Assembly (NCBI RefSeq): GCF_003544875.1
Contig: NZ_CP032094.1
Coordinates: 1,364,001-1,428,000, forward strand
Source of the DNA: Vibrio alfacsensis
Lineage (GTDB): Bacteria; Pseudomonadota; Gammaproteobacteria; Enterobacterales; Vibrionaceae
Reading direction: 5' to 3'
DNA: 64,000 nt
In this document: positions 1 through 64,000 of the stretch, one piece after another
Layout of the letters: each line of letters starts with the position of its first letter
Numbering within the stretch: position 1 is the stretch's first letter
The notes under the pieces: model-generated
Database searches by the model: none
What the model was told of the DNA's origin: nothing
What the model saw: only the letters and a program-made list of their open reading frames with translations
Program-made: the position numbers and the translations under genes

Positions 1-210
1 AAGGATACTCTCTTCTATTTCTTGTGGAGAGGCCCCTGGGTAAGCCGCACGAATATTGATGTAGTTCACTTCAACGTTCGGGAACATCTGGCGTTGGATA
101 AACATAAAGCTCACGATCCCCATAATGATAATAAACATCATCATTAGATTCGCGGCGACGGAATTATTGGCAAAATAGGCGATTAAGCCTTTTTGTTGTT
201 TCTCTTCCAT
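1..210 (-). CDS. RND efflux transporter permease, N-terminal fragment
   Basis: Only the first 70 codons lie in the window; the gene runs off the left edge. The start is an ATG at 210. The translated stretch opens with a short polar segment (MEEKQQKGLIAYFANN), then a long hydrophobic first membrane helix and the motif FPNVEVNYINIRAAYPGASP, which is typical of the start of the first periplasmic loop in AcrB/MexB-type proton-driven pumps. It lies 13 bases downstream of the adaptor gene on the same strand, so the two form the usual adaptor-permease operon. The substrate cannot be told from this fragment. An outer-membrane partner is not visible here. Confidence 0.88.
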   Translation of the reverse strand, partial: MEEKQQKGLIAYFANNSVAANLMMMFIIIMGIVSFMFIQRQMFPNVEVNYINIRAAYPGASPQEIEESIL

Positions 211-223
211 GATGGACTCCTAC

Positions 224-1381
224 TTACTGCACGACGATTTCGGAGTCGTTATTCTTTTTTGCCACTTGGACTGCCATGCCTTTTTGCGGATATTCCGGCA
301 GCGTTAACACCAGCTTATCTGATTGCTCTAAGCCCTCGCCTACAAGCAAAAATTCACCTTCGGCACGCAAAACATTCACGGTACGTGGCTGCAATTCATT
401 TTCTTCATTCACCACCCAAACGGTGCGGTTTTTTACCAATTCTTGAGGAAGGCGATAAATATGCTTCAACTCTTTACCGGTGAAGCTCACTTCCACGTAA
501 GAACCAAATTTGATTGGAGGCTGTTTATTATCTAAGCCATATGGGTCTCGGACCTGTATAACCATGTTGATCATGCGAGTTGCGCTATCAATCATACCAA
601 GATCGCGAACCACAACCCCCTCTCGAGTCGTAGACAAAATACCTTGCTGAGTGACGGTTGCTCTTAACTCAGAAACTGACTCTGGGAGAAATGCACTGTC
701 AAACCCAGCAATCGGGACATGAATTTCTGCAACTTCAATATTGTTTAACGTTGCCACTCGTGACCCTGACGATACAAACTGACCTACGCCAATTTCACGT
801 TCAACCACTAGCGCATCGTATGGTGCAACAACTTTGCAATTTTCCAGATCACGCTTAGCACGCTTCAACGCCGCTTGCGCCGATTTAACCTGAGCTTGGG
901 CGCTCAATACATGAGGCTTACGCAAATACAAGTCCGTGACTTGCTTATCGCTGAGCTTTCGTGCTTGTCGCTTCGCCACTTCGGCTTTTGCTTCTTCTTC
1001 AATCAAGGTGGCGCGCGCACTTGCTAGCCCGGCTTCTGCTTGTAAAACGGCCGCTTCATAGTTATCACTTTCTATCGTAAACAGCACTTCTCCGCGTTTT
1101 ACTATGCCTCCTGTGACAAAATTAGGGTGCCAACTGATCACCTCACCACTCACTTGAGCCGCTAAGTGGGTTTTCTCAAACGGCACCATTTCGCCGTGAC
1201 TTGTGATCACCACTTTATGGTCTGTAGGGAACAGAGAGGAGGTATGGACGGTCGGATCACCGATCGCTGTTTTTGTTGGTTCTTTTTCTGGGGCCGTTGC
1301 GGCGATAGCAGCATAGCCCGCATAAGAGCCACCCACGACAACGAAAGGCAGTAGCCAACGGAAGATTGGTTTTGCTAACAT
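224..1381 (-). CDS. RND efflux periplasmic adaptor subunit (HlyD/MFP family)
   Basis: Membrane-fusion protein that would link an inner-membrane RND pump to an outer-membrane channel. An N-terminal hydrophobic anchor (about residues 8-28) is followed by a lipoyl-like half, a coiled-coil hairpin rich in Ala/Glu/Lys (about 110-165), the second lipoyl half with VVAPYDALVVEREIGVGQFV, and a beta-barrel/membrane-proximal domain. The 385-residue length is normal for the family. I use the ATG at 1381, because AAAGGA sits at the right distance before it; a TTG one codon upstream is less likely. The permease gene starts 13 bases after the stop, so the two are probably co-transcribed. The pump's substrate is unknown. 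Confidence 0.9.
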   Translation of the reverse strand: MLAKPIFRWLLPFVVVGGSYAGYAAIAATAPEKEPTKTAIGDPTVHTSSLFPTDHKVVITSHGEMVPFEKTHLAAQVSGEVISWHPNFVTGGIVKRGEVLFTIESDNYEAAVLQAEAGLASARATLIEEEAKAEVAKRQARKLSDKQVTDLYLRKPHVLSAQAQVKSAQAALKRAKRDLENCKVVAPYDALVVEREIGVGQFVSSGSRVATLNNIEVAEIHVPIAGFDSAFLPESVSELRATVTQQGILSTTREGVVVRDLGMIDSATRMINMVIQVRDPYGLDNKQPPIKFGSYVEVSFTGKELKHIYRLPQELVKNRTVWVVNEENELQPRTVNVLRAEGEFLLVGEGLEQSDKLVLTLPEYPQKGMAVQVAKKNNDSEIVVQ

Positions 1382-1970
1382 CAAAAATCCTTTTTTATTG
1401 TAGTAATCACCGATTCACCCCTAAGACTCTCGTCTTTGCACTATGTTAAAATCAAATTGATCAATAACTTAGATTTTCATTCCCAAGGGTAAATGGTGAG
1501 ATATTCGCATCTGAAATAGACAACTTTGTAATGAGGTAGCGAGCACATAGGTTATGTTCTTCCGCCACAAAATCACTTTCCATAGAAAGTTAATAAAATT
1601 AACAAAAGTTAACCACTTGTGCAAGTCATGCTCCATTACACCTACTCTTTATACGCAATCCATATGCCAAAAGTTTACTTATTAATATTCAATAACTTAG
1701 ACTGCTTAGAGATTTTCATTAGCGCAGTATTGGCAATTACCACCAATAATTAGTGATATTAACCATTTGAGTACGAAACATAATGAAAAACATAATATTG
1801 TCCGTCTGGAAAGTAGAGAGGAAAAAGCAAAACTGCGACTCAACGACACTTCGACAGATTACCTGCTGTTAATCCTTGATATATAATCAAAGTAATCTCA
1901 ATAAATGGAATTCACAGCGTTATCATTGATTCTAATTCAAAGAAAATAACGCAATGGCAAACAAGGAAGT
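1382..1970. other. Intergenic region, no gene seen
   Basis: This 589-base AT-rich stretch separates the divergent RND operon and the phospholipase D gene, and must hold both promoters. I see no open frame with a good ribosome-binding site, no strong hairpin and no recognisable operator in it. Confidence 0.5.
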
Positions 1971-3485
1971 GTGCATTGCCCCATTCTCTCTAAAATATTT
2001 TTGAGCTCGATTCTAATATTGCTTGCAGCTTGCTCATCGATACAGCCTCGAGACCCAAGTGAAAAATCGACCAGTTTTCACTTCGGCTACCAACAAGACT
2101 CTCCTTTGGCCGCATTTTTCGAAGACTATGAAAAAAAATCGACCAGCGCTTTTGTTCCTTTACACCAAGGTGATGATGCCCTGTTGGCAAGAATTGCCTT
2201 AATCGAATCTGCCGAAAAAAGCCTCGATTTACAGTACTACATCTATCGAAGTGATGAGACCAGTCAATTGATGACATGGCGTTTGTATGAAGCGGCACAA
2301 CGGGGCGTTCGAGTTCGCCTTTTGCTCGATGATATGCAAAAACGCAATGATTTAGGTATGGCAGAGCTCAATGCTCACCCTAATATCGAAATACGTCTGT
2401 TCAACCCTCATCAATATCGTGATGCTCGCGTCTTAGCATTGGCGAGTGATTTCACCCGTCTAAATCGACGTATGCACAATAAATCCCTTATTGCTGACAG
2501 TGCTTCGGCGATCGTTGGCGGTAGAAACATCGGTAATGAGTATTTCTCTTTTGAATCCAGCGTCGAGTTTGGTGATTTCGATGTCATGCTATTTGGTGAA
2601 GCCGTCACTCAAACCGCCGATCAGTTTGATCTCTATTGGAACAGCCTCTATTCCGTACCGATGGAGTGGATCATTCCTGGTTCAGACAAAGTCGCAGATG
2701 AAGTGATTCAAACACAGGTGCAAAAACTACGCTTGGAAGAAAAGTTCTCTACCGGTAACTATAATTTTCGAAAGCTCGACCTATATGAAGATCTGGAGCA
2801 AGGCACAGTCAACCTCTATTGGGGCCCAGCCCAAGTTTGGTTTGACCTTCCGGATAAAATCGCCACGCAAGAGAGCCAATTGATCCATAACTTAAGCGAA
2901 CTGCTTGCAAGCGTAGAGTCTTCCTTTGTTTTGATCTCACCATATTTTGTTCCGACAGAGTCCGGTACCCAAGCGTTAGTCGACGCAGCCAAACGTGGCG
3001 TGGATATCACTATTATTACCAACAGCCTAGCATCCAACGATGTATTTGCCGTGCACGGTTGGTATGCAAAATATCGTCAGGACTTAGTGGAAGCGGGAAT
3101 CAAGCTTTGGGAAGTCAAAGCCAGCGCGGAGGTAAAAAGTAAATGGAGTTTAACTGGCAGCAGTCGCTCTAGTTTGCACGCCAAAGCGATGATGATTGAT
3201 GGCACGACCTTATTTGTTGGTTCAATGAACTGGGATCCTCGCTCTGCCGAACTCAATACTGAAATGGCAGTAGTGATTGAACAATCCGAATACGTGCAAG
3301 AGTCTTTGGCGAGATTACCAGCACAACTCAAACAAAACGCTTACCAAGTTGTGGTTCGCGATGGTGACATAGCATGGATTGATGCCACAACAGGAGAAAC
3401 TTTCGATTCAGAGCCCGAAGCCAGTATTTGGCGACGACTTGGCGCATGGTTTTCCGGAATCTTACCCATCGAAGATCAGCTATAA
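1971..3485 (+). CDS. Phospholipase D / cardiolipin synthase-like lipoprotein (ClsC/YmdC type)
   Basis: Two HKD catalytic motifs mark a phospholipase D superfamily enzyme: HNKSLIAD with GGRN downstream in the first half, and HAKAMMID with VGSMNWDPRS in the second. This double motif with a 504-residue length fits the ClsC (YmdC) branch, which makes cardiolipin from phosphatidylglycerol and phosphatidylethanolamine in E. coli. The N-terminus is a lipoprotein signal (hydrophobic stretch ending LLAACSS), so the protein is probably anchored facing the periplasm. The start is a GTG at 1971; AAGGAAG lies only a few bases upstream, so an in-frame TTG at about 2001 is possible. Headgroup specificity cannot be read from the sequence. 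A strong hairpin follows the stop. Confidence 0.85.
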   Translation: MHCPILSKIFLSSILILLAACSSIQPRDPSEKSTSFHFGYQQDSPLAAFFEDYEKKSTSAFVPLHQGDDALLARIALIESAEKSLDLQYYIYRSDETSQLMTWRLYEAAQRGVRVRLLLDDMQKRNDLGMAELNAHPNIEIRLFNPHQYRDARVLALASDFTRLNRRMHNKSLIADSASAIVGGRNIGNEYFSFESSVEFGDFDVMLFGEAVTQTADQFDLYWNSLYSVPMEWIIPGSDKVADEVIQTQVQKLRLEEKFSTGNYNFRKLDLYEDLEQGTVNLYWGPAQVWFDLPDKIATQESQLIHNLSELLASVESSFVLISPYFVPTESGTQALVDAAKRGVDITIITNSLASNDVFAVHGWYAKYRQDLVEAGIKLWEVKASAEVKSKWSLTGSSRSSLHAKAMMIDGTTLFVGSMNWDPRSAELNTEMAVVIEQSEYVQESLARLPAQLKQNAYQVVVRDGDIAWIDATTGETFDSEPEASIWRRLGAWFSGILPIEDQL

Positions 3486-3540
3486 CCTGTCAGCATGATG
3501 ACACTCGCCCATTTAGTGTTGCTAAACAGCCATTGATCAT

Positions 3541-3568
3541 AAGGCCTCGTGAATGAGGCCTTGTTTTT
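3541..3568 (+). terminator. Rho-independent terminator after the PLD gene
   Basis: AAGGCCTC and GAGGCCTT pair around a six-base loop and are followed by TTGTTTTT. It ends the plus-strand phospholipase D transcript and just touches the stop of the convergent gene. Confidence 0.8.
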
Positions 3569-4247
3569 ATGCAGCTTGCTCCGTCGGCGTTACTTTAGGT
3601 TTTCCACTTGCGAGCGCTAAAATAACCCCTAGCGCAACACCTAGGCTAGCCGCAAACACAACTTGAAATGCAGGCGGCAATAAGAAAGTAATCGTATGAG
3701 CCGGAATCCAAAATAGCGGAATGGTCTTTTTAAACACAAAACCATACTGTACGTTCCAATCAATTTGACTGAATTTTTGTGCCATATTGATGGGTTTAAT
3801 CAGTGCTGAAATGGAACCGTTATAATCAGCAATGTGTAAGTCCGTGATTTTATGTAAAGTCATAAAAATTGGTGCAAAAATTAAGTTAAGACCAAGGCTA
3901 ATAGACAGCGCAGTCAGCACAGGACCTGCCTCAGGTAAGAACTTGTTCAACACAACAGGATCGCCAACCGCAAACACGACAAACGCCGCTTTAATCACAA
4001 CGCCTAATACGTACCAAACGATCATTTTCGGGATAACACCAAACCCTTTTATTGACCATGACCCGGTGCGAATGCGCTGTCCTAGCACCTCACCAAAGGT
4101 TGCCAATATGGCAAACTTGACACCCGACATCGCAAAACCATGTTGGTCTGTAACCGCAATAAACGCTTGATACACAGAGTCAAAGATAAAAAATGGGCTG
4201 AAAAAAGCCAGCACTCCTGCAAGGACTGCTTTATCCATAGTATTCAT
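3567..4247 (-). CDS. Membrane protein with distant Mpv17/PMP22 resemblance
   Basis: A 226-residue protein with four or five hydrophobic segments (about 8-28, 70-95, 105-130, 150-170, 185-215). Near the C-terminus the pattern W-x-P-x-H, then F-x-x-P-P-x-x-Q-V, resembles the conserved signature of the Mpv17/PMP22 family, which in eukaryotes sits in organelle membranes. I recognise the resemblance by pattern only; no alignment was possible. It is the last gene of the minus-strand porin-transporter-amidohydrolase cluster and starts 9 bases after the MFS gene, so it is probably translated from the same message and may take part in handling the same substrate. Function in bacteria is not known to me. 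Confidence 0.5.
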   Translation of the reverse strand: MNTMDKAVLAGVLAFFSPFFIFDSVYQAFIAVTDQHGFAMSGVKFAILATFGEVLGQRIRTGSWSIKGFGVIPKMIVWYVLGVVIKAAFVVFAVGDPVVLNKFLPEAGPVLTALSISLGLNLIFAPIFMTLHKITDLHIADYNGSISALIKPINMAQKFSQIDWNVQYGFVFKKTIPLFWIPAHTITFLLPPAFQVVFAASLGVALGVILALASGKPKVTPTEQAA

Positions 4248-4256
4248 AATATTTCC

Positions 4257-5482
4257 TTAAGGGTAATGTTTAGGTTGGTCTATGTGTCGGTCATGCCTTA
4301 GCTCTCGATATTTGTTGCCAAACAGTAAAACAACACCTACCGAAGCCGTCATCGCCGCCACTAAAGGGATATAATTCATGCCTAATGATGCGGTCACCAA
4401 AGAGTTAACAACGCCAGACAGAAAGTTCCCACTTCCGGCTATGGCCATAAAGATGGTTAACGCCATTGATTTAGAACATTCACCGGAAAGCTGCGCGGCC
4501 TGAATTTGAGAACTGGCCATCATAAAAGGCCAAGTACAACGATTAAAAAACACCATGCAAAGCACAATGAACATAAGGCCTGCGCTGTAATAAAATGCAC
4601 AGTAAGCAAGCACAATGAACACCATCGCTTTCACAGCACTTGAACTGATCAATACGTTATCGGCACCAAATCGCTCGGTTAGCTTGCCGACAATGGGATA
4701 AAAACTCAGGGCGATGATGCCGCTCACACTCACAACGGCGCTGGAATGTTCAGGGGCAATTTGGAATACTTCTCGCATCAACACAGGGAACGGCAAAAAT
4801 AGAATTTGGGCAGCAAAACAGAGCAGTCCCCAGCCAAGTGCCATGATGCCAAAAGGAGATAACACCAGCTTTCTCACTTGTTGCGATTGCTGCTCCGGAC
4901 TGCGTTTTCGAATAAAGATTTGTTAAAATCTGGTACCAATACCAAGGCAAGTAGACTGGTGACGATCATCACCATGCTTGCCCCCACAAAACCGACCGCA
5001 GGAGCATCGATTCTTCCGGCAATACCAAAACCGATCACTTCTCCAATGATAAAAGCAGCAATCAGCATGCCGGTTCGGCCATGCCATTCCTTTTCTTCAT
5101 AGCGTCGAACAATCAGCAAATTGAGGATAGAGTACCCTATCGCATAAATAAGCCCCTGCACGAACATATTGATGAACAAGCTCATGACACTTTGTGAGTA
5201 CTGAACAAAAAACGCTAAGCAGGCATTAATAAGAAATAAACCCGACAGCCAAATTTTAGGCGTGCCCCATTTATCAATGTATTTTGAAAACCAAGGACCA
5301 ATCAAAGGCCCTGCAGTCCAAGCGGACATGATCAAACCAATCTTAGCCAGCCCAGAGTCAAAAGAGGCCACAACAAATTGTGGAACCAACATAATGCAGA
5401 ACCCGACGTTAAATGCGCCAAGAACCACCATAAAAAGATACCAAGGTTCAATCTGTCGCCATGATGCTCGTAATGTATCCAT
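4257..5482 (-). CDS. MFS transporter, split by a -1 frameshift
   Basis: Two frames each encode six membrane helices and join at 4874-4877, where TGA of the first overlaps a GTG of the second. Read as one gene with one extra base, the product is 408 residues with 12 helices, the normal size of a major facilitator permease. The break lies in the central cytoplasmic loop at about 4905-4922; adding one A there (minus strand) gives a smooth linker ending SPEQQSQQVRKLVLSP. Codons upstream of the second frame's GTG stay open, which favours one gene over two coupled half-transporters. It lies between the amidohydrolase and the Mpv17-like gene and probably moves the same substrate or product. Substrate unknown. 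Confidence 0.75.
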
Positions 5483-5491
5483 AACGTAAAA

Positions 5492-5514
5492 CGGGAAGGC
5501 ATTTCGCCTTCCCG
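5492..5514 (-). terminator. Intergenic hairpin between amidohydrolase and MFS gene
   Basis: CGGGAAGGC and GCCTTCCCG form a 9-bp stem with a five-base loop. There is no clear T-run on the minus strand, so it may stabilise or attenuate the operon message rather than end it. Confidence 0.5.
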
Positions 5515-5523
5515 CCCCCTACA

Positions 5524-7269
5524 TTAGTTCAAGAAAATGTCATCACCACCAATGACGGTTCCGACAATACGAATATCTTTCAGGGTTTCACGTTTCTCTT
5601 CTGTTGCTTCTTCTGCCAAGACGGTGAAATCGGCCCACTTACCCACTTCGATTGAGCCACGAACGTCTTCTTGGTGTGCAAGCCACGCGTGGTTGTAAGT
5701 GATTACGCGCATTGCTTCCGCAACCGTCAAACATTGATCTTCACCGTATACTTTGCCGCTAAGAGAGCGACGGTTGACCGCACACCAAGCCGAGAACAAT
5801 GGGCTCACTTCCGTCACCATGTCATCCGAATGCACACCATGCATTAAGCCATGATTGGTTGCAGAACGGCATGCATCCATACGTCTCACGCCATGTTCAC
5901 CGACAGTGTATTTCGCGTGCACATCACCCCAGTAGTACAAGTGGTTAGTAAATAGGTTTGGCGTAATACCCACTTGCTTCATGCGGTAAAACTGGTTTTC
6001 TGTCGCTAACTGGCAGTGCTCTAATGAGTGACGGAATCCAAGATTTGGCTTGGTTTTACGAATTTCTTCAATTGCTTGAATCGCGACTTCCGTGGCACCG
6101 TTACCGTTGGTATGAATAGAACAAGACATACCATGAGATTCACCAATAGAAATCTGTTCAATTAACTTCTCTTTGGACATCAATAGATGACCATTTGGCT
6201 TACCCTCTGTGACGTAGTTTTGACCTGGTAGCAAGTGCGCGGTAAACCCTTGAATTGAACCATCGGTTAACATTTTAAAGTTGCCAACGGATAGGTACGG
6301 ATTTTTCTCATCACGGATTGCGTGCACCGCATCCCAGCCTTGTTTGTCACCGTAAACCCAGCGATCAATTGAAGCAAACCAAGGTTCCATATTAACGCGA
6401 GTATACAAACGGCCTTGCTCTTGTGCTTTTAACCACCCCTCTGCTGCCACATTGCCTGGAGTCAACGGGAAGTTCGTGCCTTTATCTGTCACGCTTGTGC
6501 AACCGTTGATGCGCGCCACTTTGGTTGCTAACTCACCCGCATGAATGATGCCCTCTTCAGAGAAGTCCATTCTTGCTGCGCCTTTAGCAAACGCGAACTG
6601 CATCATCGCAGGCTCCGCAACCGTGCCGTTCACTTGACCATTTTCATAACGGAATAGGTTTGGGTCTTCTTCCATATTCTCGTAACCACATAGCTCAATC
6701 GCGACAGAGTTAATGTTGATGACATGACCAGACGCATGCCCTAAACAGATTGGAAACTCTTTGCTCACTTCATCCAACACATTGCGAGTCACGTCAGCGC
6801 CAGCGAGCAACAATGGGTCAAAGCCCCAACAGTTTAACCACTGTTCACTATCCGATTCCAAACGGGCACGGTCTTTTTCAATCAACGTTTTTAGGTGTTC
6901 TGTCAGTTGCTCAACCGATTGAATACCTTTCATGACTGAGCCATCTGCCGCTTTACGATCCACATAACCCACGTAGTGTGAATCTTTAAGGTATGCACCT
7001 AACACATGTGGATGCATATGATGTTCTGCAAAGCCTGCATAAATGTAGTTTTGCTCAAACATATCGTTGAATTTGGCTTCGATACGATGGGCTGTTAGCA
7101 ATGAACGAATCGTTTCAATTTCACCGACACCGACAATCACACCATTTTGAACCGCAACCGCTTCTGCTTCTGGTTGGTCAGGGTTCATCGTAATCACTTT
7201 CTGTGCTGTAAATACGGTCACTGGTTGTTTTGCATCAATTAGGCGCATGCATAGAGCTTGATAGTTCAT
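5524..7269 (-). CDS. YtcJ-like metal-dependent amidohydrolase
   Basis: A 581-residue member of the amidohydrolase 3 (YtcJ-like) group, enzymes that hydrolyse amide or related bonds in a TIM barrel with one or two metal ions. Visible landmarks: the N-terminal beta-sandwich start (VFTAQKVITMNPDQPEAEAVAV), the HxH metal motif in AEHHMHPHVLG, HTNGNGATEVAIQAIE, HSLEHCQL, and a late metal-binding aspartate region GVHSDDMVTEVSP followed by WADFTVL. No signal peptide, so it is cytoplasmic. ATG at 7269 has AAGAG upstream. It sits between two MFS genes downstream of a porin, which suggests that an imported N-acyl or related compound is cleaved inside the cell. The natural substrate cannot be told from the sequence. 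Confidence 0.85.
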   Translation of the reverse strand: MNYQALCMRLIDAKQPVTVFTAQKVITMNPDQPEAEAVAVQNGVIVGVGEIETIRSLLTAHRIEAKFNDMFEQNYIYAGFAEHHMHPHVLGAYLKDSHYVGYVDRKAADGSVMKGIQSVEQLTEHLKTLIEKDRARLESDSEQWLNCWGFDPLLLAGADVTRNVLDEVSKEFPICLGHASGHVININSVAIELCGYENMEEDPNLFRYENGQVNGTVAEPAMMQFAFAKGAARMDFSEEGIIHAGELATKVARINGCTSVTDKGTNFPLTPGNVAAEGWLKAQEQGRLYTRVNMEPWFASIDRWVYGDKQGWDAVHAIRDEKNPYLSVGNFKMLTDGSIQGFTAHLLPGQNYVTEGKPNGHLLMSKEKLIEQISIGESHGMSCSIHTNGNGATEVAIQAIEEIRKTKPNLGFRHSLEHCQLATENQFYRMKQVGITPNLFTNHLYYWGDVHAKYTVGEHGVRRMDACRSATNHGLMHGVHSDDMVTEVSPLFSAWCAVNRRSLSGKVYGEDQCLTVAEAMRVITYNHAWLAHQEDVRGSIEVGKWADFTVLAEEATEEKRETLKDIRIVGTVIGGDDIFLN

Positions 7270-7367
7270 AAAAATGTCTCTTCTTATTAATTTGTAGGGT
7301 GCGTCCTGCGCTCACTTTGAGAAGTGGGATAGCAAGTAAGTGCAGGACATTTCATTTGAATTTCGTT

Positions 7368-8977
7368 TTATGGTTTTTGGGTCCAACCTTGAGTCGGGAT
7401 GCCCATAAAGCCTGGAATGTGAAGCAGAACGAATAGTGTCAGAGCCCAGAACGCATACTGTGCCGATTCGATACGTACTTCTTTGTAGATAGAAAGTGCC
7501 GCTTCTGCTTGAGGCATATCTGCACCCGCTTGTGTTAGCTTATCGAGAAGCACTTGGTTAGACATAAAGCCATGAACCGGAGTCTCTGCAACATAGGCTT
7601 TCACCACTGGTGCAACATCACTTTGTTCAATGTTGGATTTGTATAGTGACGTCGAGCTGAACAACAGCACTGCACCAATAATCGCAACACCAGCGGCCTG
7701 CCAAACGTTACGAGTTGAACACTGAATACCACCCGACTGCGCTGCATCACGAGGGTTAAGTGCTGAAGCCACAATCATTGCTGATTGAGAAGCGTAACCA
7801 CCTTGACCACAGCCAAGCAGTAGCAAGCCGGCATACATAAACATTGGGTTGAAACCATCTGCTTGAAGCGAGTACGCCATTGAAAGCGCGCCAAGGCAAA
7901 CCGCTGCTGATGACGCCAGTACCACCATACGAGGAGACCAATGGCTGTATTTTTTAGGAATACCAAGAGAGAAAATAATCATTGGTGCAGCCATGGTTGC
8001 CATTGCGACACCCGTTGCGGCGCCACCAAGACCTGCAACCACCATGATCCACGACAGCGTCACGAAAAATGCTGCGCCAAACACCGCAAAGATAAGGCCC
8101 GTTACATACAAACCATTACGAACTTGGCGAGTTTTGATAAACGATTCTGGAATAAGCGCTGCGCCATGTTTTTGCTCAATTTGTTTTTCTACCATCATGG
8201 TCACAATCATGATCGCGATACCCAAGATAGCAAGTGGTAGCGCTGGAGAAATACCCATCACAGTAAACGGAGCCGACATTGGCTCAATTAGGCCCCATTC
8301 AGACACTTTTGAACAACCAATGATAAACGCGAGCAAACCTAATGACGCCATCACCGTGCCCACATAGTCAACACGCATTTGTGCCGGTTTGATGTCTGGA
8401 ATGATTTTCCACGCCGCTAAGAAAACAAGTACAAACCAACCTGACATGGTAGAAAACGCAGCTTGATAACCCGATACATCCATGATGATGCCAGCACCAA
8501 TCGGCATCACAACCGCCGCAACACCCGTAGCTGCGCCGACACCACCAAACGCTACTGCTCGTTCTTTGCCCTCATAGAGAGAGACAATAATGCCTAGCAC
8601 AGATGGAATCATTAACGCGGCACCAAAACCCGTTAGAGAACGAGCGCCCCAAATAAGTACATCCATATTTGGTGAAATAACCGCTAGCGCTTCACCAGCC
8701 GCACACAACGCTGCGCCGGCCATAAACACCTGTTTAAAACCCTTAGCGATACCTAACATGCCGCCAAATACCATCAACGCACCCGCAAGTAGGCTGTACA
8801 CGATATTGGCCAACTGAACCTGGTTCATCGTCGCATTCAGTTGCGAGATAAACTCATTGGTTGACATTGAAAGCACCGAGTTATCGCCCGATGTTCCGAC
8901 CTGTGCGACACAGACCACAAGCAAAGGGAACCACATGGCCATTCCCGATTTATTTTGGTTTTAATTGCTACATCCAT
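7368..8977 (-). CDS. MFS transporter, 14-helix type, start broken by a -1 frameshift
   Basis: A 536-residue permease resembling the drug:H+ antiporter-2 type of major facilitator, with a GARSLTGFGAALMIPS-like segment after helix 3 and about 13-14 hydrophobic helices. The uninterrupted frame begins at an ATG at 8942 with a poor ribosome-binding site. A much better start is the ATG at 8977 (MDVAIKTK), preceded by AAGGAAAAATT; its frame joins the main one if one base is added in one of the two TTTT runs (plus strand) at 8953-8962. I therefore annotate from 8977. It is 19 bases from the porin gene and lies in the same operon, so it is probably the inner-membrane step for the substrate that crosses the porin. 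Confidence 0.8.
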
Positions 8978-8996
8978 AATTTTTCCTTCTAGCAAT

Positions 8997-10061
8997 CTAG
9001 AAATATTGAGGGTATTCAGAGAAGAAGTAGATAATGCCGATTGACCAAGCATCGCCATGGAACAAGCTGTTCTTGGTTGAGTCATGATCAATTCGATATT
9101 CAGAATAGAGGGCGAGCTTTTTATCAAAGTTTTTCACTACGCCAACATTAGAGAATTCTGTCGTGTATGCGTCCGTTTCAGTCGTTAAACGGTTGTAGCC
9201 AACAAAGGCTTTCCAGCTATCAGAAAAGCGGTAGTGTCCAAAAAATTCGATGCCATCGGAATCAACGAGTTCTGAGGCAACGGGTGAGGCGCCAAATTCT
9301 TTTTGATTGTTGTTGCCAAATGTATAGTTTCCACCCAACATCCATTTTTCATTGTTGTAGAATGCCCCGACAATGGTCGCACTGATGGCATCTTCACCCT
9401 TTGCTAACCCATCCGCATTCGCGACTTGGTGAGCGACACCAAATTGAAAACCACCTTGCGCATAACGTAGAGAACCACCATAAGTCGTACCGACGGTGAC
9501 CGTATCAGTAATCGCTTGGTCACTTTGATCACCCGCAATCAAACCAACAAGTATCTTGCCGTCACCAACACCAAATTGGTTATAGTACTTAACCGAATTA
9601 TCAGCTCGACCAAAGCCGCCCACTTCTGATGCTGGGGCAAAGAATGCTCCCGTGGCGGTATCTTTATTGCTGAATACGGTGTCTGAATACATAGCGATGT
9701 CATAAAAAGGAGACCAGACTTTACCCGCTTCAATCGAACCATATTTTGTTCGCATGCCGATGTAACCAAGACGCGTATTGAACTCTTTATCGGTCACATC
9801 ACTAAACGCTAAGGCATATTCCAATTTGCCAAATGCGGTGATGTCGTCATTGATTTTGTTCTCACCCGCCAAGAACAAGCGAGAGGCATTAGAGTTAAAG
9901 CCTAAATCATAGGGACTATCATCAAAATTGTGACTGTATTCAGCAGCAATCCAGCCACCAAATTCCAGTGTTGCCGTATCATGTTTGGCTATCTCAATGG
10001 CTATCGCAGGAGAAGCTAACAAGAAAGCACTAGCAGTAAGCAAAAAGCGATTTGTTTTCAT
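8997..10061 (-). CDS. Gram-negative porin (trimeric general-porin type)
   Basis: A 354-residue outer-membrane porin. It has a cleavable signal (MKTNRFLLTASAFLLASPAIA), then alternating beta-strand sequence such as LEFGGWIAAEYSH, ITAFGKLEYAL and TRLGYIGMRTKYGSIEAGK (the strand-3 signature of OmpC/PhoE-like porins) and a terminal aromatic residue (QYF) used for barrel assembly. AGATAGAAA precedes the ATG at 10061. It is the first gene of the minus-strand cluster and lies back to back with a ToxR-like regulator gene at 10363, an arrangement that suggests local control of the porin, as with ToxR and OmpU. The permeant is unknown; the neighbours suggest an amide-containing or organic compound. Confidence 0.85.
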   Translation of the reverse strand: MKTNRFLLTASAFLLASPAIAIEIAKHDTATLEFGGWIAAEYSHNFDDSPYDLGFNSNASRLFLAGENKINDDITAFGKLEYALAFSDVTDKEFNTRLGYIGMRTKYGSIEAGKVWSPFYDIAMYSDTVFSNKDTATGAFFAPASEVGGFGRADNSVKYYNQFGVGDGKILVGLIAGDQSDQAITDTVTVGTTYGGSLRYAQGGFQFGVAHQVANADGLAKGEDAISATIVGAFYNNEKWMLGGNYTFGNNNQKEFGASPVASELVDSDGIEFFGHYRFSDSWKAFVGYNRLTTETDAYTTEFSNVGVVKNFDKKLALYSEYRIDHDSTKNSLFHGDAWSIGIIYFFSEYPQYF

Positions 10062-10362
10062 TTTCTATCTCCGAAAACAACAAGGTCGTTGGGTACATGC
10101 AGTAACTCAACGATGTAAATGGCATCAAGCCGATGGAGATAGAATGCGATTTCAGTGAATAATAGACCTCAAAAACCTCAATTTGATGTTTTATTCTTTC
10201 AAATGCCATCATATTGGTGAATATATCTAGATAAGAAAGGTATAAATTCTGTTTTTATCAAAAATATCTCAAGACAAAAGTTATTGTGAAGTTTAACAAC
10301 ATAACCAAATCCGTTAGCTCTTAGAATGTCGGGATGCGTAAATTAGATAGGTTGGGCAACGA
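10062..10362. other. Divergent promoter region of porin cluster and sensor genes
   Basis: This 301-base AT-rich region must carry promoters for the porin cluster and for the ToxR-like regulator. I see no gene and no clear palindrome that I can name as an operator. Confidence 0.5.
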
Positions 10363-10991
10363 ATGAATTTAGTTCTGCACAGCGATCATTATCAATTTGA
10401 CGACTTTTGTTATTCTCCGACAGAGGGCGTGATAGTAACCAAAGACAAAAGAATCATCTTAAAAGCTCGTGAAAACGAATTGCTGCACATTTTAATTAAA
10501 CAACACCCATTACCAGCAACACGAGATGCAATTCAACAAGCACTATGGAGCAACTCCTATGCAACTGACTCAACCATTAACCAAGCCATAAAAACATTAA
10601 GAGACGATCTCATTGACAGCGATCGCACGTTAATAAGAACCATCCCAAAAACAGGATACATATTGGGTGCTAGTCCTAAATTTGTTCGATACCAAATGGG
10701 AGCCGCTTCTAAACAAAAGGGCGCTCATATCCAATATTTACCTACTTTTATTTTTGGGCTGATCTTTGGCTTATTTTTTCTTGTTATTGGGTATCAATTT
10801 GGCGCGCCGGAAGTCGTAGGAATAACAGCAACTAATAATCAAACTCATTATCTTTTGAGCCAGACAATATAGAACTCGCTCGATTTAATTCAACCCATTC
10901 AGATAAAGAAGCATTTATTGAAAGAACCGAGCTGGGATATAGACTTTGTGAAATAAATCAGGGAGTAATGTTATGCAAAAACATCATGTAA
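10363..10991 (+). CDS. Membrane-tethered winged-helix regulator, VtrA/ToxR-like, with -1 frameshift near the end
   Basis: Residues 1-105 form an OmpR/ToxR-type winged-helix DNA-binding domain (ILKARENELLHILIKQHP, then a recognition region STINQAIKTLRDDLI and the wing RTIPKTGYIL). A single membrane helix follows at about 126-146, then a short periplasmic part. The first frame stops at 10872, but one added base in the AAA at 10841-10843 or the TTTT at 10853-10856 opens a frame to 10991, giving 209 residues and a periplasmic domain ending GVMLCKNIM. The repaired end overlaps the next gene by 19 bases. That order and overlap, a tethered regulator followed by a small one-helix periplasmic protein, recalls VtrA/VtrC and ToxR/ToxS. 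The sensed signal is unknown; the divergent porin operon is the likely target. Confidence 0.7.
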
Positions 10992-11452
10992 TTACGAGCA
11001 TCACATTATTTGTCACTGCATTCGTATTTTTCTGGGCTGGGTATGAGCTACATAATAAACTGAACTTACCACTGCGAAGTATCGCAGGAGTTTGGACCGG
11101 ACATTCAAAATTAGAAACAAAAACGGGTCCGATAAACTACGAAGTCAATGCTCTTATTCAGGCAGAGTCCATCACCCTATCGCTCGTTGCGCAGGCACAG
11201 GATAACGCGAAATTTGCATTTCGACTTGATCTCAAATACGTGGAACACACAGGAAGTGAGTATCTATTTACCGTCAGAGATCGCACAACAACTTGGCTAG
11301 AGCAAATTCGTTCGCAAGAAAAATTGGATATCCCCGTCATTGGGCATTTTCTTTCTGCAACGTTAGTAAAGAAAAATGAGCACCAAGTTTTCTTTGTATT
11401 TGATCTAGGAAAAGAATACGCATTCGGCACATTGTTTGAAAAAGGGATTTAG
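10973..11452 (+). CDS. Small periplasmic membrane protein, ToxS/VtrC-like partner
   Basis: A 159-residue protein with one N-terminal membrane helix (about residues 8-28, TSITLFVTAFVFFWAGYEL) and a periplasmic remainder of alternating polar and hydrophobic strands (IAGVWTGHSKLETKTG, FAFRLDLKYVEHTG, HQVFFVFDLGKEYAFG), which suggests a small beta-barrel. It overlaps the end of the tethered regulator gene in the repaired reading. Position, size and topology match ToxS and VtrC, which bind the periplasmic part of their regulator and in VtrC's case form a bile-binding barrel. I do not see sequence identity strong enough to assign either name; the call rests on topology and context. Its likely role is sensing or stabilisation of the regulator encoded upstream. 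Confidence 0.5.
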   Translation: MQKHHVITSITLFVTAFVFFWAGYELHNKLNLPLRSIAGVWTGHSKLETKTGPINYEVNALIQAESITLSLVAQAQDNAKFAFRLDLKYVEHTGSEYLFTVRDRTTTWLEQIRSQEKLDIPVIGHFLSATLVKKNEHQVFFVFDLGKEYAFGTLFEKGI

Positions 11453-11511
11453 TTGGTTCTAGGGGAAGCTAGACATTCAAGCAATACACGAGTTGCAGTA
11501 AGGAATAGCAC

Positions 11512-12882
11512 GTGTACATGATTAATGGCATCTGTTTTAACAGTGCCGAACAGACAATCAGCTTTAATGAAAAAAGTATTCTACTGAATCCTAAAGCCAA
11601 TCAGTTATTACTGTTTATGGCGCAGAACCCAAACAAAACACTCTCAAGAGAAGAAATTTTAACCTCTGTTTGGAGCCGTGATTTTGTAAGCGATCACTCA
11701 CTAACACAAGCGGTAAGCGACTTAAGAAAAGCCTTGGCAGAACTCGGCTCTGAGCACAAGAAAGTCATTGTCACCCGGCCCAAAGCTGGCTATGTATTGG
11801 AGGCAGATGTCGAATTATGTGACGTTACCTCAACAGTAAGTAATGACTTACCAACGGCGAAAACGCACATCCTCAAACAGTCAAAAATCATGCTTGGCCT
11901 CTTAGTGATGACGTTAATCTCCGCTATTTCTATTGCGGTTTGGTCACTACCCAAGGGCCTTTCAACGCCAAATGTCACGATCGACCCCTACAATATGGTT
12001 TTTGTCACTTTTGAGTCCGAACCTAAATATCAACACTTTGCGTTCAGTCTAAGTGATCTCATCAATTATCGAGTCAACCAACAAGGTCGCTACCGTTCAT
12101 CATTATTGTATGAACAAAGTAGTGAGCTTTCGGAACGCGCCGCTCTCGTCATGTCAGGATTTATTGAAGAACAAGACAACCTACCCGTTTTAACTTTCTA
12201 CATCTATGACAACTTGTCGAATAACAAAGTGTTCGAAAAACAATACTCGTTAGACGACAATGTGATTTCAACCGTCCCTAAAATCATTCTTTCTGATATA
12301 GAAGCTGCACTGGAAGCGCCTTTTGACCATGAAATTATCAGTAAACTAGACCGACAATACCCGAAAGATGCCGCTACCTTTAACTTAATACACAAAGCGC
12401 ATTATGCGTCCAATATTATTACCGTGCGCTCACTCTATTCAGCGATCAAACTTTATGATCAAGTGCTAGCCATTGATCCAACATTGGAAATTGCGGCTGC
12501 CGAACGTTTTATTTCAGCGTCCATTCTCAACTCCATTCAGCCAAACACCATTTCAACAACGGAAATGGAGCTCTTGTTCAATAGCTTAATGGATATCGAT
12601 GATGAGCTTCACGCCCCAATTTATTATGAAGCGCTAGCGATTCACTCTTTTTCACTCGATGATCCAAAGCAAGCAAAAGAGCACCTATCTCGAGCACTTT
12701 CAGTGAGAGAGTCATGGACCAGTAATATCCTTGCTGGGAAAATATCTCAAGCTGAGGGAAAGGATTATCAAGCGGCAACGTCATACAAGCGCGCATATTC
12801 AATGAAACCCGATGAATCAACGCTACGGGTAGTCAATACCTTATTATTCACCACCAATTTAACAGAGTTTGGTGTGCCATAG
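11512..12882 (+). CDS. CadC-like membrane-bound transcriptional regulator with TPR-like periplasmic domain
   Basis: Residues 1-105 make a winged-helix domain of the OmpR/CadC type (LLNPKANQLLLFMAQNPNKTLSREEILTSVW, DHSLTQAVSDLRKAL, wing VTRPKAGYVLEADV). A membrane helix lies at about 123-145, and the remaining 300 residues are periplasmic; the C-terminal half is helical and repeat-like (EHLSRALSVRESW, AATSYKRAYSMKPDE), as in CadC-type regulators. The start is a GTG at 11512 with AAGGA seven bases before it; an ATG two codons on is possible. It follows the ToxR-like/ToxS-like pair and is probably a second sensor for the same neighbourhood. It is followed by a terminator-like hairpin. Signal and targets are unknown. 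Confidence 0.75.
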   Translation: MYMINGICFNSAEQTISFNEKSILLNPKANQLLLFMAQNPNKTLSREEILTSVWSRDFVSDHSLTQAVSDLRKALAELGSEHKKVIVTRPKAGYVLEADVELCDVTSTVSNDLPTAKTHILKQSKIMLGLLVMTLISAISIAVWSLPKGLSTPNVTIDPYNMVFVTFESEPKYQHFAFSLSDLINYRVNQQGRYRSSLLYEQSSELSERAALVMSGFIEEQDNLPVLTFYIYDNLSNNKVFEKQYSLDDNVISTVPKIILSDIEAALEAPFDHEIISKLDRQYPKDAATFNLIHKAHYASNIITVRSLYSAIKLYDQVLAIDPTLEIAAAERFISASILNSIQPNTISTTEMELLFNSLMDIDDELHAPIYYEALAIHSFSLDDPKQAKEHLSRALSVRESWTSNILAGKISQAEGKDYQAATSYKRAYSMKPDESTLRVVNTLLFTTNLTEFGVP

Positions 12883-12903
12883 ATTCACCCATTTAAGTGC
12901 TCG

Positions 12904-12944
12904 CTAAGCCCTTTATCCTATCCCCATATATGGAAAGGGCTTAG
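12904..12944 (+). terminator. Terminator-like hairpin after the CadC-like gene
   Basis: CTAAGCCCTTT pairs with AAAGGGCTTAG across a 19-base loop, followed by TTGTATT. Confidence 0.6.
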
Positions 12945-13168
12945 TTGTATTAACGCCTAATCATTAAAATCAATAATCAAAACCAATCAATAGATAAACC
13001 AGTAAAGCGCCCCCTCGCGACTTCCATTCATCATAAAAATACCGGTACGGCTTTTGTCGTTAAACACTTTATAAAACAACCATTTTTCGTTCGATTTTTG
13101 CTAAACCACGTCTCAATTTGCTATGGTTTCATGGATCCATCCAAAAACTCGACGCAAAAGGACGTTTT

Positions 13169-14017
13169 ATGCGCACAGCTATCGCCATTTTTTTCGCCGC
13201 CCTCCTCTCTTTCCAAACTTTCGCGTCCGAAGAGAAATATTCCGAATCTGAACTATTAGATCGACCGCTCATGGAGCGTTACATTCTCGATGAGCTAAAA
13301 TCACTCCGTCAGGAACAACAAGATTTAGAACGCCGAATGATTGTCGAAATCACCGACCGCGAGTTAACCGTTGCCGATAAGTCATTAAACTATGCGAACG
13401 TCACCGTGACGTATTTCTTTTACATCATCGCTGGTGTTGCTTCTTTGATTGCGTTCGTTGGCTGGCAGTCATTGAGAGAATTCAAAAACAACACGACAGA
13501 GATGGCCGACAAACGCCTAGAAAAAATCGCACAAGAATACGAGAAAAAATTCGTGGCTCTTGAGCGTGATTTAAAACGCAAGACACGCATCATTAGTGAA
13601 AACAACAAAGAAATCGAAAAGATCAACGAAATCCATAATTTGTGGTTACGCGCGCAAAGCTCTCAAACGCCCGAGCAACGCATTGATATTTACGATGAGA
13701 TTTTGTTGGTTCGTCCAGGTGATTTAGAAGCACTCACCTACAAAGCCGATGCCGCGATGGAGATAAAAGAGTACCACTGGGCACTCAGTCTATGTAATCG
13801 CGTCCTAGAAGTGGACGATACAAATGGCCCTGCACTATATCAGCGAGCCTGTGCTTATTCTCGATTGGGTATCGAAGAGCAAGCTATCGAAGATCTAGAA
13901 CGTGCAATTGACACCAGTCCATCGATTCGTGATCTTTTAGCCGAAGAGCAAGATTTGGAGCTCTTACATGGTCATGAGCGATTTGAGCGCTTACTTTATT
14001 CCGCCGCCGATCAATAA
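13169..14017 (+). CDS. Secreted/membrane TPR-repeat protein
   Basis: A 282-residue protein. The ATG at 13169 is chosen because AAAAGGA precedes it and a signal peptide (MRTAIAIFFAALLSFQTFA) follows; an upstream in-frame ATG at 13118 would put extra polar residues before the signal. After the signal there is an acidic helical stretch, a membrane helix at about 90-110 (TYFFYIIAGVASLIAFVGW), a long charged coiled coil (about 115-165), and tandem TPR-like helices (DIYDEILLVRPGDLEALTYKADAAM, LCNRVLEVDDTNGPALYQRA). TPRs bind partner proteins. The gene stands alone between two terminators. No enzyme motif is visible and I do not recognise a specific family. Confidence 0.7.
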   Translation: MRTAIAIFFAALLSFQTFASEEKYSESELLDRPLMERYILDELKSLRQEQQDLERRMIVEITDRELTVADKSLNYANVTVTYFFYIIAGVASLIAFVGWQSLREFKNNTTEMADKRLEKIAQEYEKKFVALERDLKRKTRIISENNKEIEKINEIHNLWLRAQSSQTPEQRIDIYDEILLVRPGDLEALTYKADAAMEIKEYHWALSLCNRVLEVDDTNGPALYQRACAYSRLGIEEQAIEDLERAIDTSPSIRDLLAEEQDLELLHGHERFERLLYSAADQ

Positions 14018-14038
14018 AAACACAAGATACACATTACG

Positions 14039-14060
14039 AAAAGGGCAATCTAGCCCTTTT
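14039..14060. terminator. Bidirectional terminator between TPR gene and soxR
   Basis: AAAAGGGC and GCCCTTTT pair across a six-base loop, with A and T tracts on the two sides, so it can end both converging transcripts. It overlaps the last codons of soxR. Confidence 0.75.
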
Positions 14061-14487
14061 CATCCTGTGATAAATTGGACCCTGCGTGCTCTTTACCTAG
14101 TACATCATCAGGATTTCTCAATGCGCAACTTTCAAGAGAAAGACACCCACAGCCAATACAACCGCCCAAGTCATTTTGTAATGCTTTAAGCTTTTGGATT
14201 TTCAGATCGAGTTGCTGATGCCAATGGCTCGCCATGCTTTCCCACTGCGCTTTATTGGGAGCCCCATGTTGTGGCAGTTCATCCAACGCTTGCTTGATTT
14301 CTTCCAAAGATAGTCCGACTTGCTGCGCGGCTTTTATCACCGCCACACGACGCAATACACTGCGGTGATAACGGCGTTGATTGCCTGTATTGCGCCAACT
14401 CGATATCAATCCTTTCTGCTCATAAAAGTGCAGCGCTGACACTTTTACTCCAGAGCGTCTGGCGACTTCCCCAACGCTAATTTCCAT
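14050..14487 (-). CDS. soxR: Redox-sensitive MerR-family activator SoxR
   Basis: A 145-residue MerR-family protein with an N-terminal helix-turn-helix (VGEVARRSGVKVSALHFYEQKGLI) and the C-terminal cluster motif CIGCGCLSLESC, which is the Cx2CxCx5C [2Fe-2S] ligand set of SoxR. In this family oxidation of the cluster, by redox-cycling drugs in many species, switches the promoter on. A near-perfect SoxR box lies 31 bases upstream of the start, inside the soxR promoter itself. No soxS gene is next to it, as is usual outside the enterics, so SoxR would control its targets directly. The convergent hairpin at 14039 ends the gene. Confidence 0.92.
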   Translation of the reverse strand: MEISVGEVARRSGVKVSALHFYEQKGLISSWRNTGNQRRYHRSVLRRVAVIKAAQQVGLSLEEIKQALDELPQHGAPNKAQWESMASHWHQQLDLKIQKLKALQNDLGGCIGCGCLSLESCALRNPDDVLGKEHAGSNLSQDEKG

Positions 14488-14517
14488 TGCTTACTCCTTG
14501 TTTCTTGTTTTCTACTT

Positions 14518-14539
14518 AACCTCAAGAATACTTGAGGTT
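14518..14539. promoter_or_regulatory. SoxR box
   Basis: AACCTCAAG-AATA-CTTGAGGTT is a 9+4+9 palindrome that matches the E. coli soxS operator core CCTCAAG-N4-CTTGAGG. On the minus strand it lies between TTAAAC (14537-14542) and TAAGTA (14513-14518), an over-long -35/-10 spacing of 18-19 bases as expected for a MerR-type promoter that SoxR twists into shape. It suggests autoregulation of soxR; a plus-strand promoter on the same site is possible. Confidence 0.8.
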
Positions 14540-14734
14540 TAACACGATAACGAACATAGAGTAAAGATACGGTGTTACGCACTTAGGTATGTTCAGCATT
14601 GGAGCACTCACGTTCATTGATTATGAATTCATGACCTAGATTAAAATTCAATCGCTTTCATCATGAAATAAATCACATATTTTTGTGGATATTGGGCCAT
14701 GCTTATGACTATGACCTCTATGCAAGGTGATTAT

Positions 14735-14782
14735 ATGTTTCGAGTCATCCGAAAAATGACGTGGAAGACGAGGTGGCGGTAA
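14735..14782 (+). CDS. Putative leader peptide MFRVIRKMTWKTRWR
   Basis: A 15-codon frame with ATG at 14735 preceded by AAGGTGATT, which is a good ribosome-binding site. The peptide is rich in Arg (4), Lys (2) and Trp (2) and ends with TAA inside a GC-rich hairpin. Its codons 7-10 lie in the 5' strand of a 10-bp stem whose other strand ends just before the ribosome-binding site of the EF-G paralogue at 14870. Ribosomes on this leader would therefore disrupt the stem, the usual layout of a translation-coupled attenuator. That it is translated is inference. Confidence 0.5.
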   Translation: MFRVIRKMTWKTRWR

Positions 14783-14856
14783 ACCCGCCGACTCTAATGC
14801 AGTTCATAACCTAACTTCAGGTTAGTCCAAGGACTTTACGGTTCTTCACGTCATTT
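14754..14856 (+). ncRNA. Branched structured 5' UTR of the EF-G paralogue
   Basis: AAATGACGTG (14754-14763) is exactly complementary to CACGTCATTT (14847-14856) and would close a junction. Inside it are a GGCGG/CCGCC hairpin (14775-14789), a TAACCT/AGGTTA hairpin (14807-14824) and an AGTC/GACT hairpin (14824-14835). The 3' strand of the closing stem ends a few bases before AAGGAGG at 14859-14865. The layout is riboswitch-like or attenuator-like. I could not match it to TPP, FMN, cobalamin, glycine, c-di-GMP, lysine, SAM, fluoride, Moco or guanidine classes by their known core sequences. Confidence 0.55.
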
Positions 14857-14869
14857 GCAAGGAGGCTCT

Positions 14870-16894
14870 ATGCCTATCAACAAGATCCGCAACATCGCCT
14901 TTGTCGGCCAAACGGGGACTGGCAAAACTACGTTGATTGAAAAACTGCTTTATACCTGCCAAGCCACTAGCCATCTCGGGTGTGTAGAAAAAGGCGATAC
15001 CGTTACCGATTTCGATTCCCAATCCATCCAATATCAACACAGCATTGAGGCGACACCCGTCAGTTTGAGTTGGAATAACCATCGACTGAACATCATTGAC
15101 ACCCCAGGACAAAGCGAGTTGCTTGGGCGAACCATCAGCATCTTTCCTGCTGTCGAAACATCCGCGCTAGTCATTGATCCTCAGGCACCAATCAACCAAA
15201 CCTCAGACCGACTCTTTGCTTTTGCGAAAGAGCAGAAAAAGTGCCAAATGATCATCATCAATAAATTGGATGATCACGGCAATCAACTCGAAACCGTTCT
15301 TGATAATATTTTTGAGCATTTTGGCGACAACTGCTTGCCAATCAACTTACCGTCTTCCGATGGAAAATCTGTCGTCGATTGTTATTTTGAGCCGAATACG
15401 TCTATAGAAACCCTCATATCCAATGTTGAAGATACGCACGAAACCTTGATAGACCAAGTCATCGAAGTCGATGAAGAACTGATGGAGCTCTACTTAGAAC
15501 AAGGCTCAGAACTCACGGCAGAACAACTTCATGACCCCTTTGAAGAAGCATTACGGACGGGCCATGTTATCCCTATCTGTTTCGTATCATCGGAAACCGG
15601 TGCAGGTATAGAGCTGCTATTAAGAACCCTAGCGGAAATCATGCCAATGCCGAATGAGGGCAACCCTCCAATGCTTGAAAAGAACGGTAAGAGGGTTAAA
15701 GTCAACTGTGAAACGTTAGAGCATACCGTGGCACACGTATATAAAGTGAGCGTCGATCCCTACATGGGAAAACTCGCCTATTTACGTGTCTATCAAGGTG
15801 AAATTACTGCCGGTAGCCAACTCTTTGTCGGAGAAAATAATAAAGCATTTAAAGTGGGTCATTTGTATCAACTACAGGGTAAAGATCGAAAAGAAATACC
15901 ACGAGCACTGGCGGGAGATTTCTGCGTACTAGCGAAAGTAGATGATCTCGTATTCGACTCGATCGTGCATGATTCGCATCAAGAAGATGGTGTGCAACTT
16001 AAAACACTCAATTTCCCTGACTCTATGTACTCTTTATGCTTGAAGCCAGTAAAACGAGGGGATGAACAAAAACTTGGCGACGTCCTTAATAAAATTTCAA
16101 GCGAAGATCCATCACTCAGGGGAGAACATCGTGCACGAACCAATGAAACCATCATCAGCGGTCAAGGTGAGTTCCATCTAAAAGTCGCACTTGAGAAAAT
16201 GTCGAGCATTTACAAGCTCGACGTAGAAACCTGTCAACCAAGCGTCGAATACTTTGAAACCATCACCAAGCCAGCTGAAGGGCACTATCGTCATAAGAAA
16301 CAAAGTGGTGGCGCAGGTCAATTTGGTGAAGTTCAACTAAGAGTGCGGCCTCTTGAGCGTGGCGCAGGCTTCCAATTTATCAATAAGGTTGTTGGCGGAT
16401 CCATTCCTACTGCGCTTATTCCTGCGGTAGAAAAAGGGATTGTTCAAGCCTTAGAAGAGGGCGCGATTTCTGGGAACCCAATTAAAGATGTCGAAGTCAC
16501 CGTGTACGATGGTAAATATCACTCGGTAGACTCGAAAGAAATTGCGTTCGTCATTGCGGGGAAAAAAGCATTCTTAGATGCCATTAACAATGCCGATCCA
16601 ATCGTGCTAGAACCGATTGTACAGATGGAGTTGCACATCCCCACCGCCAACGTCGGTGACGTATCAGGAGATCTTTCGGGCAATCGAGGATTAATCGAGG
16701 GCACAGAACCCATTGACAGTCACTTCACCATATTAAGAGCAAAATCCCCAGTGAATGAGCTTCAAGATTACTCGCGGCGTCTGCGCTCAATCACTGGTGG
16801 TGAGGGTAGTTTTAATATGACTCTAAGCCATTACGAGCCCGCTCCTCCAGCGGTACAAAAGCAAGTTTGCCAAAGCGACGCCCAACAAAATTAG
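14870..16894 (+). CDS. Elongation factor G-like translational GTPase (EF-G paralogue)
   Basis: A 674-residue protein with the whole EF-G plan: P-loop GQTGTGKT (13-20), G3 motif DTPGQ (77-81), NKLD near 133, a beta-barrel domain II, domain III, domain IV with HSVDSKEIAF, and a C-terminal domain V. The catalytic histidine of canonical EF-G (DTPGH) is glutamine here, and switch I lacks the RGITI motif, so this is a specialised paralogue of the EF-G-like group and not the main translocase. ATG at 14870 follows AAGGAGGCTCT. The 5' UTR carries a leader ORF and a branched structure, as seen for some ribosome-protection proteins. The role (stress, recycling or ribosome protection) is inference. A terminator follows. 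Confidence 0.85.
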   Translation: MPINKIRNIAFVGQTGTGKTTLIEKLLYTCQATSHLGCVEKGDTVTDFDSQSIQYQHSIEATPVSLSWNNHRLNIIDTPGQSELLGRTISIFPAVETSALVIDPQAPINQTSDRLFAFAKEQKKCQMIIINKLDDHGNQLETVLDNIFEHFGDNCLPINLPSSDGKSVVDCYFEPNTSIETLISNVEDTHETLIDQVIEVDEELMELYLEQGSELTAEQLHDPFEEALRTGHVIPICFVSSETGAGIELLLRTLAEIMPMPNEGNPPMLEKNGKRVKVNCETLEHTVAHVYKVSVDPYMGKLAYLRVYQGEITAGSQLFVGENNKAFKVGHLYQLQGKDRKEIPRALAGDFCVLAKVDDLVFDSIVHDSHQEDGVQLKTLNFPDSMYSLCLKPVKRGDEQKLGDVLNKISSEDPSLRGEHRARTNETIISGQGEFHLKVALEKMSSIYKLDVETCQPSVEYFETITKPAEGHYRHKKQSGGAGQFGEVQLRVRPLERGAGFQFINKVVGGSIPTALIPAVEKGIVQALEEGAISGNPIKDVEVTVYDGKYHSVDSKEIAFVIAGKKAFLDAINNADPIVLEPIVQMELHIPTANVGDVSGDLSGNRGLIEGTEPIDSHFTILRAKSPVNELQDYSRRLRSITGGEGSFNMTLSHYEPAPPAVQKQVCQSDAQQN

Positions 16895-16920
16895 CACTAA
16901 CTTTCTGATAAATATCAACC

Positions 16921-16950
16921 AAAACGCCCTCAAGCAAGAGGGCGTTTTTA
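16921..16950. terminator. Bidirectional terminator after the EF-G paralogue
   Basis: AAAACGCCCTC and GAGGGCGTTTT pair across AAGCAA and run into TTTTT. It separates the EF-G paralogue from the convergent minus-strand operon. Confidence 0.85.
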
Positions 16951-16962
16951 TTGGCATACAAA

Positions 16963-17157
16963 TTATTTGTCTAACGAAAGTCCAATCTGATCGAGTTTGT
17001 CTTCAAAGGCAGCAATACTCTCGGCTTTATACGTTGGTGAACCATTAAAGTAACGCGGTTTCTCTGGAAGCATCGCGTTTTTTAGCTCAACTTCTTGCTC
17101 AGCATTATCATGATAAACCGTTACTCGATTTGGAATATCCTGTTTCATCAAAGCCAT
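16963..17157 (-). CDS. Small conserved-looking hypothetical protein
   Basis: A 64-residue protein starting MALMKQDIPNRVTVYHDN. The ATG at 17157 is chosen because AGGAGAATCAAG precedes it; a longer frame up to 17208 has no such site. It is soluble, slightly acidic and mixed alpha/beta in appearance, with no cysteines, membrane helix or signal peptide. It lies 114 bases downstream of the NqrM-like gene on the same strand, so it may be the last gene of the DUF134 operon or have its own promoter. I do not recognise a family. Confidence 0.6.
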   Translation of the reverse strand: MALMKQDIPNRVTVYHDNAEQEVELKNAMLPEKPRYFNGSPTYKAESIAAFEDKLDQIGLSLDK

Positions 17158-17271
17158 CTTGATTCTCCTATGTAAAGACGAATCATAAGCGTAGAACTCA
17201 ACTAGCAATATGCAAAAGTACTTATAAAGAAATCAGACGGAATCGACAGTTTGACAAACTATCTACAACAC

Positions 17272-17493
17272 TTAAGAAGACGATAAATTGCCTGAGTTAG
17301 GTTCCTGAATTTGATAAAGTCGACGTTCACTTTCCGCACACGTTGTTTCACAATTGCAGACTTTATCAACGCCTACATTGTTCAATCCACCACAACTACC
17401 CTGAATCCGTTTGTTATGGAAGATGACACCAAGCGACATCAACAATATCACCGCTAAAAAGCCTAAGAACGTAAATAACCAAACCATCGTCAT
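17272..17493 (-). CDS. NqrM-like (DUF539) iron-sulfur maturation protein
   Basis: A 73-residue protein with an N-terminal membrane helix (about residues 4-25) and the motif GSCGGLNNVGVDKVCNCETTC. This cysteine pattern, with KRIQGSCGGL just after the helix, matches NqrM, the small membrane protein needed to install iron in the Na+-translocating NADH:quinone reductase. The C-terminal tail is shorter and unlike typical NqrM. The gene starts 3 bases after the stop of the NifX-like gene, so it belongs to this operon and not to an nqr operon. It may be a second paralogue with a different client protein. ATG at 17493; a nearby second ATG two codons in is also possible. Confidence 0.7.
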   Translation of the reverse strand: MTMVWLFTFLGFLAVILLMSLGVIFHNKRIQGSCGGLNNVGVDKVCNCETTCAESERRLYQIQEPNSGNLSSS

Positions 17494-17496
17494 TCC

Positions 17497-17979
17497 TTAC
17501 TTAGATATGTGTTTTATCAGTATAGTTGGCCGAATGGAACCAGAAACCTTTTCCTTATTCGCTCTTGGACTAAGCAGTAATGATGGTGCCAAGGATTTAC
17601 TACCACAGCCACCACAACCACCTTTCTTCATGTGATGAGTAGAGGGCCGACCTTGACTCGCTTCAACAAGAGCAATACGGGGAACAGCAAGCACGTCATC
17701 CAATGAACTGCGCGTTGATAGCTTGAATACCTGTTTACCGCTTTTCAACAGTTTATTTAAAGCTCGCTCGCCAATGTTTCTCACTAAAACTGCATCCACT
17801 TGATACTCTTTTAACGACTGAATAAGCTGTGATTTCGCGTTACAGCCAGCTTGAGGCATTGCCGCAATATTCGCTAAGTTTTTAAGCATACCTTTGGTAT
17901 CGGAATAAATAGCAATATATGGCGCTTTAATAAAATGGTTAGCGACTCGCTCACCATCATTTGGAATAGCATAAATCAT
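17497..17979 (-). CDS. NifX/NifB-like (dinitrogenase iron-molybdenum cofactor domain) protein
   Basis: A 160-residue protein whose first 110 residues (MIYAIPNDGERVANHFIKAP, then CNAKSQLIQSLKEYQVDAVLVRNIGERALNKLL) have the ribonuclease H-like fold pattern of the NifX/NafY family, small proteins that hold iron-sulfur or molybdenum cluster precursors. The C-terminal part carries a CGGCG motif behind HHMKKGG, a likely metal site. No nitrogenase genes are near, so a role in nitrogen fixation is not implied. The ATG at 17979 overlaps the DUF134 stop as ATGA, indicating translational coupling, and the NqrM-like gene follows at once. Confidence 0.75.
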   Translation of the reverse strand: MIYAIPNDGERVANHFIKAPYIAIYSDTKGMLKNLANIAAMPQAGCNAKSQLIQSLKEYQVDAVLVRNIGERALNKLLKSGKQVFKLSTRSSLDDVLAVPRIALVEASQGRPSTHHMKKGGCGGCGSKSLAPSLLLSPRANKEKVSGSIRPTILIKHISK

Positions 17980-18266
17980 GAGTTTGACTCCTCGTCTGGA
18001 AAAACCAATGCACAACCCTCAACTAGACTCTTTGCGACTTTGTAACGCGCCCTCTTCACCGTATTACCAAAAGTTTGGCGAGAAATCCCCATTTGTTCGG
18101 CAGCTTCTTGTTGACTCAATCGTTCTAAATCAGCCAAACGCAACGCTTCTAGCTCTTCAGGTAATATGTCTATTTTGTCGAGCTGGCTGTATGGAATCCC
18201 GTTGGGCTTAAAACAATGATGTGCCGCTCTTCCACAAATACGTCGTTCTATTTTTGGTCTCGCCAC
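17976..18266 (-). CDS. DUF134 family protein, putative DNA-binding regulator
   Basis: A 96-residue protein beginning ARPKIERRICGRAAHHCFKPNGIP and carrying a sigma-region-4-like helix-turn-helix (LSQQEAAEQMGISRQTFGNTVKRAR), the hallmarks of DUF134. A GTG at 18264-18266 with GGAGGAG just upstream is taken as the start. The frame is open upstream to 18488, but that extension runs through an 18-bp tandem repeat and is unlike the family. DUF134 genes often sit beside NifX-like genes, as here, where the two overlap by four bases. It probably regulates its own operon. The conserved C/H residues (ICGRAAHHC) may bind metal. Confidence 0.8.
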   Translation of the reverse strand: MARPKIERRICGRAAHHCFKPNGIPYSQLDKIDILPEELEALRLADLERLSQQEAAEQMGISRQTFGNTVKRARYKVAKSLVEGCALVFPDEESNS

Positions 18267-18318
18267 AACTCCTCCTTTGGTTAACTTGTTTAGATTACGC
18301 TCATAATTGGCATATGCC

Positions 18319-18390
18319 AATAACTTAGTTTGCAAAAATAGCGTAGCTTGCACAAATAACTTAGCTTGCAGAAATAACCTCGCTCGCAAA
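18319..18390. repeat. 18-bp tandem repeat, four copies
   Basis: Four units of 18 bases starting at 18319, 18337, 18355 and 18373 follow the pattern AATAACTTAGCTTGCAAA with 2-5 differences each. They lie 53-124 bases upstream of the DUF134 start, in the region that should hold its promoter. On the minus strand they would read as a six-residue repeat (FLQAKL-like), but that frame is probably not translated. Confidence 0.85.
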
Positions 18391-18667
18391 AATGGCCCCC
18401 AATCGAACACTACTTTTTTGACCAAGGACAGAATGCAAATGTTGATTAGACATCTAACAAAAGCATTGAGTGTTAAACCAAATTTCATTCCAATATAAAA
18501 CGATAGACAAAGAAAAAACTTTGTTTATTAGGCGATTAACGTAGAGCTTTTCGACTAGTAATAATAAAAATTAACAAATAATTTCACCGTATGGCCACCT
18601 TATTAGTTTGAACACTAATGATTATTTGGTTAACATTATTGAGACAATTAGAGAAAGGAAACTCAAC

Positions 18668-19657
18668 ATGAATTATAAAACACCGTTACTATTCGCGATT
18701 GGTGCGCTAACGGCCAATGCAAATGCAAGCGAGTGTGGATCGGTCACAATTGCAGATATGAACTGGAATTCAGCCACGCTGATTGCTAACGTGGACCGCT
18801 TTATTCTTGAGCACGGTTATGGATGTGACGCCGAGCTTATACCGGGTGATACTATGCCTACAGGTACATCCATGATCGAAAAAGGCCAACCGGATGTTGC
18901 ACCAGAGCTTTGGAGCAATAGCCTGAAAGATGCGTTAGACAAAGGGGTTGAGGAAAAACGCCTACGCTACGCAGGCAAAGCGTTAGTAGACGGTGGTGAA
19001 GAGGGCTTTTGGGTTCCGGCTTATCTCGTAAAGCAATACCCAGAAATCAAAACCATTGAGGGCATTAAAAAGCACGCGAAGCTGTTTTCTCACCCTGAAG
19101 ATCACAGCAAATCGGCATTCTATAGCTGCCCTGCCGGTTGGAACTGTCAAATCAGTGCTGGTAACCTTTTTAGAGCAATGAACCTTGAAGCAGCAGGCTT
19201 TGACATCATCGACCCAGGTTCTAGCGCAGGTTTATCAGGCTCTATCGCAAAAGCGTATGAGCGTGAACAAGCTTGGTTTGGTTACTACTGGGCCCCAACG
19301 GCGGTACTTGGTAAATACGACATGGTAAAAGTCGATTTTGGTAGTGGTGTTAATGTAGATGAATTTGTCAACTGTACGACTCAAGCTGAGTGTGATGCCC
19401 CTAAAGTTACCATGTACCCACCATCACCAGTACACACCATCACTACTGAAGAATTTGCATCACGCTCCCCAGCAGCATACGACTACTTCACCAAACGTGG
19501 TTTCACAAACGCGGATATGAACCAATTATTAGCGTGGATGGAAGACAACCAAGCGGATGGTGAAGAAACCATGTTCCACTTCTTAGAAAACTACCCGCAA
19601 ATCTGGACGACATGGGTTCCACAAGATGTCGCGACAAAAGTGCAAGGTGCACTGTAA
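18668..19657 (+). CDS. Glycine betaine/choline-type ABC transporter substrate-binding protein
   Basis: A 329-residue periplasmic binding protein of the OpuAC/ProX family. A signal peptide (MNYKTPLLFAIGALTANANA) precedes CGSVTIADMNWNSATLIANVDRFILE, the usual opening of the family, and the mature protein is rich in Trp/Tyr (WGYYWAPTAVLG, PPSPVHTITT, WTTWVP) that form cages around quaternary amines. The start is ATG 18668 after GAGAAAGGAAACTCAAC; a frame from 18608 is open but has no signal. The permease and ATPase follow in order, so this is the first gene of a three-gene importer for betaine, choline or carnitine. Such systems support osmotic protection. Confidence 0.88.
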   Translation: MNYKTPLLFAIGALTANANASECGSVTIADMNWNSATLIANVDRFILEHGYGCDAELIPGDTMPTGTSMIEKGQPDVAPELWSNSLKDALDKGVEEKRLRYAGKALVDGGEEGFWVPAYLVKQYPEIKTIEGIKKHAKLFSHPEDHSKSAFYSCPAGWNCQISAGNLFRAMNLEAAGFDIIDPGSSAGLSGSIAKAYEREQAWFGYYWAPTAVLGKYDMVKVDFGSGVNVDEFVNCTTQAECDAPKVTMYPPSPVHTITTEEFASRSPAAYDYFTKRGFTNADMNQLLAWMEDNQADGEETMFHFLENYPQIWTTWVPQDVATKVQGAL

Positions 19658-19703
19658 TAGCAAAGACACATCAATGGCATAGGAATGCCTTATTTGCAGT
19701 ATG

Positions 19704-19725
19704 CCGAGGCTGATCTCAGCCTCGG
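19704..19725 (+). terminator. Hairpin between binding-protein and permease genes
   Basis: CCGAGGCTGA and TCAGCCTCGG form a perfect 10-bp stem in the 86-base gap, followed by TAAAAAAAGGAAG. With no T-run it is more likely a 3' stabilising hairpin that lets the binding protein be made in excess than a full stop. Confidence 0.6.
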
Positions 19726-19743
19726 TAAAAAAAGGAAGTAAAC

Positions 19744-20643
19744 ATGTCTGACTCGACTTGGCTCAGCGAATTTCCAGAAATGGATCGCTCAGACCTCAGA
19801 ACCATTCGTAAAACTCTTGATGGTGCCTACCGCGATTTCTCTCGTGAGTATGGCGACTTAATTGAATCATTCTTCGACCCTCTTCTCACCTTTCTTGTTT
19901 GGTTTGAAAAGCTCCTCATTTCCACTCCTTGGGTCATTATTCTCGGCGTTTGTACCGCTTTAGTCTACGCAGCGAGTCGTTCTTGGAAGCTTGCTGTCGC
20001 CTGTTTCGGATCGTTGATATTAATTGGCTACTTTGGCATGTGGGAAGACACGATGCGGACTCTCAGTATTATTACTGTTTGTACCATGCTCGCCATCGTA
20101 CTCGGTATCCCGATTGGCATCGCCATGGCACGTTCTAATCGCATTCAGTCGATTGTTACGCCGCTGCTCGACGTGATGCAAACCATGCCTGCCTTTGTTT
20201 ACCTTATCCCTGTCGTGATGTTGCTTGGCATTGGTAAAATTCCAGGCTTGATCGCCGTTGTAATCTACGCCATTCCACCCGTCATTCGTCTCACCAACCT
20301 TGGTATTCGCCTTGTTGATAAAGAAGTACTGGAAGCGGCAACCGCTTTTGGTGCGAGCAAGAAACAACGTCTATTGGGAGTACAATTGCCTCTAGCCATG
20401 CCAACCATTATGGCCGGCATTAACCAAACCATTATGATGGCCCTTTCTATGGTCGTCATCGCATCAATGATTGGCGTAAAAGGCTTAGGTCAACCTGTTC
20501 TGAAATCCATCACCAATCAATACTTCACTCTTGGCCTATTAAACGGTTTGGCTATTGTTGCCCTTGCGATTTTGTTCGATCGAGCATCGCAAGCCTACGC
20601 AAAACGCACTCAAGCTCACTTAGGAGATCTAAAACATGACTAA
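19744..20643 (+). CDS. Glycine betaine/choline-type ABC transporter permease (ProW family)
   Basis: A 299-residue inner-membrane permease with about seven helices. The loop EAATAFGASKKQRLLGVQLPLAMP is the EAA motif that docks on the ATPase, and MQTMPAFVYLIPVVMLLGIG is characteristic of ProW/OpuAB. An N-terminal soluble stretch of about 50 residues precedes the first helix, as in ProW. AAAGGAAGTAAAC lies before the ATG. It overlaps the ATPase gene by eight bases, so the two are translated together. Confidence 0.9.
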   Translation: MSDSTWLSEFPEMDRSDLRTIRKTLDGAYRDFSREYGDLIESFFDPLLTFLVWFEKLLISTPWVIILGVCTALVYAASRSWKLAVACFGSLILIGYFGMWEDTMRTLSIITVCTMLAIVLGIPIGIAMARSNRIQSIVTPLLDVMQTMPAFVYLIPVVMLLGIGKIPGLIAVVIYAIPPVIRLTNLGIRLVDKEVLEAATAFGASKKQRLLGVQLPLAMPTIMAGINQTIMMALSMVVIASMIGVKGLGQPVLKSITNQYFTLGLLNGLAIVALAILFDRASQAYAKRTQAHLGDLKHD

Positions 20644-21877
20644 GCCTCTTATTGAAATCAGTGGCCTATACAAGATCTTCGGTCCTAAGCCAGCCTCAGT
20701 GATAGACAAAGTAAAATCAGGTCAGAGCAAAGATCAAATCTTGGCTGAAACAGGGCACACCGTCGGTTTAAAAGACATCAACCTTAAGATAAACAAAGGG
20801 GAGATTTTCGTCATCATGGGATTATCCGGCTCCGGAAAATCCACCATGATCCGACACTTCAATCGTCTCATCGACCCGACAATGGGCCAGATTTTGGTCG
20901 AGGGCATTGATGTCATGAAACTATCAACGAGTGAACTTGAACAATTTCGTCGACATAAAATGTCAATGGTGTTTCAGCGCTTTGGTTTATTGCCTCATCG
21001 TACGGTGATTGACAACGTGGCTTATGGTTTAGAAATTCAGGGTATCAAGAAAGAGGACCGCTTAATCAAAGCGAATGAATGGCTAGATACTGTTGGTCTA
21101 ACCGGTTATGGAAATCAATATCCGGCGCAGCTTTCTGGTGGACAACAACAGCGTGTCGGCCTTGCTCGAGCACTCGCGACCGATGCGGAAATTCTGCTCA
21201 TGGACGAAGCGTTTTCGGCTCTTGACCCACTGATCCGCAGTGAAATGCAAGATCAACTGATTGACCTGCAAGAAAAGCTGCATAAAACCATTATCTTCAT
21301 CACTCACGATTTAGATGAAGCGCTGCGCCTAGGCGATCAAATTGCAATTTTGAAAGATGGGGAGTTAGTGCAACAAGGGACACCAGATGAAATCTTGCTT
21401 CACCCTGCTGATGACTACGTGGAAGCCTTTGTTAAAGACGTCAATCGTGCGCGAGCATTAACCGTTGAAACTGTGATGAAGCCACCGGCATACCGAATAA
21501 CGGCCACCACGATTGAAGAAGCGTTGGTAGAAATGAAGCGAGTGAAACAGGACTACGCTTATCATGTCACCGATGATGGCTTCCAAGGCGTACTAACACG
21601 AGAAAGCCTCCTTGACGCAGCCAAAGACAGTGCAACGCAAACTTTCGACAAAGAGATCTATGAAGAGGTGCCGGTGATTTCGCCTGATTCAGTGATTGAG
21701 CATGTACTTCCTGACACCATGTCTTGTGATTACTCACTACCAGTCGTAGACGATGAGGGCAACTTGCAAGGAGAACTCGAGCGAAGTGCTGTCGCTGAAA
21801 TCTTCTCTGATGAATCAGCAGATAGCACCGCAGAGAAAGCTTCAAAAAAGCCTCCGATAATGGATAAGGCGTCATAA
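20636..21877 (+). CDS. Glycine betaine/choline-type ABC transporter ATPase with CBS domains (ProV family)
   Basis: A 413-residue ATPase. Walker A GLSGSGKST, Q-loop MVFQRFGLLPHRT, signature LSGGQQQRVGLARAL, Walker B ILLMDEAFSALD and the H-loop FITHD are all intact. The C-terminal 130 residues resemble a CBS pair (VMKPPAYRITATTIEEALVEMKR; VLPDTMSCDYSLPVVDDEGNLQGEL), which in OpuA-type importers senses ionic strength or c-di-AMP. The insertion KPASVIDKVKSGQSKDQILAE before Walker A is normal for ProV. It closes the operon and is followed by a hairpin terminator. Confidence 0.92.
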   Translation: MTKPLIEISGLYKIFGPKPASVIDKVKSGQSKDQILAETGHTVGLKDINLKINKGEIFVIMGLSGSGKSTMIRHFNRLIDPTMGQILVEGIDVMKLSTSELEQFRRHKMSMVFQRFGLLPHRTVIDNVAYGLEIQGIKKEDRLIKANEWLDTVGLTGYGNQYPAQLSGGQQQRVGLARALATDAEILLMDEAFSALDPLIRSEMQDQLIDLQEKLHKTIIFITHDLDEALRLGDQIAILKDGELVQQGTPDEILLHPADDYVEAFVKDVNRARALTVETVMKPPAYRITATTIEEALVEMKRVKQDYAYHVTDDGFQGVLTRESLLDAAKDSATQTFDKEIYEEVPVISPDSVIEHVLPDTMSCDYSLPVVDDEGNLQGELERSAVAEIFSDESADSTAEKASKKPPIMDKAS

Positions 21878-21894
21878 CCTCTCCGATGTACAGC

Positions 21895-21918
21895 AAAGGC
21901 TCATAGGGATGAGCCTTT
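21895..21918 (+). terminator. Terminator after the betaine/choline operon
   Basis: AAAGGCTCAT and ATGAGCCTTT pair across AGGG, followed by CTTAT. Confidence 0.7.
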
Positions 21919-22141
21919 CTTATGCCTGCCCCTCCCAGCGATTTAAGCCCGAACATCAAATGAGCATCCAAGACTTTGCCGCTTACTGACGGTTCACGCA
22001 AATCTCTGACAAAAAAGCGATAATGACTTACGTAATATTGACTCAGTTTCGTAATAGCGAGCTATTATTTTAATAATATTTACTAAACCAAGCATCCCTA
22101 GGTGGCAGAGCATGTACACCGTTGATTCAAAGAGGACTGAA

Positions 22142-22651
22142 ATGAAAAAGACATTGTTAGCATTGACCAGTGCTGTATTTATTTTAGCTGGCTGTCAGGA
22201 CGAAAAACCAACTGACACCACTGTAATTGATGCTCCTCAAGCTACTGAAACACAAGAAAGTGTGGATGTCACTCCGATAGAAGACGAGCAAGTGATCACA
22301 ACAGAAACGTTTGTGGATACGGCACATAATTCAAAAAATGCTCTCGATTGGAATGGTACTTATCAAGGCCTGTTACCTTGTGCTGATTGTGAGGGAATAG
22401 AAACGACCCTGACATTAAACACTGATGGCAGTTACACACTTAAACAAGTTTATAAAGGCAAAGAAGATGGTGAATTTTCATCAAACGGCCAATTTACATG
22501 GAACACTGCAGGAAGCACCATCACGCTTGTTGATGAGTCGGCACCCAACCAATACTTTGTTGGTGAAAACATTCTGATGAAACTTGATATGAATGGAGAA
22601 AAGGCCACGGGTGATTTGGCTTCATTCTATAACTTGAGCAAACAGCAATAG
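22142..22651 (+). CDS. NlpE-like copper-resistance/envelope-stress lipoprotein
   Basis: A 169-residue lipoprotein. The signal MKKTLLALTSAVFILAGC ends in a lipobox cysteine. After an acidic, low-complexity linker (about 20-65) comes WNGTYQGLLPCADCEGIETTLTL, the CxxC-containing signature of the NlpE N-terminal domain, then GSYTLKQVYKG and strand-rich sequence. E. coli NlpE senses surface contact and lipoprotein traffic and signals to Cpx; whether this homologue does is inference. ATG at 22142 follows AAAGAGGACTGA. It ends inside the first copy of a 21-bp tandem repeat. Confidence 0.8.
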   Translation: MKKTLLALTSAVFILAGCQDEKPTDTTVIDAPQATETQESVDVTPIEDEQVITTETFVDTAHNSKNALDWNGTYQGLLPCADCEGIETTLTLNTDGSYTLKQVYKGKEDGEFSSNGQFTWNTAGSTITLVDESAPNQYFVGENILMKLDMNGEKATGDLASFYNLSKQQ

Positions 22652-22701
22652 CTAACAGTTAATAAGTAATAGCTAACAGTTAATAAGTAATAGCTAATAA
22701 G
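22647..22701. repeat. 21-bp tandem repeat, 2.6 copies
   Basis: Two exact 21-base units (22647-22667 and 22668-22688) that begin AATAGCTAACAGTTAA, plus 13 bases of a third, overlap the stop codon of the NlpE-like gene. Exact identity points to a recent duplication. Confidence 0.9.
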
Positions 22702-22720
22702 CCCCGTCTCCTGGTAACGA

Positions 22721-22749
22721 AAAATCCGAGCATCCCTAGCTCGGATTTT
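22721..22749. terminator. Bidirectional terminator
   Basis: AAAATCCGAGC and GCTCGGATTTT pair across ATCCCTA with A and T tracts on the two sides. It separates the NlpE-like gene and the convergent LysR gene. Confidence 0.85.
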
Positions 22750-22817
22750 ATTTACAGCCCAGCTTGTCTTATAAAAATCCTTACTTATAGATATAAATGA
22801 GATTCTAAGCCTTTTGC

Positions 22818-23702
22818 TTACAAGCACTGCTGCTTCAACCAGTTAGTCAACTTGATGATCTCGGGTTGCCTCACTCGATTCTTTTTATGGACAAAGTAAA
22901 AGCTATCCCCTGTCTCTAAACCATGAGATGGGATGTAAACCAAGTCCTGCGCTTTATCGCGCTCATTCAACATAAAGTCATTGGCAAAGGTAATACCCTG
23001 ATCGTATCTCGCAGCCTCGATCGCCAATAACATATGACTAAAGTGTTGCATGTCTACATCCTTTGGTAATTCATAACCACCCACTTCACACCATTGTGAC
23101 CAGTCTTTCCCTCGCTCTCTATAAATTGAGTCGGTAGACAAAATTGGATATCGCCAAAAAACATCAGGTATAGGTTGCTCTTGTATCTCTTTCCAAAGGT
23201 TAAGGCTGCAAACAGGATAAAGCGTTTCATCGTACAGACGCACTGCCATATAATTGCGCTTTGGCTTTTGCACGGTTATAAAGCAATCCCCAACACTGTC
23301 TGTTTGGTCAGGGTCACCGGCGACCATGTTCAGCGTGAGGTCAATATCAGGATGCAAACGCTTGAAGTCCGCCAACCTAGGAATCAACCACTTTACGGCC
23401 AACGAGCTATAAATAGCGAGTCGTAAACTGCCTTTCTCACCCTCTCGTACTTTCTGGCTCGCGATCGCGATTGCGCTAATGGCCGGGCTAATATCCTCAA
23501 GGTAACGAAGACCAACATCCGACAAAGACAACTTCCGCCCCTGACGAATAAATAAAGCCTCACCAAGGTAATCTTCCAACAAACGGATCTGATGACTGAC
23601 CGCACTTTGAGTCACATTGAGCTCTTGTGCCGCGAGAGAAAAGCTCAAATTACGAGCAACCGATTCAAAACAATGCACAGATCTTAATGGCGGCAACTTC
23701 AT
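22818..23702 (-). CDS. LysR-family regulator (GcvA-like)
   Basis: A 294-residue regulator. The N-terminal helix-turn-helix reads LPPLRSVHCFESVARNLSFSLAAQELNVTQSAVSHQIRLLEDYLG, which resembles the GcvA/AmpR branch, followed by a periplasmic-binding-protein-like effector domain. It is divergent from an EamA-family exporter gene at 23796 with 93 bases between, the standard layout in which a LysR protein controls its neighbour. Effector unknown. Confidence 0.88.
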   Translation of the reverse strand: MKLPPLRSVHCFESVARNLSFSLAAQELNVTQSAVSHQIRLLEDYLGEALFIRQGRKLSLSDVGLRYLEDISPAISAIAIASQKVREGEKGSLRLAIYSSLAVKWLIPRLADFKRLHPDIDLTLNMVAGDPDQTDSVGDCFITVQKPKRNYMAVRLYDETLYPVCSLNLWKEIQEQPIPDVFWRYPILSTDSIYRERGKDWSQWCEVGGYELPKDVDMQHFSHMLLAIEAARYDQGITFANDFMLNERDKAQDLVYIPSHGLETGDSFYFVHKKNRVRQPEIIKLTNWLKQQCL

Positions 23703-23795
23703 TATCTAAAAATCTCATACTATAACTAATAAATATCACTTCACTTCATCCTATGTCATCACCTACTCTTTGGCAAAGTTACAGGAGAAGAAAAA

Positions 23796-24695
23796 GTGAA
23801 AGTCACATCTGTCGGCGCAGCTATGCTGCTATTAATTGTTGGTAATCTTATTGCGGTACTCTCAGACGCTTTGATCAAAAGTGTGGGCAACGAAGTACCT
23901 ATTTTTCAGTTTGTCTTTTACCGACAGCTTTCTGCCGTCATGATACTACTGCCCGTATACCTGTTAACAAAACAGAGTCCTTTAATGGATGGCTTTAAGT
24001 GGCATGCTGTCCGCGCACATGTATGGTTAACTGGTGCGACTTTCATGGTGACCGCCATTTCATCTTTGCCGCTTGCGACTGCCAACGCAATTTTCTATGC
24101 CGCCCCTTTGCTTATGTTGCCACTGGCTGCAATCTTCTTTGGGGAAAAACTCTCCGCACAATCAATTATCGCGGCTGTTATGGGCTTCGCTGGCGTGCTG
24201 GTAATTATTCGTCCTAATCAGATTGATTGGGCTGCGTTGTCTGCGTTAGTGGTTGCCATCACACTGGCTATCAACAACTTGCTGATCCGCAAACTTCCAA
24301 AGAATCAATCCGTAACACACACACTGTTGATGACTAACCTAGCCGGTATTCCTGTCTCACTCTTGTTGGTTTTAATTGAGGGTGAAACATGGGACTGGAG
24401 CTCATTCCCTGTTGCCGCAGGATCGAGCTTATTCATCATGATTTACGCCGCCACGTGTGTACTCGCTTATCGTTCAATCGAAAGCAATAAAATTGCCAGT
24501 GCTGAATACAGCGGGCTAATCGGCGCGGTGATCGTTGGGTTTATTTGGTTTGGTGAAGTACCCGATGTGTTTATGGCAATTGGGACGGTCATGATTGTAC
24601 TACCGCTTATTTGGCTATCAAAACGGGAACGAAAAAAGCAGAAACGAGAACAAGCAGCAAAAGAGCACAAACACAATCATGCCCCTGCGGCATAA
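23796..24695 (+). CDS. EamA-family (DMT superfamily) transporter
   Basis: A 299-residue inner-membrane protein with ten hydrophobic helices in two EamA repeats; PLLMLPLAAIFFGEKLSAQSIIAAVMGFAGVLVIIRP ends repeat 1 and SAEYSGLIGAVIVGFIWFGEVPDVFMAIGTVMIV ends repeat 2. The C-terminus is very basic (KREQAAKEHKHNH), in line with the positive-inside rule. An AGGAGAAGAAAAA site precedes the GTG at 23796 by a few bases. It probably exports a metabolite or amino acid under control of the divergent LysR gene. Confidence 0.85.
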   Translation: MKVTSVGAAMLLLIVGNLIAVLSDALIKSVGNEVPIFQFVFYRQLSAVMILLPVYLLTKQSPLMDGFKWHAVRAHVWLTGATFMVTAISSLPLATANAIFYAAPLLMLPLAAIFFGEKLSAQSIIAAVMGFAGVLVIIRPNQIDWAALSALVVAITLAINNLLIRKLPKNQSVTHTLLMTNLAGIPVSLLLVLIEGETWDWSSFPVAAGSSLFIMIYAATCVLAYRSIESNKIASAEYSGLIGAVIVGFIWFGEVPDVFMAIGTVMIVLPLIWLSKRERKKQKREQAAKEHKHNHAPAA

Positions 24696-24917
24696 GCAGC
24701 AAGACCAAAGCACCGGGAATAGAGATAGAAAAGCGAGGGGGCGATGACTGCCCCTATCAAATCCCTATCAACTGCTATAGTTAAGAAAGTAAATAACAAC
24801 ACTAAGGCAGTATTGAATTCGTTATCATTTCTTAACAACTGAACGTCTTTGAACTTTGAGGAGACTCGTTTCCCTCAACACGATTCTTCGCTGCCTCTTA
24901 TCAGAGAGGTACTGTGC

Positions 24918-26008
24918 ATGCCAAACGTATTACAGTCGATGCGCCAAGTCTGGATTTGCCTATTACTCTTTCTCTTTAGCTTTGTGAGTACCACCACTTT
25001 TGCCTCTTCGATAAAAGTTGGCACCTACCCTTGTCCACCTTTTGTGATTAGTTCACTCGACAACAAGTTAAATGGCTTAAGCATTGAACTTTGGGAACAC
25101 ATCGCTGACGAAATGAATGTTGAGTTTTCAGTTCAGCATTACCCGCTCAATGAACTGCTCGACGCTATCGAAAAAGAGCAAATTGACATCGGCGTATCTT
25201 GTATTTCGATCACCCCTGATAGAGAACTTTTCGCAGACTTTTCACACTCGTTTTACGAGACACACCTTGCTATTGCCATTAAAAATCAAGGCTATCTCCA
25301 TACATTTCGTTCGATCTTTTCTAACGGGGATTATGGTTGCTTGTCGGCGGAATATTACTAATTGCTGGATTACTTGGCGCTTTCTTTTACAACTTAGAGC
25401 AAGGGAATAATGACAAGCTCTACTCAATGCAAAGTCGATTAGGACGTTGGGTGGAGAGCTTTATCTTAGGGCTACTGTTCATCACTCGCGGTCCCTTTAA
25501 TTATTTCGAGTTCAAAACACTAACTGGCCGAGTCATTACGGTTTTCATTGCCGTTTTTAGTACATTGTTTATTGCCAGTATCACTGCAGTTCTAGCAAGT
25601 AAGCTCACGCTCAGTCAGGGATATTCCCAGATAAAAAGCATTAACGATCTTGCCAATGTAAAGGTCGGAACCAAAACCGCTACGACTTCTTCAATACTGC
25701 TCACCAGTTTTGGTATTCGTCATGAAAACTATGACGATATGTCATCTTTACTTGAGGCATTGGATCGAGGCGAAGTGGAAGCCATTGTGGCAGATGATGT
25801 GGTGCTAAAGTATATGATCGGGAATGGTAGAACTTCTGGCCAATACCTTGATTTAGAAGTGCTACCCTACCAACTTGAGAAACAAAACTACGGGTTTATT
25901 CTCACTGAAAACAATACTTATGAAGAAGAGATAAATCGAGCACTTCTCCAGATCAGAGAATCGAGAAAATGGCGAAAAACACTGGTCGATTATTTTGCTG
26001 ATAAATAA
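24918..26008 (+). CDS. Glutamate-receptor-like ligand-gated channel (binding protein-channel fusion), -1 frameshift
   Basis: Joined, the product is 363 residues: a signal peptide (about 10-30), first ligand-binding lobe (SIKVGTYPCPPFVISSLDNKLNGLSIELW; IDIGVSCISITPDRELFADFS), a membrane helix (WLLVGGILLIAGLLGAFFYN), a pore-like segment, a second helix (VITVFIAVFSTLFIASITAVL), and the second lobe (VKVGTKTATTSSILL; GEVEAIVADDVVLKYM). This order matches prokaryotic ionotropic glutamate receptors of the GluR0 kind. The pore region reads FITRGPFNYFEF, without a TVGYGD filter. The break is at 25326-25332 (GGGGATT); one more G or T joins the frames as SNG(G/D)LWLLVGG. Start at ATG 24918 is chosen for its signal peptide. 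Ligand and ion are unknown. Confidence 0.75.
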
Positions 26009-26037
26009 CAAATCAGAGCGTTCTCACCCTAATTAGA

Positions 26038-26070
26038 CACCCTTTAGTTCGAAAAATGGGCTAAAGGGTG
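26038..26070. terminator. Terminator-like hairpin
   Basis: CACCCTTTAG and CTAAAGGGTG pair across a 13-base loop, then CTTTGCTC. It lies between convergent genes. Confidence 0.6.
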
Positions 26071-26110
26071 CTTTGCTCTGTGTATTAAGCCATTGAAAAA
26101 TAGCGGCAGA

Positions 26111-26629
26111 TTATTGTGGCAATATGACTTTTCCATCTTGAATTGGGAATGTAGAACCTACAGGTTTACTTTCCAAACGAACGGTTGATGGCACGCCCGC
26201 TACATTATAAGTTACATTGTAACCTACTACTTTTTCTGATGTGGTGTATTCTGTGTGACACTGCTTTTCCGTCGTTGTCACTACGTCACCTTTTTGCACA
26301 TTATCTTGGATCTCTCGACCCGCTAATGCACCTGCAATAGTCCCCGCCGCAGTAGCAATCACTTTACCTGACCCGCCACCGATTTGGTTTCCTAGTGCCG
26401 CTCCTGCCGCTGCACCACCAACCGTACCAAGCAGTTTGTTCTCGTCTTTTGGTTGCACACGGTGAGTCACGACGACGTCTTTACAGACTTGGTGAGGATT
26501 TTTCACCGTTTCTGTTACCGCCTCGACCAAAGTGATGTTTGCTTCTGTTGGTGGTGGTGGCGTCTTATCTTTACAACCCGCTAATACTGCTACCACTGCC
26601 GTTGCTATTGCAATCGATTTTATATTCAT
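26111..26629 (-). CDS. Glycine-zipper 2TM lipoprotein (SlyB/OmpA-Omp_2TM type)
   Basis: A 172-residue lipoprotein. MNIKSIAIATAVVAVLAGC is a lipobox signal. The centre has a glycine zipper, GTVGGAAAGAALGNQIGGGSGKVIATAAGTIAGALAGREIQ, the hallmark of the 2TM glycine-zipper domain of envelope lipoproteins such as SlyB, and two cysteines flank it (QVCKDVV; EKQCHTEY), which may form a disulfide. The tail is beta-rich. Proteins of this type support outer-membrane integrity. It is a single gene. Confidence 0.85.
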   Translation of the reverse strand: MNIKSIAIATAVVAVLAGCKDKTPPPPTEANITLVEAVTETVKNPHQVCKDVVVTHRVQPKDENKLLGTVGGAAAGAALGNQIGGGSGKVIATAAGTIAGALAGREIQDNVQKGDVVTTTEKQCHTEYTTSEKVVGYNVTYNVAGVPSTVRLESKPVGSTFPIQDGKVILPQ

Positions 26630-26848
26630 AATTTAGTTCCAGTAAATTTTACTTTGCTTGGACCAATGGTAAATCGAGAGAAAAACAAACATCAGCGAAT
26701 CATAAAGCTTATGTCATTCTGAGGTTAAAAACGATGTTTTATAAGAAATAAGTCAATTCTCGATAGGAGCAACGTCAATTGACACAATGCCGACTGAAAA
26801 AGCCAAATTGGCGTTAGGTTTAAGAAGAAAGTTAGGCTGAAAAGAAAG

Positions 26849-27196
26849 CTAAGCAGGAACCATCCAACGCGTCCAAAAGACAAGCAGAATTGATGCACAG
26901 GCAACCCAAACAAGTGTTGCCGCAGTTAAGGTCCCCACTAGACTTAAGCGATAACTAAAATAGAAGACGGATATCAGGTAAGCACTATACGGAATAAGGG
27001 AATAGATCCCAAATAAGGCGGTATCACGCAGAGCCTCCATATCTTTATCCGTTCCAACAATAAAATGGGCAATCAATGAAAACGTCGGAAACAACGGAAT
27101 TAAACCCGCAATATAGAAACTCTTCGACTTTGAAAGCAGTGCAATGATCATCACTGCAGCGGCACCGAGCAATGATTTAAGAAACAGACTGATCAT
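26849..27196 (-). CDS. GlpM family membrane protein
   Basis: A 115-residue protein with four predicted membrane helices, opening MISLFLKSLLGAAAVMIIALLSKSKSFYIAGLIPLFPTFSLIAH, which matches the GlpM family (first described beside glp genes in Pseudomonas; function not settled). Typical length. It starts 4 bases after the stop of the 120-residue hypothetical gene upstream, so the two form an operon. Confidence 0.75.
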   Translation of the reverse strand: MISLFLKSLLGAAAVMIIALLSKSKSFYIAGLIPLFPTFSLIAHFIVGTDKDMEALRDTALFGIYSLIPYSAYLISVFYFSYRLSLVGTLTAATLVWVACASILLVFWTRWMVPA

Positions 27197-27200
27197 CGAA

Positions 27201-27563
27201 TTATGCCAAACTCAAAAACAGTTCATCATCGGTCAAGTATTTATGACGATGCGTTAAATTTCGCAAATGCATAAACATAAAATCAGGAAATCCCGGAGCG
27301 ATGATGTTATTTGGCTCCCAGAAAATTCCCCCGACAAAGACGTATCGCCCCTGCTTTTCATCATTGTGCAATGGATTGTTGAGTGGTGAGGAAAGTTCAG
27401 CACGGCACCCCTCCACCGTACAGACGATCTGGCCTTTATAAATACCAATTACACGCTTAACAAGATTCGCTTTGATGCCACATTTCCACGCTTGACGCGT
27501 TGCGAGCTCGTATCCGTGCTTTCTTATCGTTTTTTTCTGCAAGTGGACAACCAAATTCATCAT
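27201..27563 (-). CDS. Hypothetical protein upstream of GlpM gene
   Basis: A 120-residue basic protein (KKTIRKHGYELATRQAWKCGIKANLVKRV) with two cysteines near the middle (IVCTVEGCRAEL), which with a third Cys upstream might bind metal. The C-terminal half is aromatic and histidine-rich (FMFMHLRNLTHRHKYLTDDELFLSL). No signal peptide or membrane helix. It forms a two-gene operon with the GlpM-like gene. I do not recognise a family, and the start could be either of two adjacent ATGs. Confidence 0.6.
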   Translation of the reverse strand: MMNLVVHLQKKTIRKHGYELATRQAWKCGIKANLVKRVIGIYKGQIVCTVEGCRAELSSPLNNPLHNDEKQGRYVFVGGIFWEPNNIIAPGFPDFMFMHLRNLTHRHKYLTDDELFLSLA

Positions 27564-27727
27564 TCATTCCTGATTTGTCTTTGGTTGTACTATAACCAAA
27601 TCACCCTCTAAGATTGCCGATATAAATTTATCGAAACCATAGAGGGTGATGATTAAGTTCGTGCTGAGATAGATGCTTTTTGTCTATCCATTAATCCAGC
27701 TCAGTCTGTGCATTAATTCGGCTTAAT

Positions 27728-29038
27728 TTATGCGTCAATCAGGTAATTATCACCCTCATTTTCAAGGCGATCTATCAACTGTCGACATTCTTCTAGATCT
27801 AAAGGTTGCTCAAAACGTCGCTTTAGATTCATCAAGAAAAAGATATCTTCACACATGGCTTTTTCAGGTTCATCGCTGATTTTTGCCACTGGAGAGCCAT
27901 TGCACGTCACCATTTTAATCACGATAGATAAAGGCTTATATTTCGTGCCATTCGCATTCGTGTACTCACCCATGTCGTTCGCCAGAGACGTGCCAATACC
28001 AAAGCTCACTTGCACGCGATCTTGGAAATGCTCACAAATATCCAATGCTTGCTCAAAGTTCAAACCATCGGTAAAGACTAAAGTCTTCGTCATCGGGTCA
28101 ATGCCAAGCGAGTGATAATGCTCAATCATCTTCTCGCCCCATGCATAAGGGCATCCACTGTCGTGACGCACGCCTGCATACGCATGGCTCAACTCTTCAT
28201 CAAAGTCTCGAAGAAACGCATCAATGCCAATGGTGTCAGTTAATGCAATACCTAACGCTCCATTAAACATTTTCTGCCAACGTTGCAATGCGACTTTCTG
28301 TGAATCACGCACATTGACGAGCGCCTGATGCCCCATGAACCATTCATGAGCCACCGTACCAATTGGTGTAAGTCCGAGTTCACGGGCTAAGTGGTAGTTA
28401 CTCGTGCCAGTTAGGTTATTCGGTAAGGCTTGGCTTAAAAATTCAAGCATTGAACGCTGTGCTTGGAAAGAAAAGCGACGACGAGTCGACATATCTGCAA
28501 ACTTAAAGTTAGTAATATTACGGCGCTTCAATTCCGCTTTTAAATGACGAACTTTGTCTTCTAGTACCGACTGGAACTGTTCTACAGGGATATCTGACCA
28601 ACGAGAGCGGCTACGGACTTCCGATACAATACTCATGATGATGGTTTCGTAAAGAATGGTTTCTTTCCACAGGCCATTGATAGTGATGCGCAACTGGCTA
28701 GAACCATCAGCCATCGTTTTAATATTGAAAGAAACATCACGTTGAGGGTTAAAACGAAATGCACGCAGACTATCAACAAATGCCGAATTTAGGTAAGGAG
28801 CGACGTCTTTCATGTATTCAATTTCATCTGCAGAAAACTGAATATCTTGTAGTTTAAGCACTTCCTCTTTTACCACTGGTAGCAATTCAGAAAGATCCTC
28901 TTCACTACGTACGATAAATTTGTATGACACCATCGCATCGGGATACAACGCCGCAACTGCGCTCATCATGTTCACTTTGTATACGTCAAAATCCAACGCA
29001 CTTTGAATGATGCGAGACGAAAATAAATTGGTGTTCAT
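27728..29038 (-). CDS. pncB: Nicotinate phosphoribosyltransferase
   Basis: A 436-residue enzyme that converts nicotinate and PRPP to nicotinate mononucleotide, the entry step of NAD salvage. Landmarks are DVYKVNMMSAVAALYPDA at the start, FADMSTRRRFSFQAQRSML, GTSNYHLARELGLTPIGTVAHEWFMGHQAL with the phosphorylated/catalytic histidine region, and FGIGTSLANDMG near the C-terminus. Length is normal. It diverges from nrtR across a 390-base region with repeated palindromes, so it is a likely target of that repressor. The gene reads clean with no break. Confidence 0.95.
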   Translation of the reverse strand: MNTNLFSSRIIQSALDFDVYKVNMMSAVAALYPDAMVSYKFIVRSEEDLSELLPVVKEEVLKLQDIQFSADEIEYMKDVAPYLNSAFVDSLRAFRFNPQRDVSFNIKTMADGSSQLRITINGLWKETILYETIIMSIVSEVRSRSRWSDIPVEQFQSVLEDKVRHLKAELKRRNITNFKFADMSTRRRFSFQAQRSMLEFLSQALPNNLTGTSNYHLARELGLTPIGTVAHEWFMGHQALVNVRDSQKVALQRWQKMFNGALGIALTDTIGIDAFLRDFDEELSHAYAGVRHDSGCPYAWGEKMIEHYHSLGIDPMTKTLVFTDGLNFEQALDICEHFQDRVQVSFGIGTSLANDMGEYTNANGTKYKPLSIVIKMVTCNGSPVAKISDEPEKAMCEDIFFLMNLKRRFEQPLDLEECRQLIDRLENEGDNYLIDA

Positions 29039-29171
29039 TCGGAGCCCTTCTACACGCCCTTTTTCGTTTATACCCCAATGCCCTCTGTACGAATCAAACC
29101 GTATCTTATTGTTTTTCCACTCCTGATTAAGAATGGTTCTTCACAAGGCTAATTTCGGTATATAACTTATT

Positions 29172-29363
29172 GTTACTAACTTAATTGCGTAAACAATAAA
29201 CACGTGCAGACAGTTTGTCAACTTTTGTTACTAACCACTCATTTTTATAAGGTTTTTTCGTTCACTTTTTCCACAGACATTGTGGATAAGATAATCAGAG
29301 ACTAATGGTCAATCTACCGGTAGATCTGTTTTTTGTTTCGGTGACGTTTCTAACTATTAGTTA
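29172..29363. promoter_or_regulatory. Candidate NrtR operators between pncB and nrtR
   Basis: GTTACTAAC, a 9-base perfect palindrome, occurs at 29172-29180 and 29227-29235, and the related TAACTATTAGTTA at 29351-29363. All lie between the divergent pncB and nrtR genes, where a repressor of NAD salvage should bind. Assignment to NrtR is by position only; I could not compare with a binding-site model. Confidence 0.4.
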
Positions 29364-29428
29364 CTTACCCATTGAACCCTCCGTTGTTATGCGCTAGATT
29401 ACTTACAAATTATTCTCAGGACCTCATC

Positions 29429-30154
29429 ATGATCGTAACTGTCGACATTATTCCATTCAGACTATCAGGCAACGCCGATATAGGTTTGGAAGTGTTGCTG
29501 ATCAAACGTTCCAACCCTGAACGCCCTTATCATGGAGTATGGGCATTACCGGGGGGATTCGTATTTGATAAAGACATGACCCACGAGGGTGGACGCCCTG
29601 CCGATGAAAACTTTGAGGCCGCTAGACGTCGTATTTGCCGTGAAAAAATCCACACCTACCCTCGACACTTCAGTGAAGCCTTTATCGACGGTGACCCAAA
29701 ACGAGACCCGGAAGACTGGAGCTTAAATATCACCCATTACGCTTTAGTTGACCGTAACAACGTCGAACAAATCAACAATGCAGGCGTCCCAGAATCTCAG
29801 CTCAAATGGTTCACGTTACAAGACGTGCTAGAGGGGAAAGAAACCCTCGCGTTTGATCACCAAAACACCATTGAAAAGGCTTGGCAAAAGCTGCGAGCCT
29901 CCATTGAGTACACTTCGGTTTTGCTGTTTGCTTTAGATAAAGAATTCTTAGTCGCGGACATCATCTCTGCATATCAAGAATTTGGTATCGATATTAGCCG
30001 TATGACGATCAAGCGTCGTCTGGTTGATTCAGGCGTGCTTAAAGCCACAAACAAAGTCGCGTCCACCAACAAAGGAAAAGGCGGCAAGCCCGCTATGGTG
30101 TACACATTGACGAATAATGAAGTGACCTTTTTCCAAAACTGTTTGCGTGGTTAA
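29429..30154 (+). CDS. nrtR: NrtR, NUDIX-related transcriptional regulator of NAD metabolism
   Basis: A 241-residue protein with a NUDIX-like N-terminal domain (VDIIPFRLSGN; GVWALPGGFVFDKDM) and a C-terminal winged helix (DIISAYQEFGIDISRMTIKRRLVDSGVL). The NUDIX box is degenerate: the usual GX5EX7REUXEEXGU is replaced by a segment with RRRICREKI, as expected for NrtR, which binds ADP-ribose without hydrolysing it and then releases DNA. ATG at 29429 follows CAGGACCTCATC; a frame from 29372 is open but unsupported. It is followed 31 bases on by a nicotinamidase-like gene and diverges from pncB, a classical NrtR context. Confidence 0.9.
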   Translation: MIVTVDIIPFRLSGNADIGLEVLLIKRSNPERPYHGVWALPGGFVFDKDMTHEGGRPADENFEAARRRICREKIHTYPRHFSEAFIDGDPKRDPEDWSLNITHYALVDRNNVEQINNAGVPESQLKWFTLQDVLEGKETLAFDHQNTIEKAWQKLRASIEYTSVLLFALDKEFLVADIISAYQEFGIDISRMTIKRRLVDSGVLKATNKVASTNKGKGGKPAMVYTLTNNEVTFFQNCLRG

Positions 30155-30185
30155 CGCAAGCTAAACGACAGATAAGGAACCTGCC

Positions 30186-30839
30186 ATGACAGTTCAAGTT
30201 AACTACCAAACCACCGCCGTTATTGATGTAGACCCTGAAAAAGGCTTTACCGAACTGTGCCCAAATGAGTTGCCTGTTGCCGGCGCACTAGACATCGTGC
30301 CAGAGCTGCTAAATAACCATACGAAAGGTCGTTTAAAACTTGTGAGTCGCGACTTGCACCCGCCAAAAGCCGCTTGGGATGCTGAATCGCCAGCAAACAT
30401 GCTAGAACCGGTTGGGTTACCAAATGTTGATATCAAATGGAATCGACACTGCGTACTCGGTACCCCGGGTTCTGAATTACTCGATGGTTTACCGCCTGTA
30501 CTGGAATACGACTTTCAAGTTAATAAAGGAATGGATCCGGATGCACACCCTTACGGAATTTTCTTTCACGATGTGGCGGATACCAAAACCACTGGTGCTA
30601 ATGAGTTCCTTAAGTTCAACCAGATAGACACCCTTGTTATTGGCGGCCTAGCCCTAGATTTCTGCGTAAAAAAATCAGTTGAACAAGCTCTTGCTCTTGG
30701 TTTTAACGTCATAGTAAACCTTGCTTCAAGTCGCGCTGTTATGCCAAATAATGTCGATGCAGTCATTGCTGAACTTAAAGAAAAAGGGGCAATATTGGTC
30801 AATAGTTCTGACGAGATCATCATAGAAAAACTCGCATAG
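30186..30839 (+). CDS. pncA: Nicotinamidase-like cysteine hydrolase
   Basis: A 217-residue isochorismatase-fold hydrolase. The catalytic triad is visible as Asp in TTAVIDVDPEKGF, Lys in QVNKGMDPD and Cys in LALDFCVKKS. The metal region reads SRDLHPPKAAW, where nicotinamidases usually have DWHPxxHxSF; the second histidine is a lysine here, so metal binding may differ. Context with nrtR and pncB still points to deamidation of nicotinamide to nicotinate in NAD salvage. TAAGGAACCTGCC precedes the ATG, and a strong terminator follows. The symbol is given on family and context. Confidence 0.78.
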   Translation: MTVQVNYQTTAVIDVDPEKGFTELCPNELPVAGALDIVPELLNNHTKGRLKLVSRDLHPPKAAWDAESPANMLEPVGLPNVDIKWNRHCVLGTPGSELLDGLPPVLEYDFQVNKGMDPDAHPYGIFFHDVADTKTTGANEFLKFNQIDTLVIGGLALDFCVKKSVEQALALGFNVIVNLASSRAVMPNNVDAVIAELKEKGAILVNSSDEIIIEKLA

Positions 30840-30871
30840 TTTGGCTTATTGTCATTTGTTTTATTGCTGAC

Positions 30872-30902
30872 AAAAACGGTCCAACATATGTGGACCGTTT
30901 TT
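30872..30902. terminator. Bidirectional terminator after pncA
   Basis: AAAAACGGTCC and GGACCGTTTTT pair across AACATATGT with A and T tracts on the two sides. Confidence 0.85.
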
Positions 30903-30925
30903 AATCTATAAAATTTGAGGCTGAT

Positions 30926-31438
30926 TTATTTAATCACACCACACACAATGCGTGCACCGCCACCACCGAGTTTTGCGGGATGGTCAGAGTGATTGTCACC
31001 ACCAGCATGAATCATCAAAGCTCGTCCTTTGACATCGTCCAATGCCACTCTTGGTGCTAACACGGGTTGCTGGGCCATGCCATCGGCATTGACATACAGC
31101 GCTGGCAAATCGCCTAAGTGGTTGTCATGTGTCCAAGGAAAACCATGTTTACCCGTATTTTCCGGATCGTAATGACCACCCGCTGCGCCACCTAACACCG
31201 TTTTTCCCTCTTTCTCACTGCTTTCACAAGACCCATTGGCGTGTATATGAAAACCATGAGCCCCCGCAGGTAAGCCTTTGAGATTCGGCGTAAATACCGT
31301 GCCATACTCACTGGACGCAATCGTGACGGTCCCCGTTGATTGGCCTGTTCCCAAATCCATCATATCGACCGTTAACTCGTCCGCGATGGCTCCGCCTGAA
31401 AAAACAACACAAATGGTAATGAATGTACCTAGCTTCAT
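30926..31438 (-). CDS. sodC: Periplasmic Cu/Zn superoxide dismutase
   Basis: A 170-residue enzyme that dismutes superoxide in the periplasm. A signal peptide ([19 protein letters not shown]) leads to the mature domain with the copper ligands [11 protein letters not shown], the zinc-loop histidines [26 protein letters not shown], and [24 protein letters not shown] with the conserved arginine and disulfide cysteine. The start is ATG 31438, which follows AGGGACTTATTTT; an open extension to 31540 has no signal. Single gene. Confidence 0.93.
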
Positions 31439-31655
31439 AAAATAAGTCCCTGTCATTAGTATTAGTGTTGATTTTAGCTTGAGTTTGAAATCTTGCTTCT
31501 TAACATCAACACAATATCCTGACTTAAACAGTGAGCACATTTGGCGCAGCCTAGTTAATCCACCTATCCTCAGTTCGAAGTGATAGGTTCAAACCTTTGA
31601 TCTTTAGCCATTAACCCCCGATACACCGCTTTTATTCATGTGCCATTACAAGGTG

Positions 31656-32567
31656 TTATTTCGAAGCGAAGTGAAATAATTTGGCTCGATGTTCATCTAA
31701 GACAACGTGATCAAATCGGTCTAAGTCGTGATGTTTAATTAAGGCTCTTAAATTTTCCACATAAGCCTCTCCACGAGTTGAGTAATCAACCAAGCTACCC
31801 ACGAGTTGATATCCCGTTAATTCATGCTTTTGGCGCAAAGCTCTGCGCATTTCCCAAAGCTTCTTATAAGCTCTCGTACTATTTAAGTTGTGCATGTAGC
31901 TGACTGTACCCGCGTAAAGATTATCAAAAGCAGACACTTTTACATGTCCTCCTGGTGTTGTCAGGTACTTACCACCGCGGGATGAAAGATGCTCACCGTA
32001 TAAATTATTACCGATGGTCGCAAAATAACTCGTACCCCAACCACTTTCATCGATGGCCTGAGCCAGTACCATTCCTATTGGAACCACATCCACTTGCAAC
32101 AATAACTGTTCCATATCTTGAGACTTGATTCCATAAGAAGCTCTCATATTATCCACCCAGTGCTGCTCTTCGACCGACCAGTTCGTAGAGGGCTTTTGGG
32201 ATAATTGAATGAGTTCTTTTCGTACCTCAAGTAACTGCTCATTAACTGCAACAATGGTCGGTAACAGCAAACGAATAAAACCGGATACTTTTTGTTCAAC
32301 GGGAAGATGATTAAGGTCTCTCGGTAGGTTTTCAACAAAGTAGAGAGGTAACGCATTATTTTTCAGAACGGAGTTTAAACAATAATCATCTTGTTCAAAT
32401 GTTTGAATCAACTGCTCTGCAGATTTCAACTGTGTCACCTCTTCCACTGGATAAGGACGCACATTTTGTTCCGGAGAAACTGGTAAGGTATCTGCAGCAT
32501 GTACTTGAAAAGCCGTCACTATCAACAAAGCAACTCTGCAAAGTTGAGAAGTCAATCTAACCCTCAT
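31656..32567 (-). CDS. Bax-like glucosaminidase domain protein
   Basis: A 303-residue secreted protein of the Bax group of the glucosaminidase family, enzymes that cut the glycan strands of peptidoglycan. The signal peptide is residues 1-24 (ending FQVHAAD). The catalytic region VLAQAIDESGWGTSYFATIGNNLYGEH has the family's glutamate in ESGWG and the NNLYG motif. The C-terminal part VSYMHNLNSTRAYKKLWEMR is normal. It stands alone, divergent from an EamA gene 200 bases away. Role in cell-wall growth is by family. Confidence 0.85.
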   Translation of the reverse strand: MRVRLTSQLCRVALLIVTAFQVHAADTLPVSPEQNVRPYPVEEVTQLKSAEQLIQTFEQDDYCLNSVLKNNALPLYFVENLPRDLNHLPVEQKVSGFIRLLLPTIVAVNEQLLEVRKELIQLSQKPSTNWSVEEQHWVDNMRASYGIKSQDMEQLLLQVDVVPIGMVLAQAIDESGWGTSYFATIGNNLYGEHLSSRGGKYLTTPGGHVKVSAFDNLYAGTVSYMHNLNSTRAYKKLWEMRRALRQKHELTGYQLVGSLVDYSTRGEAYVENLRALIKHHDLDRFDHVVLDEHRAKLFHFASK

Positions 32568-32767
32568 TGAGTCTTTCCTCTGAATTCAATAATTTGAGTG
32601 ATTAGCACTTTACTCTTGTTAGGGTAATTACTCTATGCCTATTCTTTCTATTCAACTTCGTAAACCATCAGTCACTTTCGGAACTGGTGCTATATTTGAT
32701 ATTGCTCATTCCCTCTGTTTGCTTCACGCTAAACACATCAAAAATAATTAATGCTAGAGACTTCATC

Positions 32768-33661
32768 ATGACCGCCGCCAGTTTCGTTCGCTTACTTTGC
32801 CTTGCTGCCATTTGGGGTGGGTCTTTTTTGTTTATGCGTGTCGCTGCCAACACTTTTGGTCCAGCCTACCTCATAGAATTTCGAGTTGGTTTTGCAGCAA
32901 TAGCATTGTTACTGATCGCTTTTTATCTAAAAAAGAGACTCTCTTTTCTTCGCCACGCCAAACACTATCTCATCATTGGATTGTTCAATTCAGCAATTCC
33001 ATTTCTGTTTTTTGCTTATGCAGCTCAAACTTTAAATGCATCAACTTTATCGATTCTTAACTCAACCGCTCCGATTTGGGGGGCCCTCATTGGATTTATT
33101 TGGTATTGCAGCCCACTCAATTCACATGCCATACTCGGCATGATCTTAGGAATTCTTGGCGTTGCCGTCTTAGTTGGTTGGGATGCTGCGAAAATAGGCA
33201 AAGAATCTATCCTGCCGATTACCGCGAGTTTAATGGCGGCGTGCAGTTATGGCATTGCGACCAACTACACAAAGAATGCCCCTCAAATCCCCGCTTTCAA
33301 TAACGCACATGGCAGTATGTGGGCTGCAACCATTTGGGTGCTTCCGCTGTTACCTCTCATTCCTATGCGTGCAGAACCTTCTGCCTTTGAATGGAGCACG
33401 GTTGTCTTGCTCGGCGTTGTCTGTACTGGGTTGGCATACTTACTGTATTTTAAGCTGGTTTCTGAAGTAGGTCCTACATCGGCCTTATCCGTTACGTTTT
33501 TGGTTCCTGTGTTTGGAATTTTGTGGGGTAACTTAGTTTTAGATGAACCTGTCGGGTTAAATACGATACTAGGTACGATACTCGTGCTTGCAGGGACAAT
33601 GTTAGTCACCGGATTTTCACCCTCACGATTACTAACAAAGTCCGTGCAAAAAGTCCCCTAA
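32768..33661 (+). CDS. EamA-family (DMT superfamily) transporter
   Basis: A 297-residue membrane protein with ten helices in two EamA repeats. AAIWGGSFLFMRVAANTFGP is the usual opening (W-G-x-x-F) and SVTFLVPVFGILWGNLVLDEPVGLNTILGTILVLAGTMLV the usual end. ATG at 32768 is supported by the helix-1 start; an open extension from 32687 is not. Its stop overlaps that of the convergent VOC gene by four bases. Substrate unknown; relatives export amino acids or purines. Confidence 0.83.
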   Translation: MTAASFVRLLCLAAIWGGSFLFMRVAANTFGPAYLIEFRVGFAAIALLLIAFYLKKRLSFLRHAKHYLIIGLFNSAIPFLFFAYAAQTLNASTLSILNSTAPIWGALIGFIWYCSPLNSHAILGMILGILGVAVLVGWDAAKIGKESILPITASLMAACSYGIATNYTKNAPQIPAFNNAHGSMWAATIWVLPLLPLIPMRAEPSAFEWSTVVLLGVVCTGLAYLLYFKLVSEVGPTSALSVTFLVPVFGILWGNLVLDEPVGLNTILGTILVLAGTMLVTGFSPSRLLTKSVQKVP

Positions 33662-34047
33662 ACCGTCAATTCAATTCGGTTACCATCAGGGTCTAGAATA
33701 CAACTCTCGTAGTAACCATCTCCAGTTTTTCTTGGCCCATCAATCCATTTATAACCATCTTCAATAAGCGTTTTCGTTAGTTGATCAACGGCTTGTTCTG
33801 AACCTAACGAAAAAGCAAAATGAGCGAGTCCCGTCACTTGCATTGCATGAGATTTCTCACAAGCCCTTACACTGTCCATTGACATAAGTTCAAGCCGACA
33901 TCCACTTTCAAACGAAAGAAAATAAGAGGAGAATTGCTTTGTTGGATTATGGTATTTGTCATTAGACACAGCATTAAAATAGTTTACATAAAATGCTTTG
34001 AGTTCTTCTAATCGCTCTGTCCAAATCGCTATATGTTCAATTTTCAT
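33658..34047 (-). CDS. VOC family (glyoxalase/bleomycin resistance-like) protein
   Basis: A 129-residue protein of the vicinal oxygen chelate fold. MKIEHIAIWTERLEELKAFYVNYFNA holds the first metal histidine, LAHFAFSLGS the second and ESCILDPDGNRIEL the C-terminal glutamate/second-module signature. ATG at 34047 follows AAAGGATACTGAT; an upstream in-frame ATG gives a polar extension only. Such proteins are lyases, dioxygenases or drug-binding proteins; the substrate is not evident. Confidence 0.85.
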   Translation of the reverse strand: MKIEHIAIWTERLEELKAFYVNYFNAVSNDKYHNPTKQFSSYFLSFESGCRLELMSMDSVRACEKSHAMQVTGLAHFAFSLGSEQAVDQLTKTLIEDGYKWIDGPRKTGDGYYESCILDPDGNRIELTV

Positions 34048-34204
34048 ATCAGTATCCTTTGTTTCGTATGGCACTCAATGTACCGAGAAAAAGCGGCGTA
34101 AAACAGAGAGCAGATTGCTCATGAGTTGTTCCGGTTTTATGGTTGGAGTTGTGTTTAGGTCGCTACAATTGACATAATGAGAAAAATATTAACAGGACAG
34201 TTCG

Positions 34205-34690
34205 ATGGAAAAAATTTACTTTGCGGGCGGTTGCCTTTGGGGAGTTCAAGAGTTTATGCGTCATCTACCGGGGGTAATGGAAACTGAAGCCGGACGCGCA
34301 AATGGCACAACAAGCTCAACGTCCTCAGCATATGATGGTTACGCTGAGTGTGTACTGACTTGCTTTGACCCAAATCAGATATCCGTAAGTACATTAATGA
34401 GCTACTTTTTTGAAATCATTGATCCTTACAGCATCAATAAGCAAGGTGATGACATCGGTGAAAAGTACCGAACAGGCGTTTACAGCCAAAACCAACAACA
34501 TCTCGCATTTGCCAAAGCATTCATTGCCTCAAAAGAAGATGCCGATAAAATTGTCGTAGAGGTACTGCCACTGAAAAATTATGTACCGAGTGACAATGAA
34601 CATCAAGATCGACTGACGCGCTTTCCGGGTGACTACTGCCATATCCCACTCGATTTATTGCACAAATACAAAAACCAAAGTAAACCTTAA
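34205..34690 (+). CDS. msrA: Peptide-methionine (S)-S-oxide reductase family protein
   Basis: A 161-residue member of the MsrA family, which repairs oxidised methionine. YFAGGCLWGVQEFMRHLPGVMETEAG carries the catalytic cysteine, but the common GGCFWC reads GGCLWG here, so the Phe and the second Cys are changed. DPYSINKQGDDIGEKYRTGVY is the family's D-P-x-x-x-N-x-Q-G-x-D-x-G-x-x-Y-R motif and EHQDRLTRFPGDYC follows. It is shorter than E. coli MsrA (212) and has no signal peptide, so it is cytoplasmic. ATG at 34205 follows AACAGGACAGTTCG. Activity is likely but not certain. Confidence 0.8.
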   Translation: MEKIYFAGGCLWGVQEFMRHLPGVMETEAGRANGTTSSTSSAYDGYAECVLTCFDPNQISVSTLMSYFFEIIDPYSINKQGDDIGEKYRTGVYSQNQQHLAFAKAFIASKEDADKIVVEVLPLKNYVPSDNEHQDRLTRFPGDYCHIPLDLLHKYKNQSKP

Positions 34691-34835
34691 CGGTCTCATT
34701 CCTCTCAGCGCTCTCCTTTTCTGACCACAGATTCCCTTTGAAGCTGCTTTTTCAACTAAGACGAAGCACAGGGGAACGGTATCCAAACAGGCCATCATCA
34801 CTTTGCTGATATCACTGCCTGTCTTTTGTTTTCTT

Positions 34836-34864
34836 GGTTTCTGGTTTCTGGTTTCTGGTTTTCT
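34836..34864. repeat. Heptanucleotide tandem repeat GGTTTCT
   Basis: Three exact GGTTTCT units followed by a fourth with one extra T lie in the non-coding region between msrA and the PTS genes. Confidence 0.85.
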
Positions 34865-34954
34865 AAGGTAATTAAATTTGTGCCATTTCTCCTTAATCTT
34901 TATCTATCCGAGATATTCATCACATAACATCTCTCTTAGCTCGTTAGGAATATT

Positions 34955-34970
34955 GATGACGTCTATCACA
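34955..34970. promoter_or_regulatory. Possible CRP site upstream of the PTS operon
   Basis: GATGACGTCTATCACA matches the CRP pattern TGTGA-N6-TCACA perfectly on the right arm and in three of five bases on the left. It lies 108 bases before the PTS EIIA start, where catabolite control would be expected. The rest of the 387-base gap (34691-35077) shows only the heptanucleotide repeat. Confidence 0.3.
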
Positions 34971-35077
34971 CTTAATATCGAGTGATACAAAAATATAGTT
35001 ATTGGATTTTTTACTATTTCCGAAGTTCATCATATTCACTAAATTTAACTCATTACTTCAGTACCAACGAGTTAAAA

Positions 35078-35517
35078 ATGATTACCGAACTAACAAACGT
35101 CAGCCTAATTAATAACAAACTTCAAGCAACAAATAAAAAGAAGTGTTTGAAGAACTAGCACAAATGCTATTTGAGAATAATCGTATCAATAGCAAAGAAG
35201 CATTTTTAAACGACATTGAAATCCGTGAAGCACTAAGCGTCACATCAATGGATGGCATTGCATACCCTCACTCAAAAAGTAAAGCAGTGATTGAGCCTGC
35301 CATCGCCGTTGGAGTAAAGCGTGATGGGATCGAATACAACGATGAAGACGGCATCAAACCAACCGTATTTTTCATGATTGCGTCTCCAGACAATGGCGCG
35401 GATCACCATATTTATGTTCTTCAAGAATTATTCGGAAAATTTAGCGAAGAGTTTATTGAAGATATCCATAACGCAAAAGACGAACATCAAATATTAAATA
35501 TTTTAATTAATTCATAA
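35078..35517 (+). CDS. PTS fructose-type EIIA component, -1 frameshift
   Basis: Joined, a 146-residue EIIA of the fructose/mannitol type, which passes phosphate from HPr to the membrane components. The ATG at 35078 opens MITELTNVSLINNKLQATNKK; adding one A to the A5 at 35135-35139 continues as EVFEELAQMLFENNRINS. The phosphorylated histidine is in MDGIAYPHSKSKAVIEPA. Without the repair the frame stops at 35157 and only a GTG-started remnant is left. The length is then standard. The EIIBC gene follows after 11 bases. Confidence 0.8.
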
Positions 35518-35528
35518 GGCGTAGAATT

Positions 35529-36929
35529 ATGAGTACCCTAACAGCTCAAGCTACTAATAATAGCGATTTTAAAAAACTCTTAAGCACCATGAAAGGTCAC
35601 CTTTTGTTTGGTACTTCTCACATGCTGCCATTTATCGTTGCTGGTGGTGTTCTACTGGCTTTAGCGGTAATGGCATCTGGTAAAGGTGCGGTACCTGCCG
35701 ACGGTTTATTGGCTGATATTTCTAATATCGGTATTAAAGGTCTGGTACTGTTTCCAATTATTCTGGGTGGCTTTATCGGTTACTCAATTGCAGACAAACC
35801 AGCACTTGCTCCAGCAATGATTTCTTCTGGCATCATGGCAGACATGGGCGGTGGCTTCCTTGGCTGTATCGTTGCAGGTTTCATCGCCGGTGGTGTGGTA
35901 TTCCAACTTAAGAAGATCCCTCTTTCTACCAACATGACGGCTCTGGGCGCGTACTTCATTTACCCACTAATTGGTACTCTCATTTCTGCAGGTATCGTGC
36001 TTTGGGGTATCGGTGAGCCAATCAAGATCTTCATGGCTTCTATGAACGAATTCTTAGCTTCTATGGCTGGCGCTTCTAAAGTGGTTCTAGGTGCTATTCT
36101 TGGCGGTATGACAGCGTTCGACATGGGTGGTCCAATCAACAAAGTAGCAACCCTATTTGCTCAAACTCAAGTTGATACACAACCTTGGCTAATGGGTGGC
36201 GTTGGTATCGCTATCTGTACACCTCCTCTAGGCATGGCACTAGCCACATTCCTATTCAAGAAGAAATTCACTAAGCAAGAGCAAGAAGCAGGTAAAGCAG
36301 CTGCAATCATGGGTTCAATCGGTATCTCTGAAGGTGCTATCCCATTCGCAGCAAACGACCCAATGCGCGTGCTTCCATCTATCGTTGCTGGTGGTATTGT
36401 TGGCTGTGTGTTTGGTTTCCTAACGGACATCCTGCTACACGCACCATGGGGTGGCCTGATCACGGCACCAGTATCAAGCAACATTCCGATGTACGTAGTT
36501 GGTATCGCGCTAGGCTCACTCACCACAGCAGTTATCGTTGGATTCTGGAAACCAGTAGCTGAAGAAGAAGCTGAAGACGAAATCGCAGAAGCAGCACCTG
36601 TACAAGCTCAAGCAGCTCCAGCAGCAGGCGAAGGCGAGTACGACATCGTAGCAGTAACATGTTGCCCATCTGGCGTGGCACACACATTCATGGCGGCAAA
36701 AGCACTTGAAAAAGCGGGCGCAGCGGCTGGTATCAAGATCAAAGTAGAAACGCAAGGTCAAAACGGCATCCAGAACCGCATCACGGACCTAGATGTAGCA
36801 AACGCGAAATTGGTGATTCTTGCTCACGATATCCAAGTGAAAGACGCACACCGATTTGCAAATGCGAATGTTGTGGAATGCTCAACTAAAGAAGCAATGA
36901 AAAACGCAACCAATCTAATTCAAGCTTAA
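35529..36929 (+). CDS. PTS fructose-type EIIC-EIIB fusion
   Basis: A 466-residue permease. The first 350 residues are the EIIC membrane domain (HLLFGTSHMLPFIVAGGVLLAL; DKPALAPAMISSGIMADMGGGFLGCIVAGFIAG; FDMGGPINKVA; GISEGAIPFAANDP), the usual signatures of fructose-family EIIC. After an Ala/Pro/Glu linker comes EIIB with the phosphorylated cysteine in VTCCPSGVAHTFMAAKALEKA. The EIIC-EIIB order differs from the EIIB-EIIB-EIIC of main FruA, so this is a fructose-like system for another sugar or polyol. The codon usage (strong GGT, GTA) suggests good expression. A terminator follows. No catabolic enzyme is adjacent. Confidence 0.9.
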   Translation: MSTLTAQATNNSDFKKLLSTMKGHLLFGTSHMLPFIVAGGVLLALAVMASGKGAVPADGLLADISNIGIKGLVLFPIILGGFIGYSIADKPALAPAMISSGIMADMGGGFLGCIVAGFIAGGVVFQLKKIPLSTNMTALGAYFIYPLIGTLISAGIVLWGIGEPIKIFMASMNEFLASMAGASKVVLGAILGGMTAFDMGGPINKVATLFAQTQVDTQPWLMGGVGIAICTPPLGMALATFLFKKKFTKQEQEAGKAAAIMGSIGISEGAIPFAANDPMRVLPSIVAGGIVGCVFGFLTDILLHAPWGGLITAPVSSNIPMYVVGIALGSLTTAVIVGFWKPVAEEEAEDEIAEAAPVQAQAAPAAGEGEYDIVAVTCCPSGVAHTFMAAKALEKAGAAAGIKIKVETQGQNGIQNRITDLDVANAKLVILAHDIQVKDAHRFANANVVECSTKEAMKNATNLIQA

Positions 36930-36950
36930 ATCTGATTAAGCTCCTCCCCT

Positions 36951-36979
36951 GAGCCCTCTCCCCCTAGAGGGCTCTTTTT
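36951..36979 (+). terminator. Rho-independent terminator after PTS operon
   Basis: GAGCCCTCT and AGAGGGCTC pair across CCCCCT and run into TTTTT. Confidence 0.9.
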
Positions 36980-37052
36980 ATTTGTTCCAAGCCCGTCTTA
37001 CAAAACTCAATGTCTATACTTAAAGTGGTATATCTAATTAGGAGACCTACTA

Positions 37053-37220
37053 ATGGATTTCACTGAAAAACTCCGCCTTCGAGGTAAGGCAGAAGAAGAT
37101 AGATTCTTTGCTGAACTTGATCGCCAACTTATTGAGGCCATGCACGAGAAACAAAAACGTGACGACGAACACGACGGCGAAAATGAATCGGTGATATCTC
37201 AGCACTCTCAAGAAAAGTAG
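37053..37220 (+). CDS. Small acidic/charged hypothetical protein (55 aa)
   Basis: ATG at 37053 follows TTAGGAGACCTACTA, an excellent ribosome-binding site, and the 55-residue frame ends at a TAG. The product (MDFTEKLRLRGKAEEDRFFA...) is highly charged and helical, with a basic start and an acidic tail, no cysteines and no membrane segment. It stands alone between the PTS terminator and the rhodanese gene. I do not recognise it; good initiation signals and codon use are the reasons for calling it. Confidence 0.6.
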   Translation: MDFTEKLRLRGKAEEDRFFAELDRQLIEAMHEKQKRDDEHDGENESVISQHSQEK

Positions 37221-37290
37221 TTCGTCTTCATACTCAACATTATGCTATATAAAACAGTTACATAACTATGTCGTTCGAGGGCACTTTTTA

Positions 37291-37638
37291 ATGCGACCAT
37301 TTACTCTTGCTTTAATGCTAATGTGTACCGGATTACTTCACTCAGTCGCACAGGCTTCTGAACGAGCGGAGCAAGGTTGGCAACTTATTGAACAAGGCGC
37401 AATGATAGTTGATGTTCGTACGCCGCAAGAGTTTGCGGATGGTCATTTGGACAATGCCATCAATTACCCACTGTCAGAGCTAGACACATATTTAGCCAAT
37501 GTTGATAAAGACGTACATATCGTCCTTTATTGCCGCAGCGGTAATCGCTCAGGGCAAGCGTATCAATACTTACAGTCACAAGGCTTCACAAACATTCATA
37601 ACGCCGGTGGATTGGTTGAGATGCAGCAGGTGAAGTAA
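37291..37638 (+). CDS. Periplasmic single-domain rhodanese (PspE-like)
   Basis: A 115-residue protein with a signal peptide (MRPFTLALMLMCTGLLHSVAQA) and one rhodanese domain: MIVDVRTPQEFADGHLDNAINYPLSEL and the active-site loop YCRSGNRSGQAY with the sulfur-carrying cysteine. Size and location match PspE/GlpE-like thiosulfate sulfurtransferases of the periplasm. Single gene; a terminator lies about 90 bases on. Confidence 0.88.
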   Translation: MRPFTLALMLMCTGLLHSVAQASERAEQGWQLIEQGAMIVDVRTPQEFADGHLDNAINYPLSELDTYLANVDKDVHIVLYCRSGNRSGQAYQYLQSQGFTNIHNAGGLVEMQQVK

Positions 37639-37730
37639 CGACATTCAGTACTACTCACCCTTCATAAATTGAGAGTACGTCAGGCTATTAAGTCACGCCG
37701 TTATGACTCCCTACAAAAAATGCTTAAACA

Positions 37731-37760
37731 AACGGCAGAGTAAATAGCACTCTGCCGTTT
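37731..37760. terminator. Bidirectional terminator
   Basis: AACGGCAGAGT and ACTCTGCCGTT pair across AAATAGC. It lies just after the stop of the convergent LysR gene. Confidence 0.8.
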
Positions 37761-37763
37761 ACC

Positions 37764-38714
37764 TTACCTCCCTCGCCCATACATCTTGTCGAAGTTTGGA
37801 ATGTTCTTTTCCCAAATGGGCGTCTCTTCTCCAACTATGGATTTGAGTGTGTCGATGAATAGCTTCGTTTTAATTGGTGCATCTCGATGTGGGTACACGG
37901 CGTAGAAAGTACCGAAATCATCAATATTCAAGTCCGTCATAATTGGAACTAACTTGCCTTGTTTGATTTCGTCTTGCACCATCTGTGCGGTTACCACCGC
38001 AAGCGTATTTCCACCCGCAGCGCTTCTTGCCAACATTTCTACATCATTCACTTTATAAGCGGCATTAAGCTGAAAATGCTGTTGTTTACCTTGCTCATCT
38101 TGATAGCCGAATTTATCGAATAACAAACCTGGGGCGGCGTAAATAGTGGCGGGTAAAGATTCCAATATCTCCAGACTGTTCACCTCTCCATGTTTTTCTA
38201 AAAATCTCGGGGCGGCAACAATCAACAGACGGCTTCGCGCAATCTTTCGAGTAATCAAGCTTGAGTTTTTAGGTCGTCCGATACGGAAGCCAATATCAAA
38301 ACCCTCTTGCACCATATCAACCATGCGATCTTCTAAGCGCAGTTCAAACTCTACATCTGGATATTGTTGTTGAAACACTGAAATCGCATCTTGAACGTAT
38401 TGACGCCCGAACATGGTCGAGCTGGTAATGCGCAAGACACCACGAGGCTCTTCGTGATAGTTCTGCGCCAAACGGTGAGTATCACTCAGTAAAGTGCGCA
38501 GGGCTTTGGCTTGGTTAACCATTTCATTACCAGCAACCGTCAATGACAGTGAGCGCGTGGTTCGGTTAAGTAAGCGAACGCCCAACTCATCTTCCAATCT
38601 ACTGATCTGCTTTGAGACCACAGAGCGGTCAACATTCTTTTGTTCTGCTACTTTTATGAATGAGCCAAACTCAACGACTTCAAGTAACAGTAATAATCGG
38701 CTAGAGAAATCCAT
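37764..38714 (-). CDS. LysR-family regulator
   Basis: A 316-residue regulator. The helix-turn-helix reads LLEVVEFGSFIKVAEQKNVDRSVVSKQISRLEDELGVRLLNRTTRSLSLT, of the common CrgA/DsdC-like branch. I start at ATG 38714 (MDFSSRLL), which gives the family's usual N-terminus; the longer frame to 38747 adds 11 unusual residues. It is divergent from an enoyl-CoA hydratase-like gene at 38899 and probably regulates it. Ends with an unusually basic tail (KMYGRGR). Confidence 0.88.
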   Translation of the reverse strand: MDFSSRLLLLLEVVEFGSFIKVAEQKNVDRSVVSKQISRLEDELGVRLLNRTTRSLSLTVAGNEMVNQAKALRTLLSDTHRLAQNYHEEPRGVLRITSSTMFGRQYVQDAISVFQQQYPDVEFELRLEDRMVDMVQEGFDIGFRIGRPKNSSLITRKIARSRLLIVAAPRFLEKHGEVNSLEILESLPATIYAAPGLLFDKFGYQDEQGKQQHFQLNAAYKVNDVEMLARSAAGGNTLAVVTAQMVQDEIKQGKLVPIMTDLNIDDFGTFYAVYPHRDAPIKTKLFIDTLKSIVGEETPIWEKNIPNFDKMYGRGR

Positions 38715-38898
38715 ACACATTGTGTCCCATGAAATTATTGTTGCCATATTAGCACCAATTAAATGCCATTTTGTTTATTTTTCTTAGCTTATTATACATC
38801 TATAGTAGCTTCATACACCGGGTAGAGAGACAAATCTCTTTGTATCCAGTCAACAAACAACCAGCATCGCTGTACCGAAAGCGAATGAGGAAAGAGCA

Positions 38899-39714
38899 AT
38901 GAAAACACTATCAATCACACAACAAAATGGCATCGCTACTGTTGAAATCAACAACCCACCAGTGAACGTACTGACTATCGATTTAATCAATGAAATCAAT
39001 GAATTTGTACTATCACTTAAAGATGACCGCGATACGAAAGTGGTGGTATTCAAATCGCTTCATGAGTCTTTCTTCTTGGCGCATTTAGATTTGAACGTTA
39101 TCAACGGCACACAAGGTGGTCAGGCAGCATCGATTGAATTCAACCACATGATTGCCAACATCAAAGCGATGAAACAAGTATCGGTTGCTGTGGTTGATGG
39201 CGTTGCTCGTGGTGGCGGTAATGAGTTCGTGATGGCGTGTGACTTGGCTTACGGCACTGAAAACGCGGCATTTGCTCAGCCAGAGATCCACGTCAATATC
39301 CCAACGGGTGGTCAAGGTGCGGTGCAGTTCGCTCGTCGCATGGGTAAAAACAAAGCGCTTCAAGCACTGCTACTTGGTAATGACTTTACCGCACAGCAAG
39401 CAGAGCAGTTAAACATCATCACTCAATTTGTTCCTAAAGCAGAGTTAGATGGGTTCCTGGCGGCGACATTGGGTGTGATTAGCCAACTAGAAGTGCGTGA
39501 CATCGTAATGTACAAAGAGATCATCGCAACCTCTATCAAAGATGAAGACGCAGGTGCGGAGCTAGAGCTGCGTTACTTCTTAGAGCGCGCAAAAGAGCAG
39601 AGAACTGCAGCGATCATCGACGCGTTCCTAAAACACGGCGGTCAAACAGAGCGTGAAGCGAAAGATATCCAAGGCATCTTTGTTGATACTGCGGCAGAGC
39701 TAAACAAACAATAG
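38899..39714 (+). CDS. Enoyl-CoA hydratase/isomerase family protein
   Basis: A 271-residue crotonase-fold protein. The opening MKTLSITQQNGIATVEINNPPVNVLTIDLINEINEFV is typical, and the oxyanion-hole segment VAVVDGVARGGGNEFVMACDLAYGTENAAFAQPEI follows. The common acidic residue after GGGNE is present; the second catalytic glutamate of hydratases is not obvious, so the reaction may be hydration, isomerisation or decarboxylation. ATG follows AGGAAAGAGCA. It is next to a divergent LysR gene, and a remnant of another LysR gene lies just downstream. Confidence 0.85.
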   Translation: MKTLSITQQNGIATVEINNPPVNVLTIDLINEINEFVLSLKDDRDTKVVVFKSLHESFFLAHLDLNVINGTQGGQAASIEFNHMIANIKAMKQVSVAVVDGVARGGGNEFVMACDLAYGTENAAFAQPEIHVNIPTGGQGAVQFARRMGKNKALQALLLGNDFTAQQAEQLNIITQFVPKAELDGFLAATLGVISQLEVRDIVMYKEIIATSIKDEDAGAELELRYFLERAKEQRTAAIIDAFLKHGGQTEREAKDIQGIFVDTAAELNKQ

Positions 39715-39745
39715 AACTTGGTTCATCATCCGCATGCTTTTGCTT

Positions 39746-39923
39746 ATCCCACAGCAAAGGGAAGGCAACGCGTCCGGTGTCGTCGCTTTTTGCTTTCACA
39801 TACAACGCCGCTAGATTATCCGCGCTGTATATCATGTACCCTTACCACAAAGAGCAATCACAAAAGCTTCGCGAGTTTATTGATTATGTCGGGGAAAGTT
39901 TCCAAACTCGCTTAACCCCTTAA
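39746..39923 (+). pseudogene. 3' remnant of a LysR-family gene
   Basis: A plus-strand frame ends at TAA 39921-39923 and encodes SALYIMYPYHKEQSQKLREF followed by IDYVGESFQTRLTP, which looks like the last strands and helix of a LysR effector domain. Nothing upstream of about 39746 encodes the DNA-binding half; the enoyl-CoA hydratase gene ends 32 bases before. It is a deletion remnant with no start codon of its own. Confidence 0.6.
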
Positions 39924-40097
39924 TCAAATTCATAGCTGACATATTCTTCGATTCTCAAGCTTGGGTCTGGATGGGACAATGATTTAGCCCAAAAAAAGAC
40001 AATAAAAAAGCCAAACTGGATGGCTTGGCTTTTCATCATCTTTCTTGTTCCGGAAGCATCAAAGCACATGAGAACAAGTGTGAATAACTGATAGAGA

Positions 40098-40544
40098 TTA
40101 TCGGCGTCGATTATTAAAACGAGCGCGATCAGCACGCTGCTTAGACGAACGCTCTTTGTGCGCAGACGCTGCTTTCGCTTGTGAAGCCAGAATCGATTCT
40201 ACGGTTAATTCCATTGGCTCACGTGGTTCCAATCCATGACGGAAAGTACGTGCACGTGGTGGCAAGTTGTACTCGTATTCAGACGCCTTTGGCATACGCT
40301 TGTAGCGGTATAGGTAAAAGTTCTCTACTCGCTCGCGAGCCCATTCCGTTTTCTTCAGGTATTTCACGCTGCTTGCAATGCTTGGTTTAGTATTGAAACA
40401 GTTCATACGCATTGCAGTATCTAGAATTTCCCAGCCATAAAAATCTACAAGCTGCTGCAACATGTCTTCAATTTTAAGACCATGTAATGGGTTGTTCTTC
40501 TGCAGTTCAATTCGTTCTTCTTCGGTCATAAATTCATGGCTCAT
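40098..40544 (-). CDS. VF530 family DNA-binding protein, with basic C-terminal tail
   Basis: A 148-residue protein. Residues 15-80 (NNPLHGLKIEDMLQQLVDFYGW; MRMNCFNTKPSIASSVKYLKKTEWARERVENFYLY) are the VF530 domain, named after a Vibrio fischeri protein and thought to bind double-stranded DNA. The remaining 65 residues are a very basic tail (HKERSSKQRADRARFNNRRR). A second, tail-less member lies at 55533-55751. AAGGAGTCGTTC precedes the ATG. Single gene; regulatory targets unknown. Confidence 0.88.
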   Translation of the reverse strand: MSHEFMTEEERIELQKNNPLHGLKIEDMLQQLVDFYGWEILDTAMRMNCFNTKPSIASSVKYLKKTEWARERVENFYLYRYKRMPKASEYEYNLPPRARTFRHGLEPREPMELTVESILASQAKAASAHKERSSKQRADRARFNNRRR

Positions 40545-40728
40545 GAACGACTCCTTACTGATGAGTGGCGCTTATCGGCTTACCACAGTGCCCTTTTAAT
40601 AAGGGTAAAATAAAATCATAGCGGCGAATAACCTGCGCCTATTTTCGTTTATTCAAGGTTTAAGGCTATTCGCTATCTACAGGCTAAAAACTATCTACAG
40701 GTTAATAACTACTGACTAAATAGTTTCG

Positions 40729-42369
40729 TTACGCAGCGCTTAGTACTTTTTCTTGATGCGCCATGTACTCTTCAAACGTACCTTGGAAATTCACCAACTT
40801 TTTGTCTCTTACATCAATAATCGACGTCGCAAGCGATGATACAAACTCTCGGTCGTGACTCACAAAGATCAACGTGCCTGTATACACTTTTAGTGCGCTG
40901 TTGAGTGCTTCAATCGCTTCCATATCCATGTGGTTGGTTGGCTCATCCATAACCAGCACATTGATGTCTTGCATCATTAGCTTACCAAATAGTAGGCGGT
41001 TCTTCTCACCACCTGAGCAATTTCTCGCCTTTTTATTCGCATCGTCAGCCGTGAATAATAGACGTCCTAAGATGCCACGCACCATTAAGTCATTGTGTTT
41101 AACGGTACGCCACTGGGAGATCCACTCAAAGATCGTCAAATCGTTATCAAAATCTGCACTGCTGTCTTGCGGGCAGTAACCGATCGAAGCGTTTTCAGAC
41201 CACTTTACTACACCCTGAGTTTGCTCTAGTTCGTTCACTAGACAACGTAGCAAGGTTGTTTTACCCACACCGTTTTCACCGATGATAGCAAGGCGAGTGC
41301 CCGCTTCAAGTAACAAGTTGCCTTTTTCAAACAACAGCTCATCACCAAACGAGTGACCAAGGTCTTGCAGTTCCAATGCTAAACGATGCAGTTTTTTACC
41401 CTCACCGAAATCAATCGATGGGCTCACACGGCTACTTGCTTTCACTTCGTCGAGTTGGATTTTATCCATCTTTTTAGCGCGAGAGCTGGCTTGTTTCGCC
41501 TTAGATGCATTTGCACCAAAGCGGTTTACGAAATCTTGCAGTTCGTTGATTTCAGCGGTTTTCTTCGCGTTAGAAGCCAATAGCTGTTCACGACGTAGAC
41601 CCGAGGCTTCGAGGAAGTACTCGTAGTTACCTGGATAAATGCGTAGCTCACCGTAGTCAATATCTGCCATGTGCGTACAGACAGAGTTTAGAAAATGGCG
41701 GTCGTGCGAGATGATGATCATCGTACACTTACGTTGGTTTAACTCTTCCGCCAACCAGTTGATGGTGTGAATGTCCAAGTTGTTGGTTGGTTCGTCGAGT
41801 AGCAAAATATCAGGATTTGCAAAAAGGGCCTGTGCCAACAGCACACGCAATTTCCAGCCCGGAGCCACTTGCTGCATCAAACCAAAATGCAGTTCTTCTT
41901 CAATACCAGCTTGAAGCAAAATATCACCAGCGCGGCTCTCTGCGGTATAGCCATCCATTTCCGCAAATTCGCTTTCCAGTTCCGCGACTTTCATACCGTC
42001 TTCTTCACTCATCTCTGGTAATGAGTAGATACGGTCACGCTCTTGCTTCACTTCCCATAATTTACGGTCACCCATAATCACGGCATCAATCACGCTGTAT
42101 TGTTCAAACGCAAACTGATCTTGGCTCAATACGCCTAATTTTAACCCTGGAGTAATCGATACGTTACCTGAGCTTGGCATTAACGCACCACTCAGAATTT
42201 TCATGAACGTTGACTTACCACAACCGTTTGCACCAATTAGGCCGTAACGGTTACCGTTACCAAACTTAGCTGAAATGTTTTCAAATAGAGGTTCAGCACC
42301 AAATTGCATGGTGATGTTATTTGTACTTATGATAGCGGCGTCCTCGCAGTAAATTTCTTTTAATAACAA
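40729..42369 (-). CDS. ybiT: ABC-F family ATPase, YbiT type
   Basis: A protein with two ABC ATPase domains and no membrane part, as in ABC-F ribosome-acting proteins. The first has Walker [10 protein letters not shown] and [11 protein letters not shown]; the second has GENGVGKTT, signature [16 protein letters not shown] and [10 protein letters not shown]. Long stretches match E. coli YbiT (530 residues) by eye, such as [17 protein letters not shown] and [18 protein letters not shown]. The frame opens at a TTG at 42369 with no good ribosome-binding site. GAGGA lies seven bases before an ATC codon that precedes [11 protein letters not shown], so the true start may be that ATC at about 42330, a rare start codon, or the later ATG at 42309. 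YbiT-type factors act on ribosomes with nascent chains. Confidence 0.9.
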
Positions 42370-42533
42370 GCTCTTAATTTACTTACGAGATACTGTTAAA
42401 AAAGGTCATATTGAATTTGGCCGCCATTCTATATGATTCATTCTTACGGTGATATAGGTCACATTAATATTGCGAGAGATTTTCAAAGAAACAAGCTCAA
42501 GGGGCTCTCTTTAGATTTGTAGGATGGAGCATG

Positions 42534-42887
42534 CTATGGCTCTAAAATTCCGATTTTCATCCTCAAAAAAGGCTCTCTATTTACTTACTCCTAGTGATTC
42601 AAACAAACTAATCATTAACCAACTTAACCAACTTAACCAAGGTTATGCCGCTCAAGGTAATCCAACGCCATGGTCAGTATCTTATTCATTAGCTATAACT
42701 AACCTTGCAGCAAGCGGCAGCCAGACAACTTTCTGTCCCCGCAATTTCGTTAATCTTAGAAAGTGTGTTGTTAAGTGAGTCGCTCACCATCCATTCAATC
42801 ATAAGTAGTGCCATCATCCTTGGGGGTATCGCTTTAGTATTTTTATCTCGATCCCAAAAACTAACAAAAACGCCAGCAAGCCAATAA
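42534..42887 (+). pseudogene. Remnant of an EamA-family transporter gene
   Basis: From 42705 a frame encodes QQAAARQLSVPAISLILESV and then LLSESLTIHSIISSAIILGGIALVF, the last two helices of an EamA-type transporter. Upstream, the reading is broken: stops lie in the expected frame and a 9-base tandem repeat (AACCAACTT) interrupts it at 42618-42641. No start or first repeat remains. It is a decayed 3' piece. Confidence 0.6.
42618..42641. repeat. 9-bp tandem repeat AACCAACTT, about 2.7 copies
   Basis: AACCAACTT occurs twice in direct succession and a third time in part, inside the decayed transporter gene. Confidence 0.8.
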
Positions 42888-43273
42888 AAATAAAACTTTC
42901 CTCTCAACTTATCTCCCATCATCTATGCTTTTGTTAGGCACTTGTTTGCGCAGTACTTTGAGGACGAGTAATAACTAACACGCTGGCGATGGGCTTTGAA
43001 TAAAAATCGGTTTGGTTATGCCTGTAAATCTGTATCAGTAATGAGACTTATAGTGCAACTTTTTCTTGGTCATTTCCCCCTCAAGCTAAAGGCTATGGGG
43101 GTTGAACTGTGATTTGAGTATTTTGCCCCAACTTGATTTTGACAAAGGATTTACAAACCACTGTTTTTTGGCCGCTATATTCCGCCTCCGAAATTCTTTC
43201 AGAATGAATTTCTGATTATTGATTGCGTAAATTCATCCACTTACCACCATAAAACAGAGCAAACGTTGATACT
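42888..43273. other. Intergenic region upstream of the FUSC operon
   Basis: This 386-base region should hold the promoter of the efflux operon at 43274. TTCCGCCTCCGAAATTCTTTC-type sequence and GAAATTCTTTC/GAATGAATTTC near 43190-43215 form a weak inverted repeat. I see no gene in it. Confidence 0.4.
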
Positions 43274-45473
43274 ATGAACGACAAAGTCAAATTCGCCATA
43301 AAAGTAGCGCTTAGCCTGACTCTGGCATATTTGATCCCTTTTGCTCTGGGTTGGCCTCAAGCATCTACCGCAGCAACAACTGTCATGTTGATTGCATCCA
43401 CTGCCAGTCGCCGAGAGTCACTCGCTAAGGGGACATTGCGTGTACTTGGCACCATCGTTGGCGCGGTCATTGGATTATTGTTGGTTGGGATGTTTGCGCA
43501 AGACCGCTTGTTGTACATGCTCAGCGTTTCTATTGTCATTTCATTTATCTTTTATTTTCGCAATGCTTACCAAAAAGACCCTACGTTACTTGCATTAACA
43601 GGCGTCATGGTTTTAATGATGTCCAACGGCGGCGATGCAGAGGGCGCATTTCTTTACGGTGTCGATCGAGCATATATGACCATCTTTGGGGTGGTGCTTT
43701 ATACCTTGGTGGGTACATTTCTGTGGCCGACAAAAACAGAGCAAAACCTTCGTCAAATGGTTGAGCAACTTAACCAAGCGCAACACGCATTATTCAATGC
43801 CATATTGCTAAGCTTTGACCAAAGAACGGACCCTGTGGCTATCTCCCCTCATTCGGAGACAAAAGAAAGCACAAATGATGACGAGGAAAGCATCGACCAA
43901 GACGACAAGGCATCACCATCCATCGATACCTTACTCGCGAACGTATTTGCTGCACAAAATGCGCTTGAACAACGTTTTGCCATGGTCAGTGCCGAATGCA
44001 GCGATGTTTCTGCTTACATCAAAGAGTGGCAGTTAACAGTCCACTTTAATAAGCAAATCACTCAAGAGCTCAGTGTTGCTGCACACAGTCACTTTAGCCA
44101 CCAGCAAGACCGAAGCTGCATCAACAACTTCGAACAAGCCATCGAAGAAATCCAAACTCTCTTCAAAACCTGTCAAGAGGTGTGGGACAACAACGGGCCG
44201 GCTTACCGTGCTCAAGAATTTAACGTCGATTACAGCCAGCAAGCTCTATCGGATGCAACGCATCTAGTAAAAGGCTCAGCGCTGACACTTGGTCACCTAC
44301 TAAAGTTGATGCACCAAAGCTTATCTCGACTAGCAGAGAGTATTAGCTGCATCGATTCTGTGACGAATAACGTATCATTCGAGCAAGCACTCCCGCAGCA
44401 AAAGAGTAAGTTTCTATGGTGGGATGCAGAAAACTTCAAGACGGCCATAAAAACGTTCACCACCTATTGGATTGCTGGGCTTATTTGGATCTACTTTAAC
44501 CCTCCTGGCGGTTACTCATTCGTCACTTTCTCAACCATATTCATGTCATTACTGTCATTTGTGCCCGTTCATCCCTTTGTTCTGCTCATTCTGTTTACGT
44601 TTGGCTTTCTATTTGCGGTGCCATCTTACGTCTTCATATTACCAGGGCTAGAGTTAGGGGCAGAACTCGGGTTATTCATTTTATCTATACTTTTGTGGGC
44701 TTTTATCTGTTCAAAGGCCCTGTGACCATTTTCTATATGATTGGCTTGTTCGTTCTTGGGCTCAATAACGACATGACCTATCACTTTGGCATTCTCATGA
44801 CCATCATGACTCTGTTTTATATGGTGGTATTCATGATCATTTTTGCTCATTACTTCCCGTTTAGTTCTCGCCCAGAACACTTATTCTTAACCTTAAAAGA
44901 GCGCTATTTCCGGCATGTTGGGGCGTTGTTTACCAGCTACCAAGAACAATCGGAATCAAGTTTTAGAAAAGTGAAGCGCTCATTGCACCTTGTAACGCTC
45001 AATGTCTCGTCCAAAAAAATCATGGTTTGGGGATCAAAGATCAATCATAAGCTCTTTGAAAAGACGCCTCCGGAAGCCATTGGGGCATTCACAAAATCAT
45101 GTGATGCACTGAGCAACCACATTAATATTTTAATGGCCACCGAACAAAAGTTGCTCAGCAATCCCCTGATTAAACAGCTACGAGCAAAACACACTGATTC
45201 CATATTACCTCTGATGGCAGGCGCACTTGCCAACCATCAGGGCACTCATGAACTCGATTCCGTGTTCGAACAGTACAGCCTCGATTACCAATCCTTTGAA
45301 AATAAACTGGAAGATTTCTTTCTCGAGTTGGAGTTATCTGACTACGCTTATTCAGATATAGCGGGTTTTATATCTTACTGAATTTAAAACGGAACGTATT
45401 CGAAGCCATCAATCAATGCAAGCAAACCTATGAGGATATCGATTGGGTGAACTTACGTCAGAAGCGGTTTTAA
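43274..45473 (+). CDS. FUSC family (aromatic acid exporter AaeB-like) transporter, two -1 frameshifts
   Basis: Joined, a 733-residue inner-membrane protein with two groups of about six helices (residues 5-150 and 390-520) separated by a long cytoplasmic helical region, as in AaeB and other FUSC proteins that export aromatic carboxylic acids with an HlyD partner. The first frame stops at 44725; one T added to TTTT at 44691-44694 gives LSILFVGFYLFKGPVTIFYM. The second frame stops at 45381; one T added to TTTT at 45366-45369 gives a C-terminus ending VNLRQKRF at 45473. The neighbours (outer-membrane factor, DUF1656, HlyD) complete the pump. Confidence 0.82.
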
Positions 45474-45483
45474 AGGTGAGGGA

Positions 45484-47169
45484 ATGATGCTTCTAAAACT
45501 AACTAAACCAAGCCTCGCCATACTCTCTGCGCTCGGATTGAGTGCGTGTACGACTTTGGGTCCGGATTACGTCCATCCAGAGCAAACCGCCTTACCAAGT
45601 GATTGGTCGGTAGAAAAAGCGGCGCAAGACACGCAACAATCCGATCAAAAACTGCAGCAGTGGTGGCAGCAGTTCAACGACCCCACACTGAACCAACTGG
45701 TAGAGATGGCAAGCCAACAAAACCTCGATCTTGAGGCGGCAGGTTTGCGCATCCTCCAAGCACGTTCGCTATTGGGAATTTCAACTGGATTGCAATATCC
45801 ACAAGTGCAAACCGTATCGGGCAATGTGGCTCGAGCTTATGTGAACGACCAAGGAGTCAATAACGCTGCGCTGTCGTTTGATGCGGGTTGGGAAATGGAC
45901 ATCTGGGGCAAATATGCACGCGGCATTGAATCAGCCGAAGCGGGCTACTACGCATCCATCGCGTCTTATCACGATATCATGGTCACCATTACGGCTGAAG
46001 TCGCTCGTAATTACATCAACTACCGTACGTTCCAAGAACGCATCTTGTTGTCTCGACGAAATATCGAAATTCAAGAGCGCGTAGTACGTATCACACAGGT
46101 ACAGTTTGATTCCGGCAATGTGACCGAGCTTGATGTTCAACAAGCCAAGAATCAGCTATTCAACACCAAGGCCGCACAGCCCGCCTTAGAAATTGCGATG
46201 AAGCAGTCCCGAACGGCGTTGGCGCTATTGCTGGGTGTATTGCCACAAGAAGTCGAAGCCTTATTAAAATCGGATGGTTTTAATCAACAGCTCATCGCTT
46301 ATGAACAGCAATTTAAATCGACAGGAAGAAAACCCGCATTATCTGGTCAGGACGAACGTTCAATCGTACCTCGCCCGCCGTTCGTAGATAATAAGGTCGA
46401 TGCAAACTTAGTAATGCGACGCCCAGATCTACAAGTATCGGAAATGCAGGCCCGAGCCCAAAGTGCCCAAATTGGCGTTGCAGAGACTGCGCTTTACCCT
46501 AGTTTTTCTCTCTTTGGCTCCATTGGCATAAACAGCACTGTACCAGATGGCAGCAGCTTTAGCTTCAGTGATTCACTAACCATGGTTATTGGGCCTAGCT
46601 TTAGCTGGAACATTTTTCAATACGGTCGGGTGAAGAACAACATTCGCTTCGAAGATGCCCGCTTTCAAGAAACACTCACCAACTACAACAAGAAAGTGCT
46701 ACAAGCCGTTAACGAAGTAACCAATGCACTCGAAGCTTATGACCTTTACTTGGAACAAAAAACGCTGCGTCTTCAATCCGTGAATTCGTCAATTCGCGCA
46801 TTCAATATCTCCATGACCCAGTACGAAAACGGTCAAATATCCTTTGAGCGACTGTTGAACTCCGTTGAAAAGATGACACGCGCTGAAGACAGCTACGCCA
46901 CCATCAAAGGTAACGTCGCGAACCAAGTGGTCGCCCTCTACAAAGCACTCGGTGGCGGTTGGGAAACCCAAACGGGTAAACCTTTCTTATCAGAAACCAT
47001 CGCAAAACAGATGCAAGACCGCAGCGATTGGAATGGTTTATTAGACGAAGAAGAACGATTTCTGCCACCACTTCTTCTTGAGCAACCATCAGACAAAGCA
47101 CAAGGGGACGCTACCGAGCAAATAAGTTCCGAGCAAAACAGTGCCGGACAAGATGGGGAGGTGCAGTAA
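45484..47169 (+). CDS. Outer-membrane efflux lipoprotein (NodT/CusC family)
   Basis: A 561-residue TolC-like channel subunit. It opens with a lipoprotein signal (LAILSALGLSACTTLGPDYVHPE), the usual CxxxGPDY start of the NodT branch, and has two outer-membrane-factor repeats (QLVEMASQQNLDLEAAGLRILQARSLLGI; NLVMRRPDLQVSEMQARAQSAQIGVAETALYPSFSLFGSIG). The C-terminal 80 residues after the second repeat are longer than usual and rich in Glu/Gln. GGTGAGGGA precedes the ATG. It shares one base with the DUF1656 gene, so the operon is tightly coupled. Confidence 0.9.
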   Translation: MMLLKLTKPSLAILSALGLSACTTLGPDYVHPEQTALPSDWSVEKAAQDTQQSDQKLQQWWQQFNDPTLNQLVEMASQQNLDLEAAGLRILQARSLLGISTGLQYPQVQTVSGNVARAYVNDQGVNNAALSFDAGWEMDIWGKYARGIESAEAGYYASIASYHDIMVTITAEVARNYINYRTFQERILLSRRNIEIQERVVRITQVQFDSGNVTELDVQQAKNQLFNTKAAQPALEIAMKQSRTALALLLGVLPQEVEALLKSDGFNQQLIAYEQQFKSTGRKPALSGQDERSIVPRPPFVDNKVDANLVMRRPDLQVSEMQARAQSAQIGVAETALYPSFSLFGSIGINSTVPDGSSFSFSDSLTMVIGPSFSWNIFQYGRVKNNIRFEDARFQETLTNYNKKVLQAVNEVTNALEAYDLYLEQKTLRLQSVNSSIRAFNISMTQYENGQISFERLLNSVEKMTRAEDSYATIKGNVANQVVALYKALGGGWETQTGKPFLSETIAKQMQDRSDWNGLLDEEERFLPPLLLEQPSDKAQGDATEQISSEQNSAGQDGEVQ

Positions 47170-47372
47170 TGCCACACGAACTCTCTTGGGGCGATGTTTA
47201 CTTTTCACCGCTGCTCTTAGTGCTGATTCTAGCGGTCACCGCTACGTGGATAACGGTGATCATTATGAACAAGACGCGTTTGTCTCGTTTCATCGCGTTT
47301 CCGTCTCTGACATTCATTGCCATCATGGTTTTCTACGTGGTGGCCATCGATAATTTTTATATTCCGTTTTAG
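47169..47372 (+). CDS. DUF1656 small membrane protein (AaeX-like)
   Basis: A 67-residue protein with two membrane helices (about 14-33 and 42-60), opening MPHELSWGDVYFSPLL. This is the DUF1656/AaeX family, found beside FUSC and HlyD genes of aromatic acid efflux pumps; its role is not established. Its ATG overlaps the stop of the outer-membrane factor gene by one base, and the HlyD gene follows within 12 bases. Confidence 0.88.
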   Translation: MPHELSWGDVYFSPLLLVLILAVTATWITVIIMNKTRLSRFIAFPSLTFIAIMVFYVVAIDNFYIPF

Positions 47373-47384
47373 GTGCCCAACAAG

Positions 47385-48272
47385 ATGAAAAAACTACTCG
47401 TTATTGCACTCAATCTTGTCATTCTTGGTGGCGCGGCGTGGTTCGGCTATCAGAAGTTCGAAGAGTATTTTAATAACCCATGGACCCGCGATGGTCAGGT
47501 ACGTGCGAACGTTATCAAGGTCGCGCCTCGTGTTTCCGGCCCAATTGTTCACGTTGCGGTTCAAGACAACCAAGAGGTGAAAAAAGGCGATCTGCTGTTC
47601 GAAATCGACCCAACCACTTATCAGGTCGCTCTTTCGCAGGCCGAGGTGGCATTAGAAAAAGCCGTAGTCAGCTCTCGCGGTAAAAAGATTGAATATGATC
47701 GCTTAAAAGATATTCGAGCAAAAGACAAAGGAGCAGTCTCACACAAAGATTTGATCCGCCGCGAAATCACCTATCAAGAGTCGCTTCTTCAGATTAAGTC
47801 TGCAGAAGAGCAACTTAAGTCAGCTCGATTGAACCTTGGCTTTACCAAAGTTTATGCCTCCGTTGACGGTTTTGTTTCCAACCTGGATATCCGTGATGGT
47901 ACTCAAGCGGTTGCAAACCAACCGTTAGTGGCACTTATCGACAAAAACAGCTTCTGGGTCTTTGGCTTCTTTCGCGAGAACCAATTAGCCCAAATTCACC
48001 CAGGAAGCCAAGCTCGAGTGACATTGATGTCTCACCCCGACACACCCATTGATGCGACCGTGGATTCAATTGGTTGGGGGATTGCTCCGAAAGACGGCAC
48101 CGTTGGTTACAACCTTCTACCGAATGTAAATCCAGTTTTTCAATGGATACGCTTGGCACAACGCATTCCAGTTCGCGTGTCATTAGAGGAATTGCCTGAC
48201 GGTGTACACCTTAGATTCGGCCTTTCGGCTTCGATTATGGTGATGCAAGACGCTTCGTCCAAAAGTAAATAA
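47385..48272 (+). CDS. HlyD family periplasmic adaptor (AaeA-like)
   Basis: A 295-residue membrane-fusion protein: N-terminal helix (KKLLVIALNLVILGGAAWFGY), PWTRDGQVRANVIKVAPRVSGPIV (the typical AaeA/EmrA opening of the lipoyl domain), a short coiled coil, and FTKVYASVDGFVSNLDIRDGTQAVANQPLVALIDKNSFWVFGFFRE. I choose the ATG at 47385, nine bases after an AGGTG; a GTG at 47373 four codons upstream is the alternative. It completes a FUSC-DUF1656-HlyD-outer-membrane factor pump, probably for aromatic or other weak acids. Confidence 0.9.
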   Translation: MKKLLVIALNLVILGGAAWFGYQKFEEYFNNPWTRDGQVRANVIKVAPRVSGPIVHVAVQDNQEVKKGDLLFEIDPTTYQVALSQAEVALEKAVVSSRGKKIEYDRLKDIRAKDKGAVSHKDLIRREITYQESLLQIKSAEEQLKSARLNLGFTKVYASVDGFVSNLDIRDGTQAVANQPLVALIDKNSFWVFGFFRENQLAQIHPGSQARVTLMSHPDTPIDATVDSIGWGIAPKDGTVGYNLLPNVNPVFQWIRLAQRIPVRVSLEELPDGVHLRFGLSASIMVMQDASSKSK

Positions 48273-48286
48273 ATACGGAATAAATC

Positions 48287-48972
48287 ATGGCGATAGGTAA
48301 AAACTCAAGAAAATCAATGAAGAAAATAATTTCTTCTATTTAACGCTAGCCCTCATTGGGCTGCTTATTGGTGGCGCTTTTGTCCAAGTAGTTGGCGAGG
48401 GGGCCATGGAGCACCTTTTGCAAGGCTTTACGATTCTTACTTTCATCGTTTGTATGGCGAGTCTGCGCTTTGATAAGAACTGGTCACGATTTCTTTATAG
48501 CTTACTTGGGACTTGGATCGCCGTCATAGTGATCAAAGCCATTCTCAATATCAAAGAGATGGATGTGGTAATGCTGGTCCTCACGTTTGCCTTTTTCTTC
48601 GGCACGTTTAAATCTATTGCAAGACAAATTCTCTTCACTGGCTACGTCAACACCAACAAGGTAATTGGTTCCGTTGCGCTTTTCTTGTTGCTTGGACTTA
48701 TGTGGGCCATTGCCTATCTCATTCTACTGGAGTTTTCTCCAAACTCTTTTACCGGAATGGAGGCTATTTCTTGGGGACAGAACTTCTCCAATGCCGCGTA
48801 TTTTAGTTTCGTCACCCTAACCACACTTGGTTATGGCGACATCAGCCCAGTGTCGCCTTTAGCGCAAGTCATCGTGTATCTAGAGGCCATTGTAGGTGTG
48901 TTTTATATGGCGATTGTTGTTTCAAGTCTCGTCAGTTCCAACATTGAACATCAGGAAAATAAAAATGGATAA
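48287..48972 (+). CDS. Two-pore-helix potassium-channel-like protein (ion channel family), -1 frameshift
   Basis: Joined, a 228-residue membrane protein. The ATG at 48287 (MAIGKNSRK) joins the main frame if one A is added to AAAA at 48310-48313, giving KINEENNFFYLTLALIGLLIGG; otherwise only a start at 48406 is left and the first helix is lost. Four or five helices precede the pore, where FVTLTTLGYGDISPVSPLAQ is a K+-selective filter (TLGYGD) followed by the last helix. It starts 14 bases after the HlyD gene and overlaps the next gene by eight bases, so it is part of the efflux operon. A role in balancing charge is speculation. Confidence 0.82.
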
Positions 48973-50110
48973 ACAATCGGTAAAAATCGAAAGTAAGATT
49001 TTCATCAGTAACATGGTGGAATCCGCCATACGTATCGGCTTGATATTAATCTTGCTGATGTTTACGTATGACATCATCAAACCATTCATTCTTCCCGTCA
49101 TCTGGGGGGCGATCATTGCTGTCGCCTTGATGCCACTGTGTAAAAAGCTCGAAAAAGTATACGGCGGCAAACGTGGTCTTGCTGCAACAACCATTGCCAT
49201 TTTAGGTATCGCGCTTCTGGTTACGCCATTAGTGATGGTTTCGGGTTCCATTGTTGATGGTGCAACGCATGCTCTAGAGGTTTTACAAAACGGTGAAATC
49301 AAAATCCCTGGTCCAAATCCATCGGTAGCCGATTGGCCACTTGTCGGTGATAAACTGTACGAAGTATGGACGCTCTTTGCTACTAACTTAGAAAAAGCAA
49401 TTCAAACCTTTATGCCACAAATTAAAGCAGGTCTCACCTCTTTGCTTGGCATGGTTGGAGGGGCTTTAGGTAGCTTACTCTTGTCTATTCTTTCTCTTGC
49501 GATCGCAGCAGGGTTTATGACGTATTCAGAGTCTATCGCCTCTGGTTTAAAAACCGTCGCAATACGCACTGCGGGTGACAATGCCAAAAGTTGGACTACG
49601 CTTATCGCCGCGACGATTAAGAGCGTTCTACTTGGGGTGGTCGGTGTAGCCGCAATTCAAGCCTTACTCATTGGTGCCGGCTTTTTCATCTTTGGGGTAC
49701 CAGCAGCAGGTCTGCTCACTCTGATCTTATTGATTCTTTGTATTGCTCAGCTTCCTGCACTACTCGCTGTGTTACCCGTCATTGGCTACATGTACATGAC
49801 CAATGACACCACAACTGCAACCATGTTTACTGTTTGGGTGGTGGTTGCAGCGCTGTCTGAGAACTTATTTAAACCAATGCTAATGGGCCGTGGCGTCGAC
49901 GTGCCTATGCCTATCATTTTGCTTGGTGCCATTGGTGGTATGTTGTTCTACGGTATTGTTGGTTTATTCTTGGGTGCGGTGATTCTAGCGATTTGGTATG
50001 AACTATTCCTGTGGTGGATCAGCATCGAGAAAGCACAGCAACAAGAAGAAGCGCAGGTAGAGCACGAGGAGGAATCACAAACAGATTCTGGTCACGGCGC
50101 TGGGATCTAA
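48965..50110 (+). CDS. AI-2E family (PerM-like) membrane transporter
   Basis: A 381-residue membrane protein with about seven or eight helices of the AI-2E/PerM family (IIKPFILPVIWGAIIAVALMPLCKKLEKVYGGKRGLAATTIAILGIALL at the start; LLGVVGVAAIQALLIGAGFFIFGVPAAGLLTLIL later; LLGAIGGMLFYGIVGLFLGAVILAIWYEL at the end). Family members export autoinducer-2 or act as Na+/H+ antiporters; the job here is open. ATG at 48965 follows CAGGAAAATAAA and overlaps the channel gene. The C-terminal tail is strongly acidic. Confidence 0.85.
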   Translation: MDKQSVKIESKIFISNMVESAIRIGLILILLMFTYDIIKPFILPVIWGAIIAVALMPLCKKLEKVYGGKRGLAATTIAILGIALLVTPLVMVSGSIVDGATHALEVLQNGEIKIPGPNPSVADWPLVGDKLYEVWTLFATNLEKAIQTFMPQIKAGLTSLLGMVGGALGSLLLSILSLAIAAGFMTYSESIASGLKTVAIRTAGDNAKSWTTLIAATIKSVLLGVVGVAAIQALLIGAGFFIFGVPAAGLLTLILLILCIAQLPALLAVLPVIGYMYMTNDTTTATMFTVWVVVAALSENLFKPMLMGRGVDVPMPIILLGAIGGMLFYGIVGLFLGAVILAIWYELFLWWISIEKAQQQEEAQVEHEEESQTDSGHGAGI

Positions 50111-50359
50111 GCCTACTTTTTGTCGTGCTTAAGCGTTATTTTTCTTACTCAAACGTTATTTCAAGCAAACCGCTGCACTCGTAGCGGTTTCAGCTTAGGT
50201 TCTTTAAGAGTGCTTGTGTTAGCTCACACTTTTTCTGATAGTAACCATCTAAATATGACGTTCTTGTTAATTTTTCATACTTCTTACATTCGAGAGTTGC
50301 AATCAAGCACTTAACGATGCACTCTCTTTGACCACTACTACAGTGCTTAGGATAAAACA

Positions 50360-51031
50360 ATGAAATTGATCAAGCCTTTAACTTGTGCACTCGCTCTTGC
50401 TATGAGTGGCATGGCGTTTGCCGACGTAACGGTGACGGTTCCTGACGACGTTTCGATTTTGGCTGCAAATGGTGAGAAAGTGAAACTTTCTGGTAGCTTC
50501 TTCGCTTCGGAAAAATCACTAACCCTACCTGATGGCGTCAATCAGGTGGTCTTCCGCTATTCTCCGTTTTTCAGCCAAGGTAACGACCGTATTAACGTTG
50601 AAAGTGACGTAATCGTGACTCGATTCAATGCAGAAGATGCCGCGCTGACTTTTGAATTGCCTAAATACCGAGATCTTCGCGAAGCTGAAGCAAAAATCAA
50701 AGACATGAATTGGAAACTGATTGACGAATCTGGCAAAGCGATTGCCGTTGAACAAGACAAGTTGATCAAGCCAGGTATGCAGATCGGTCGAGACTACATC
50801 CGTGAAGTAGAAGATTACAACCGAGCAGGTGGTGCGGCTGCAATTGGTATCGCAAGTGCGGTTGCCGTTCAACCAGTCACTCTTCCAGCTAAAATTCCTG
50901 CAGACATGAAGCAAACCAAACCTGCAAGCATGAAAGCGGATTCAACCGCAGAAGAGATGCTACACTTTTGGTACCAAAAAGCAGACGCAGAAACGAAAGC
51001 ACGCTTTAAAGAATATATCAGTCAACAGTAA
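50360..51031 (+). CDS. DUF2057 family (YccT/CsgI-like) periplasmic protein
   Basis: A 223-residue protein with a signal peptide (MKLIKPLTCALALAMSGMAFA) and the DUF2057 pattern: VTVPDDVSILAANGEKV, GVNQVVFRYSPFF, a middle FELPKYRDLREAEA, and a C-terminal helix TAEEMLHFWYQKADAETKARF. The E. coli member YccT (CsgI) inhibits curli assembly, but most homologues, including Vibrio ones, are uncharacterised. A hairpin terminator follows at 51158. AGGATAAAAC precedes the ATG. Confidence 0.85.
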   Translation: MKLIKPLTCALALAMSGMAFADVTVTVPDDVSILAANGEKVKLSGSFFASEKSLTLPDGVNQVVFRYSPFFSQGNDRINVESDVIVTRFNAEDAALTFELPKYRDLREAEAKIKDMNWKLIDESGKAIAVEQDKLIKPGMQIGRDYIREVEDYNRAGGAAAIGIASAVAVQPVTLPAKIPADMKQTKPASMKADSTAEEMLHFWYQKADAETKARFKEYISQQ

Positions 51032-51157
51032 ACATAAGCTCGTAACAGACTTGAGCTCCTGACAAACTTGAGATCGCAACAAACTCTAGCCCGCGATAAA
51101 CATTAACCTGTTTACATCGGCTTGTTTGCTTTTGGTCAATATAAAGACTCGTTCACC

Positions 51158-51182
51158 AAGCCACACATCTGTGTGGCTTTTT
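51158..51182. terminator. Terminator between DUF2057 and barrel genes
   Basis: AAGCCACACA and TGTGTGGCTT form a stem that ends in TTTTTTA; it serves the DUF2057 gene and perhaps the convergent gene. Confidence 0.8.
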
Positions 51183-51184
51183 AG

Positions 51185-52021
51185 TTAGAACTGATAAGCT
51201 AACGTCAGCATTGGCCCATAAAAACGATAGGTCACATCCAATGACGAACGATCACTTTCATAATCCACACCCACTTCATAGTAATTGAATGAGCCTGCCA
51301 TACTGAATTGATCGGTGAAGAGATACTTTGCGCCAATGTCCATTTCTAATAAATAGCCATCGATATCATCAACGGAAAGATAAAAAACTTGAGCGTGACT
51401 TTTAATTATCCAATCTGGTGTCAGTGCGTACTCAGCTCGAATGCCGATATCTGGCAACGGAGCCGTCACATCATTAATAACCGCGTCATCCACAAACATA
51501 ACCGGAAACTCATCGACTCCACTCGCTTTCGCTCCTAGCTTGCCCTCTAACCCTAAAGATAGCCACATCACATGCAGCCCAGCCAATACATCAACCGCCC
51601 ACTTCTCGCTCGTATAAAACTGGTAGCCGTACCCTACACGCGCGATGTCGATATCTAAATCCGTAGTGAGCTTAGAACCCGCTTGAACCACATACGTCAC
51701 ACCATCATTCGTAATTTCAAATGGCTTTGTGACCGTTGTTCTCGTCGCTTCTCGATGTAGACTGCGCCAATCCGCATAGAGGCTGTGCTTTTGGTTAAAG
51801 TAATACTCTAACTCGACATACGGCAACGCGGTAAACTCTTTTAAATCCAAATCGGATTCAAAATCAATGGTGCGAATCTTATCAAGGTAGGGATCATAAG
51901 CGTTCAATTTGGTGTCCGTACGAGAAAAAAATCCGCCTACTTCAATTTCCCATTCGCCGGCAAAAGAAGAACATGAAAATACGACTGCAAAACACGCCAT
52001 CCAATGAGATTTATTCATCAT
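51185..52021 (-). CDS. Outer-membrane beta-barrel protein
   Basis: A 278-residue protein with a signal peptide (MMNKSHWMACFAVVFSCSSFAGEW) and repeated amphipathic strands (WEIEVGGFFSRTDTKLNAY; LPYVELEYYFNQKHSLYADWRSLH; IARVGYGYQFYTSEKWAVDVLAGLHVMWLSLG; YRFYGPMLTLAYQF). The final phenylalanine and about 10-12 strands mark an outer-membrane barrel. I start at ATG 52021 because AGGATTAAGG precedes it; the frame is open to 52159 without a signal. No specific family is evident. Confidence 0.75.
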   Translation of the reverse strand: MMNKSHWMACFAVVFSCSSFAGEWEIEVGGFFSRTDTKLNAYDPYLDKIRTIDFESDLDLKEFTALPYVELEYYFNQKHSLYADWRSLHREATRTTVTKPFEITNDGVTYVVQAGSKLTTDLDIDIARVGYGYQFYTSEKWAVDVLAGLHVMWLSLGLEGKLGAKASGVDEFPVMFVDDAVINDVTAPLPDIGIRAEYALTPDWIIKSHAQVFYLSVDDIDGYLLEMDIGAKYLFTDQFSMAGSFNYYEVGVDYESDRSSLDVTYRFYGPMLTLAYQF

Positions 52022-52293
52022 CCTTAATCCTAACCTATTGAATTTATGACTTAAGAAAGTGTATCTATTGCAATGACATAAGGGAATGGAAACGGATCGC
52101 AACTCTTGCAGAAACCGCATGAATATCGACATCAAAGCCGAAGCAAGCCTAATTACCACTTGTGTAAATTGCTACTTATGTGAAGTGCTGCTTGTATGAA
52201 TGACACACTGTGTGAACAGAAGAAAAGCCTAACGCATAACGTCAAAACTTTCCTCCCCCGCTTCAGAAACACAACTGGCTGATACGATACCGA

Positions 52294-53058
52294 TTACCAA
52301 TATCGCTCGTAAATGATGTTCCCACCGGTTTGTGCTCGGTACTTTTCCAACCCAAGTTGCTGAAGAACTGGTGAGGTGTCTTTGATCATTTCTGGATTCC
52401 CACACATCATGACAAAGCTGTTGTCTTTGGAAAATTGCAAACCAGCGCGGTCCACTAACGCTCCGGAAGAAATTAACTCTGGAATACGCCCATTCAATTT
52501 CCCGTTCAAGGTTTCACGACTCACGATAGGCAAATAACGTAAACGTCCTTCATAACGGTTTTGAAGCTGTTCAATCAGATATTGATACACAAGGTCTTTT
52601 TCATATCGCACCCCGTGTGCCAGCACAATATTATCACTATGTGGCAGTAAATTAATGTCGTCTAATAGAGAAAGGAATGGACCGATACCCGTACCAGTGG
52701 ATAGCAACCACAGATCATTGGCTTGTTTGGGAATGGTATCGTGAGTCAAGTCGCCGTGTGCACTTTGGCCTACATAAACCGTATCACCGGTATTGAGTTT
52801 TTGTAGTTTTGGCGTCAGTTGACCTTGTGGATTGGCCACTATGAGAAATTCTAGCCAGTCAAATTGCTCACTTGGCGCATTGACAACAGAGTAAGCACGA
52901 CTAATGGTTGTACCATCATCATCTAGCAAGGCAAGCTTAGTAAATTGCCCGGCTTTAAACGAGAGCGGCGCGCCTGAAAGCCTTAAACTAAATAGCTCTC
53001 CCGTCCAATCAACTCGCTTTTCAACTCTAGCAAGATTGAAACCTTTCAGTTCTGTCAT
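52294..53058 (-). CDS. fpr: Ferredoxin/flavodoxin--NADP+ reductase
   Basis: A 254-residue flavoprotein of the bacterial Fpr type that moves electrons between NADPH and ferredoxin or flavodoxin. RAYSVVNAPSEQFDWLEFLIV is the FAD-binding RxYS motif; LWLLSTGTGIGPFLSLLDD binds NADP; MMCGNPEMIKD and a C-terminal aromatic (ERYW) complete the family pattern. GGAG abuts the ATG at 53064, so translation more likely starts at the ATG two codons on, at 53058. Single gene. Confidence 0.9.
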   Translation of the reverse strand: MTELKGFNLARVEKRVDWTGELFSLRLSGAPLSFKAGQFTKLALLDDDGTTISRAYSVVNAPSEQFDWLEFLIVANPQGQLTPKLQKLNTGDTVYVGQSAHGDLTHDTIPKQANDLWLLSTGTGIGPFLSLLDDINLLPHSDNIVLAHGVRYEKDLVYQYLIEQLQNRYEGRLRYLPIVSRETLNGKLNGRIPELISSGALVDRAGLQFSKDNSFVMMCGNPEMIKDTSPVLQQLGLEKYRAQTGGNIIYERYW

Positions 53059-53249
53059 CGACATCTCCTTTTGGTTGCGATGACTTAAACCTACGCCTCA
53101 CTAACCATTATGTAAAGTTTTATGCTTACAAAACTACACCTGTACGCGTTTCACAAATAAATCACAACTTCATTACATTTAAAATCTTTCGGACTAGAAT
53201 AAATACTCGACATGAGAAGTGGATTCAGAAATAAGAGAGGGACTAAACA

Positions 53250-53701
53250 GTGGATACATTATTAAGAGACTTCCCGGTCATTACCGAGATTGACGTTGCT
53301 TGGGGAGAAATGGATGCGCTGCAACACGTGAACAACGCGGTGTACTTTCGTTATTTCGAAACCGCGAGATTGGAGTACTTCAAAAAAATTAACCTATTGG
53401 TTGAGATGCAAACCTCACAGATAGGCCCCGTTCTCAGTGAAACACAATGCCGTTATAAACTGCCGGTTACATACCCAGATACACTTTTGATCGGCTCCCG
53501 CGTGATCGATATGCAGGAAGATCGTATTACGATGGAATATCAGTTGCTTAGTAAAAATGGGGTAAAATTGCAACGATCGCAACAGCAACTGGCGTAATGT
53601 TTGATTTCAAGAACAACGTGAAAGCCGCAATTCCTGACCACGTTCGCCAGTCAATTTTAGACTTAGAAAACACCGTGGGCAGTACGCATCATTTGGAATA
53701 A
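53250..53701 (+). CDS. Acyl-CoA thioesterase (YbgC/FadM type), -1 frameshift
   Basis: Joined, a 150-residue hot-dog fold thioesterase. VAWGEMDALQHVNNAVYFRYFETARLEYF holds the family's catalytic Asp and the H-V-N-N motif. The first frame stops at 53597; adding one A to AAAA at 53564-53567 gives GVKIATIATATGVMFDFKNN and an end at 53701, which restores the standard length. GAGAGGGACTAAACA precedes the GTG at 53250. It hydrolyses acyl-CoA thioesters by family; chain length not known. Confidence 0.85.
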
Positions 53702-53734
53702 AAAAGAGACGGGAAGCGAGAGATTAGAATCGAG

Positions 53735-53911
53735 ATTCCCGACTGTGCTCCTTCGTCGCTATCGGGAATGACGCAGAGGAATTCTTCCAACCTATACAAT
53801 GAGAAAAGTTGTGTCATTCTAGCGAGCCAAGGCGAGACTAAGAATCTACTTACCGCTCGCTGCAAACCGTAGAGCGATGAATTACCTCAATATATTCTGA
53901 GAGTAGATTCT
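53735..53911. repeat. Palindromic intergenic repeat (Vibrio type)
   Basis: ATTCCCGA (53735-53742) pairs with TCGGGAAT (53762-53769), and AGAATCTACT (53841-53850) pairs with AGTAGATTCT (53902-53911). GTCATTCT near 53812 has its partner AGAATGAC only beyond the insertion elements, at 55421-55428, so the transposable elements split this repeat. Confidence 0.7.
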
Positions 53912-53927
53912 GAATCACGCTCAATGG

Positions 53928-54073
53928 TATGGACTCCCCACCTTAACTGACTGTGTCAACTAAAGTTACAGGTGCAAACCAAAATAGGAGCCCATACCAT
54001 GAATCAATCTAGCACAATCTCAATTGATTTAGCCAAATCCGTTTTTCAAGTTGCGGTCCCTCGCGGTTCGATG
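53928..54073 (+). mobile_element. 5' fragment of an IS110/IS1111-type element
   Basis: It opens with TATGGACTCCCC, the same end as the complete element to the right, and holds the first 25 codons of a transposase (53999-54073, MNQSSTISIDLAKSVFQVAV), cut off where the second element begins at 54074. No right half of this copy remains. Confidence 0.75.
53999..54073 (+). pseudogene. Truncated IS110-type transposase start
   Basis: ATG at 53999 after TAGGAGCCCATACC encodes MNQSSTISIDLAKSVFQVAV, which holds the first acidic residue region of the DEDD (RuvC-like) domain of IS110 transposases. The coding region is interrupted after 25 codons by the next element, and the frame ends at a TAA at 54100. 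Confidence 0.75.
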
Positions 54074-54139
54074 TATGGACTCCCTCCAAGGAGGAGCTAA
54101 AATTTTAGTGCAAACAGAAATTTTAATTGGGAGCCATAC

Positions 54140-55175
54140 ATGAAAAAGTCTACTACTATCGCCATTGATTTAGCAAAAAACTCATTTCAAATTTGTAAGC
54201 TAGTTAGAGATCAAGTTGCCTCTGAAAAGCCTTAAATAACCAAAATTGAAGTCATGGTTACAAAACAACCCTCTTCTCATGTAGTAATGGAAGCTTGTGG
54301 ATCTGCGCATCATTGGGGACGTTTTGCCAAAACTTAGGCCATGATGTCAGTATTATTGCCCCAAAAACGTAACTCCTTTTAGAGCAAACCAAAAGACTGA
54401 TAAAAATGATGCTCTTGCCATCGCAATTGCAGCACGCCAACCTAATGTTCATTCTGTTGGAGTGAAAACTATCGATGCTCAAGCGCTTCAATCGATTGAA
54501 CGCGTTCGGCAACATCTCAATGACCTCATAGTGGCTACCAGTAACATGGTGCGAGGTCTGATTTTAGAGTTTGGTATCGCTATCCCAAAGGGAGTTAGCG
54601 CCTTTAACAAAACCATCCCGCAAATTTTAGAAAATGGCGATAGTGAACTTCCTGATATATTGCGCCCTTATTTACACCATATGTATAACTTGCACCAAGG
54701 GCTTTCAGAACAAAAAGTTCAGATTGAAAAAGAATTGAGTTACTACATCAACCAGCATTCAGAGTGTAAAAAACTACTTGAACTTGAAGGGATTGGCCCT
54801 ATCAATGCTCTCGGCCTCTATTTGGCACTAGGACACACTGGTAGAAATTTCAAAAACGGCCGAGAAGCTTCTGCTTGTATTGGTTTAACACCAAAGCAGT
54901 ACAGTACTGGAGGTGTCACGACTATGCTTGGTATTAGTAAGAAAGTAGCAAACAAAAGGCTGCGTGCAAATCTCATCCAAGGTGCTCTATCCGTTGTCCG
55001 ATTGCTTCAGTATCGAGAGCCTAAAAATGGTAAGGAGACTTGGCTAAAAGCCTTGATAGTGAGAGCTGGCCTAAGAAGAGCTGCTGTCGCGTTAGCGAAT
55101 AAAAGCATACGCACAGCATGGTCTATGCTGATACATGACACTCAGTACTCTACTTCATTTAAACATGCTGCCTAG
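54140..55175 (+). pseudogene. IS110-type transposase, interrupted
   Basis: Joined, about 345 residues, the normal size for IS110-family transposases. The N-terminal RuvC-like part shows TIAIDLAKNSFQICKL, VVMEACGSAHHWGR and TPFRANQKTDKNDALAIAIA; the C-terminal Transposase_20 part shows LELEGIGPINALGLYLALG, then ASACIGLTPKQYSTGG and LRRAAVALANKS. A TAA lies at 54233. Two -1 shifts lie near 54334 (TT) and in the A5 at 54363-54367. The clean C-terminal frame runs from 54462 to 55175. The mix of a stop and shifts means true decay, assembly errors, or both. Confidence 0.8.
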
Positions 55176-55406
55176 CAGCTAAATCTATACTTGCGAAATT
55201 TAGTTACTACCAATAATAAAGAGCGAAAGACAGGTAAGACCGACCTTAAAGAGCCAGCTCATTCTGAAGATATCCAATATCGACTGTTCGGTGTGGCATT
55301 AAGGTGCGAATGCATAAAGGGGCAGAGTTCGCTACTCACAAAGAGCCCGAATATACGCACGCATCCTATCTATCTTTCACTGTTTAAAAATCGGTTGTAA
55401 TTAATT
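55176..55406 (+). ncRNA. Candidate bridge (seek) RNA region of the IS110-type element
   Basis: This 231-base stretch inside the element after the transposase gene has no good open frame. In IS1111-type elements the 3' end encodes the RNA that guides target choice, so this is where it should lie. I have not folded it or found the target-matching loops; it is a positional prediction. Confidence 0.4.
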
Positions 55407-55532
55407 GGGAGTCCATATACAGAATGACGGTTCTCGTTTGGGTACTCGGCCCTACAAAGAGCTCAGAAGTCATTCCGGACGAGCCAAAGCCAGCCATCCG
55501 GAATTTCTCATTTAGACTTCCACCAAAACCAA

Positions 55533-55751
55533 TTAGCAAAATGTCTCGACGTAAAGCGCTTCTACTTTGTCTCGTGCCCATTGAGTTTTACGCAAAAACT
55601 TTAATGATGATTTGATTGATGGATCTTTTTGAAAACAGTTAACACGAACGCGCTCATGCAATTCTCGCCAGCCAAAATGCTCAACTAAGCGGGTAAGGAT
55701 TTTCTCTAAACTCAACCCATGCAGTGGATTGTTCGGTTGGTCGTGGCTCAT
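55533..55751 (-). CDS. VF530 family DNA-binding protein, short form
   Basis: A 72-residue protein consisting of the VF530 domain alone ([54 protein letters not shown]). It is about half identical by eye to the domain of the larger VF530 protein at 40098-40544 and lacks its basic tail. Its 3' end lies next to the repeat/IS region. The domain binds DNA in the founding member; targets are unknown. Confidence 0.85.
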
Positions 55752-55883
55752 GATTTTGATCCGATAGTAAAATTAATGGCGGCTAATCTAACTCAAACTG
55801 GTGCTACAACCTAATGTTTTAGCCTTGAACTTCCTCTCTTATCTCCCTATAGTAGCTCAAATTTCCTAAAAACCCTTTTCATC

Positions 55884-56813
55884 ATGAAAGCGCTCAATGA
55901 TCTGAATATCTTTGTCGAAACCGCACGTCAAGGCAGTTTTTCTAAAGCCGCAAACAGTATGGATATGACGCCCGCAGCCATCAGTGCGTCAATTAAACGC
56001 CTTGAAAGTCAAATTGGGTTTCCGCTGTTTGTTCGCTCCACACGCAGTCTACGATTAACATCGGAGGGCGAGCTCTTTTTAGACAAAACCACTCAAGCGC
56101 TTGCTATGCTCCAAGAGGGGTTAGACCAAATCTCGAGTGCACGAGGCGAGCTCTCTGGTCAGTTGCACATCACAGCCCCATCAGACTTTGGGCGAAATAT
56201 GCTCTTAGACTGGGTGGATGAGTTCATCGATATCTACCCAAACGTGACGATCAAACTTGAGCTTTCTGACAGCCTCACCGATATGTATACCCAACCCGTC
56301 GACATTGCGATTCGCTACGGAGAGCCTGCCGACTCTAACCTTGTCATCTTGGCTCTGTGTGGCGCAAACGAGCGGATCTTATGTGCTTCACCCGAATACG
56401 TCGCGGAACGTCCACCACTATCCAGACCTGACGATCTCAATCAACACAACTGCTTGTGTTACATGGTGGCAGATTCGGCATACAACAAATGGACACTCAC
56501 TCGTGACGGGGAAACCGAGCAAATCGTCGTAAGTGGCAACCTGTTAAGTAATGACAGTGATTTATCACACCGCTTAGCAATTAAAGGAAAAGGAATTGCC
56601 AACAAGTCATTGATGGACATCAGCCAGGACTTAATTGACGGTAGGCTTGTGCGAGTTTTGCCTGAATGGGATTGCGGCCCTGTGCCTCTTTATATGGTAT
56701 GTGCAGACCGTCGCCTGTTAACACCCACCATTCGCACTTTCCGAGAATTCATTCATGACAAGTGTTGCCAGCAGAGAGAAAAAGTACTGAAAACATTCCG
56801 CTCAAAAGGCTAA
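55884..56813 (+). CDS. LysR-family regulator
   Basis: A 309-residue regulator with helix-turn-helix MKALNDLNIFVETARQGSFSKAANSMDMTPAAISASIKRLESQIGFPLF, of the widespread AaeR/DsdC-like branch, and an effector domain with LHITAPSDFGRNMLLDWVDEFIDIYPNVTIKLELSDSLTDM. It has no divergent partner; the next plus-strand gene lies 600 bases on. The effector is unknown. Confidence 0.88.
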   Translation: MKALNDLNIFVETARQGSFSKAANSMDMTPAAISASIKRLESQIGFPLFVRSTRSLRLTSEGELFLDKTTQALAMLQEGLDQISSARGELSGQLHITAPSDFGRNMLLDWVDEFIDIYPNVTIKLELSDSLTDMYTQPVDIAIRYGEPADSNLVILALCGANERILCASPEYVAERPPLSRPDDLNQHNCLCYMVADSAYNKWTLTRDGETEQIVVSGNLLSNDSDLSHRLAIKGKGIANKSLMDISQDLIDGRLVRVLPEWDCGPVPLYMVCADRRLLTPTIRTFREFIHDKCCQQREKVLKTFRSKG

Positions 56814-56884
56814 CCATTTGAAATGGCTAACCCTTAAAAGAACGATTTAGCTATAGTTTTTCAAAACATACGTCATTAATAGCA

Positions 56885-57175
56885 CTAACCGACAAACTTG
56901 ATTGGGCGAATATGAGAATATTCGACCCAATCATTTTCTTCTAATGCCGAGATAAAATGAACGATATGTGGGCTTTGTAAGTGTTTCTCCAGTGCCTCTT
57001 GAGATGCCCAAATTTCTTGAAACATGAACAAGCCTTCGATTTGTTCATCCAAGAACAACTCATACTGGCAGCACCCCTCTTCTTCACGTGTTGGCTCTAA
57101 TAAACCGGTCAATAAAGCTGTCACTTGCTCAATGTTATTTGGGTACGCTTTAATTTCTGCAACTAAATGGATCAT
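56885..57175 (-). CDS. Antibiotic biosynthesis monooxygenase-like (YgiN-type) protein
   Basis: A 96-residue protein of the dimeric ferredoxin-like ABM fold: MIHLVAEIKAYPNNIEQVTALLTGLLEPTREEEGCCQYELFLD and LFMFQEIWASQEALEKHLQSPHIVHFI. Family members include quinol monooxygenase YgiN. The catalytic residues vary, so oxygenase activity is not certain. Single gene, divergent from the LysR gene at 57428. Confidence 0.85.
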   Translation of the reverse strand: MIHLVAEIKAYPNNIEQVTALLTGLLEPTREEEGCCQYELFLDEQIEGLFMFQEIWASQEALEKHLQSPHIVHFISALEENDWVEYSHIRPIKFVG

Positions 57176-57427
57176 CGCTCACTCTCTATCTACAAGGTTT
57201 TGGTACCACAACAATTTAAACCCTCAGGGATAGAGAAAAATCGCCCTTAGTTAAAACATCTTCAAAATAAATTTGAAAATAGAGATTCAAACACTTTGAG
57301 TCTCCTCTCGATTGTGACCACATTCCCAAAGCTAGAATCGTTCAAAATCCCTGCCATAATTAAGGTACATTGACATATACAAGACAGATGTGATTTCGCG
57401 CTGCGGTGATTTAAAGTAGGAAAACAT

Positions 57428-58267
57428 ATGGATTTGAATCTACTAACGACATTCCTAGCGGTCTACAAGCACCGCTCAATTACGATTGCTTCTGCGGAGC
57501 TAGACCTCACCCAGCCTGCTGTAAGCTCCGCCATTAAAAGGCTAGAGAGCGTTATTGGAAAGAACTTATTTGTACGTGAAGGCCGAGGCATTGCACCAAC
57601 AGGAGCCGCTGTATCACTTGCACATAAGATCGAGGACCCACTTACCGTATTAAGCGGCATCGAACAAAAAAAGCAAACGCTCAATGTCTATTGTACGGAG
57701 AGCCTAATTCCTTTCATGGCAGAGACACCTGACGTGCGTTTTATTGAGGCTCCTTTAGATGAGGAGCAACTGTTTGACGCACTGACCACACAAAAAGTCG
57801 ATCTGGTTATCGATGTAATATCCAACAAACGCCATTCATTAATTGAAGAAGTATTGTTCGAAGACGAAGCCGTTTGTTTGACGAGAATAGGGCATCCGAG
57901 AATCAAAGACACCATTAGCTACGATCAATATTTTTCTGAAGCACACATCGCATTAAAAGTCAGACGTTCACAAATGAATACGATTGATTTCTTATCAGAT
58001 AAGCCCATTGAACCACGGAATGTGATTATTGAGACCAGCTCAATTTCTAGTATGTTGATGCTCGCCAGCACAACGGATTACATCGCCTCTTCAACCCGTT
58101 CATTAGCCGAAAAACTTGCCCCTAAGCTTGACCTCAATATTCATCCATTTCCCCTTGCATTACGACCTATCCGCTTCCGTATGCTCTACCATCGTCGCTA
58201 CAAAGATGATCAGCAACACATCAAAATTCGAGAATCGATCAGAAGTTCAGTCCCGAAACAGAATTGA
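57428..58267 (+). CDS. LysR-family regulator, short form
   Basis: A 279-residue regulator with helix-turn-helix MDLNLLTTFLAVYKHRSITIASAELDLTQPAVSSAIKRLESVIGKNLFVREGRGI. The effector domain is shorter than usual (about 195 residues) and lacks the common MLPLIPRF region after the linker. TAGGAAAACAT lies before the ATG. It is followed after 105 bases by an outer-membrane protein gene on the same strand, which may be its target together with the metallo-hydrolase cluster. Confidence 0.85.
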   Translation: MDLNLLTTFLAVYKHRSITIASAELDLTQPAVSSAIKRLESVIGKNLFVREGRGIAPTGAAVSLAHKIEDPLTVLSGIEQKKQTLNVYCTESLIPFMAETPDVRFIEAPLDEEQLFDALTTQKVDLVIDVISNKRHSLIEEVLFEDEAVCLTRIGHPRIKDTISYDQYFSEAHIALKVRRSQMNTIDFLSDKPIEPRNVIIETSSISSMLMLASTTDYIASSTRSLAEKLAPKLDLNIHPFPLALRPIRFRMLYHRRYKDDQQHIKIRESIRSSVPKQN

Positions 58268-58372
58268 TTAACCAAATTTATTCCTTAACCTAAGTTCACT
58301 TTATTTTCGGCAAAACAGTTTCAGAAATAATCTCCAGCACTTGTTTATCCTATAAATGTACTGGAGATATCC

Positions 58373-59092
58373 ATGAATAAACTTCGTCTGTTACCCCTCA
58401 CTTTAGCGTGTTTGAGCACTTCTGTTTTCGCTAGTAATGCACAAGTCTATATTGAACAAAACATCGCTTCTAACGCAGCCGACCAAGGCACTTACACAAC
58501 AGAAGCTGGAGCCACGATCAGCACATCAGAAAACGGTCAGGTATACATTGGCTTTGATGATCAAGGTTGGCTCGCTGCAGGTTATGGACATGATTTTCCA
58601 CTTAGTGAATCACTCACTCTTAACTTATATGGTGAATTGGGGAAATGGGAAACTGGTGAAGAGATGCTGTTAGAAGCGACCATCGATTATCAAGTAACCG
58701 ACAACTTCAATCTTTTTGCTGGTTACGGATATAATCGATCTGGTCAAACACTCGAGCAACTTAGTGATACCGCCATTAATACCAACCAACTCATCCTAGG
58801 CACAGGGCTCACTATGGGGAACTGGGCATTAGATTATCAATACACCCATGAAAATCGAGATGGTTCTAACGGAGGCTTTACACACGTGGGAGGTGACTTT
58901 TACTTCAGCCAAGATGCCTATCGTACCAATGAGCACGAGCTCGTGTTGTCGACACAAATCGATAACTGGACACCTTACGTTAAGTACACCTATTTCAATA
59001 CCAATGAGGGTGAATTATCGACTTCCAGCGCCATGAGCAACATCGTTGAAAATGACAGTATTTGGACTATTGGCTTGTCCTACGATTTCTAA
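58373..59092 (+). CDS. Outer-membrane beta-barrel (monomeric porin-like) protein
   Basis: A 239-residue protein with a signal peptide (MNKLRLLPLTLACLSTSVFA) and about 12 strands (GQVYIGFDDQGWLAAGYGHDF; FNLFAGYGYNRSGQ; WALDYQYTHENRD; WTPYVKYTYFNTNEG), ending SIWTIGLSYDF with the terminal Phe of barrel proteins. Size and pattern resemble the KdgM/NanC/OmpG group of acidic-sugar porins, but I cannot assign one. Ribosome site TGGAGATATCC precedes the ATG. It leads into a cluster with a metallo-hydrolase and small secreted proteins. Confidence 0.72.
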   Translation: MNKLRLLPLTLACLSTSVFASNAQVYIEQNIASNAADQGTYTTEAGATISTSENGQVYIGFDDQGWLAAGYGHDFPLSESLTLNLYGELGKWETGEEMLLEATIDYQVTDNFNLFAGYGYNRSGQTLEQLSDTAINTNQLILGTGLTMGNWALDYQYTHENRDGSNGGFTHVGGDFYFSQDAYRTNEHELVLSTQIDNWTPYVKYTYFNTNEGELSTSSAMSNIVENDSIWTIGLSYDF

Positions 59093-59589
59093 TTTTTACA
59101 ACTAACCACTCCAACTTTTGGCAGACGGATTTGCCCATTTCCTATCTCTGACTCATCGCACTCCAAACATCGATAGATAGATAAATATAAGTACCACTAG
59201 GGAAACTCATCTTTTTCAGCCATTCCCTCCCGCCTATGCGTGCTTCACGTGATCACGTCCTCGTCTTTACTCTTATTATTACTGACTATTGGCACCCTCT
59301 ACATAGATGTCTCTCGCCCACCAAACATAGACGAGCGTTTTACTACAAAAATCGAACAAAAGAGAGCGACCAATTGCTAGCTTTCCCAGCATAGCCAGTA
59401 CCTTTGCGCATTTTTACGAATACATAAATTTTATTTATGTTTCAACTAAAGTAAGCATTCTCCATTGTTATCCCTTTGTTCAGCATAATACTCCCATCAA
59501 GCGAACACGGACTCACCCATCGCTTAAAACGCAAAACAGCACGTACCACAAGGATGTGAATTCCTTTTCAAAAACACTGGGACTCACAT

Positions 59590-59723
59590 ATGACAACGAC
59601 ACGAATCATTTCAATCTTGACCCTTTCAACGGTCGCGATACTAGCAGCAACTCATTTCTAGGGCAAACCGACCCAGACATCCAGTTACGGTATTTATACC
59701 AGCAACTTTTATTCAGCCCCTAA
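59590..59723 (+). CDS. Putative small membrane/secreted protein (44 aa), -1 frameshift
   Basis: ATG at 59590 after GGGACTCACAT encodes MTTTRIISILTLSTVAILAA, a signal-like hydrophobic stretch, and stops at 59661. One T added to TTT at 59655-59657 extends it to FLGQTDPDIQLRYLYQQLLFSP and a TAA at 59721-59723, 21 bases before the metallo-hydrolase start. The direction of the shift matches the other breaks in this window. The rest of the 59093-59744 gap shows no gene. Confidence 0.35.
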
Positions 59724-59744
59724 CAAAAAGGGGGAGGAGAACAC

Positions 59745-61363
59745 ATGAAAAATATAGCAAATTGACTGTTATTGCTGGCGCAGCGTTACTGTCGACTTCA
59801 GCAATAGCTAACAACCCATTTGAGCACTATCAATCAGAGAATTCTGCAAGTTTCAGTGGCTATAAACACTTTAATTATGAACAAAATGTCAGCACTGAAG
59901 AATTGCTCAAACAAGGCGGAAAAATTTACTCATCACCAGAAGAGATCCACGCCATTTTACAAGGCGGTTTAAAACACGACATTCAAACAGGTGAGGAGCT
60001 TTGGAAAGAGGGGTTAATGTTCGACGGGATAGAACCAATGGATCACATGGTCACGGCTGCAAACTGGTTTCCAAGAACAGAAGAACTATTACATAACGAA
60101 ATGCGTGTCACATTCATGGGCACATCGCCAATGATTCGTCCTGGACAAGCAAACACCTCGATATATGTTGAGCTAGGCAATGGCGATAATTTTGTCTTCG
60201 ACCTAGGTGAAGCCTCTATCGCGAACTACATTGGAGCAGGTGTTGCACTCAATGAGCTTGATAAAGTGTTTATCACTCACCTGCATGTTGATCACTTCGG
60301 TTCGTTACCATATCTCTATCAATTTGGGGGGTGGAATGGTCGCTGGGAAAAACCACTGACGATTTATGGCCCATCCGGTCGCAACCCTGAAGACGGCACC
60401 CGTCACATGGTTGAGGGAATGTTACAGATGCTTTCATGGCACCAAGATGCATTTGATGTCTTCCCTTCCGGAAATGACATCGAAGTCATTGAATTTGACT
60501 TTAAAGACGACGGAGGGGTGATCTACGACGTTGATGGTGTACAAGTATCACACTGGCGGCGCTCGCATGCTAAAGATGGTGCATCGGCTTATCGCTTAGA
60601 TTGGCAAATCAATGATGATGAAAATTTATGTTTCATCTGGACTGGTGATGGCAGACCGACAGAGCTAGACATCCAATATGGTTCAGGGTGTGACCTTTTC
60701 GTCACAGAAGTACAGACTGAACTGGTCGGCATTGCTTCCATCGTCCAAGGTGTTCCTGCCTTCTTAACGCGCTACACTATCGATACGCATCATACTTCTG
60801 GCTATGCCGCCGGTTGGTTAGCAAACCAAGTTAAACCACGCCTATTTATGACGACCCACATGGAGTTTGACCCGTATTACAACAACGAAACCGTTGCACA
60901 AGTCCGTGAGCATTGGAAAGGCCCTTATCATTTCGGTGCACCAGATATGATTGTGGCAAACATTACTCCTGACAAAGCATGGGTGCGTGAGGGTGTTATT
61001 CCTGACTTCCCAAACAACCGTGCACCTCAGTTTAACTTAAATGATGGTGAAGTTTTCCGAGTTCCAATGCCAAAAAACTCTCGTGCCGATATTCAAGAGC
61101 AAGAGATTCGAGACCTAGAAATTGATGAGTCACTTTACTACCCAGAGGGGTATCATCCGCAGCTTCTAAAAGAGTGGCCACTTGATAGAGATTTAATCGT
61201 TCCTACAGAGGCACTACCTGAGAGCATGAAAAAAGGCATGGGAGAAAAACAACGCATGGTTGATGAGATGCGAGAAGCCCATGGTTTGGAGCCAAGATCG
61301 GTACATCGCAAACGATCTTCTGATCCATATCGTGACAGTCGCGAGGGTAACCTAGAGCAATAG
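59745..61363 (+). CDS. Secreted metallo-beta-lactamase-fold hydrolase, -1 frameshift at the start
   Basis: Joined, a 539-residue enzyme. ATG at 59745 follows GGGGGAGGAGAACAC; adding one A to the A5 at 59748-59752 gives the signal peptide MKKYSKLTVIAGAALLSTSA. Without it the start is lost. The domain has the metal motif HLHVDHFG in FITHLHVDHFGSL, later HWRRSHAKD, WTGDGRPTELD (third metal ligand), HHTSGYAAGWLA and MTTHMEFDP, all suited to a two-zinc site. It resembles RNase Z-like/arylsulfatase-type MBL hydrolases and recalls a protein annotated as GntH in guanitoxin clusters, but I cannot confirm that. It heads a group with two small secreted proteins. Substrate unknown. Confidence 0.78.
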
Positions 61364-61426
61364 TAGCATCCGTTAGGGGCAAACTTTGATGCCCCTCATA
61401 TTCCAAACCTAATTCAGGAATTCAAC

Positions 61427-61804
61427 ATGAAAAAGTCTCTATTTCTATCTCTTGTTTTCATGATTATTGCACCTCAAAGTGCGATTGCAGCACAGCATGA
61501 CCACGACACGCTATTTAGTAAAGATAACGCCATCATGGCGGCAGCAGCAGTAGAAACGGTCAACGACTACTGCGTCGAATTGGGAGTCATGACACATGAA
61601 TATAGCCAAAAGCAATCACTCGTCATACGCCAAACCATCGAAGGGCTCTCTTTAGAAGTATTGGGAGAAGCATTCCAATTCAGTGAAGAAAATGCCTTAT
61701 ATCAGGAGGGTGTCTCCATGGGAAAACAACTGATCTCTGATGCGGAGCAAAATGGTCACCTCGATAAAATTTGTACTCAACCACAACAGGAGAAAACTCT
61801 ATGA
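61427..61804 (+). CDS. Small secreted protein of unknown function
   Basis: A 125-residue protein with a clear signal peptide (MKKSLFLSLVFMIIAPQSAIA). The mature part is helical and acidic with two cysteines (VNDYCVELGV; DKICTQP), probably a disulfide. It lies 63 bases after the metallo-hydrolase and overlaps the next gene by four bases (ATGA), so the pair are translated together. AATTCAGGAATTCAAC precedes the ATG. I do not recognise a family. Confidence 0.72.
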   Translation: MKKSLFLSLVFMIIAPQSAIAAQHDHDTLFSKDNAIMAAAAVETVNDYCVELGVMTHEYSQKQSLVIRQTIEGLSLEVLGEAFQFSEENALYQEGVSMGKQLISDAEQNGHLDKICTQPQQEKTL

Positions 61805-62238
61805 AAAAAATAATAATGACTGCCGCGGTGCTTTTCCCTGGGTTTGTGATAGCCTGCGGAGCACACGTTCATAACACTCTGCCACACTATGAAAACTACA
61901 CTGAGTCTTTAGTCGCGATGTCGGTTTGTAAAGTGAATAACCACATCAGCGAAGAGCAGTCGGCAGTATGGTTCAAAAAATTAGCATGGGCTGCAAACGG
62001 TACCGATGAGGAATTATTTGAACACTACGTGCACTTTGCCGCTGAGCATGTAAATAGCATCGCGCAAGATGACAGTATGTTGCCTAAATGGAATGACGAT
62101 TACTGTAAAGATCAGTTCTATGATGTAATGGCAATGGAGCAAGTGGTGCTAGAAGAACTGTACGATGAACAAGAACTTGCCGATCGTGAATTCAATCGCC
62201 AAATAAAACAAACTGGCACAAAGAACAAACCGACATAG
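61801..62238 (+). CDS. Small secreted protein of unknown function, coupled to the upstream gene
   Basis: A 145-residue protein with a signal peptide (MKKIIMTAAVLFPGFVIA) and an immediate Cys (CGAHVHNTLPHYEN), two further cysteines (AMSVCKVNNH; DDYCKDQFYD), helical and acidic in the middle. The ATG at 61801 sits in the ATGA overlap with the gene before it, which also shares a similar length and a two-cysteine layout, so the two could be distant paralogues or partners. The Cys right after the signal could allow lipid attachment, though the lipobox is weak. Unknown function. Confidence 0.72.
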   Translation: MKKIIMTAAVLFPGFVIACGAHVHNTLPHYENYTESLVAMSVCKVNNHISEEQSAVWFKKLAWAANGTDEELFEHYVHFAAEHVNSIAQDDSMLPKWNDDYCKDQFYDVMAMEQVVLEELYDEQELADREFNRQIKQTGTKNKPT

Positions 62239-62297
62239 ATAGGTAAAAATAAAAGTCATCACATCTACAGTAACAGAGCTTATCAAACCCTTAAAGC

Positions 62298-62328
62298 AAC
62301 AAAGCCGCTCATCTAGAGTGGCTTTGTT
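62298..62328. terminator. Terminator between the secreted-protein cluster and dacA
   Basis: AACAAAGCC and GGCTTTGTT pair across GCTCATCTAGAGT-like loop sequence, followed by GTACG. It lies between converging genes. Confidence 0.65.
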
Positions 62329-62348
62329 GTACGATTTCACTCACTAAA

Positions 62349-63518
62349 TTAAGCAAGCAAAGACTTCACCCAAAGCACTAAACTGTCCCATAATTTTCCA
62401 ATCCACGAACCCTCTGCTACCGCTTGATTGCTCACCAAAGGGTAACTTGCTACGGTTTTATCATCGTGCTTCCATACGACTTTACCGACCACTTGTCCTT
62501 TCTCGATGGGAGCAATTATCGGCTCATTAACCACAATGGTTTTATCCAACCCTGCACTGAGTGAACGCGGTAACGTTAAATACGCATCTTCTGCAAACCC
62601 CAACTCAATCTCGCTCAAGTCTCCTTTCCAGACTTTAGCGGTTGACTCCACCTCCCCCTGTGTCGCGACTTGTTTTGTATCAAAGAAGCGAAAACCATAG
62701 CTCAACAGATTCTTAGATTGGCTAATGCGAGAGCGCTTACTTGGCGTACCCATCACCACCGAAATTAGCCGCATTTGTCCCTCTTTAGCTGAACTCACTA
62801 AGCTATAACCTGCGTTACTGGTGTACCCCGTTTTCCCACCATCGACATCAATTGAATTGTCCCACAAAAGTTTATTGCGGTTGTACTGGGTGATCTTATT
62901 CCATTTAAACACTTTCTCACTGTATATGGCGTAGACATCTGGTACATCATTGATGATCGATTGCATCAGCACCGCCATATCCGTTGGGGACGTTTGAATA
63001 CCATCAATGTCTAGCCCATGCGAGTTAACAAAATTTGTGTCCTGTAAATTCAGCTTTTCTGCCCAACCATTCATCAAGGCGACAAAGGCACTTTCACTCC
63101 CTGCAACATGTTCAGCGAGTGCAACACACGCATCATTGCCCGACTGTACGATGACACCCCGCATTAAGTTCGAAATGGTAATTTCATCTTTTGGTTGGAT
63201 AAACATTTTTGAAGAGTCTGGAAACTTCGCTGACCATGCATTCTCGCTAATTGTGACGGTATCTTCCCAACCCAATCGCCCCGATTTAATCTCTTGCCCC
63301 ACCACATAAGCGGTCATTAACTTGGTCAAACTTGCTGGGGCTAAACCCATCCGTGCATTTTGTTCGGCAATAATGGCTCCGGACTGAAAATCCATCAACA
63401 CGTAACCTTTGGCTTGCAACTGCGGCGGGTTGGGAGTGACAACAGCGAACACCGCCGGTGCGCTAATCGCCTGAAGCAACAAACAAGCGAGCGTGATTCG
63501 AATTAGAGATGGTTTCAT
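62349..63518 (-). CDS. dacA: D-alanyl-D-alanine carboxypeptidase (PBP5/6-type)
   Basis: A 389-residue low-molecular-weight penicillin-binding protein that trims the terminal D-Ala of peptidoglycan stems. A signal peptide (ITLACLLLQAISAPAVFA) leads to the catalytic motifs SLTK (in LAPASLTKLMTAYVV), SGN (IVQSGNDACVAL) and KTG (VDGGKTGYTSNAGYSLV). The C-terminal domain ends in an amphipathic helix (GKLWDSLVLWVKSLL) that anchors it to the inner membrane. ATG at 63518 follows GGAGGATGCTTA. Symbol given by family; it could be dacA, dacC or dacD type. Confidence 0.9.
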   Translation of the reverse strand: MKPSLIRITLACLLLQAISAPAVFAVVTPNPPQLQAKGYVLMDFQSGAIIAEQNARMGLAPASLTKLMTAYVVGQEIKSGRLGWEDTVTISENAWSAKFPDSSKMFIQPKDEITISNLMRGVIVQSGNDACVALAEHVAGSESAFVALMNGWAEKLNLQDTNFVNSHGLDIDGIQTSPTDMAVLMQSIINDVPDVYAIYSEKVFKWNKITQYNRNKLLWDNSIDVDGGKTGYTSNAGYSLVSSAKEGQMRLISVVMGTPSKRSRISQSKNLLSYGFRFFDTKQVATQGEVESTAKVWKGDLSEIELGFAEDAYLTLPRSLSAGLDKTIVVNEPIIAPIEKGQVVGKVVWKHDDKTVASYPLVSNQAVAEGSWIGKLWDSLVLWVKSLLA

Positions 63519-63634
63519 TAAGCATCCTCCATGGTCAACGACCGCCAAATGTTTTGTTTCCGTCGGGATAAACTAAATCGTACTTTGGTAGCAATATCCA
63601 AGCTTTGCTTATCAGATCATAGTTCACTCAGTGC

Positions 63635-63677
63635 ATATACCCAAGTAACCTGTTACCGCCCAATTACTTGGGTATAT
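63635..63677. repeat. Perfect 14-bp inverted repeat
   Basis: ATATACCCAAGTAA (63635-63648) and TTACTTGGGTATAT (63664-63677) are exact inverses 15 bases apart in the divergent region between dacA and the next gene. The form looks like a dispersed Vibrio intergenic repeat or a transcription stop. Confidence 0.85.
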
Positions 63678-63733
63678 TTCTAAAGCAGAATCCGATATCG
63701 TTACGCGACAAATCACAAGGAAAGACAATAACA

Positions 63734-64000
63734 ATGAACGCTCAATCATTTATCGACGCTGGATTGCATTACACTCCCCATACTTTCACGGTTCCGCTTG
63801 ACTACCAAGATGCCAGTAAAGGCACACTTGAGGTTTTCGCTCGCTCGGTTTGTCTCGTGGGAGAGCTAGAATCGAACAAGCCTTGGCTTGTGTATTTCCA
63901 AGGTGGACCAGGATTTCCGTCACCTCGCCCAAATGGCAATAATGGTTGGATCAAACGTGCACTCAATGAATACCGCGTGTTGCTGCTCGACCAACGCGGT
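63734..64000 (+). CDS. Proline iminopeptidase-like alpha/beta hydrolase, N-terminal part
   Basis: The first 89 residues lie in the window. After MNAQSFIDAGLHYTPHTFTVPLDY come LVYFQGGPGFPSPRP, the oxyanion-hole HGGPG-type motif (QGGPG here), and YRVLLLDQRG, the conserved DQRG that follows it in prolyl aminopeptidases. The catalytic Ser, Asp and His lie outside. ATG at 63734 follows AAGGAAAGACAATAAC. It would release N-terminal proline from peptides, by family. Confidence 0.85.
   Translation, partial: MNAQSFIDAGLHYTPHTFTVPLDYQDASKGTLEVFARSVCLVGELESNKPWLVYFQGGPGFPSPRPNGNNGWIKRALNEYRVLLLDQRG

Follow-up and report, generated by a model that had tools for sequence, protein, structure and literature searches.

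Frame breaks at short homopolymers in a Vibrio alfacsensis genome are probably assembly errors and not mutations

Ten sites at which genes of Vibrio alfacsensis fall out of frame are, judged by comparison of sequences, very likely mistakes made at short homopolymers when the genome was assembled rather than real mutations, and the living cell almost certainly has the affected genes intact. The sites lie in one stretch of 64,000 bases, here called the window (bases 1364001-1428000 of contig 2; the genome has 4,910,231 bases in 3 contigs). Similar breaks are scattered over chromosome 1, and the rRNA copies of this genome differ from one another in a way that those of a relative do not.

Results

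The nearest named relatives in a search with the window belong to the Harveyi clade (V. owensii, V. harveyi and V. rotiferianus; ~80% DNA identity over 42.7-51 kb). We searched the window by tblastn with proteins from relatives, which covered 57 of the 61 main ORFs listed and 50,584 of 64,000 bases, and counted two collinear matches in different frames as a break. At all ten sites the frame differed from that of the relatives, whose genes read in frame. Two-frame tblastn matches were obtained at seven sites (about 4916, 10854, 25328, 35134, 44680, 45364 and 53562); at the three in start-codon regions (about 8953, 48310 and 59748), the frames and the N-termini of the relatives' proteins were compared by eye. 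An earlier sequence-only reading had placed breaks in homopolymers at these ten sites and had suggested comparing the same genes in other Vibrio genomes. In substance the comparison bore this out, by tblastn at seven sites and by eye at three, but where that reading counted ten or more genes there are nine, because a FUSC-family gene holds two of the sites (Table 1).

Support for the individual sites ranged from one genome (G166, for the 4.9- and 10.85-kb sites among the rows listed) to 22 records for the FUSC-family gene. Some of the records counted share a genome. For the 8.95-kb site, G166 was likewise the only genome among the rows listed. At ~8953 (G166 only) and at 48310 (22 rows), the relatives' proteins start in one frame and the window goes on in another. 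Of the ten sites, 59748 has the weakest support: the relatives' proteins align in frame as far back as residue 2 or 3, so that the start codon alone is out of frame.

Table 1 Genes of the window affected by a change of reading frame.
Gene product	Coordinates	Strand	Frame change	Relatives	Pfam match
MFS transporter, two ORFs	4257..5482	-	~4913-4919	G166, intact 408-aa protein matched in two frames	PF07690 on the 4874-5482 piece
MFS transporter, 524-aa ORF	7368..8962	-	In the first codons	G166, 536-aa protein that begins upstream in the other frame	PF07690
DNA-binding (Trans_reg_C) regulator, shortened	10363..10988	+	~10851-10857	G166, protein of 209 aa	PF00486
Ligand-gated-channel-like protein, two ORFs	24849..26008	+	~25323-25330	7 intact records, some possibly from one genome	PF00060 on the second piece
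PTS EIIA-2 protein, start split from the remainder	35045..35517	+	~35135-35142	9 intact records, some possibly from one genome	PF00359
FUSC-family membrane protein, two frame changes	43274..45470	+	~44677-44683 and ~45361-45371	22 records at each, some from one genome	PF04632 on the first piece
Ion-channel protein	48287..48972	+	Near the start, ~48301-48313	22 rows of 228-237 aa, in frame beyond this point, some from one genome	PF07885
Thioesterase-family protein	53250..53698	+	~53552-53570	8 intact records	PF13279
Metallo-beta-lactamase-fold protein	59745..61363	+	Start codon out of frame	8 of 9 rows reach the start, 538-554 aa, some from one genome	PF00753

No Pfam match was found for the second piece of the FUSC-family gene. 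Leader stretches, antisense ORFs and ORFs in rRNA genes yield false matches, so not every tblastn frame change was accepted as a break. Five further clusters in the window were dismissed, none of them lying within a gene: the one at 13145 lies ahead of where the relatives' proteins start, in a leader stretch, and those at 38724, 44657, 50365 (mixed phases) and 53555 lie on the antisense strand of genes.

The amidohydrolase gene at 5524-7269 had a full match in only one other genome (G166, 84%) among the 227 searched, this one included, and G166 also matches the window at 7368-12824 (77%). The stretch 5524-12824 may be an accessory block.

The phase changed by 2 mod 3 at all ten sites, as expected from a net loss of one base or a gain of two, and no gene with the opposite phase was seen among the window ORFs covered by the relatives' proteins. 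If each site had an even chance of either phase, a full set of ten in one phase would have p = 0.002 (two-sided).

Breaks were also placed by script to intervals of 7-11 bases for 22 cases, seven from the window and 15 from the first of two chromosome 1 samples (see below); the three start sites of the window and the second chromosome 1 sample stand outside this set. A run of four or more identical bases was present inside the interval in 16 of 22 cases (window, 6/7; chromosome 1, 10/15). Random coding intervals from chromosome 1, matched in length, gave 1.3, and 16 was not reached in any of 2000 draws. The placement for zntR fell outside the expected stretch and is less trustworthy. The breaks are thus enriched at homopolymers, and these homopolymers are short: the longest run was 3-5 in the seven placed window intervals and at most 5 in all placed intervals.

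The short runs bear on the possibility that these genes share phase-variable contingency loci or programmed frameshift sites, which the sequence-only reading had kept as a fallback. Three of the ten changes do fall in the first codons, as such a switch might. However, the seven placed window intervals, with no run beyond five, hold no long simple-sequence tract, the corresponding places in relatives read in frame, so that a programmed frameshift is not conserved, the affected genes have no evident theme, and rRNA shows the same kind of defect. The fallback found no support in these data, and we regard such a set of switches as scarcely credible.

The homopolymer length spectrum of the genome resembled those of relatives, with no depletion of long runs against them. 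Since the spectrum is not truncated, the affected runs can be only a small fraction of all runs, and at such an error rate little depletion of long runs would be expected.

The breaks are not confined to the window. We compared two 400-kb stretches of chromosome 1 with 800 kb of G103, a relative whose genome is in two contigs. Aligning G103 proteins to this genome gave 19 raw rows among 289 tested proteins for the first stretch (13 in the phase common in the window, 6 in the other) and 21 among 266 for the second (19 and 2). The rows were filtered by Rule A, which drops those whose first match ends before residue 40, those in rRNA, mirror images and duplicates. Eight of the 40 rows were dropped, leaving 14 + 18 = 32 breaks in 555 tested proteins, 25 in the common phase and 7 in the other. 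The reverse test, on G103, left 3 breaks in 305 + 277 = 582 tested proteins, with 16 of 19 rows dropped by the same rule. The difference in breaks per tested protein (32/555 vs 3/582) is significant (Fisher p about 1e-7). The proposal that every break has the same direction therefore holds for the window, with ten of ten at 2 mod 3, but not for the rest of the genome, where 7 of the 32 chromosome 1 breaks have the other phase.

Rule A is imperfect on both sides: it loses probable true breaks (recF, zntR, prfC and DNA polymerase III chi) and retains probable leader rows (fabR, mutS, a ytjB-like ORF and one unscanned 665-aa ORF). We also judged the rows by hand under Rule B, by which the break had to lie within a stretch matched by an NCBIfam model; 34 of the 38 distinct query proteins were scanned, and the rule was used on the rows of this genome only. 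Twenty-four of the 40 rows stayed, 20 in the common phase and 4 in the other, although in 5 of the 24 (hemX-like, chi, FapD-like, CsgD-like and RND-like) the family match was under the curated cut-off. The rows dropped by Rule B include ftsY, fabR, metF, mutS, an antiporter and a histidine kinase.

Breaks were spaced about 5 kb apart on average in the window (10 in 50.6 kb) and about 18 kb apart on chromosome 1 (32 in 561 kb), where the test was less sensitive. When the window was tested with G103 proteins (36 proteins, 31,158 aligned bases), 4 gene breaks and 1 antisense row were obtained, about 1 per 8 kb, so that its rate exceeds the chromosome 1 rate by a moderate amount at most.

Named genes among the 40 rows include recF, yigZ, cyaA, pssA, mutL, argG (two breaks), pilM, metH, lptG, rlmD, gshA, an RND-like permease, dacB, prfC, serB, ygfZ and argA. 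Two of these, lptG and pssA, are essential genes in E. coli, and the joint loss of argG, argA, serB and metH would be expected to make the strain an auxotroph. In several broken genes protein identity was high on both sides of the break (cyaA, 95/95; metH, 95/95; pssA, 89/89; lptG, 97/98), with no sign of decay in these genes.

Breaks were found in the relative as well. In the region of G103 that matches the window on chromosome 2 (stretches L174-L179), 4 of 70 queries from G156, 2 of 56 from G109 and 2 of 42 from G133 were broken, in mixed phases and at five distinct places. For the queries tested in both regions, breaks in the window and in G103 stood at 4:1 of 35, 2:1 of 27, 2:2 of 24 and 0:0 of 1. 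Because G103 is also broken there, the excess of the window taken alone is modest in this comparison.

These results allow ordinary pseudogenes to be weighed, that is, dispensable genes that this lineage lost recently and independently. Some of the broken genes are accessory transporters and G103 has its few breaks in the same region, as gene loss would predict; the single phase at ten of ten window sites, the placement at homopolymers, the breaks in core genes and the indels in rRNA all speak against it, and we consider this explanation very improbable. Even so, a minority of sites could be real, a few of the ten in the window among them, but as a set the ten very probably are not.

A repeated element was compared with its other copy in the genome. 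The repeat, which we take from its ORF to be an insertion sequence, is present at window 54056-55429 and at contig 2 1220224-1221600. The copies are 98.98% identical, with 7 gap events and 5 mismatches, and the longest open frame is 276 aa in the window copy, while the other copy has frames of 177 and 148 aa.

Copies of rRNA genes within one genome should be nearly identical and so serve as an internal test. Seven sampled 16S and seven sampled 23S copies of this genome (chromosome 1 stretches L196-L215) were aligned with eight of each from G103. The 23S stretches were 3007-3023 nt long here and differed mostly by gaps, against 3021-3024 nt in G103. We counted a change as private when it set a single copy apart from the fourteen remaining rows, with the outer 25 columns excluded. 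For 23S this genome had 29 private deletions and 2 private insertions, and for 16S it had 18 and 2, a total of 47 vs 4, together with 20 private mismatches; G103 had no private deletion, no private insertion and two private mismatches. Gap columns common to 2-7 copies of this genome numbered 25 in 23S and 15 in 16S. The private indels amount to about one per 0.6 kb, a density far above that of the breaks in unique sequence.

The private deletions fell in runs of 1 (15), 2 (11), 3 (14), 4 (6) and 5 (1), although runs at least three bases long make up only a small part of all runs. Deletions relative to the majority were mostly of G (67 of 125 in 23S, 39 of 64 in 16S), whereas the window sites were mostly assigned to A or T in the sequence-only reading; base composition may explain the difference. 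Another measure, run lengths compared with the commonest length after homopolymer compression, was less clean than the private counts. Here it gave 53 shorter and 44 longer runs in 23S, which is nearly even, and 40 and 17 in 16S, against 25 and 9 in 23S and 0 and 6 in 16S of G103; run lengths thus vary more here than in G103, with little direction in 23S.

Ribosomes that work with such rRNA copies do not seem credible to us, whereas a fault of the assembly does. The excess of private rRNA deletions, together with the breaks in lptG, pssA, argG, serB, gshA and mutL, supports the suggestion of the sequence-only reading that homopolymers were under-called in the assembly.

The broken mutL raises the alternative that the strain is a mutator, in which mismatch repair has been lost and polymerase slippage deletes homopolymer bases throughout the genome. 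Such a strain would explain why the breaks sit at homopolymers and why the assembled mutL is itself out of frame. But the MutS frame is open over 891 aa and matches all 840 positions of its family, and polymerase slippage should favour the longest runs, whereas no run in the placed intervals exceeds five. The 47 private rRNA deletions against 4 insertions, with 40 of the 47 in runs of 1-3, would presumably be intolerable to working ribosomes. In addition, lptG and pssA, which are essential in E. coli, are broken too, and cyaA, metH, pssA and lptG show no sign of decay. A mutator thus seems highly improbable, and the break in mutL may be the same artefact as the others.

Discussion

The breaks in the window and on chromosome 1, with the indels of the rRNA copies, are in our judgement not a biological feature of this Vibrio. 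They would arise where the consensus has one base too few at a short homopolymer, or less often is off in the other phase, and the reading frame shifts in consequence. The source is most likely a long-read assembly that was incompletely polished, probably with short reads. We infer polishing with short reads because the errors in rRNA are far denser than the breaks in unique sequence. At any single site the break is probably, by the same reasoning, an error.

The known behaviour of long-read assemblies agrees with this reading. One study states that residual long-read errors are mainly homopolymer indels, that short-read polishing mends unique sequence better than repeats, so that errors stay in repeats afterwards, and that assemblies from long reads only generally lack such a gap between repeats and other sequence (PMC8812927). 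In one nanopore assembly described in another study, false deletions made up the majority of indels, most followed runs of 4-5, and A and T stretches were the commonest among the runs concerned (PMC12007338). Net deletions at short runs, frameshifted genes throughout the genome and an excess in repeats are common to our case and those described there (PMC8812927, PMC12007338). Our case differs from them in that 7 of the 32 Rule A breaks on chromosome 1 have the other phase.

Many apparent pseudogenes in public genomes stem from assembly errors, according to PMC11017572. The genes described here resemble those in seeming broken through assembly alone; the comparison in that study is between nearly identical genomes, while ours was with relatives (PMC11017572).

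The marks of long-read homopolymer error were found together in this genome, namely placement at homopolymers, an excess of deletions, and damage to rRNA genes and to genes that are essential in E. coli. A mutator or a phase-variable set is very unlikely by comparison. Nor do we expect this to be a living Vibrio lineage in which mutL is broken and one-base deletions truly gather in short homopolymers throughout the genome, rRNA copies included; we give that reading almost no credence.

The listed completeness of the genome is 100 and its contamination 0.14, yet it appears to hold many false frameshifts. Assembly errors of this kind can be tested for cheaply, and with no reference, by comparing the rRNA copies of a single genome. 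For V. alfacsensis, counts of pseudogenes, claims of gene loss and inferences based on rRNA would be unsafe when drawn from this assembly, which is a warning for annotation and for genome scans.
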